NCBI GenBank assembly: GCA_026770585.1
Contig: MU646483.1
Coordinates: 121,146 to 153,976 of the forward strand
Length of the DNA: 32,831 nucleotides
Direction: 5' to 3'
Origin: Baffinella frigidus
Lineage: Eukaryota > Cryptophyceae > Cryptomonadales > Baffinellaceae
This document shows, piece by piece, positions 1 to 32,831 of the stretch (position 1 is its first letter; each line of letters starts with the position of its first letter). The notes beneath the pieces were generated by a model that was not told where the DNA came from, searched no databases, and saw only the letters and a list, made by a program, of their open reading frames with translations. The position numbers and the translations under genes are program-made.

Positions 1-50
1 GGGGGGGGGGGGGGGGGGGGCAGTTTCTTATGACCGAGGTACCCATGTAG
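1..50. repeat. Truncated right end of the ACAGGGGTACCTCGC element (family 2)
   Basis: A run of 20 G is followed by CAGTTTCTTATGACCGAGG and a GTAG end. This is the right arm of the element seen complete at 1005-1128, 2610-2729 and 3644-3766. The G run is the element's internal G tract, so the window starts inside a repeat. Confidence 0.75.
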
Positions 51-1004
51 TGGGTTGCGCTGTCGCGCTCGTCTTTATTCCGCTCTGTAACACTCTTGAT
101 TTTGCGATTTTATGGGTATCCAATACACTTCGTGCATTCACTCTCCCTGCCTTGAGCCTGAGGTTCCTGCGGGGTACTGCGGATTGGTCAATGTTCGGTT
201 ACATCGCCCTGATTGTGGGTAGCTTGGGGGTTTCCAACTGGTGGGGAACTCCGACGTAGTCACCCCAACACCCCAATATGTCGGAGTTCCCCAAGCTACT
301 CTCTCTGACCCCTCGACGCGTGCACCCACACCCAACAGTTCTGACCCCCGACGCTTGCTTGCACCATACATGGTGGCTATCTTGCTTTCGATCCGTAATT
401 AACGCCCTGCTTATCTCTGCTCCTCCACGCCAGGTCAGAGGTCGAAATTTGAACGTTTTTTCATTGTACCACATGGTCTAGAAGTAAAGTTGATTCTACC
501 CGAGAAACACGCCAAAGGTGTTGGGAATTGGAGCTGTTTGCCGCCGGAGTTTAAAAAATCTGTACACGATAAGCCACCTAAGCACTTTTAGCGCGAACGA
601 GTGTGTGTGAAAAAGGAAGTAATGACCTGGCGTGGTCACCCAACAGGGCACACCGTCGCGCGAGGAAGCTTCGATCATGGCTCCTCTTTCACGAATCTGC
701 CATGTAGCTGTCTCGAGACACTGTCCCGTGTAGGAATCTCCGCACTGACTTTACACAGTCATTTCCATAAGGAGTATTATCCCTTGAGTGGTGAGTAGGC
801 TGATACGCCCTGCGGTAGGTCCCTAGCTAGGACCTTCCTAGGGCGAGTCAGGGCGAATATTCGGCCGTCCGCCACTGAAAGGAGACACGTCCTGAATTCC
901 CAGTAGGCGTTAAGTACGCGAATGCCAGATTCTCTGTCCTCCTCAGTAAACTCTGGGGACATTTCGGGCGGCGCCAAGAACACGTGAAACAGTCAGGCTG
1001 CGTG
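51..1004. other. No gene recognised; part of a CCCTTGAGT element inside
   Basis: I see no coding segment with family motifs here. A partial copy of a hairpin element begins near 779 with CCCTTGAGTGG and continues to about 870. The remainder is mixed, non-repetitive sequence. Confidence 0.5.
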
Positions 1005-1128
1005 TACAGGGGTACCTCGCTCATAAGAAACCACCCCCCCCTAGGACCCTACAGTAGCCCTATGCCTAGGGCCCTATGGTGGTCCTAGGGGGGGGGGGGG
1101 CTTCCTTATGAGCGAGGTACCCCTGTAG
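1005..1128. mobile_element. Family 2 MITE-like inverted-repeat element
   Basis: Terminal inverted repeats TACAGGGGTACCTCGCTCAT and its complement enclose a C-tract/G-tract stem with CCTAGGACCCTACAGTAG inside. It has no coding capacity. The whole element can fold into one long hairpin. Similar copies lie at 2610-2729 and 3644-3766. Confidence 0.85.
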
Positions 1129-1375
1129 AGTGCACATGCCCCCTCTCTCCGGGTCCTGCTCGGACACAGGCAAGGTGCATTGGGGGTATGCACCCCTTGA
1201 CGTCAAGCCAGGGTGTACCAAGGGGCGCGACAACCTCACTTGCAGGGGTTACTCGAAATTCAGGACACGCACCGTCCCTAGGGTAATCATGTGGTCCAAT
1301 GCATAGACCTGTTGTAGGCGCATACATGGAGGCCGTGTTGGTAGTACTACAGGTCTCTCGCTGGTGGCAAGCAGA

Positions 1376-1518
1376 CCACACAGTGGACTATAAAGGGATT
1401 TCGAATAACCCCCACTCGACAACTCACATGACCCTACTGTAGGAAATAGTGCAGGGATAAACGAACGGAAAGTCGGTGGATTATTTACCGAAAATGTCTT
1501 GGTAGCCCGGTGTGTGGT
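1376..1518. mobile_element. Family 1 MITE-like element, diverged copy
   Basis: Starts CCACACAGTGGACT and ends GCCCGGTGTGTGG, with AATAACCCC and GACCCTACTGTAGG inside. It is a diverged member of the CACACAGCGG family. Confidence 0.75.
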
Positions 1519-1913
1519 ATGGGCGGGCGCCTCTCCTGTCGGCAATCGCTGTGTCTTCTCCGACGACCAGGACCTCCCATGTCGTGTCGAATGTTGAAGA
1601 GCACATTCATTTCGGAAGATAACTGCATCAGTTCCTTTCAATAGGAGAAATTAGTGAGAGCTTAGTACACTTAATTAGGAGTCCTAATTAAATGAGAAAC
1701 GCTAATTAGGGATCAGATTCAGTTATCTTTTGAGATGAACATGGTGACGAGCCCCCCGGCGGACCTCCGCACAGCGGTGGAGGACGTGCCACGTCCAGCC
1801 CTCGGCCATCATGGCGCTCCAGGAGGCGTCTGCGGCGTTGTCATTATTGTTATTACGCTCCAACGAAGACATTCGTAGGAGCGAAACAGTCAAGGCCTCT
1901 CTCACTGTTACAG

Positions 1914-1965
1914 GCTACAGGGGCACCGCGCTCATAAGGAGCCCCCTCCTCCCAGGACCACCGTC
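1914..1965. mobile_element. Family 2 element, left end only
   Basis: CTACAGGGGCACCGCGCTCAT followed by a C tract and CCCAGGACC. The right arm is missing, so this is a broken copy. Confidence 0.55.
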
Positions 1966-2039
1966 AAGCCAAAGATAGACCTACTGCAGGGTCCCAGGGT
2001 GTGGTATCACTGTCTAGCTCTGTCCCCGGTTTTATTACA

Positions 2040-2290
2040 GGGCTTACTCGAAGTCAAGTTCACACCATTTTGAGACAGTCAGTGTGCGGACCTTCAGTAA
2101 TTAAGGTTGACATAAACAAGTGAGTGCGGGCCTTAAATAATTAATGTCCACAGAAAACTCTTTACTAGGGTCCGCAAAGCAAGTGTGTGCGGACTTTAAA
2201 TAACTAAGGTCTACATCGGAGTAACCAGTGTGTGACCTTCTTTTGCGTGACCTCATCTTCGAGTCAGCCCTGATGTATGCGCCTACTCGC
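2040..2290. repeat. Left arm of a long inverted repeat, with GTCCGCACAC-type subrepeats
   Basis: Contains AAGGTC(C)GCACAC- and TTAAATAATTAA-type units at about 50-bp spacing. It is inverted relative to 2870-3070; for example GGAGTAACCAGTGTGTG here meets CACACACTGGTTACTCC there. Confidence 0.6.
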
Positions 2291-2395
2291 CACTTAAGGT
2301 ATACACTGTAGCCCCCGCGGGGGTGGTCGGAGGCCATGCTGGTATCAGTAAAGGTCTCTCTTTTTGGATATTCGCGAGCACTGGTCCAGCCGTGT

Positions 2396-2494
2396 CCCTT
2401 GAGTGGCAATAGGGTGAATATCCACCCTAACTCGCCCTAGGCAGGTCCTAGGCCCCACCGTAGGGTGTATTCGCCTACTGATAACTCAAGGGAT
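2396..2494. mobile_element. CCCTTGAGT hairpin element (family 4)
   Basis: CCCTTGAGTGGCAATAGGGTG at one end and TACTGATAACTCAAGGG at the other, with CCTAGGCAGGTCCTAGG inside. A partial copy is at 779-870. Confidence 0.6.
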
Positions 2495-2609
2495 ACACAC
2501 CAACCCCCCGCTCAGCTTCATTCACTCGAGTTTACTTTCGAAACTTACGCTAGTGTATATTACAACCACACACCACACACCGCACACCGCACATGTCGGC
2601 CTTAGGGTT

Positions 2610-2729
2610 TACAGGGGTTCCTCGCTCATAAGAAACCAATCCCCCCTAGGACCCTACAGTAGGCCTATGCCAAGGGCCCTATGTGGTCCTAGGGGGGTGC
2701 AGTTTCTTATGAGCGAGGTACCCCTGTAG
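2610..2729. mobile_element. Family 2 MITE-like element
   Basis: TACAGGGGTTCCTCGCTCAT and its near complement at the ends; CCTAGGACCCTACAGTAGG near the centre. No coding capacity. Confidence 0.85.
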
Positions 2730-2869
2730 GGTAAACCCTGAACCCTAAACCAGGCTTCCACAAGGCAGTCACCTACCGGACATCGGAGCTCCCTACTACA
2801 TCGGAGTTCCCACCGAGGCATCTACCCATAGAGCCAGCAGTCTCGGTAGGACGTCTTACCCGAAAGTCA

Positions 2870-3070
2870 GGTCACACAAAGTAAGGGCACACACTGGTTA
2901 CTCCTTAATTTTTTAAGGTCCGCACACTGACTCGTTTTCTGTGGACCATAATTATTTAAGGTCCGCGCACACTTGTTTTTGCGGACCTTAATGGTTTAAG
3001 GTCCGCACACTGACTGACTCAAAAGGATGTGACCTTACTTTCGAGTGAGCCCTGTATGGCTCGTCCTTGA
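2870..3070. repeat. Right arm of the long inverted repeat
   Basis: Repeated TTAAGGTCCGCACACTGACT units separated by TTAATTATTTAA-like blocks, inverted relative to 2040-2290. A second inverted pair, CATGCTGGTATCAG near 2336 and CTGATACCAGCATG near 3264, lies around it. Confidence 0.6.
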
Positions 3071-3643
3071 AAGTATTTCAGAGCAAAACTCCAGTCCAAA
3101 AGGGCGAATAGAGAGCCTTCAGGACAATCCAGAATAAACCTGAGGCAGAGCTCCAGACTGTACTCGCCACTTGCGGGACTCTCACCCCGCTCCCCCCTTC
3201 CGTGAGGCCTTGCATCGTGTGGATGGATCGATGCACGCGAATGTCCAAGACAAGAGACCTTCACTGATACCAGCATGACCCCCGACCCCTCCCACGGAGG
3301 CTACATCTACGCTTCAGCAGGACCTACCGAGCGGGCGCACAGCCTCCATGTGCGCACTGTTTCGCTCAAGTGGATCAAATCGAGGCTGGTACTTGAGCCA
3401 TTTCCTTCGGAACACGGTGCGAATTTGATGAGACGCTTTGAGTCGTCCCCCGGGCACAACGCTCCCCGGGATGCTGCGGGGAGCATCGGTACCATAACCT
3501 GACCAGCTTGGTAAGGTTATGAGGCAACCAAGCCGTCTTGGCTCTAGCTAGAGCGTGGCGGCTCCTGAGGGGCTGCACCCTGACCACAGTAGTGGCCTCA
3601 TAACCTTGGCAAGCAACGCGCGTCATGCCCCGCGCCACTGGCT

Positions 3644-3766
3644 CTACAGGGGTACCTCGCTCAGAAGAAACTGCCCCCCCCCAGGACCCTACAGTTGGAC
3701 TATGCCTATGGCCCTATGGAGGTCCTAGGGGGGTGCCGGTTTCTTATGAGCGAGGTACCCCTGTAG
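3644..3766. mobile_element. Family 2 MITE-like element
   Basis: CTACAGGGGTACCTCGCTCA at the left end with its complement at the right; C tract and G tract form the inner stem. Confidence 0.85.
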
Positions 3767-3833
3767 CACGCCTCACGCCCGCCATCTCCCAGGGCAGAGT
3801 GCGATGACCCACCACTCCGCTCGCTGCCGTGTC

Positions 3834-3993
3834 CCACACAGCGGCCCTCCAAGGGATATTGAATAACCCCTAAGCGATGCGACCATAGGACCCTACGGTA
3901 GGCAACCCGTAGGGACATCGGGGGGTTCCTACGGATAATGTAACGGAAACTCGGCCCGAAAAGAGCCGAAAGTGCCTTGGTAGCCCGGTGTGG
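3834..3993. mobile_element. Family 1 MITE-like element
   Basis: CCACACAGCGGCCC left end and GCCCGGTGTGGGG right end, with AATAACCCC, GGACCCTACGGTAGGC and GGTTCCTACGGATAA inside. About 160 bp and non-coding. Confidence 0.85.
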
Positions 3994-4139
3994 GGCCTCG
4001 CAAGCGGCCTCGCCCGTCGGAAGCACCGTCGCCGCTCGGGAGGTGCCAGTGCACAAGGTTATGAGTCCTCACTTACCCGACCACAGGTTATGAGTCCTGC
4101 CTTGCCCGAGTGAGGACTGATAACCGTGACTGCCGAGCG

Positions 4140-4468
4140 CAGGAGGCCTGGCGCGGCAGGCAGCGATTGTCGTCCCGGCGACGATCCTCACGTCCGGCGA
4201 CAATCCTCACGTCCGATTGTCGCCGGTCCGCCGACGTGCTGCGGCGCATGTGTTGCCACATGTGTTGGCAACACATGTGCCGCAGCAAGTCGGCGGTACG
4301 TCTTGGCAACAGGCGTTCTCGGCACGCGGCGTTCGTCACGTCGGCGTTGCTCCAGGGCGTTCAGCGGCGAGAAGTAACGTCGGCATGACTTGAGGGCGTT
4401 GATCGGCGTTGGAAACCTCGGCGTTACTTGAGGGCGTTCGCAACGTCGGCGTTGGTTACTTGAGGGCG
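4140..4468. repeat. Short repeats and a strong hairpin 3' of the PPase stop
   Basis: CGATCCTCACGTCCGGCGA-type units (4180-4220), a hairpin at 4231-4293, and repeated GGCGTTACTTGAGGGCGTT units up to the stop codon. The last units share sequence with the stop-codon edge of exon 27. Confidence 0.65.
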
Positions 4469-4549
4469 TTACTTCTTCTTCGGGGCGTTTTTGGCCTCGA
4501 GCGCCTCCAGGCGCGAGATATACGTCCGTTCCCGCTCCTCCAGCTCCAC
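4469..4549 (-). CDS. PPase exon 27 (tail and stop)
   Basis: Encodes [20 protein letters not shown], then NAPKKK and a TAA stop. The tail is predicted as a short coiled coil with a basic end. The acceptor ATCCAG is separated from exon 26 by a 121-nt intron made almost wholly of telomere-like repeats. Confidence 0.85.
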   Translation of the reverse strand: MELEERERTYISRLEALEAKNAPKKK

Positions 4550-7500
4550 CTGGATTAGGGGTTTTAAGGTTTAGGGTTTAGGGTTTAGGATTTAGTGTTC
4601 AGGGGTTAGGGTTTAGGGTTTAGGGTTTAGGGTTTAGGGTTTAGGGTTTAGGGCTGGAGGAGCGCACCACCCGCTTCTCGAGCTCCGCCTGCCGCTCGGC
4701 TGACTCCTCGAACCTGAAATGTTGCGGCTCGATCAGTACCCATTCCACACAGCGACGAGGGCATTTCGTGAATAAATCTCACGTGGATCATCCATAGGCC
4801 CTACGGTAGGCAATCCCTAGGTACGTAACGAGGGGGTTTTCCTAGGCCTATCCTGCCGCTCTGTCGACTCCTCGAAGCTGTTTGTTCGCGGCTCACTCAG
4901 TACTCGTCATCGCGGCTCACTCAGTACTCGTCATCGCGGCTCACTCAGTACTCGTCATCGCGGCCGCGATGACGAGTACTCAGTACTTCGGCTCACTCAG
5001 TACTCGTTGCTAGCCTCGCGATCGCCAAAGGGAGAGGGATGCCTCATGTCTCTAACAACCATATCAGGTTATGGTGGGGGTTAGGGTTTATGGGTCGGAG
5101 TTTAGGTGTGAGGGTTCAGGGGTCAGAGGTTGGAGTTTGGGGTTGAGGGTCTAGGGTTTCGGGTTTAGGGTTTCGTCTTTCGTGTTTAGGGTTTCGTTTT
5201 TCGGGTTGAGAGGGACAGACTTCATGCCGATGGAGAACCAGCGCTTGCGGCACTCGTCGATCCGACTCGTCGCGGCCGCCTTGTCCGACCACCCCGTCAC
5301 CTGCCCGCCCACCGCCATCGTCACACCACTCTCGTGCAAACTTCTACACGTCGATCCGCTTGCATTTAATTGCACACGGCTCAGGTACAAACGTATACTA
5401 TCGGAGTTTGAAAAGGCACTTGTCGATTTGGTTCGTCGCGGCCGCCTTGAAAGACCACCCCGTCACCTAGAGAATTCCCAAGGTTAGAGGACTTAATTGG
5501 ACGCGACTCTGGCATAAAAGCCTACGATCACAATCGCGCGTGCGGCACTCGTGGATCCGCGTCGACCACCCCGACACCTTCTGATGCCACAAGCTAACGC
5601 CAGCGGACCCCTTAGTCTACGGTAGGAACCCCCCCTCCTTCTACGACGTTGAAAACAAAAAGGTCCTTAAAAGTCGTAGGAAGGGGGCTCCTACCCTAGG
5701 CAATCCGTAGGCTCTAAGTACCTCGCTGGCGTCAGCTTTTGAGATGACTTCATGCCATGCCGAGACCCAACGTTATGAGGACGTATTTGAGTGCGACTCT
5801 TGAACTCACGTCTACTACCAGAGTTGATTCGGTTGGTCGCGGCAGCTTCGTCCGACCACCTCGTCACCGTGGTTTCGTGTTTCGTGTTTCGTGTTTCGTG
5901 TTTCGGGTTGAGAGTTGAGAGTTGAGGTGACCTTGGCCCAGACGTGGTTTCGCTCGAGAGCTTTGTAGGTGTTGAAGAACTCCTGCACCTCCTTCTTGAC
6001 ATGGATCGGGATCGTGTCCACGTCCAGGTACCTGTCACGTCCGATAAGCCGTCAGCATGATCGTCATCACGTCCCAACAGCCGCCATCACGACCGTCAAC
6101 ACGTCCCGGCAGCCGTCACCGCGCCCTCGGTCATGTCCCTAACCATCATGGACAATGAACGACGGCGTACACGCTCTCAAGTGCAGGTGTAGACACACTT
6201 ACATGGACAGTCCATCTTATGGAGCACGCCGCGTTGTCACGGCATGCCACACAGCGGACTTCGAAGGGGTTTCGAATAACCCCTCAGCAATAAGACCTGG
6301 GACCCTACGGTAGGCAATCCGTAGGAAGATAGGGGGGGTTCCTACGGACCAGGTAACGGGAACTCGGGCTCTCATAGCCCGAAAGTCCCTTCGAAGCCCG
6401 CTCTGTGGACTACTCCTATGACTACGCCCTCACACTCGATTCCATAGGTGTGTGTGTGTGTGGTAAGGTTATGAGGGATTGGTGTGGTGTGGTGAGGTTA
6501 TGAGGTGTGGTAAGGTTATGAGGGGGGGTGCGTACTCGGAGAGGCGGGGCTCGTCCTTAGGCACCCCGATGATCTTGGAGTTGGGCCCATTCTGATCCTC
6601 TGTGTTCAGCATCGCCACCACCCGCATCTGCAGGACACATTCACCATTACCACACGGTGGCCTACCAACCTTTCATCGAACGTCAACTTGCCTTGATGCA
6701 ATTAACTTTGAGGATTTTGTGGTGTAGTTTGGTCACGTACCCCCCTGGAATTCAGGCCCAACGAAACCTTCGAAGCCCACCGTGTGGGTAACACGCGCAA
6801 ATAAAGAGGAATTCTCCTTTAGAAACACGTACATAAAGAGGAATTATCCATCAGTAACGTGTAAATAAACAAGCACACAAAGGAACACCAATGATTTTAG
6901 TATTGGGCCTGTTCTGGTCCTCCGTGTCGGGCATCGCCACAACCCGCATCTGCAGTAGGGGTCATCTCGTTAGAAAAGCGTCAAGCCCTGGGACCCTTTC
7001 CTAAGGCAATTCTCGTGCAAAGCCAAACTCTCTAAGTTGTAAGAAGGAATTGATGTTAGAGTTGGGGCCGTTCCGCATCCGTGCAGCATGGCAGGGTTGT
7101 ATTTGAGGGGTCTTCCATGGGCGGTCTCACAAGTGCGCAGCCACACGGTGACACGTGCACCTCAACCACACAGCAGGCTTCCAATGCATTTTCGGCCCCA
7201 ATTGGGCCATCTTTCGTACCTAATCCGTTACCTTATCCGTAGGACCTCCCCATATTTCCTACGGGTTGCCCACCGTAGGGTCCTAGGTCTTGTCGCTTGA
7301 GGGTTATTCGAAATCGCTTCGAAGTGCGGTGTGTGGATTACCCTAACGCATTTCGGTGTGGGTGCACCTGGACGATCGTGCCGAGCGGAAGCGGAAATAC
7401 TGAGAGGCACACCACCTGGTCCAGGGTGTAGGCTTCAGGGTTGAGGGTTGATGCTTCAGGGCTGAGGTTTCTGGGTCCTGGGTTTAGGGTTCTGGGTTCT

Positions 7501-10064
7501 GGGTCCTGGGTTTAGGGGTCAGGTTTCAGGGTTTAGAGTTTAGGGTTTAGGGTTCAGGGTTCAGGGTTCAGGGTTCAGGGATTTAAGAGTTGGAGGGGGG
7601 GCGACCTCCACCGCGCGGCCGTCTTCGGCGAGGGTCTGCGGGAGGGAGCAGAAGTCGCCGGGATAGACCACTGCCGAGCACAGCACCTGCGATACGTTGT
7701 CAGGTGTCAGACGCAGAGAGCGGGAGAGTGAGGGAGAGGGAGGGAGGGAGGGAGGGAGGGAGAGTGGGAGGGAGAGGGATAGCGAGAGAGAGAAAGGCAC
7801 GATACAAACGAGCGCAGAGTACCTGCGGTGAGAGACGTGATCAGCACGGTACATCTCAGACGGAGAGAGAGACAGGGCGAGAGAGAGAGAGAGGATGTGA
7901 GGGAGGGAGTGAGGGGGGGAGGGAGGGAGGGAGATAGTGAATGGGATAGAGAGGAATAGAGAGAGAGAAAGGCACGATACGTTACTGTTTTCTGATCGAA
8001 CGAGAGGCGAGCACGTGCGAGACGCAAGGCGTGGTGAGCAAGGTGCTTCCGCCGGCATAGTGACGAGTTGAGGAAAGTGGTGTGGCGCATGGGGATGGAG
8101 CATACGTCGCCGGGGTAGACCACCGCTAAGCACAGTACAATCCAACGCGAGAACGTCACCCATGTACCACACAATATTCCTCAAATGCTGTTTCCGACGG
8201 AAGCATCTTCCTGGCCAAAACCGCTGCTGGACACTCTCAAGTACTTGAATAGGGCAACGGACTGCAAAACCGGGTGGTTAGGCCTACGGTATTGCCTACG
8301 GTAGGCCGTATGGGCCTAGGGGGGCTCCTACAAAAAAAACAGGTCCTAGGGGCCCTACGGCCTACCGAAGGCCTAACTACCCGGTGGTCAGTCCGTTATC
8401 CTATGCAATTAACCAGCACGGATGGAAGGCGAGTGAGCCTGAGAGGTGTATGCACCCCAGCAGCAGCGGAGAGGCCTGTGAGGTGTATGCAGCGCAGCAG
8501 GAGCTCTCTCTCTCCCTCTCTCTCTATCTCTCTCTCTGTCTCCCTGCCTCTCTCTGGGAGGCAGAAGCGAGTCCGTCTGAGAGGTGTTTGCACGGGAGCA
8601 GGAGCGGGGGGCCAGGGCAGGGTAAGCAGAAGGGGAATGAGGGGCAGACGGGGCGCAAGGGGGATGAGAGAGGCAAAGAGAGAGGGGGAGAGATAGGATG
8701 GGGGGGGGGAGAGAAAGGGAGAAAGATGGAGAGAGAGGGGGAGAGAGATACAGAGACGGAGATAGAGAGAGTGAGTCGGTGGGAGAGGGATTGTGGGGAG
8801 AGGAAGAGAGAGAGATAGGGGGGGGGGGGGGGGGGGGGGGGGAGAGAGTGAGGGGCAGACCTTGTCCATCTTGAGAAGGCCGACCTTGGGCAGCACGTCG
8901 TACCGCATGTTCGTCCCTGCTTCAGGCTTCATCATTTAGGGTTGAGGTTTTAGGTTTTGTGGTTTAGGGTTTAGGGGTTTAGGGTTGGGGGTTAGGCGTT
9001 TATGGCATAGGCAGGTCTAGGGTTTAGGGTTAGGTTTCAAGAATTGGGAGTTTAGGGTTAGGTTTTCAGGTCTAGCTAGGGTTTAGGGTTAGGTTTTAAG
9101 ATGGTTGAGGGTTAGGTTGTAAGATCTGGGAGGAGAAGCACCTTTCGATGCGCGGACGATCGCGTTGACCTGGTGGTTGGTTTTTGGTTCAGTGTCCACA
9201 CGGTCGACTACAAACCTTTCATCCAAAGTCAACTTACCTGAGGATAATAAAGTGGAGGCACGCCGTCGTAAGGGCCTTTCAAGGCGAGGCAAGCCACTGG
9301 AGGAGGACCTAACGAGCCTCCGGCGGCCCCTGCGGGGGGCTTGCTGCGCGACCCGAATCCCGGTCTTAAAAACAGGCGACCGGTCTAACCGACTTCTACC
9401 ACGCTCCAGAACGTCAACTTAAACCGGCAAAAGCGGACACTCTACCGTGACGGACTCGGTCACTTTTACGTACACCAACAACGTTTTAGCTCTGATCACC
9501 CCGGTACTAAAGTACGCTCCTCCCTGCCCGGTTTGGTCGGCCCTTCTGCTTGAATGGCAAAGTTGTTCGGTCACGTCCCGACTTCCTGGTACAAACTCAA
9601 CGGCCGTCAGCACTTGCTCGCCTTCTGCAGGATTCTGGGTCACGTCCGTCATCAGTGCGCCTGAGGCCCTTGAAAGGCCCAATTAAACTTAAGGATTTTC
9701 CAATGCAAATTGTGCACGTAACACCCCGGAATCCGGGGTCAATAAAACCCTCGTAGCCCACCGAGTGGTTAGGGTCTGGGGTTCTGGGTTTTATGTTTCA
9801 GGTTTCAGGTGTCAGGTGCAGGGTTCAGGGTCAAGGGTCCAGGGTTTAGGGTGTAGGGTGTAGGGTGTAGAGTGTAGAGTGTAGGGTGTAGGGTGCAGGG
9901 TCTCGGGTTCAAGGTTCAGGGTTTCGGGCTTCGGTTTTCGATTTTCGGGTTTAGGGTTTAGGGTTCGGAGACGAGGGTTTGCGGGTTGAGAGGTGGGTTT
10001 GTACGATGGCACGGGGTACGGCTTAGGGTTTAGGGTTTGTGGTTTAGGGTGTAGGGTGTAGGTT

Positions 10065-10095
<31 letters not shown>

Positions 10096-12081
10096 CCAGG
10101 GAGGGGAAGCTGTCGCCCATGTGCAGGCGGTTCACCATCAAGCATCGAGACCCACCACACAGCGGACTGCGAAGAGATTTCGAATAACCCCTTAACGATA
10201 AGACCTAGGACCCTACGGTAGGCGATCCGTAGGGACTAGTGGGGGTTCCTACCGATAAGGTAACGGAAACTCGGGCTCTCAGAGCCCGAAAATCACTTCG
10301 AAGCCCGCTGTGTGGGTACCTAACGGATACGACGTGTGCCAGAAAGGGAGCGTATAAAACTTGTATCGACTGTATAACTAGTTTGTAATAGATTTATCGA
10401 GTGTAAAACTAGTTTGTAACGGATTCATCGAGTGTATCACTGAATAGTTTACAATAAGTTTATCGAGTTTATAATAGATCTATCGAGTATATAACTACCC
10501 CATTTGGGCATGGGGTTAACCAGGGACGGAAAGCCGTCGCCAATGTGGAGGCGGTTCAGCCGCGCGAACTCGCCCAGCCCGTCTGCGAACACGCGCAGGG
10601 GGTTTTAGGGTTTATCTTCTGCAAAGCCTTGGCCAACCATGTCTATCTAATCGTTTTGAAACAAATTTGGGTTCAAAAGGAAGTTTTGGTAGTAAAAAAA
10701 GATTCAAGCGTTTTAAGGCGTAATTTGATTCAAACGTGGCTGGGAATTGGAGCCGTTTTATGACGAATTTCGTCCCCCCGGGGGCTGTGGGGTTTCAGTA
10801 GATTGTTTGGGGTGTAGGCTGCAGGGTGCCGTGTGTAGTGTGTAGTGTGTAGGGTTAAGGGTCGCGACGGTTGACCGTCTGCGAACAAGCCGCGATGGTT
10901 GACTGATCCGGACCCGGTCGGTTGACTGATCTGGGCAGCTGGATCGTCGGCCTAGGGGGGTCGAACATTCTAAAACAAACTAGAATGTTCTGGGGGTGGA
11001 TCATGCGGTAGGACCGGGGGAGAGAATGTAGGCTGACCAATTGTGAAGCAAAACACGCCCACCATCAACCCCCCCCTGCTGACTGCCCTTTCTCCCATTC
11101 TCACCGCTAGAGAGGGGGAGGGGTGGACCGGGCGAGGGAATGTAGGGGGAGGGGACGGGGTCTGTTGGTGGCAAAATTTGCAGCCGTATCAAAGTAGGCA
11201 GAGGGCCGCCAGACCAGGGCGCACTGGGTGAGGGGCTGAGGCACCGGGGAAGGGAACAACGGCCTCGGGGGATCGAACATTCTAGAGCAATCTAGAATGT
11301 TCTGAGGGTTGAGGCGGAGGGGCGAAGGTACCGGGGGAGGGAATGAAGGCCTTTCGGCATTCGTCGAGAAGCTGCAGCGCTCCCTTCTTGTCCAGCCACC
11401 CCTGATTTAGGGTTTGGGGTTTAGGGTGTGGTTCAGGGTTGGGGCTGAGGGCCAGGCAGCCCTGTGTTGAGCGAGAGATCCTGAGAACTCGCCACACGCC
11501 CGCCATGTACCGCATCAGTCCCGAGGCGGGCCTATCCATCCTCAGGCGGGCCTATCCGGACACATGCACCCACACTGCGGCCTTCCAAGGTTTCGTTCAC
11601 CCTTCATTCCAGGGTGTTACGTGATCAATTTGCATAAAACCATCCTTGGAGCTTATCGTCTTCAGGTAAGTTGACTTTTGATGAAAGGTTCGTAGTCAAC
11701 CGAGTGGATAGGGTGCACACCCCCACCGAGGTGTCTGCACAGGTGCGACGAAAGCGAGTGGCCCGACACCCACTAGCCCTGGGAGGTGGCTCAAATAGTC
11801 TTCTGCAACTATTTTCAAAAGTTGATTTATGGAACAAAATGTGTCAAATTTTGTCGCATCTACCTCAGATCTGGGGTAGATGCAAGGTAAATCGAAAATG
11901 TTCCAGGCCACTATTTGAGGCACTTGCAAGCGCTCGTGGACAGGGGGAGGAGAAGGTCCCGCATCTCCTCCTCGATTCGGAAAGAGGTGTGCACGCCCTA
12001 TCGTCTGCCTTTGTTCGGACTGCTCTTTGCCACACACACACACACACACACACGCTTTGCCTCTCTCTCTCTATATATATC

Positions 12082-12133
<52 letters not shown>

Positions 12134-12483
12134 GATATAGATAGATAGATAGATAGATAGATACAAAGATGGATATAAAGATAGAGAGGGTGCGCATGTG
12201 AGGCGTGTCTTGCTATGCCTCTGTCGGGTTGATTCACTCACCATTTTTGACTGACCGGGAAATTAACGCCCGGTCTCAACCACTTTGGTGCGACGAGAGC
12301 GAGTGGGGCAGAGAGGAGATACATCAAAACATATAGATTGGGATATATACATATGTGTGTGTGTGTGTGTATATAAATATACATATATATATATAAAAAA
12401 ATGTGTGTATATATCTTTCTATCTATCTTTCTATCTATCTTTCTATCTATCTTTCTATCTATCTATTTATGTGTATATATATA

Positions 12484-12514
<31 letters not shown>

Positions 12515-12517
12515 GCA

Positions 12518-12581
<64 letters not shown>

Positions 12582-12819
12582 GGCATAGCGAGAAAGAGAA
12601 AGAGATAGCGAGAGAGATGTATATAAGTAGAGAGATGGATGGTGGTCGGACCCTGATGGTAGTGAACCTGGTCGTGTTGTGCGGCTGCCGCGACGGCTCG
12701 AGCCGTAGAGAGAGAGAGAGGCATGGCAAGAGCGAGAGAGAGAGAGAGAGAGGGAGAAACATAGAGGCATACAGATCGAGCGAGAGAGAGAGAGCAGCAT
12801 AGCGAGAGAGAGAGAGAGA

Positions 12820-12880
<61 letters not shown>

Positions 12881-12960
12881 GGATTGAGTTCGGACCTTGA
12901 TGGTAGCGAACTTGGTCTTCTTGTGCAGCCGCCGCGACGGCTCGATATTATATATATATA

Positions 12961-13012
<52 letters not shown>

Positions 13013-14214
13013 GCACGCACGCACGCACGCACGCACACACACATATGTTTATGTATGGGCGGACCTTGATGGTCGCGAACTTGGTCTTCTTATGCGGCCG
13101 CCGCGACGGCTCGAGCGCCCCATCCTCTGCCCCCGTCGTCAGCGCCGGAACCTACCGTTTGGGGTTCGAGGTTTGAGCCACCGCTACCGAGTGAAGTGGG
13201 GGTTCGGGGAGGCTACAAGTGGGTTTCAAAGGGGTTTTAAAGCTTTCCACGTCCAGCCAAGAACCTTATTGTACGAGCAATTGTATGGTCGTGACTGTTT
13301 TTCAAAAACAATCGTGATACGTTTACAATGTACATGTAAACTTTACATGACCATGAAAAAAAAGTCACATCCAGAAAAATGCGTTCGAAAGTCGTAATTA
13401 GCACATAGACGGTCGCAGGTGCAATGTAATGGTTGTATAGATGGACGCACCCCCATTATTTCACCTCAGCGCGTCCGTTTTTTTTGCAAGCCATGAACTC
13501 TTCCGCGTGAACTTGTAAACGGCTACAATGCAGGAAGCTTCCCCAACGCTTCCCCAGCACCCCTGGTTTGTACTTGTCACGTCCAGGATGATGGGACCGG
13601 AATCCGGTCCCTTCCTTTAAACGAACCCCCACTTCGCTCGGTAGCGGACACCGGACTTCGAAGGGATTTCTAATAGCCCCTAAGCGATAAGACCTAGGAC
13701 CCTACGGTAGGCGATCCGTAGGGAGATAGGGGGGATTCCTACGGATAAGGTAACGGAAACTCGGGCTCTCAGAGCCCGAAAATCCCTTTGAAGGCCGCTG
13801 TGTGGGGTAGAGGGCTGGAGCGCCCCTCCATCTTCTGACCCCAGGAAGAGGAGGGCTGGAACCTGAAGAGGATCCACTGGAAATGATTATGTGGGTTTGA
13901 AAATGATTGTGTCAGTCACCCAAAGTGACTTAATCCGGGGATATCTTTCATTCAAAAGAAAACGGACCCCTGTATGTTCATAGGAGTTGGAAGAAGATTA
14001 ATTAGCGCCCTGAGTAAATTTAATTAGGGCAGAATCTAGTTTGATGGTCCTTTTTAAAAAAATAAACATGTTCCCGGATGAGACTCCACTTGAGAGCATC
14101 GCCTCTGCTATGTTCTGACCCCAGCAGGCCCGGCACCTGCTCGCCGTTGCATATGCTTGAGGGTTTTGGGCTTGAGGTTTGAGGTTTGAGGGTTGAGGTT
14201 TGAGGTTTGAGGTT

Positions 14215-14253
<39 letters not shown>

Positions 14254-16051
14254 GGTTGGGTGGAGGGTGTAGGGATGCATTTGCTGACCCCACCAGCACG
14301 CTGTGGTGTGGGATTTAGTATTTGGGGTTTCGGGTTTCGTATTTCGGGTTTCGAGTTCCAGGGTTTCGGGTTTCGGTTCCAGGGTTTCGGGTTTCGGGTT
14401 TCCGGTTTCGGGTTTCGGGGTTCGGATTTGGGGTTTGGGGTTTAGGGTCGGACCTTGACACCCATGATGGGGCTGATTCCGGGCGAGAAGCACTGCGGCT
14501 TGTTCTCTAGGTCCTGCTCGGTTTAGGTTTTAGGGTTTAAGGGTTATGGTTTGGGCTTTGGGGTTTAGGGTTTAGGGTTCAGGGTGAGGGCGTAGGGATG
14601 CAGGGCGAGGGTTGAGGGTGAGGATTTAGAGTGGAGGGATTTGACGCCCGCCGCCGTGTCACACGGTGATAAACATTACTCTCGTAGAACAACATGTCAC
14701 GTGAGAAACTAGGTAGAAACGATATTATTTTCCGGGTCATGTGGACGTTCACAACACATCCAACGCCACATGACGAGCACTTTGCATGTCTCGAAGAACT
14801 GGGCGAGTTCGCGGTTGGAGTGGTGATCTAGGGTTTCGGGTTTCGGGTAGACAAGACCAACAACTTTTAGAGTTGAGTCACCTTGTACGTCTCGAATAAC
14901 TGAATCATTTCGTGCGTTGGTGTTTATGATTCAGGGTGTGAATGGTGGTGTTTCGGCGGGTTCGGGAGTTCGGGCTAACCTTGTATGTGTCTCGAAGAAC
15001 TGGGCGGTTTCGCCCTTAGGTGGTGATTTCGGTTTCCGGGTTTCGGGTTTCGGGTTTCGGGTTTCAGGTTTCGGGTAGAGAAGACGCACACCTTTAGGGT
15101 TTCGTGCCGTGTAGGTCTCGAAGAACTGAGCGAGTTTGCTCTTGGAGTGGTGATTTAGGGTTTCGGCTTTCGGGTTTCGGGAGTGGGCACCTGCTTGGTG
15201 AGGCTATAGAGAGCGAGAGCGCGCGCGAGAGAGAGAAAGAGAGAGACACAGAGAGAAAGAGAGAGAAAGAGATAAATAGAGAAAGAGAGAGATAGAAAGA
15301 GAGAGAAAGAAAGCGCGCGAGAGATAGAGAGAAAGAGAGAGATAGAGAAAGAGAGAGAGAGATAGAAAGAGATTCCACACCTTGTACGTCTCGAAGAACT
15401 GGGCGATTTCGCGCTTGGAGAGGTGGATCCGGGTTCCGGGTTCCGGGTTTCGGGTAGAGAAGAAGCACAACTTTAGGGTTAAGTCACCTTGTACGTCTCG
15501 AAGAACTGAGCGATCTCGCGCTTGGAGTGATCGTCAACATCCACCAGATCCTGCACCTCGTCCCAGCGGGGATCCCCGTCCACCACCTGCCAGTATACGG
15601 CGTAAGTCGACTGTGCGTGCGTATATGACCCTAATACGTGACATTATATACTGGTAGTACGTGTACATATACGTATGCATGTATGCACTTTTACGTATAT
15701 TTCACATCGACGTCGACCAGATCCTGAACCTCTTCCCAGCGGGGATCCCCGTCCATCAACTGCCAGGTTATGAGGTAACCGAGACAGATTATGAGGCAAT
15801 ATACGGCGTCAGTCAACTGTGCGTGCGTATATGACTCCAATACGTGACAGTATACACTAGTAGTACGTGTACATATACGTATGAATATACGTACTTATAC
15901 GTATATTTCACGTCAACGTCGACCAGATCCTGCACCTCGTCCCAGCGGAGATCCCCGTCCACCACCTGTAGGTTATGAGGCGTACGTCGACTGTGCGTGC
16001 GTATATGACTCCACCATGTGTCAGTATATACTTGTAGTACGTGTACATATG

Positions 16052-16098
<47 letters not shown>

Positions 16099-19000
16099 GC
16101 ATTTGGGGTTTATGGTTTGGGGTATGGGGTATGGGGTATGGGTTCTAGGTTTCAGGGTTCAGGGTTCAGGGTTTAGGGTTTAGGGTTCAGGGTTCGGGGT
16201 TTAGTGTTTAGTGATTATTGTTTCGTGTTTCGTGTTTCGTGTTTAGGGTTTGGTGTTTAGGATTTAGGGTTTAGGGCCCAGGGTTCAGTGTTTAGTGCTT
16301 AGGGTGGAAGTTGGTGCTTAGGGTTGAGGGTTCGAGAGTAGCGCGAGGAGGTTGTGAGCCTTGCGCGTCGCATCAGCCATCCGCACCCGGAGGCCAAAGG
16401 CCCACGTTTCGGGACCACCATAATATGGTCATGGCAAGGGCCATGTCTTTTCGCACCTTGATGAGAAACTAACCCATTTCCTCTAATTTCGCGAAATTAT
16501 CGAAGAAGACCCCAAATTTGAATGTTTTACACGGAATAAAGACAAGTACACACACGAATTTAAAAGGACGTGGACCTGTTCGCGTCCGTGTGCGGGTTCA
16601 GCCGCGGCGGGTGCGTCGTCAGGCGCATTGACTTTCGAATTACTCATCTCCAGGCGTGAGAGTCAAGAAGAGGGAGAAGAACAAGGGGTACCGCAACAAG
16701 CTTCTGATCCTCGCCCGTCTCATCTCTTTCCCTGATATCTCACCACGAGAGACAGGTTATGAGGTATCCGGGAAAGAAGACAGGTTATGAGTTTACCGCG
16801 AGGAGCTTCTGGTCCTCGCCCTTCTCATCAGCCATGTTCAGCGCTCCCACGATCCGCACGTCCGCCATCGTCCCTGTATTCACGGACGTTATCAGTCACG
16901 TCCACCCCGGTTTCACGGACGTAATCAGTCACGTCCGCAACACACCCTGATTTTGCGGACGCGACAGTACAGTCACGTCCGCCATACTGCCTAGCGGACG
17001 CGATGAGTCACGTACTGCCTGGTGTCAGCGCCCCCACGATCCGCACGTCGGCCATCGTCCCTGCGTTTCGGGACAAGATCAGTGGTCACGTCCGCCAATG
17101 GTAGCTGCCTGGACGGACGCGATCAGCAGTCACGTCCCCCAATAGTACCTGTTTTCACGGACGCGATCAGTCACGTCCGACACACTCCCTGGTTTCGCGG
17201 ACGCGACCGTACAGGATCAGTAGCTTCTTGGGACGCGACACTTCTGTCACGTCCGCCATATACGATCAGTCACGTCCCTGCTTGATGGGACGCGATCAGC
17301 TACGTCCACCCCTGGTTACACGGACGTGATCAGTCACGTCCGCCATATACGATCAGTCTCGTCCGCCATATACGATTAGTCTCGTCCGCCATCGACCCTA
17401 TTTTCACGGGACGCGATCAGTCACGTCCGCCCTGGTATCAGGGACGCGATCAGTCACGTCCGCCATCGTCCATACTTTCACGGACACGATCAGAAGTCAC
17501 TTCCACCAATAGTCCCTGGTTTCAGGGACACGGCCAGTAGCTTCTTGGGACGCGACAGTCTCCGTCTGCGCACATAAGAGTCTAGAAGAGTCTAGAAGGG
17601 TCCATAACAGTTCGGAAGGGTCTGGAAGGGTCTGGACGGGTCTGGAAGGGTCTAGAAGGTTTTTGGACGTGTTTGAAGGGTTTATAAGGGTCTAGAAGGG
17701 TCTACACGGGTTGAGAATGCACCAGGGGTGGTGGAGTAGGAGGACATGCCAATGATGTCGAGCGGGTCGCCATCGCCGCAGAGAGCTAAGTTCAATAGAA
17801 TTCTCAAGGATTTCGAAGGGTTTCGAAGGTTCTAGAAGGGTCTAGAAGGGCCCAAACGGGTCTAGAAAGGGTTAGAAGGGTCTAGCAGGGCTCAGAAGGG
17901 TTCACAAATTACCTGGGGTGATGGAGTAGGAGGACATGACAATGATGTCGAGGGGGTCGCCATCGCCGCAGAGGGTCCGCGGGATGAACCCGTAGTCCCC
18001 CGGGTAGAAGATCGAACTGCAAACACCCCACGTTCAGGGGCAAAGGAGTTTAGGGTTTCGGGTTTAGGATTGAGGGTTTATAGTTCAAGGTGTAGGGTCT
18101 CCGTCTCCGCAGAGCGTACGCGGGAACTCGTAATCCCCCGGGTGGAAGATCGTACTGCAATTGGGAGGCGTGTTTAGGGTTTAGGGTTAGAGCTGTAAGC
18201 CCCAGTAGTAAGATAAATCACTGCTCAGAAGACTGAGAGTGATAAAGCAGAAGAAGAAGAAGAAGAAGAAGTCGACGAAGAAGAAAAAGCAGAAGCAGAA
18301 GCAGAAGAAGAAGAAGAAAAAACCGAAGAAGAAAAAGAAGAAGAAGAAAAAGAAGAAGAAGAAGATGCAGAAGAAGAAGCAAAAAAGGAAGAAGAAACAC
18401 GCCACGCCACCCCTTCACATTTCAAACCGCACGGTTTCTGACTGGGTGGTACACACGAGAGCATGTTGGGTATGTCCTCGAAAGACCGGGTGTCTACTTG
18501 TACTTGAAAGAGGCACCGTGGTGCATCACGTATGCTGAACCAATCACGCCGAAACCGCAGAGTGGTTCCGGTGGTATCGAGGAGTGGTCTCTTTCCCGCT
18601 CCGTGGCTGACGGATTGGTACCAGGCACCAAGAACCACTGTCTGATGCCCACACAGAGGCGTGGAACAAGTAGCACTCGGAGTTGAGGTTCCCCGGCTGG
18701 CCTACACCTCAAACCCTACGCCCAACCCCCACAACACTTGACCCTAAACCCCTGCCGCGGGAAAGGTAGACGGTGGCCCAGCCTGTGGAGAACGCTACGG
18801 TAGCCTATCCCGTATGCTCAATTAATCAATCAACCAATCAACGGGCCCGCCTCAGAGCCGGTCAGAGAAACAGGTTTTGAGGTCTCGAAATGCACAGGTT
18901 ATGAGACAGACCTGTGGAGGACGCGGTCGAGGGCGAGGAATCCCGTGTCCTTGTCCCCCGAACGAACCTCGATGTGTGTCGAACGGGTCTCCATCCCCGT

Positions 19001-22000
19001 ACAGAAGGGTCTAGAAATGTCTGGAATAGCCTCGAAGGTTCTAGAAGGGTTTCGAAGGTTCTAGAAGGACCTGTGGAGGACGCGGTCGAGGGTGAGGAAT
19101 CCCGTGTCCTTGTCCCACTCGTACTTGTTCGCATCTCCTGAACGGACCTCGATGTACGCGCACGTCAGCTGCGTTTCGGGAGGACACAGGTTATGAGGAA
19201 CCACGGATAGAGACAGGTTGTGAGGAATGAGAGAGAAAGACGTTTGTTACGAAGCGGGAGGTTGACGTCGGGACCAAGCGTTCCGAGACCTGAGAGGAGC
19301 GAAGCAGGGGGGTGATGAATGGTTGGGGGTTGCGGGTTGGCACCTCGGGGCGGTCGGTCGGAGTCCCGGTCATGTCGTGGCCCACCTCGTACACGTTGCC
19401 CACCTGCTTTAGAGATTATGGTTTAGGGTTCAGGGTGTAGGGTGTGGAATTTAGGGTTAAGGTCTTAGGGTTTAGGGTTTAGGGTTTAGGGTTCAGGGTT
19501 AAGGGTTTAGGGTTCAGGGTTTAGGGTTCAGGGTTTAGGGTCCAGAGTGAGAGCTCGATGACATTACCCACCTGCGCCATACCCACCATTTCTCAACTTC
19601 CCACCAGAATATTTCAGTCGGGCAATTGAGATAATTTCCCGGCAAAACCCTCCCAACATGGCTGCCGTGTTGGTGCTAGCAAACGTACCAAAACGTTTGC
19701 TGCAGTCTGGCGGCAGGTATAGCTTGCCAGGGTGTTGAGGAGTTGCCTGCACAATATCGAATCGGATGGAGTCGCAACGTACGGCTCGAGAGAAATAAAG
19801 AAGGCGACTGAGGATGGAGTAGGGAGTCGCACCGTGGGGAGATCCTCGGTCCTGGTTTTCTCCTGCCAGCACACACACGTCGCGATCAGAATGCAGCGAG
19901 GAAAATGAGATCAGAATGCAGGCAGGAAAATGAGATGAGGCTGCTCACCGGATCGGGCGATGCGCACCTCTGGCGTGTGCACTTGACGGCAGGCTGCCTC
20001 TTCACACTTGACAATCGCCTCTACGTAGACTGTGGTGATAACCACAGTCTACCTTTGAATACTCTCGCTTGACATTTGGCATGCACGTTTAACCTTTTAG
20101 ATGAGAGTAGATGAGGTAGCATAGCTCTGCCTCACGTGGGTCTCTCTGCTATCCTCAAATTGACACGCTGGGAGAGCGGTACAAATTCGTCGACTTTCCC
20201 GCTCCAAAGAGCCCGGGCCCACCAAATCGCGTCGCCCAAATAGACCGTGCGCGAGAGCTGGGTAGCGCGACTGGGCACATTCTTCTCACATTCTTCTCGT
20301 CGCCATTCCGTAGGGTTCTACCGTATGCAATCCCGTCGGGTGATGCGGAATGCCGTAATCAGGTTGACGCCGGAATTAGGGCGTCCACCCTTACATTGTT
20401 CTCGTCGAACATCTTGATGGAGGCCTGAAGCTCCTTGAGCGGACTCCAATAACCCATAATTGAATGGTCCATAGGACCCTACGGTAGGCAACCCGTAGAG
20501 AAACAGAGCGGTCCCACGGATGCCCTAACCGAAACTTGGTTGATACCCAACAAAGATGCCCTTGGTAGCCCGCTGTGTGGCGGAAGTGGGTACATTGTTC
20601 TCATCGAACATCTTGATCGAGTCCTCCAGCTCCTTGAGCGCGGCCGCCTTGTCCCCCCACGAACGGATCTTCACCCACTTCGGCGTCTGCGCACGAGCCC
20701 CAGGAATCAGTCAACCGTGTAATTAGTCAACTGGCGTGAGGCTGTGATTAGTCAACTGGCGTGAGGCTCTCGAGGGTAGTCCTGAGGCGAGCGGCTACGA
20801 TGTGCTATGCTATGCTACGATGTGCTATGCTATGCTATGTCGCAGGGTTGGAGGAGTCAGCCGTGTCCCCCCACCAACAGATCTTCACCCACGTCGGCGT
20901 CTGCGCACGTTCCGGTGTGGGGTTTAGAGGTTAGAGGTTGACTGAACCGGAACGGCGGTTAACTGCACCGTTCCGGTTAACACTCGCATCTCCCCCTGAT
21001 TCGGCGTCTCTCAACAAGAGCCCCCAGTACCGGTTTAGGGTGTGGTGTGCAGGGTAAGGGTGTAGGGTTTACGGTTGAGGGTTGAGGGCGACGAGTCCCT
21101 CGTCCGACGATTAACTGAACCGGGCAGGGTTTGTACCGCGGGGGTAACTAGTCCGGGCAGGGTTAGTACCAGGAAACGCTCCAAGTCGTCAATGCAAGCT
21201 CCAACTAGTCACCGAAAGCGAGTTGATGGTCAAAATTGAATTGGTCAACTCGAATGGGACAAATGTGGCGGGATTCGAATCAGTCAACGGAAGCATGGAT
21301 TCGTCAATTTTGGCGGGACTGACCGTGGGCGAGGACTCGAGGGATTTGTAAAGCTCGAAAAACTGCTGGATCTCCGCCTTGATGTGCATCGGCACGTCCT
21401 TGATGTCCTGGTTTAGGTTTAGGGTTCGGATTAGAGTTGAGGCGTTTCATCCGGGAAATCTATTTTTCTTTCAGAATCTGGCAACGAAAATAACAACACA
21501 AATGCTTGAATGTTACTGTAAGAACGAACTATGTAGTAATTTTCGATGCCAGATCCGAAAGGGGGGAAAAAATGCCAGATAAGTTGAGGGGGTGGGTTTT
21601 GGGTTTTGGGTTCAGGGTTGGGGGGTTGCAGGGGGGGGGTGTCCTGCGGTCCGGGAGAATTCATTTTGGCAGTGTGCCTGTCCATCGCGTCATGCCCCTA
21701 TCTCCCTCCCTCCCTCCCTCCCTTCCCTCCCTCATTCGCTCGCTCGCTCGCTACCTTCATTCCCCTCAATTGCTCCCTCCCTCCCTCCCTTCATCTCTCT
21801 GTCCCTCCCTCCCTCTCTCTCTCTCTCCCTCCCTCCTTTCCTCCCTCCCTCCCTCCCTCCCTCCCTGTCTGCCGCCCTCTCTCTCTCCCTCTCTCAACCA
21901 CTCTCACTCACTCTCGCTCACACTCTTTTTCTGCGCATGAAAGCTTGCAAAGGGTTGTAAAGGTCGAATGCAAAGGTCGAAACCAACGCAAGCGTTTGCG

Positions 22001-24549
22001 CAGAATCGCTTGGTCGAAAATGGGAATAGCGGTCAGTTCACAATTTGTGACTACTTTGTGAAATAATCGAGTTGTTTTATCTTGAAATTGACGGGGAAAG
22101 TCAATTATAATGTTCTAGAATGTTCTGTGACCCCGCCCATATGGGCGGGGATAAGGTGTCGGTTTGTCATCAATGACACAGGACGAGCGGGGCTAGTGTT
22201 ATAGTGTTACAGTGTTATAGTGTTATAGTGTTATAGTGTTTTAGTGTTATGGTGATGTAGTGTTTCAGTGTTATAGTGTTATAGTGTTATAGTGTTATAG
22301 TATTATAGTATTATAGTGTTATAGTGTTTGGGGGTTAGGGTGCTGGAGAGCATGACACCCGACGAGCGCGGCTCGGACGCCACCACCCCGATCACCTTTC
22401 TTTCGTCTTCAGTGTTCAGTGTTCAGTGTTCAGTGTTAAGTGTTGAGGGTTTAGGGTTTGGGGGTTTAGAGTTTAGGGTTTAGAGTTTTGTGATGAGGGT
22501 TTAGTGTTCAGGTTTGGGGTGTAGGGTTGAGGGTTTGGGGTCAGAGACCATGACACCCGACGAGCGGGGCTAGTGTTGTAGTGTTCAAGTGTCGTAGTGT
22601 CGTAGTGTCGTAGTGTTATAATGTTGTAGTGTTATAGTATTATAATTTTTTAGTGTTATATTGTTATATTGTTATAGTGTTACAGTGTTACAATGGTGCA
22701 GTGGTCAAGGTTGATGGTGTGGGTTGAGGCAGACCATGACACCCGACGAGCGAGGCTCGGACGCCACCACCGCGATGAGCTTCGCGTCACCCCCCTTCTC
22801 GTCCTGCGCTCCGCATTCCCCGTTACTACCCAGGAGGGCTCAACCTCAGATGGCTCCAATAACGCACTCCTCTGGTGCAGGCATCTATTATCAAAGTCGT
22901 TTCCCCCCTTGCGCTGTAGGTTCTGGGTTTTAGGATTTAGGTTTGAGAGTGAGAGACCTCTCGTCGTGGGATGCGGGTTACGCATGAGGTATCGTGTTTT
23001 AGGGTTTAGGGTTAAGGGTTTAGGCTGAGGGTTGCAGGGTTCAGGGGGAGCGTCTCGACTACTATCTAATTTCGAAACACGACAGAATCTGCCCCGCTAT
23101 CTTAGGCCCCCCACGCGGAAGGTAAGGGTGTATATGCTATTTGAGGAATCAAATGATGCTATCTTACGCCTTTTTATCAAGACAGATTGAGGTATGTTGC
23201 GAGATGAGATCAGCTTTGTGCCGCCCCCCTTCTCGTCCTGGGACGCATTTTAAGGTTTAGGGTTTAGGGTTTAGGGTTTAGGCTGAGGGGTTTAGGGTTC
23301 ACGGGGGGCGTCTGTTATTCCACCTCACGTGTGTATGCACCGTCACAGTTTTTCGTGGCTTAACAAGAGCATCCAGTCGAGGCCAGAAGAGGGAGTATTT
23401 TAAATGTGGGGTTATTAAATTATGTACCAGTCACGGGCGGGCTTGGTCACGTAGCTGACCAAACTCGCCTATTTATGTGAAAATTACTACACACCGCTTC
23501 CCCCCCCTTCTTGTAAAGGAATCCCTGTTTTAAAATAGTCATATTTGTAGCTTCGATTGGATTGGCTGGATATGTGGCCATGTGGCGAACACATCCACGC
23601 TACTTTCCTATCCTGGTGCAAAACATTCCCCCAGGTTTCGCGATGAAAAGCTACTGACGCTATGCGGGAGACTTCGCATCCCGCGACAAAACGTTTCCCC
23701 TGGTTCAGCGAGGAGAAAGTACTCTAGCCACACAGCGGGCTACGAAGGGATTTTCGGGCACTCAGTGCCCGAGTTTCCGTTACCTTATCCGTAGGAACCC
23801 CCCTATGCCCCTACGGGTTGCTTACCGTAGGGTCCTAGGTCTTATCGCTTAGGGGTTACACTGTACATGTATTCCAAATCCCTTGGAAATCCGGTGGGTG
23901 GGTAGGCGGGTGAATCCACGTCCATCACGGCACATGCACGGTGCTTCCCTATCCTGGTACAAAACCTTCCCCCCTGGTTCAGCGATCTCAAGGATCTCAA
24001 GGTAAGCGGGGGACGTGCCGCCATGTCCATGACGCCACATCCACGTTTCTTTTCTATCCTGGAACAAACCGTTTGCTCACGCCTAGCAATGAGAGGCTAG
24101 AGAGAAGGTAGGCGGGGAGACGTGACCGGTCCACTGAAATCATGTCGGCGATGAGGTGGATCCGGACCAGTTGGTTGTCAATCCAGAACTCTCTCCCTCT
24201 AGGTGGGAAGACGTGCCACTGCATTCAGGGGGAATTGACTTTTGGCAACCCCTTGCAAGAATGTGGCGTGGTAGGTGGGGGGACGTGCCTCCATGTCCAT
24301 GACCCCCACGATGCGGCAGTCGGCCACCACCCCTGCCGCGCGATCTCAGTTCAATGATAACCGATGGGGGCGTGCATGATAAGTGATGGGAGCGTTCATG
24401 GTCAACCGTGTTGATGGTCAAATCCCCTGCCGGCAGGGGGGGGGGCGATCGAGTGAGTGAGTGAGTGGGTGTGTGCGCGAATGTGTGTGTGAGGGACAGG
24501 GAGAGAGCGAGAGCGAGAGCGAGCGAGAGAGAGAGAGAAAGAGAGAGAG

Positions 24550-24587
<38 letters not shown>

Positions 24588-27500
24588 TGCGGGCTTGTGT
24601 GTGACACCGTGGCTGCGTGTTCAGCAATCTTTGAATCGCTCCATATTCAATAGACCATTGCGTTACTTGATTGATAACTTTCTCACAAGAAACACCTCTC
24701 AGCTACTGGCGCTGCCGCATGGCAGCGCGCGGTCTCTTTGGAAAGCACATCAGACCCAGGACGGACGCGTCCGATTCCACCCGAGGCTAGACATATCACT
24801 ATTTGAAAACAGGGATTCGTTTACAAGTGAAGAAAAAAATAGAGGTGTAGTAATTTTCACACAAATAGGGGCGTTTGATCACGTATCGGGCGGATATTCG
24901 CACGATACGTGACCACGCCTGCCCGTGACTGGCACTAAATTCAACAACACCCCATTTAAAATAGTTCCATTTCTAGCCTCGAGTGGTTCCTACCAGTCGC
25001 GGGGGCCCAAATTTGGGTGGTTTTGGTGCCAGGGGACAGGGTTCAGGGAGGCTGTTTTGCAGGGCACACGAAGTTATTTCCCGCATGAACTACATCCTCC
25101 ATCCACACAGCGGACTTCGAAGGGATTTTGAATAACCCCTTGATGAATAATCCATAGGCCCTACGGTAGCTAGTACAGTAGGGGCATGGGGGGGGTTCCC
25201 ACGGATAAGGTAACGGAAAGTCGGGCAGAATCTAGGCACCTACGATCCTACCAGCAGCTGCACATCATTCTGGGCCGGGTTGATCATGTCGGGGTACAAA
25301 CGGGGAGGGGGGGGGGGACGCGTGGGTTGACCGTTTCGGGGGGTAAACCAGGGGTGAGAGGGTTGATCGTTTCGGGGGGGGGGGGCGGGGGAGAGGATGA
25401 TCGTTTCGGGGAGCAAACCGGGGGTGAGAGCGAACTTGGACAGGACGAGGACGTCGATGGGGTCTCCGTCCGGGCAGAGAGTCATGGGCACGAAGCCGTA
25501 GTCACCTGCACACCAAGGTATCGAGTCACCGTGCGGTCAAACGCCGCGCTTTGGAGCTTTTGGTCCACAGGCGCCTCAGTTCACGCTTCAGGTCGGAGGT
25601 ACGGATGACGCTTCAGTTGGGAGGGGTGTGCACAACGGACGCTTCGTTTCGAAAGGGTGCATGCCGGATGACGCTTCAGTTCGAAAGGGTGTGCATAACG
25701 GACGCTTCGGTTAAGAGGGGCGTGCATAAGAGGACGCCTCAGTTAAATTGGGTGTGCATAAGGGACGTACCCGGGTAGTGGCACGACGAGTGAAGGACGC
25801 GATCGAGCTCAAGCGTCCCCGTGTACTTCTCGAACTCGAGCTTGTTCCGCTGGTTCCGCGGCACCTCGATGATCACGGGCACGATCCCTGCCCAAATCGC
25901 GCAGTTTCAGCTTTCGTGATTTCGAACACGCTCCTGTTCAGCCGCCGTGTGTGTGTCCGACACACGGTGTGTGTTTATTAGCGTTTTAAAAAAAGGTTTG
26001 TTCGCAGAAAGAGAACCCGGAAAAGCAGGGAATGTGCGTATCGTCGGTACGTGGGGCGGTTTCCGGAGCTCTTTGTAAAGCGCATCAGACACCAGCTCTT
26101 TGTAAAGCACATCAGACACCAGCTAGCGGCAGGATTCGACGTGCGAGCGGTTTCTGAGACCCCACTGCAGTGCCAGCCAGGATATTTCACCTTAAGTCAA
26201 CTTGATTGATCCTGGGTAGTAAGTTGCCATTTCGTTTAGATGGACCGGCTCTGGGAGCAGGCATTTGACTTGAGACATCGATTATTAGGAGGGTTGACGT
26301 AGGCGAAATGTTGTGGCTCAGAGTGCACTGCGGACGGACCTGAGACGTTTTGGGAGTGTTGATCCAGGGCGGCATTGTGGAATGGCGAGTGGTGGCCGCT
26401 GCTCAGGGCCTCGGCTTCCACACCCTAAAAACTAAACCAAGCTCCGAAACCCTCAACCCTAAATCATGCCCTTTGGGAGTTCGTGAGGGTCCGGTCCGCA
26501 AGTTTCTTTCGCCGTCAACTTTTGGCGTTGGTAAATCGTGTCTCTGTCGGGATAAGTCATCATCTTCGCGCGCGCGCGCTAGGTACCTGAGACGCAGACA
26601 GTGAGCATTTTTTCTCTATCTCTCTCTCGCTCGCTATCTCTCTCGCGCGCACTCTCTCGTCTCTCTCGCTCACTCACTCTCTCTCTCGCTGCTAACGCTC
26701 TCTGTCTCTTGCTCTCTCTGTCTCTCTCTTGCTCTCTCTCACACACACACACACTCGCTCTCTCTCTCGCTCTCGCTCTCGCTCTCGCTCTCGCTCTCCT
26801 CGCTCACTCTCGGGCACCTGAGACGCAGGCATTGGGCCCGGGCGCCACGCGCGCATACTTGGCCAACGCTGCCCGCCTGGGTGTAGGGTTTGGGGTTTGG
26901 GGTACAGCGGTTAGGGTTTCACCCTACAAACCATCCAGCACTTCGCCGACGCTGCCCCGCCTGCAATCGGGTTTAGGGATTGGGGAATAGGGATTAGGCA
27001 TGAGGGATTGGGGACTCAGGTTTCCACCCCCGCCTTCTCCATGGGGATTGCATCCAAACCCCAGCTCTGTCTGAGTAGGGTTGACTGGATGTTTTCACAC
27101 CAAAAGTTGACGGGTTTGCACCAACTCAGGCAGAGCTAGAAGCTAGAAATCCTGGGGGCAAGAATCTTAGTGCGCAAGTTGGATTCCACGGCCTGTGAAA
27201 ACCACAAGGATTTCTCTCATCGGCATGGTCACAGAGCGAAAATTGTTTGCCTCGTCGAGCCGTACAGGCTTGATTTCCCCCTACCAGAATATTTTTGACA
27301 GCAAAGCAGGTTCGGAGGGCTTGCAGATAGATGCCACACTCCCGACCTGGAGGAATCGGACCCGGGGAGGGAAACACGGCGAGGTGGCCCTCTTCCCAGG
27401 CTTGATCGGTTGTCCACGCGTGCTCTGATGTCTTGAAGCCTCCCTCTCTTGGAAAATAAAACCTCTTGAGCACGCGTCTCGTCACCGCATCCACGGGATG

Positions 27501-27762
27501 GCCAAGATACATCTTTCCGAGAGGGAGAGGGGGGATGAGAGAGGAGCGACCTGATGGTCTTGTCGACGCGGGCCTCCTCGATCTGCACGTGGTGCCTGTT
27601 TGCGGCGAGCAGGCGTCACGGTCGAGTCTCTTTGGGAAATTGACATGCTTGCATGCGCGGGCAGCGAGATGCGAGATGAAATGTCATGCGAGATGAAATG
27701 TCGGTTGAGGTTTGGGGGGGTCGGGCGGTTCCAGGATCGGGTCCGGCGACGCACCTGTGCAT
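4469..27762 (-). CDS. Triple-domain soluble inorganic pyrophosphatase (family I), 27 exons
   Basis: Soluble PPase hydrolyses pyrophosphate to two phosphates using divalent metal ions. The reconstructed protein is 632 residues: a short N-terminus (1-37), PPase domain 1 (about 38-202), domain 2 (203-409), domain 3 (410-591) and a charged coiled-coil tail ending in APKKK. In E. coli PPase numbering, domain 1 keeps E20, K29, E31, R43, Y55, D65, D67, D70, D97, D102, K104, Y141 and K142 (here E45, K53, E55, R67, Y79, D89, D91, D94, D121, D126, K128, Y163, K164). Domain 2 keeps the same set (E229, K237, E239, R251, Y263, D273, D275, D278, D305, D310, K312, Y347, K348). Domain 3 is degenerate. The domains are treated as one gene because exons splice across both domain junctions in matching phase and the only stop is at 4469-4471. 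Donors are GT, except one GC; acceptors are CAG. The start exon is the weakest part. An alternative is three adjacent genes whose ends I have mis-joined. Confidence 0.82.
4550..4670 (-). repeat. Telomere-like intron 26
   Basis: TTTAGGG-type repeats on the plus strand fill nearly the whole 121-nt intron between PPase exons 26 and 27. On the sense strand it reads CCCTAAA up to the acceptor. Confidence 0.85.
4671..4713 (-). CDS. PPase exon 26 (coiled-coil tail)
   Basis: Reads [14 protein letters not shown], a charged helical segment after the PPase fold. Acceptor TTTCAG, donor GTGGTG. A 5'-edge echo lies at 4851-4900. Confidence 0.8.
4746..4850. mobile_element. Family 1 element, right end missing
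   Basis: Starts CCACACAGCGACGAGG and continues to the GGCCCTACGGTAGGCAATCC core and a G tract, then loses homology. It lies in intron 25. Confidence 0.6.
4885..5010. repeat. CGGCTCACTCAGTACTCGTCAT tandem repeat with an inverted unit
   Basis: Several direct units of about 24 bp, then an inverted unit (CGATGACGAGTACT), then a direct one. It adjoins the exon 26 echo at 4851-4900, whose GCGGCTCACTCAGTACT flank resembles the repeat unit. Confidence 0.75.
5221..5300 (-). CDS. PPase exon 25 (end of domain 3)
   Basis: Encodes [20 protein letters not shown], then WFSIGM, the closing GW helix. Acceptor GGGCAG. The donor AA|GTCTGT gives the phase needed by exon 26. Three 5'-edge echoes lie upstream at 5427-5468, 5541-5582 and 5816-5868. 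Confidence 0.88.
5427..5868 (-). repeat. Three 5'-edge echoes of PPase exon 25
   Basis: Decayed copies at 5427-5468, 5541-5582 and 5816-5868 match the acceptor and first codons of exon 25 (GTGACGGGGTGGTC and following GCGGCCGCGACGA). All lie upstream of the true exon on the sense strand. A family 3 element sits between two of them. Confidence 0.8.
5593..5736. mobile_element. Family 3 MITE-like element
   Basis: GCTAACGCCAGCGGACCCC left end and CTCGCTGGCGTCAGC right end. The centre AACAAAAAGGTCCTTAAAAG is flanked by CCTCCTTCTACGACG and its complement. It is very similar to 29597-29740. Confidence 0.88.
5932..6031 (-). CDS. PPase exon 24 (domain 3, YK helix)
   Basis: Encodes [20 protein letters not shown], then [14 protein letters not shown]554 and K555 match Y141 and K142. 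Acceptor TGACAG, donor GTCACC. Short repeats built on the acceptor sequence extend upstream to about 6135. Confidence 0.92.
6247..6408. mobile_element. Family 1 MITE-like element
   Basis: CCACACAGCGGACTTCGAAG left end and CTTCGAAGCCCGCTCTGTGG right end, with the CCCTACGGTAGGCAATCCG core. It lies in intron 23. Confidence 0.9.
6536..6627 (-). CDS. PPase exon 23 (domain 3, metal site)
   Basis: Encodes [18 protein letters not shown], then [13 protein letters not shown]97 is kept as D512, D102 is Asn517 and K104 is kept as K519. Acceptor CTGCAG; donor GTACGC within GAGTAC, so exon 24 completes Glu-Tyr. Two 5'-edge echoes lie at 6889-6954 and 7037-7084. Confidence 0.9.
6652..6789. mobile_element. 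Family 5 MITE-like element, short form
   Basis: CACACGGTGGCCTACCAACC left end and CGAAGCCCACCGTGTGGG right end; contains ACCTTTCATCGAACGTCAAC. It shares both ends with the 572-bp copy at 9196-9767, so it looks like an internal-deletion form. Confidence 0.75.
6889..7084 (-). repeat. 5'-edge echoes of PPase exon 23
   Basis: 6889-6954 reproduces CTGCAG and then ATGCGGGTTGTGGCGATG with scattered changes and would read [18 protein letters not shown]. 7037-7084 is a shorter, more decayed copy. Both lie upstream of the true exon. Confidence 0.85.
7165..7336. mobile_element. Family 1 element, opposite orientation
   Basis: CCACACAGCAGGCTTCCAA to GAAGTGCGGTGTGTGG with ACCGTAGGGTCCTAGGTC inside. It lies in intron 22. 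Confidence 0.85.
7368..7415 (-). CDS. PPase exon 22 (domain 3)
   Basis: Reads [16 protein letters not shown], fitting VLVLMQEPVLPGCFLRA of plant PPases without a gap. Acceptor GACCAG follows degenerate CCCTAAA repeats; donor GTGCAC; phase 0 at both ends. Confidence 0.85.
7428..7590. repeat. Degenerate telomere-like tract
   Basis: Mixed TTTAGGG, TTCAGGG and TTCTGGG units upstream of the exon 22 acceptor on the sense strand. Confidence 0.8.
7606..7686 (-). CDS. PPase exon 21 (domain 3, degenerate signature)
   Basis: Encodes [20 protein letters not shown], then EDGRAVE. This is the signature region, but DxDPxD has become DGRAVE: D480 is kept, while D67 and D70 positions are Arg482 and Glu485, and Y55 is Phe470. 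Acceptor TCGCAG, donor GTCGCC, phase 0. Confidence 0.88.
7723..8165 (-). repeat. GA microsatellites carrying 5'-edge echoes of exon 21
   Basis: GAGAGA/GAGGGA tracts. Echoes of the acceptor and first codons of exon 21 occur at 7796-7836 and about 8096-8142, the latter preserving a VVYPGD-like reading. Confidence 0.7.
8271..8384. mobile_element. GGTTAGGCCT hairpin element
   Basis: CGGGTGGTTAGGCCTACGG and GGCCTAACTACCCGG form long complementary arms around a short A-rich loop. The arms include CCTACGGTAGGCCG, the core motif shared with families 1 and 3. Confidence 0.8.
8507..8842. repeat. CT and GA microsatellites ending in a 20-plus G run
   Basis: CTCTCT at about 8507-8560, GAGAGA/GGGGAGA to 8818, then an unbroken run of more than 20 G before GAGAGAGTGAGG. 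Confidence 0.9.
8861..8916 (-). CDS. PPase exon 20 (domain 3)
   Basis: Reads (G)[18 protein letters not shown], matching KVKYELDKKTGLIKVDR. Catalytic K29, E31 and R43 positions are Arg444, Asp446 and Lys458. Acceptor AAGCAG follows telomere-like sequence; donor GTCTGC. Confidence 0.87.
8936..9115. repeat. Telomere-like tract
   Basis: TTTAGGG and TTTAGGTTTT variants beside the acceptor of exon 20. Confidence 0.85.
9142..9169 (-). CDS. PPase microexon 19 (domain 3)
   Basis: A 28-nt exon reading VNAIVRASK and one base of Gly. It fits NVVVEISKG of plant PPases, but the catalytic Glu (E20) position is Arg436. Acceptor CACCAG, donor GTGCTT. Confidence 0.83.
9196..9767. mobile_element. Family 5 element, long form
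   Basis: CACACGGTCGACTACAAACC left end and CCTCGTAGCCCACCGAGTGG right end, 572 bp. The last part (AATTAAACTTAAGGATTTTC onward) and the first part match the 138-bp copy at 6652-6789. The middle is open for 80-90 codons in more than one frame, but I recognise no transposase. Confidence 0.65.
9775..10137. repeat. Telomere-like tract with a 3'-edge echo of exon 18
   Basis: Long run of TTTAGGG, TGTAGGG and TTGAGGG units. At 10085-10137 it ends in a decayed copy of exon 18's donor side ([12 protein letters not shown]-like reading). Confidence 0.8.
10154..10315. mobile_element. Family 1 MITE-like element
   Basis: CCACACAGCGGACTGCGAAG to CTTCGAAGCCCGCTGTGTGG with the GGACCCTACGGTAGGCGATC core and a CGGGCTCTCAGAGCCCG inner palindrome. 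It lies in intron 18. Confidence 0.92.
10521..10582 (-). CDS. PPase exon 18 (start of domain 3)
   Basis: Reads (D)[30 protein letters not shown] lines up with LEIGPGAPTL of plant-type PPases just before strand 1. Acceptor TTCGCAG, donor GTTAAC. A 5'-edge echo (10873-10895) and a 3'-edge echo (10085-10137) flank it. Confidence 0.83.
10873..10895 (-). repeat. 5'-edge echo of exon 18
   Basis: Sense strand reads TTGTTCGCAG followed by ACGGTC, matching the GTTCGCAG|ACGGG acceptor of exon 18. Confidence 0.6.
10962..11304 (-). repeat. 3'-edge echoes of exon 17 with two heat-shock-element-like palindromes
   Basis: Copies of the exon 17 donor side (CATTCCCTCCCCCG|GT-like) at 11240-11270, 11124-11145 and 11010-11036. 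Between and beside them are GAACATTCTAAAACAAACTA-GAATGTTC (10962-10990) and GAACATTCTAGAGCAATCTA-GAATGTTC (11276-11303). Confidence 0.7.
11332..11401 (-). CDS. PPase exon 17 (end of domain 2)
   Basis: Encodes [20 protein letters not shown] then PSP, the GW helix that closes the fold. The acceptor AATCAG directly follows CCCTAAA repeats; the donor is GTACCT. It ends in phase 1 and joins exon 18 as Asp, so domain 2 reads into domain 3. Three 3'-edge echoes follow at 11240-11270, 11124-11145 and 11010-11036. Confidence 0.88.
11571..11708. mobile_element. Family 5 element, opposite orientation
   Basis: CACACTGCGGCCTTCCAAGG to GGTTCGTAGTCAACCGAGTGG. Contains AAGTTGACTTTTGATGAAAGG, the complement of the family 5 left part. 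Confidence 0.65.
11795..11925. repeat. Inverted-repeat segment
   Basis: CTCAAATAGTCTTC near 11790 pairs with CACTATTTGAGG near 11915, and GCATCTACCTCAGATCTGGGGTAGATGC forms an inner hairpin. Non-coding; no other copy seen. Confidence 0.5.
12028..13045. repeat. Dense microsatellite block with 3'-edge echoes of exon 16
   Basis: CA, CT, TA, GATA, TTTC, TG, GA and GCAC repeats in succession. Embedded at 12649-12700 and 12893-12943 are decayed copies of the exon 16 donor side (CGAGCCGTCGCGGC...ATCAAG|GTCCG). Confidence 0.9.
13065..13126 (-). CDS. PPase exon 16 (domain 2 insert)
   Basis: Reads (E)[20 protein letters not shown], a basic segment. Its KFATIK end sits where domain 1 has KWVKIR. Acceptor GGGCAG, donor GTCCGC. 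Two strong 3'-edge echoes at 12893-12943 and 12649-12700 mark the donor; a 5'-edge echo near 13815-13845 marks the acceptor. Confidence 0.75.
13645..13805. mobile_element. Family 1 MITE-like element
   Basis: Degenerate left end (GGACACCGGACTTCGAAGGG) and intact right end CCGCTGTGTGGGG; core GGACCCTACGGTAGGCGATC. It lies in intron 15. Confidence 0.88.
14155..14640. repeat. Telomere-like and TTTCGGG tracts on both sides of exon 15
   Basis: TTGAGGG and TTTGAGG units at 14155-14260, TTTCGGG units at 14310-14450 and TTTAGGG units from 14521. Confidence 0.85.
14462..14513 (-). CDS. PPase exon 15 (domain 2 insert)
   Basis: Reads [17 protein letters not shown]. The DLE continues the YKDLE motif; the rest is an insertion absent from E. 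coli and from the other two domains. The acceptor follows CCCTAAAACCTAAACC-type sequence. The chosen donor ATGG|GTGTCA gives the phase exon 16 needs; the alternative AAG|GTCCGA would end at 14454 but breaks the frame. Confidence 0.65.
14779..15424 (-). repeat. Five 3'-edge echoes of exon 14
   Basis: Decayed copies of the exon 14 donor side, readable as QFFETYK-like peptides, at 14779-14826, 14880-14920, 14984-15025, 15108-15152 and 15378-15424. They are separated by TTTCGGG tracts and a GA microsatellite (15205-15372). All are downstream of the true exon on the sense strand. Confidence 0.9.
15488..15586 (-). CDS. PPase exon 14 (domain 2, YK helix)
   Basis: Encodes [20 protein letters not shown] and then [14 protein letters not shown]347 and K348 match Y141 and K142. 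Acceptor TGGCAG, donor GTGACT, phase 0. It has two 5'-edge echoes upstream, as part of a larger triplication, and five 3'-edge echoes downstream. Confidence 0.93.
15590..16045 (-). repeat. Tandem triplication of intron 13's 3' end plus the start of exon 14
   Basis: Units of roughly 180-205 bp each carry the exon 14 start (echoes at 15704-15765 and 15910-15970), then GACTGTGCGTGCGTATATGA, ACGTGT-type blocks and TACGTATATTTCAC. The first unit is the real exon. Confidence 0.9.
16045..16330. repeat. CATATA hexamer repeat and telomere-like tract
   Basis: About nine CATATA units at 16045-16102, then GGGTATG, TTCAGGG, TTTAGGG and TTTCGTG units. Confidence 0.9.
16336..16731 (-). repeat. 3'-edge echoes of exon 13
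   Basis: 16686-16731 reads GEDQKLVA-like before GGTACC; 16336-16390 preserves MADATRK..NLLA-like sequence. Both are downstream of exon 13 on the sense strand. Confidence 0.8.
16797..16873 (-). CDS. PPase exon 13 (domain 2, metal site)
   Basis: Encodes (G)[18 protein letters not shown] followed by EDQKLLA. D305, D310 and K312 match D97, D102 and K104. Acceptor ATACAG, donor GTAAAC. It spans the segment that exons 6 and 7 share in domain 1, so the three domains do not have identical intron positions. Confidence 0.93.
16880..17560 (-). repeat. Minisatellite built from the exon 13 acceptor edge
   Basis: Many units of about 30-45 bp combining CACGGACGCGATCAGTCACG with TCCGCCAT(C)GTCCCTG. The latter is the complement of the exon 13 acceptor and first codons. 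A longer echo with GATCCGCACGTCGGCCATCG is at 17027-17062. Confidence 0.85.
17575..17910. repeat. GGTCTAGAAGGG minisatellite with a 3'-edge echo of exon 12
   Basis: 10-12 bp units GGTCTAGAAG / GGTCTGGAAG before and after an echo at 17718-17785 that preserves [13 protein letters not shown]-like sequence. Confidence 0.88.
17913..18016 (-). CDS. PPase exon 12 (domain 2 signature, DGDPLDI)
   Basis: Encodes [20 protein letters not shown], then [15 protein letters not shown]273, D275 and D278 are the metal-binding aspartates. Acceptor ACTGCAG, donor GTAATT. Phases join exon 11 as Ser and exon 13 as Gly. Confidence 0.94.
18096..18160 (-). repeat. 5'-edge echo of exon 12
   Basis: Sense strand preserves GCAGTACGATCTTCCACCCG and a TLCGDGDP-like reading, with small deletions that break the frame. 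Upstream of the true exon. Confidence 0.85.
18246..18392. repeat. GAA trinucleotide tract
   Basis: About 145 bp of imperfect AAG/GAA repeats with CAG interruptions. Purine-rich on the plus strand, hence TTC on the PPase sense strand. Confidence 0.95.
18909..18984 (-). repeat. 3'-edge echo of exon 11
   Basis: Near-complete copy of the exon 11 donor half, including the CTCGACCGCGTCCTCCACAG edge before GT, with an internal deletion. Confidence 0.85.
19071..19168 (-). CDS. PPase exon 11 (domain 2, first strands)
   Basis: Encodes [18 protein letters not shown], then [15 protein letters not shown]229, K237, E239 and R251 match E20, K29, E31 and R43. Acceptor ACGCAG, donor GTCCTT, ends in phase 2. 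A nearly full-length 3'-edge echo sits at 18909-18984. Confidence 0.92.
19344..19403 (-). CDS. PPase exon 10 (start of domain 2)
   Basis: Reads [20 protein letters not shown]. It corresponds to the HPWHDLEIG-like lead of plant-type PPases just before the first strand. Acceptor AAAGCAG follows CCCTAAACC-type repeats; donor GTGCCA; phase 0 at both ends. A 5'-edge echo lies at 19551-19578. Confidence 0.8.
19415..19578 (-). repeat. Telomere-like tract plus 5'-edge echo of exon 10
   Basis: TTTAGGG/TTCAGGG units to 19545 followed by an echo of the exon 10 acceptor (GCGCAG then GTGGGTAATGT on the sense strand) at 19551-19578. Confidence 0.8.
20024..20051. repeat. Perfect hairpin
   Basis: GTAGACTGTGGT and ACCACAGTCTAC around a four-base loop. 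Located in intron 9; no other copy seen. Confidence 0.8.
20388..20441 (-). repeat. 3'-edge echo of exon 9
   Basis: Copy of the donor half of exon 9 (AAGGAGCTTCAGGCC and ATCAAGATGTTCGACGAGAA on the sense strand) directly followed by a family 1 element. Confidence 0.85.
20434..20580. mobile_element. Family 1 element, shortened left end
   Basis: GCGGACTCCAATAACCC to GGTAGCCCGCTGTGTGG with GGACCCTACGGTAGGCAACC inside. It lies in intron 9 between an echo and exon 9 itself. Confidence 0.8.
20594..20686 (-). CDS. PPase exon 9 (end of domain 1)
   Basis: Encodes [20 protein letters not shown] and then [11 protein letters not shown], the C-terminal W..GW helix of the fold (E. coli KWVKVEGWENAEAAKAEI). 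Acceptor GCGCAG, donor GTACCC, phase 0. There is no stop in frame at its end, so domain 1 reads on into domain 2. Confidence 0.9.
20861..20909 (-). repeat. 5'-edge echo of exon 9
   Basis: Sense strand GCGCAG, then ACGCCGACGTGGGTGAAGAT, close to the true exon start; upstream of it. Confidence 0.88.
21324..21407 (-). CDS. PPase exon 8 (domain 1, YK helix)
   Basis: Encodes [20 protein letters not shown] and then KSLESSPT. It matches E. coli [27 protein letters not shown]; Y163 and K164 correspond to Y141 and K142. The acceptor follows a telomere-like CCCTAAACCTAAACCAG run; the donor is GTCAGT. Confidence 0.93.
21690..21935. repeat. CCCT/CTCTC microsatellite
   Basis: CCTCCCTCC and CTCTCTC repeats. 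Unlike most tracts here it is pyrimidine-rich on the plus strand, opposite to the PPase sense strand. Confidence 0.95.
22166..22690 (-). repeat. TAGTGTTA minisatellite with three 3'-edge echoes of exon 7
   Basis: Echoes at 22166-22196, 22345-22400 and 22543-22571 preserve the exon 7 donor edge (CGAGC...TCGTCGGGTGTCATG). Each is followed by TATAGTGT or TTCAGTGT repeat tracts. Confidence 0.9.
22735..22803 (-). CDS. PPase exon 7 (domain 1, metal site)
   Basis: Encodes [17 protein letters not shown] and then RSSGVM. D121, D126 and K128 match catalytic D97, D102 and K104. Acceptor GCGCAG, donor GTCTGC, phase 0 at both ends. It has one 5'-edge echo and three 3'-edge echoes, the clearest example of the echo pattern in this gene. 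Confidence 0.92.
23203..23243 (-). repeat. 5'-edge echo of exon 7
   Basis: Sense strand CCCAG, then GACGAGAAGGGGGGCGGCAC, matching the exon 7 start; upstream of it. Confidence 0.9.
23400..23550. repeat. Arm of a large inverted pair with 24810-24990
   Basis: GGGTTATTAAATTATGTACCAGTCACGGG here meets CCCGTGACTGGCAC and ACACCCCATTTAAAATAGT in inverse order there. Another related fragment is at 30115-30160. Confidence 0.5.
23728..23902. mobile_element. Family 1 element, opposite orientation
   Basis: CCACACAGCGGGCTACGAAG to AAATCCGGTGGGTGGG with TTACCGTAGGGTCCTAGGTC inside. It lies in intron 6. Confidence 0.88.
23901..24205 (-). repeat. 3'-edge echoes of exon 6
   Basis: 24000-24036 (GTCATGGACATGGCGGCACG on the sense strand) is near-identical to the true donor side. 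23901-23935 is shorter. A third, more diverged copy lies within 24104-24205. All are downstream of exon 6. Confidence 0.75.
24289..24332 (-). CDS. PPase exon 6 (domain 1)
   Basis: Reads (G)[14 protein letters not shown], matching E. coli SVIRCRPVGVLKMT. The acceptor is GGCAG. The phase-consistent end is GAG|GCACGT, a GC donor, which places the next exon's DEKGGD exactly where E. coli has DEAGED. Confidence 0.82.
24445..24595. repeat. GT and GA microsatellite
   Basis: GAGTGAGTG, GTGTGT and long GAGAGA tracts after a run of ten G. Confidence 0.95.
25103..25228. mobile_element. Family 1 element, right end lost
   Basis: CCACACAGCGGACTTCGAAG and core GGCCCTACGGTAGCTAG, then GGTTCCCACGGATAAGG. 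Homology stops before the right terminal repeat. Confidence 0.8.
25300..25362 (-). repeat. 3'-edge echo of exon 5
   Basis: CTCTCACCCCTG|GTTTAC on the sense strand at 25341-25360 repeats the exon 5 donor (CTCTCACCCCCG|GTTTGC), inside a G-rich repeat. Confidence 0.75.
25419..25505 (-). CDS. PPase exon 5 (domain 1 signature, DGDPIDV)
   Basis: Carries [19 protein letters not shown] followed by [17 protein letters not shown] is the family I PPase signature; D89, D91 and D94 are the metal ligands. Acceptor TGCAG, donor GTTTGC. Joining exon 4 gives YPGDYGF without a gap. Confidence 0.93.
25575..25768 (-). repeat. Intron 4 minisatellite starting at the donor
   Basis: About six units of 30-34 bp (GGACGCTTCAGTT...GTGCATAAC). 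The last unit runs directly into the exon 4 donor GTACGTCCCTTATGCACACC, so the array is a repetition of the intron's first bases. Confidence 0.85.
25771..25887 (-). CDS. PPase exon 4 (domain 1, first strands)
   Basis: Encodes [15 protein letters not shown] and then [17 protein letters not shown] to HYPG. This matches the family I PPase N-terminal beta region. E45, K53, E55 and R67 correspond to E. coli E20, K29, E31 and R43. Acceptor GGGCAG, donor GTACGT. It starts with two bases of a Gly codon and ends with one. Confidence 0.9.
26333..26604 (-). repeat. 3'-edge echoes of exon 3
   Basis: 26581-26604 (TGTCTGCGTCTCAG|GTACC) and 26333-26375 (CCCAAAACGTCTCAG|GTCCG) repeat the exon 3 donor edge. 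The second opens into a longer reading [18 protein letters not shown] that could be mistaken for an exon. Confidence 0.7.
26612..26815. repeat. CTCTCG microsatellite
   Basis: CTCTCG, TCTCTG, CACACA and GCTCTC repeats, ending beside the exon 3 donor. Confidence 0.95.
26818..26876 (-). CDS. PPase exon 3 (N-terminal lead into domain 1)
   Basis: Acceptor ACCCAG and donor GTGCCC. It reads as [18 protein letters not shown] and ends in phase 1, joining exon 4 as Gly. Its edges are marked by echoes: a 5'-edge copy upstream at 26938-26964 and 3'-edge copies downstream at 26581-26604 and 26333-26375. Those copies support this exon over the downstream look-alike. Confidence 0.62.
26938..26964 (-). repeat. 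5'-edge echo of exon 3
   Basis: Sense strand GCAG, then GCGGGGCAGCGTCGGCGAAG, close to the true GCGGGCAGCGTTGGCCAAG; upstream of the exon. Confidence 0.8.
27070..27140. repeat. Short inverted repeat of the AGCTCTGCCTGAGT type
   Basis: CAGCTCTGTCTGAGTAGGG and CCAACTCAGGCAGAGCTAG form arms about 30 bp apart. Related TCTAGCTCTGCCTGAGTA stretches occur near 29532, 30182 and (inverted) 30290 and 30430. Confidence 0.6.
27551..27595 (-). CDS. PPase exon 2 (N-terminal extension)
   Basis: Acceptor AACAG and donor GTCGCT. It reads [14 protein letters not shown] and ends in phase 2, joining exon 3 as Arg. The acidic/basic helix-like peptide lies before the PPase fold and has no assigned function. It is supported by phase agreement on both sides but not by homology. 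Confidence 0.5.
27755..27762 (-). CDS. PPase exon 1 (start codon, tentative)
   Basis: ATGCACAG followed by the donor GTGCGT. It ends in phase 2, which is exactly the phase exon 2 needs. It encodes Met-His and the first two bases of Arg. The call rests only on an ATG next to a good donor in the right phase; a different upstream start exon is possible. Confidence 0.4.
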
Positions 27763-28947
27763 GGTGTCTTATTCGCTGTCTTCTCAGACGATGATCTGCG
27801 ATGAGGCCAGGGAAATGAGATTCCAAAACACACCGCTTGCTCTACCCTGTTCGCACATCAGGATCTGCATCTGCTGTGACCGCGTGCATGCCGTCGATCC
27901 TAGCGGATCGCTTGACCCAAGCCCGGGAAAAGACGCACTGCGTGCTCATGGCTGGATCTGTGCTCGGATCCTCGCTGTTGGGCAATAGCGTTTTCCCTCC
28001 CGAGCGTTCGTGTTTGGAGGATCCTGGCTCACGCGCCGGTCCATGCACGGAAATATGGGAGCGGCCGGGGAAGGTTTCGCGCGACCGAGCTTGCGTGGAA
28101 TCTATGCGACGGCACGGATCCGGGCGTCTGCCGGGAAGATACCTGGAGACGGGGGGGGGACAGAGATCGAAACGGTGGATCGGAGAGTTTGTGTTCTTAT
28201 CTACTTTTGACTGTTTGAGAACAAAAGTCAACTCTTGATTGGAGCCATTTGAAATTTCAAAGTCGGTTTGCTTGGGGCGGCGGCGTTCTCGGGGCACCAC
28301 AGGAGACCCGGGGCAACGACAATCTTCGTGTTTCATCTGGGATTGAGCGTCGAAGCGGCAGTTTTTGATCCAGGATGACGACTGCGATGCCGGGCACGAT
28401 GCTCGCAGGTAGTTTCCCATGAAGCAGCCGAATTTTGGTGGAAGTGAGGGGGGAGCGAATGGGCGGGCCGGCGGGTGCGTGAGCGGAATGGCAACGGTGA
28501 AGTAGTACGTGGGGTAAGAATGTGGCTGGTTGGGGTCGGGGTGGGCACCGTTTGAGGTGCTGGTGCTGTTGAGTACGAGGCTGCGATTCGGACTTGCAGC
28601 CTGCCGCCCGCACATCCTGGTTGGTGTCAGGCTGTGGAGGACGCGATTCTTTTCTCTGGGTGAAAATGTCGGGGTCTGCGGATCGGGGAGCGGGGTACCG
28701 GCCCTCTGGCCTTTTTCTCAAGCGAAGAGGGGGGGCTGCAGCATTGCAGCGCAGCGTGTTATTATGTCAGACGGGGCTTGAGGCGGAGGTGGCGGTCGTC
28801 ACTTCGTCGTCACTTCGGCACTTGCACGAAGCGCCCATTCGATACAATCAGTACCCGCGCGCCGCAGCAGGGACATGGTGCGCGCAGCAGAACCCCGACG
28901 CCGGAGCAGCAGGCACTGACGCTCGCTCCTTTCCGGCAGGCACGGTG
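27763..28947. promoter_or_regulatory. Head-to-head intergenic region (candidate bidirectional promoter)
   Basis: Lies between the divergent start codons of the PPase and IFT70 genes. It holds 5' untranslated sequence and presumably both promoters. I see no TATA box that I would trust. It is the longest stretch free of microsatellites, telomere-like repeats and MITEs in the right half of the window. A TTTTGACTGTTTGAGAAC / AAAAGTCAA inverted repeat lies at 28204-28234. Confidence 0.5.
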
Positions 28948-28983
28948 ATGCCAGGCGGAGCAAACGGCGCGTTTCTGAACCAG
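28948..28983 (+). CDS. IFT70: IFT70 exon 1 (start)
   Basis: ATG then PGGANGAFLNQ, followed by the strong donor GTGAGC. In length and position it matches the short N-terminus of animal TTC30 before the IPDG motif. Supported by phase and position rather than homology. Confidence 0.7.
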
Positions 28984-31900
28984 GTGAGCCCCCCCCCGGC
29001 GTCGGGCAGCACTCGGGGCTCGATCAAAATGCAGGGACCGTATCACTTCCCAGGGGGGTGGCGCGGGGAAATGAGCTGAGCGAACAGTGTGAGGAATTGT
29101 TTTCCTCTCTGAAGCAGCTCGCCGCTGGTGAGAGTGTGGCGTTTCAGTGGTGACGCTCGCGAGGAGACCTGTGCGCGTGCGTGTGCGCATCGCTGCGTGC
29201 TTGCCCCGCGTGCACTTGGTCTAGCTCTGCCCCAGTTACTTGGGCTCCCCACTAAATACATTTCGATGCTCTTTGTACTGCAGCGTGTGTACGGAGTCCT
29301 GATCTATGTATATTCAATAAGGAGCACAGATGACGTGAGGGTGAGCTAGACGGCGCAGCGTGCTCTGACGCAAGACGTGGTTGTCCGACTATTCTCAAGT
29401 TGACACTGGACCAAGGCGGGGTTGAGTGACTATTCTCAAGTTGACACTATTCTCAAGTTGACACTGAAACGAGGCTCCCGTACCAAGAGCAGATCCATGG
29501 CGGGCAGATGACCGTGGCCGCCTAGCTCCGTCTCAGTCTAGCTCTGCCTGAGTAGAACTGGGCTCGTCCTGGCGCGCGTGCACACTAATGCCAGCAGCTA
29601 ACGCCAGCGGGCCCCTTAGCCTACGGTAGAAACCCCCCCTCCTCCTACGACGTTTAAAACAAAAAGGTCTTAAAAGTCGTAGGAGGGGGGGCTCCTACCG
29701 TAGGCAATCCGTAGGCTCTAAGTACCTCTCTGGCGTTAGCTTTTTGCATGAACACGGTGCCAGCGTGCGAAGAGCACACGGCTCAAGTTGAATATTGTCC
29801 CTCTCGCACTGAAGAAAGCGTATCGACTGCAGATCCAGGACGGGCAGATGACGGTGACCGTCTACTCGCTCATCCGCGAGGAGAAATTCTCCGAGGTCGG
29901 CTTACACACAACCAAATAATTCCTAGCTGTCGGCTTACACGCAATCCACGAATTCGTCCGACACGCTTGCAGGCCTAGCTCCGCCTCACCACACGAGGCT
30001 ATCTATGCGAACAGATTCCTAAGTCAATTATTGGATTATTGCCCAGGAAACACGCCAAAAGCCAGCAATTGGTCACGTGGCGCCCGAAAAGCGGGCGCCA
30101 CGTGACCAATTTTCAATGAAAATTACTACACACGTTTGAAATAGTCATTTATTATGTTCGCATGGGTGGCCTCGTGTGACAGTCTAGCTCTGCCTGAGTA
30201 AGACTGGCCTCGCCATGAATGTATTTGAGTTTAGTGTTGAAGTTTTGAACTAGAGCGTCCGGTCTAAATATATTTGGTGAGCCGAGTTTGACTGAGGCAG
30301 AGCTATTCGAGCCGTCTCCACTGAGCGGAGCTCTCCAACTTGGTGTGCCCGGGCTCTTTCCCGCTCAAACGTTGACGGATTTGTACCGTGAAGCCGGAAT
30401 GGTAACTTGAGAAATAGTCAGTCAACCCGAGTGAGGCAGAGCTAGAACTCCGCCGCAGGCGCCTTCACTAAGCGGGGGGGACGTGCGGATGTTCCAGACT
30501 CCACAACTACTGTTGACTCAACTGAAGCACAGTTGACTGAACCTCCAACCGCTGTTCTCTGAACCACGCAGGGTCTGCACCCACCAAAGCGGAAACCAAA
30601 CCAGGAAGGGAGAGGACTGCCACAGAAGTGTGAAAGTAGTCAAATTTCGCGACTCTCGGGTGCTTGCCGGGGACCTGACCTTGGCGCACACCTCTGCAGA
30701 GGTAGCGTCCAGCTCCGAGTCAACCCAGGCCTCTTCAGGCGGGAGAACACGGCCATCCACTTAGCAGCCACCGGGGGCTTCACGGACAGGGTCCATCTAA
30801 ACTATTTGTACTAGAATCTGACCCATCGCCCAAGAACCCAACCGAAATTGCACCTTGAATTTAAGGTGAAGAGGTCCTCGGTCGCTGCTAAGTGGGTGGT
30901 AGTGACGCGATTCGACGCGTGCTTTCACTGCTGGAGTAGGGTTTTCTCAACCCGAGGTGTAGGGTTCGCATTAACCCTGTACCCTAAACCATGAACCATG
31001 CATAATAAAAACTGCACCCTACACCCTAAACCTTAAACGCTACATCCTAAACCCTAAACCCTAAACCCTAAACCCTAAACCCTAAACCCTAAACCCTAAA
31101 CCCTAAACCCCAACCGCTACACAGGCGATCACGGTGCTAAACAACCAGCTACAGTGGTTCCCGCGTGTAGCGTTCAGGAACCCCTTCACCCTACACCCTA
31201 CACCCTACACCCTAAAACCTAAAACCTGAACAAACTCTAATCCCTCCACAGAGGCGATCACCGTGCTTCACAACCAGCCAAAGTGGTTCCCTTTTCGCCA
31301 GCAGTGTAGGGCCTACACCCTCAGCCCTGATTCCTAATCCTTAACCCCTAATCCCTCCGCGCAGGCGATCACGGTGCTGAGCAACTAGCTACTGTGGTTC
31401 CCTGTTCGCTGGTGGTGTAGGGCCAACCCGACACCCTACACCCTACACCCTACACCCTACACCCTACACCCTACAACCTAAACAAACCCTGATCCCTCCA
31501 CACAGGCGATTACGGTGCTGAACAACCAGCTACAGTGGTTCCCGCGGTCGCGTGCCGCGCTCTCGCTCCTCGCTTACTGCTTCTACCAGATTCAGGACTT
31601 CAATTCGGTACCTACCCTCTCCATTCTCGCCCACTGCTTCTACCCTACCAGATCCAAGGACTTGAACAGTGTGCAGCTTCTACGGTTTCGCGTACCGAGC
31701 AATTCTGGATCGTGTTCCCTCTCGCTCCTCGGTTGCTGCTTCTACCAGATTCGGGACTGCAATTCGGTACGCCGCAAAAGTATTCATTAATTGTTTTTGG
31801 CGCAACGAAATTTACCACACAAATGCTTCACTATTACTAGTACCACACGGTGGACTACGAGAGTTTCGTTGTGAGGCAGAGGGGCCCCTAAAACCCCTAA

Positions 31901-32729
31901 ACCCCCAACCCTAAACCCTAAACCCTAAACCCGTAAACCCTCAATCAGGCGTCTGACAAGCACGCGATGCTGTGCCTCTCTCGTGCCAACTGCCGCCCTA
32001 TCTTACCATATCCTGCTGACTGTCGCCCTATCCTACCAGCTGACGCCATATCCTGCCAACCTAATCTGCCGGGTGGTTTGGCAGGCGTCTGACAAGTACG
32101 AGATGCTCTGCCGGTCTTTCCCAGAAGTGGACGAGTACAAGTTCTACTACGCCCAGTCGCTTTACAAGGCCGCGCTTTACGAACAGGTTGCGAGCCTCTC
32201 TCTCGCTCGCTCTCTCTATCTCTCTCTCTCTCTCTCTCTCTCCTGGGAGAGCGGTCCTTGAGAATATGGTGAGCCAGTGAGATTCATTCGTATGACTTTT
32301 GGAAGAAATGAGGTTACTACTCGCAAAAGTTAGTTTTACTTCAGACTCCATTCTGCAAAACTGAGTCCTTTTCAAATGTACGAGAGTTATTGAAAGAGTC
32401 GCATCCGCAAAACGGCCACCTCAGGTGTGTCCAACACGCACAGCCTCAAAATTATTAATGTGTGCTTGATGTAGTAACAAATGTCTCTCACGTAACTGAA
32501 GGACAGGGCGGAGCGACGGGGAGGGGGACTGGTGGGGAGGCGCAGCATTGATGGTCAAACAGAAGCATTGATGGTCAAAACTGACGCACGGGAGGTCGCC
32601 CTCTCTGGACGCCTCAAGTTAATGGTCCACGAGATATGTTGAATGAAAGTCTCTCTCGCACGACAGGCGACGCGGGCGTGCACGTGGATCGAGAACGAGA
32701 CCTACCGCCAGAAGAAACTCAACCTCCAG
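28948..32729 (+). CDS. IFT70: Intraflagellar transport protein IFT70 (TTC30), 5' part, runs off the window
   Basis: IFT70 (TTC30, DYF-1, fleer) is a TPR-superhelix subunit of the IFT-B core that carries cargo along cilia. Five exons give 122 codons in one frame. Recognisable family segments are the IQDGQ..VYSLIREEKFSEA start, the NNQLQWFPRSRAALSLLAYC TPR helix, YEMLCRSFPEVDEYK, FYYAQSLYKAALYEQ and the WIENETYRQKKLNLQ stretch. These correspond to RSPRSRAGLSLLGYCYY and YxxQALYKACLYPEA of animal TTC30. The start ATG at 28948 is the only one that gives a short N-terminus, a GTGAGC donor and the right phase. The rest of the gene lies past the window end. It is divergent from the PPase gene, with ATGs about 1.2 kb apart. 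Confidence 0.88.
29493..29520 (+). repeat. 5'-edge echo of IFT70 exon 2
   Basis: GAGCAG, then ATCCATGGCGGGCAGATGAC, matching ATCCAGGACGGGCAGATGAC of the true exon; the reading soon hits a stop. Upstream of the exon. Confidence 0.9.
29597..29740. mobile_element. Family 3 MITE-like element
   Basis: GCTAACGCCAGCGGGCCCC to CTCTCTGGCGTTAGC, 144 bp and almost the same as 5593-5736. It lies in IFT70 intron 1. Confidence 0.9.
29833..29895 (+). CDS. IFT70: IFT70 exon 2
   Basis: Encodes IQDGQMTVTVYSLIREEKFS and E, the first helices of the family. Acceptor CTGCAG, donor GTCGGC, phase 0. A 5'-edge echo sits at 29493-29520 and a donor-side echo at 29929-29945. Confidence 0.88.
30067..30113. repeat. Long perfect hairpin with CACGTG in both arms
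   Basis: TTGGTCACGTGGCGCCCG and CGGGCGCCACGTGACCAA around an AAAAG loop; the arms extend further with AATT. Located in IFT70 intron 2. Confidence 0.9.
30960..31115. repeat. CCCTAAA telomere-like tract, sense orientation for IFT70
   Basis: Begins as degenerate ACCCTAAACC units and ends with about eight perfect AACCCTA units just upstream of the first exon 3 echo. Confidence 0.95.
31125..31410 (+). repeat. Three 5'-edge echoes of IFT70 exon 3
   Basis: 31125-31173, 31254-31300 and 31365-31410 each start after AG with GCGATCAC(G/C)GTGCT and repeat AACCAGCTA-C-GTGGTTCCC. The third has an in-frame TAG. Spacing to the true exon is 129, 111 and 141 bp; CCCTA-type units fill the gaps. Confidence 0.93.
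31506..31607 (+). CDS. IFT70: IFT70 exon 3
   Basis: Encodes AITVLNNQLQWFPRSRAALS, then LLAYCFYQIQDFNS, the first full TPR. Acceptor CACAG, donor GTACCT. It is the only intact copy among four acceptor-side copies; two donor-side copies follow. Confidence 0.93.
31618..31770 (+). repeat. Two 3'-edge echoes of IFT70 exon 3
   Basis: About 31618-31670 (CTCTCCATTCTCGCCCACTG, then CTTCTACC...CAGATCC) and 31712-31770 (CTCTCGCTCCTCGGTTGCTG to AATTCG|GTACGC). Both copy the donor half only and lie downstream of the exon. Confidence 0.92.
31949..31983 (+). repeat. 5'-edge echo of IFT70 exon 4
   Basis: ATCAG, then GCGTCTGACAAGCACGCGAT, matching GCGTCTGACAAGTACGAGAT of the true exon; preceded by CCCTAAA repeats. 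Confidence 0.9.
32085..32186 (+). CDS. IFT70: IFT70 exon 4
   Basis: Encodes ASDKYEMLCRSFPEVDEYK, then FYYAQSLYKAALYEQ. Acceptor TTGGCAG, donor GTTGCG, phase 0. A 5'-edge echo is at 31949-31983. Confidence 0.94.
32667..32729 (+). CDS. IFT70: IFT70 exon 5 (last visible)
   Basis: Encodes ATRACTWIENETYRQKKLNL and Q, matching the IENPAYHxxVLKLQ stretch of TTC30. Acceptor CGACAG. The end is set at CAG|GCACCC, a GC donor followed by a CT-rich intron; this boundary is less sure because the sequence stays open in frame. Confidence 0.82.
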
Positions 32730-32734
32730 GCACC

Positions 32735-32831
32735 CTCCCTCTCGCTCTCTCGCTCTCTCTCCCGCTCCCTCTCTCGCTCTCTCTCTCGCTCTCTCTCGCT
32801 CTCTCTCCCCCCCCCCCCCCCCCCCCCCCCC
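32735..32831. repeat. CTCTCG microsatellite and terminal C run
   Basis: CT-rich intron start after IFT70 exon 5, ending in more than 20 C at the window edge. Confidence 0.95.

Follow-up and report, generated by a model that had tools for sequence, protein, structure and literature searches.

Direct, side-matched copies of exon edges in the introns of two Baffinella frigidus genes

The introns of an inorganic pyrophosphatase (PPase) gene and of a neighbouring IFT70 gene in Baffinella frigidus carry decayed partial copies, here called echoes, of the exon edges they adjoin, raising the question of how such copies arise and whether they serve splicing. The window, the whole stretch of 32,831 nucleotides that was analysed, is a stretch of a cryptophyte genome lying between N runs and contains no gap of its own. 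The PPase gene model encodes 653 codons and a stop, in frame across 28 exons, with E2-E8 matching the named Baffinella frigidus protein P0002, while IFT70 is represented by its 5' end (Table 1).

Table 1. Exons and echoes in the window. Exons and genes derive from the gene models and echoes from exon-intron alignment; "up" and "down" denote the upstream and downstream intron, and identity refers to the copied exon part.
Feature	Position	Strand	Exon nt	Identity	Remark
PPase gene	4469-27762	-			28 exons; three PF00719 stretches
E1	27755-27762	-			8 nt
E7	22735-22803	-			source of 3 echoes
E7 echo, up	23208-23237	-	1-30	83%
E7 echo, down	22351-22398	-	22-69	92%
E7 echo, down	22549-22571	-	47-69	96%
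E9	20594-20686	-
E9 echo, up	20860-20900	-	1-41	90%
E9 echo, down	20395-20441	-	47-93	89%
E10	19833-19862	-
E12	19071-19168	-
E12 echo, down	18912-18957	-	53-98	98%
E13	17913-18016	-
E13 echo, up	18095-18152	-	3-63	86%
E13 echo, down	17725-17783	-	44-102	95%
E14	16797-16873	-
E14 echo, up	17025-17060	-	1-36	94%
E14 echo, up	17447-17471	-	1-24	96%
E14 echo, down	16699-16724	-	45-70	92%
E14 echo, down	16342-16380	-	39-77	79%
E15	15488-15586	-			exon 14 of the original prediction
E15 echo, up	15911-15965	-	1-55	95%	within 206-bp tandem unit
E15 echo, up	15707-15758	-	2-53	88%
E15 echo, down	15381-15420	-	60-99	95%
E15 echo, down	15110-15149	-	58-97	88%
E15 echo, down	14980-15017	-	64-99	86%
E15 echo, down	14882-14923	-	59-99	83%
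E15 echo, down	14782-14822	-	58-98	85%
E17	13065-13151	-
E17 echo, down	12896-12945	-	38-87	94%
E17 echo, down	12654-12703	-	36-85	86%
E19	10521-10582	-
E19 echo, down	10097-10134	-	25-62	87%
E22	7606-7686	-
E22 echo, up	8092-8138	-	1-47	83%
E24	6536-6627	-
E24 echo, up	6881-6949	-	1-69	78%
E26	5221-5300	-
E26 echo, up	5415-5466	-	1-52	85%
E26 partial echo, up	5536-5559	-	37-60	92%	sole match of 35 off the edge
E26 echo, up	5823-5867	-	1-45	80%
E27	4671-4713	-
E27 echo, up	4852-4876	-	2-26	88%
E28	4469-4549	-
IFT70 5' end	28940-32729	+			exons X1-X5
X1	28940-28983	+
X2	29833-29895	+
X2 echo, up	29493-29524	+	1-32	84%
X3	31506-31607	+
X3 echo, up	31125-31173	+	1-48	94%
X3 echo, up	31254-31291	+	1-38	84%
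X3 echo, up	31365-31402	+	1-38	89%	stop inside
X3 echo, down	31617-31666	+	55-98	84%
X3 echo, down	31719-31766	+	55-102	92%
X4	32085-32186	+
X4 echo, up	31949-31976	+	1-28	89%
X5	32667-32729	+

Orientation, side and anchoring of the echoes

Each of the 32 exons of at least 20 nt (E1 was omitted) was compared by Smith-Waterman alignment with every intron of its own gene on both strands, at a score of at least 32. The scan returned 35 echoes, 18 upstream and 17 downstream, all direct and all in an adjacent intron. Matches occurred in 21 of 61 adjacent exon-intron pairs and in 0 of 688 non-adjacent pairs, where the best score was 29 (Fisher P = 4e-25), and first-order Markov versions of the adjacent introns gave 1 match in 2440. 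Reverse-complement matches were found in none of the 61 adjacent pairs, and the window exon scan held no inverted copy of the kind that templated end joining might produce; a raw scan of 39 segments gave one, which fell to zero once exon borders were set. The polarity by side claimed in the original prediction held throughout, with wrong-side echoes at 0 of 35.

Anchoring is equally marked. The intron-facing exon edge is touched by 34 of the 35 echoes against 4.4 expected, the maximum in 200,000 random placements being 14, and the sole exon-interior copy involves E26. No upstream copy reaches the exon end, no downstream copy reaches the exon start, and whole-exon copies with both edges number 0 of 35. 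The copied exon part measures 23-69 nt and lies 9-665 nt from its own exon within the existing intron. Echoes are a true phenomenon, confirmed in the window. An assembly artefact, through overlaps left unmerged or haplotypes mixed at the borders of exons, is highly improbable as their source: the assembly is gapped, the window sits between N runs and one 98% echo outside it (L062/L068) ends at an N run, but the window is gap-free inside, identities range over 78-98% (median 88%) with 7 indels in the 35 alignments, echoes lie up to five deep on one exon edge with differing spacers, and near-even decay among echoes is not predicted by such an error.

The copy numbers first proposed were largely recovered. 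E15 has the two upstream and five downstream copies assigned to it, and X3 the expected three and two; E7 yields one upstream and two downstream at a score of at least 32, the third downstream copy appearing at a score of at least 28. For exon 3, thought to have one and two, one copy on each side emerged at a score of at least 28, and the other downstream copy is a by-eye observation. That most exons carry echoes is true at the laxer score of at least 28 (18 of 33, a hand count from the table of matches), not at the strict score of at least 32 (15 of 32). At the laxer score 4 matches also lie in non-adjacent introns, 3 of which, in our own reading, fall on echoes of the paralogous exon in another PPase domain. 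Absence from other genes had been named as grounds for doubt; kinesin and chaperonin (CCT) genes of the same genome do have echoes, at 14 of 35 loci. Over all the exons examined in this alga, some four in ten have partial edge copies. Clear tandem arrays occur in the kinesin/CCT loci, the unit of L050 being about 204 bp long and that of L054 252 bp.

Content of the repeated unit

The echoes are probably non-functional relics left by short tandem duplications recurring across exon-intron borders, an origin already proposed in the original prediction and consistent with direct orientation, adjacency and matching side in all 35. A local tandem duplication, with a unit of about 100-300 bp where measurable, would have one end in the exon and the other in the intron beside it. 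Correct splicing, and hence retention by selection, would be possible just for the copy that remains continuous with the body of the exon, while the other would be stranded in the same-side intron with a partial exon and a single splice site, would go unrecognised as an exon, as we infer from an exon-definition argument, and would decay neutrally. A copy comprising the entire exon and both its splice sites would enter the mRNA and then be purged, so that only edges would remain; echo polarity would thus follow from geometry and selection, with no special mechanism needed. Orientation, adjacency, side, edge anchoring, decay, occurrence in other genes and the lack of both-edge copies are direct observations, and we infer break repair or slippage as the duplicating step. 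Schiml et al. in 2016 reportedly described small tandem duplications from break repair.

Flanks were tested in 60 echo pairs from the window and the kinesin/CCT loci with, as cut-off, the 95% point of a null made by randomly pairing the flanks of different exons, which about 3 of 60 would pass by chance. The neighbouring intron is part of the repeated unit in 29 pairs (15 of 32 upstream, 14 of 28 downstream), and E15 provides the clear tandem unit of the window, 206 bp long. In the other 31 pairs no homology was detected beyond the splice site, which counts against plain tandem duplication. In 15 donor and 17 acceptor window pairs, ungapped identity stands near 0.9 over the final ten exon nt and positions +1/+2 and drops to 0.33-0.50 at +5 to +10, whereas third codon positions, used as the neutral yardstick, are 81% identical; indels depress the ungapped figure, but a plain tandem unit of recent origin should have left more. 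Many window pairs match for just about 2-9 intron nt, and kinesin/CCT donor echoes remain alike to about +10.

These flanks bear on a second origin, an unlikely one, in which the DNA is cut with a stagger of about 30-70 bp, one of the nicks falling at the splice junction, and is mended by filler repair, giving an exon edge, a spacer and an exon-edge copy, the filler being a telomere-like array, a microsatellite or a mobile-element piece. The nick position might be set by RNA-DNA hybrids whose ends coincide with exon borders, or by excision of transposon-like introns. Such insertion would suit the 31 pairs lacking flank homology, the short shared intron stretch and the length of the copied exon part. 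Spacers are often arrays or mobile-element pieces, and 24 of 108 TRF array ends come to within 30 nt of the edge of an exon, against 8% expected (hand-merged array list). Nick-induced small tandem duplications by CST/Pol alpha fill-in (PMC8355091) and mammalian telomeric inserts with target duplications (PMC2246262) are documented. The insertion is opposed by the 29 pairs with intron inside the unit, by the donor echoes alike to about +10 and by an inconsistent age order. A broader version, by which introns gain length step by step at their splice sites as transcription- or splicing-linked staggered breaks at the borders of exons are sealed with filler, for instance telomere-like repeats, and 25-70 bp of exon edge is copied per event, is doubtful; if true, exon edges would be mutational hotspots and introns a record of past splice-site breaks.

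The telomere-like arrays in these introns read CCCTAAA in the sense direction in 79 of 82 cases. Neither this orientation nor the lack of flank homology in about half of the echo pairs had been noticed in the original prediction. Fast array turnover alone is not favoured as the cause of sharp echo ends, since sequence flanking the exon and sequence flanking the echo frequently differ in kind by eye. A truncated MITE-like element, also seen by eye, lies inside the spacer of the E9 downstream echo; it was unmatched in phage records, and its core pattern was absent from viral contigs.

Decay, splicing and the spread of local repeats

At codon positions 1, 2 and 3, exon and echo mismatch by 7.6, 8.4 and 19.2%. 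Differences between echoes amount to 16.4, 14.2 and 19.6%, with the five E15 copies weighing heavily. The exon thus appears to drift at silent sites, with echoes decaying almost evenly across codon positions. This drift accounts for the silent share of exon-echo differences (48% against 25% expected), and coding constraint on echoes was rejected as its cause in view of the nearly flat echo-echo differences, which have a slight third-position excess. The original prediction went on to suggest that echoes might feed alternative or shifting splice sites, and here, unlike for border-crossing duplication, its interpretation found no support. Functional echoes, serving as alternative or decoy sites under selection, are quite improbable: the splice sites of many score in the range of real ones, GT being kept in 14 of 17 and AG in 14 of 17, and the silent excess at first sight favours selection, but that excess is explained by exon drift, retention is close to our own neutral-decay estimate at about 8% divergence, and part exons have no second splice site. 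Judged from these sequence comparisons, a splicing role appears unsupported.

No consistent age order emerges. Of the 9 window edges that bear more than one echo, 5 have a closest copy with higher identity than the most distant one (hand count), and the idea that the nearest is the youngest was dropped; echo identity shows no steady fall by distance, which also counts against plain tandem duplication.

Local direct repeats extend beyond exons. With arrays masked, they occur in 9.6% of 500 intron segments away from exons and known echoes and in 0 of 200 intergenic segments; unmasked, the figures are 13% of 400 and 3.3% of 150. Window exons have them more often than intron segments do (14 of 32 against 9.6%), simulated detection loss for intron-only pairs being just about 26-36%, and in kinesin/CCT loci exon segments show no clear excess over shifted ones (masked, 14 of 28 against 34 of 82; unmasked, 14 of 28 against 46 of 112); both results count against plain tandem duplication. 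Among 50 near direct repeats, 33 touch exons, 16 are intron-only and 1 is intergenic. Confinement of duplication to exon edges, suggested by the 33 of 50, was dropped, being weakened by repeats in intron and shifted segments. A search with the E27-E28 region listed, among the 40 candidates scored out of 2283, itself and array-like matches.

Known systems and significance

Opposite-strand nicks with 43-bp 3' overhangs yield small tandem duplications via telomere-linked CST/Pol alpha fill-in (PMC8355091); these resemble echoes as short, direct, local copies with a duplicated stretch similar in magnitude to the overhang. Those breaks were induced, whereas echoes are many per gene, lie over exon borders, and are fixed and decayed, about half of echo pairs also differing in having no homology past the splice site. 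In potato RdRp, one tandem duplication across an intron-exon border created a new intron (PMC4974935); there too the duplicated segment spans the border and splice signals are reused, but no new intron is seen at echo loci, where the intron merely grows. The AGGT model described in the same paper, by which duplication of an AGGT-containing exon segment supplies a new intron, likewise places exon sequence inside an intron, whereas echoes lie near their own exon within an existing one; by coordinates, no copied end of an upstream exon directly adjoins the next exon (for example, the E9 echo at 20395-20441 and E10 at 19833-19862).

Interstitial telomeric repeats inserted during mammalian break repair, some with target duplication (PMC2246262), share with the present arrays a telomere-like repeat off chromosome ends, but here the arrays are of degenerate sequence, lie chiefly in introns and take their orientation from transcription. 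Introners, mobile-element copies with 3-9 bp target duplications in some families (PMC9860276), likewise change introns en masse; echoes are instead local copies of 23-69 nt of exon. Cryptophytes are unnamed in the main text of that paper as consulted, and Baffinella in the consulted part of PMC12220804; a term search of PMC5874029 gave no hit. Duplicated alternative exons are whole copies with both splice sites under coding constraint, and no echo is of that kind. In the titles and abstract openings of the literature found, exon-edge echoes of this type are undescribed.

Gene finders are warned that echoes may score like exons, as two kinesin matches with in-frame stops (C506:56113-56226 and C112:294252-294374) suggest. 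Echoes bear on how the splicing machinery passes over neighbouring part-exons whose splice sites are intact, and offer a direct way to ask about intron lengthening and the concentration of breaks at exon borders. With partial copies beside roughly four exons in ten, and as many as five on one edge, this genome would be a dense natural record of splice-border duplication.

The window genes, their splice sites and repeats

The window (121146-153976) is bounded by N runs on both sides, in an assembly of 382 Mb and 1364 contigs. The minus-strand inorganic pyrophosphatase (PPase) gene was rebuilt as 28 exons (E1-E28) with an in-frame join of 653 codons and GT..AG introns, one GC donor being the sole exception. 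Its product is a single 653-residue protein with three PF00719 stretches, the third part scoring 124 bits by itself. P0002, a Baffinella frigidus protein named inorganic pyrophosphatase, aligns by reading to E2-E8 at 94-100% over the exon parts, with mismatches confined to alignment stretches running beyond the exon ends, and this makes B. frigidus almost certainly the source of the window. It spans the first PPase part only, ending after the first domain, and by reading is off frame past E8; this stop is apparently due to a gene-model frame error. The plus-strand gene is IFT70, with residues 12-111 of the first 122 aligning to PDB chains 8bd7_C (named IFT70) and 4uzy_A. Window donors are lean, with G at -1 in 29/32, little signal past GT, and GC in 2/32, while acceptors read CAG in 30/31, followed by G in 25/31.

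A dispersed element resembling a MITE, its termini close to CCACACAGCGG...CCGCTGTGTGG, was recognized by eye, as were a second kind within the intron preceding E24 and a truncated element between E9 and its downstream exon-edge copy.

Genes and repeats of the window
Feature	Window positions	Remark
PPase gene, E1-E28	4469-27762	minus strand
IFT70 5' end, X1-X5	28940-32729	plus strand
MITE-like element	about 1385-1560	by eye
MITE-like element	about 3838-4000	by eye
MITE-like element	about 6230-6410	by eye
MITE-like element	about 7160-7340	by eye
MITE-like element	about 10145-10320	by eye
MITE-like element	about 13640-13800	by eye
MITE-like element	about 23715-23920	by eye
MITE-like element	about 25105-25230	by eye
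Long hairpin	1005-1127	left intergenic part; the three hairpins share one family, 37-50 nt arms (TACAGGGGTACCTCGCTCATAAGAAAC)
Long hairpin	2610-2728	same family
Long hairpin	3644-3766	same family
Homopolymer G/C run (20-25)	1-20	adjoins N gap
Homopolymer G/C run (20-25)	8818-8842	
Homopolymer G/C run (20-25)	32807-32831	adjoins N gap

Telomere-like 7-mers in the introns have a strong orientation bias. Exact CCCTAAA inside the two genes lies in sense orientation in 79/82 cases (PPase 63 vs 3; IFT70 16 vs 0), with one case in the 5.6 kb outside them. Across 49 kinesin, Cpn60/TCP1 (CCT) and MCM coding loci elsewhere in the genome, some overlapping (L013-L021, L028-L057, L059-L068), 514 are sense vs 28 antisense, 13 of the latter within one locus, L033. 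Our guess is that sense TTTAGGG, reading AG then G, is acceptor-like and that selection may purge this orientation; genuine window acceptors read CAG, not TAG.

Exon-edge copies in the window

Exon-only queries of at least 20 nt were compared with all introns of the same gene on both strands (score at least 32). The decayed partial copies of exon edges (echoes) claimed in the original prediction for both genes are real, with 35 matches, all direct and all within the adjacent intron. Matches occurred in 21/61 adjacent exon-intron pairs, 0/688 non-adjacent pairs in the same scan, 0/61 adjacent introns in reverse complement, and 1/2440 comparisons with Markov versions of the introns. The predicted side polarity also held: upstream echoes begin at exon nt 1-3 in 17/18 and all 17 downstream echoes stop no more than 7 nt from the exon's last base, so that 34/35 are edge-anchored vs 4.4 expected, and none of the 35 is a whole-exon copy extending to both edges. 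A laxer scan (at most 60 exon nt per query with 6 intron nt added, score at least 28) gave 23 donor-query matches downstream and 23 acceptor-query matches upstream, with 12 further rows on the opposite side and four matches in non-adjacent introns; by our reading, the 12 rows are echoes of the opposite edge that overlap the 60-nt query.

Echo identity to the exon is 78-98% (median 88%). Exon-echo mismatches at codon positions 1, 2 and 3 number 37/488, 41/490 and 92/480, and 81/170 are silent vs 25% expected. Echo-echo differences are near flat (43/262, 37/261, 50/255), in non-independent pairs dominated by E15 copies, and exon-private changes, where at least two echoes agree against the exon, number 0, 2 and 8. 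This pattern is most simply explained by neutral decay of the echoes together with silent-site drift in the exon. Splice dinucleotides are kept in 14/17 (GT) and 14/17 (AG); a stop codon in 1/29 ungapped echoes and seven indels over 35 understate decay, as the scan favours well-kept copies.

Echoes in other genes and at exon borders

Kinesin and CCT coding segments of the same genome were located with Pfam models and tested with 1500-nt flanks, and here too echoes were present. The raw scan of 39 segments gave 47 direct vs 1 inverted match. Borders were placed with a weight matrix trained on the window, keeping 36 segments; L033, L035 and L052 (five raw echoes) were left out for want of borders. 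This gave 42 direct and no inverted matches at 15 loci. L056 is itself an echo within the gene of L049, and its removal leaves 40 matches at 14/35 loci, some sharing one gene and overlapping. Edge anchoring was found upstream in 16/22 (within 6 nt) and downstream in 15/18 (within 9 nt), none of the 40 extending to the wrong edge; the nine unanchored matches may be wrong borders or real exceptions. Ten MCM segments gave six matches, every one direct and edge-anchored. L062 was discounted together with L068, its 98% exon-edge copy, because both end at an N run, leaving echoes in 1/8 segments (L064, four matches). Assembly error may therefore account for some of the near-identical echoes that adjoin gaps.

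After array masking, 14/32 window exons had a direct repeat no more than 700 nt away, compared with 9.6% of 500 intron segments and 0/200 intergenic segments, some of the intron segments lying in echo regions; unmasked values were 13% of 400 intron and 3.3% of 150 intergenic segments. Simulated detection loss for intron-only pairs was 26-36%. Exon-border enrichment is likely in the window. Across the genome in general it is unproven, because kinesin/CCT exon segments (14/28) show no clear excess over shifted segments (34/82 masked, 46/112 unmasked), a control that includes unknown exons and echoes.

Origin and side-matching

Intron flanks on the exon and echo sides are alike in 15/32 upstream and 14/28 downstream pairs (window and kinesin/CCT), the cut-off being the 95% point of random pairings. 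Repeated units measure 206 bp at E15, about 204 bp in L050 and about 252 bp in L054. Pairs with shared flanks are best read as plain tandem duplications. The other 31 pairs have no flank homology above that cut-off. Window identity over 32 of the 35 pairs is 0.89-0.92 over the last 10 exon nt and 0.88-0.90 at intron +1/+2, then 0.33-0.50 at +5 to +10 and 0.23-0.34 past +20, in an ungapped profile where indels lower values even for homologous flanks; against this drop, third codon positions are 81% identical between exon and echo. Kinesin/CCT acceptor-side echoes have the same drop, and donor-side echoes are alike up to about +10. Flank mismatch could come from later insertion next to the exon, from outer-flank loss, or from a staggered break at the junction repaired with filler. 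R-loops and transposon excision are ideas for such exon-border breaks, applied here as ideas and not as results.

No published description of such exon-edge copies was found in open-licence PMC papers with the wording tried. Related papers describe potato intron gain by tandem duplication across an intron-exon border (PMC4974935), small tandem duplications from opposite-strand nicks with 43-bp 3' overhangs, via CST and Pol alpha-primase (PMC8355091), and break-inserted telomeric repeats that in some cases carry target duplications (PMC2246262).

Our account of side-matching is an argument from geometry and splicing. After a border-crossing tandem duplication, one copy alone would still be continuous with the remaining exon: at a donor border the first, so that spare copies would land in the downstream intron, and at an acceptor border the last, placing them in the upstream intron. 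If a unit carried the whole exon with its two splice sites, it would enter the spliced message and be eliminated by selection. This geometry, together with selection, would yield the polarity, the edge anchoring, the direct orientation and the absence of whole-exon copies.
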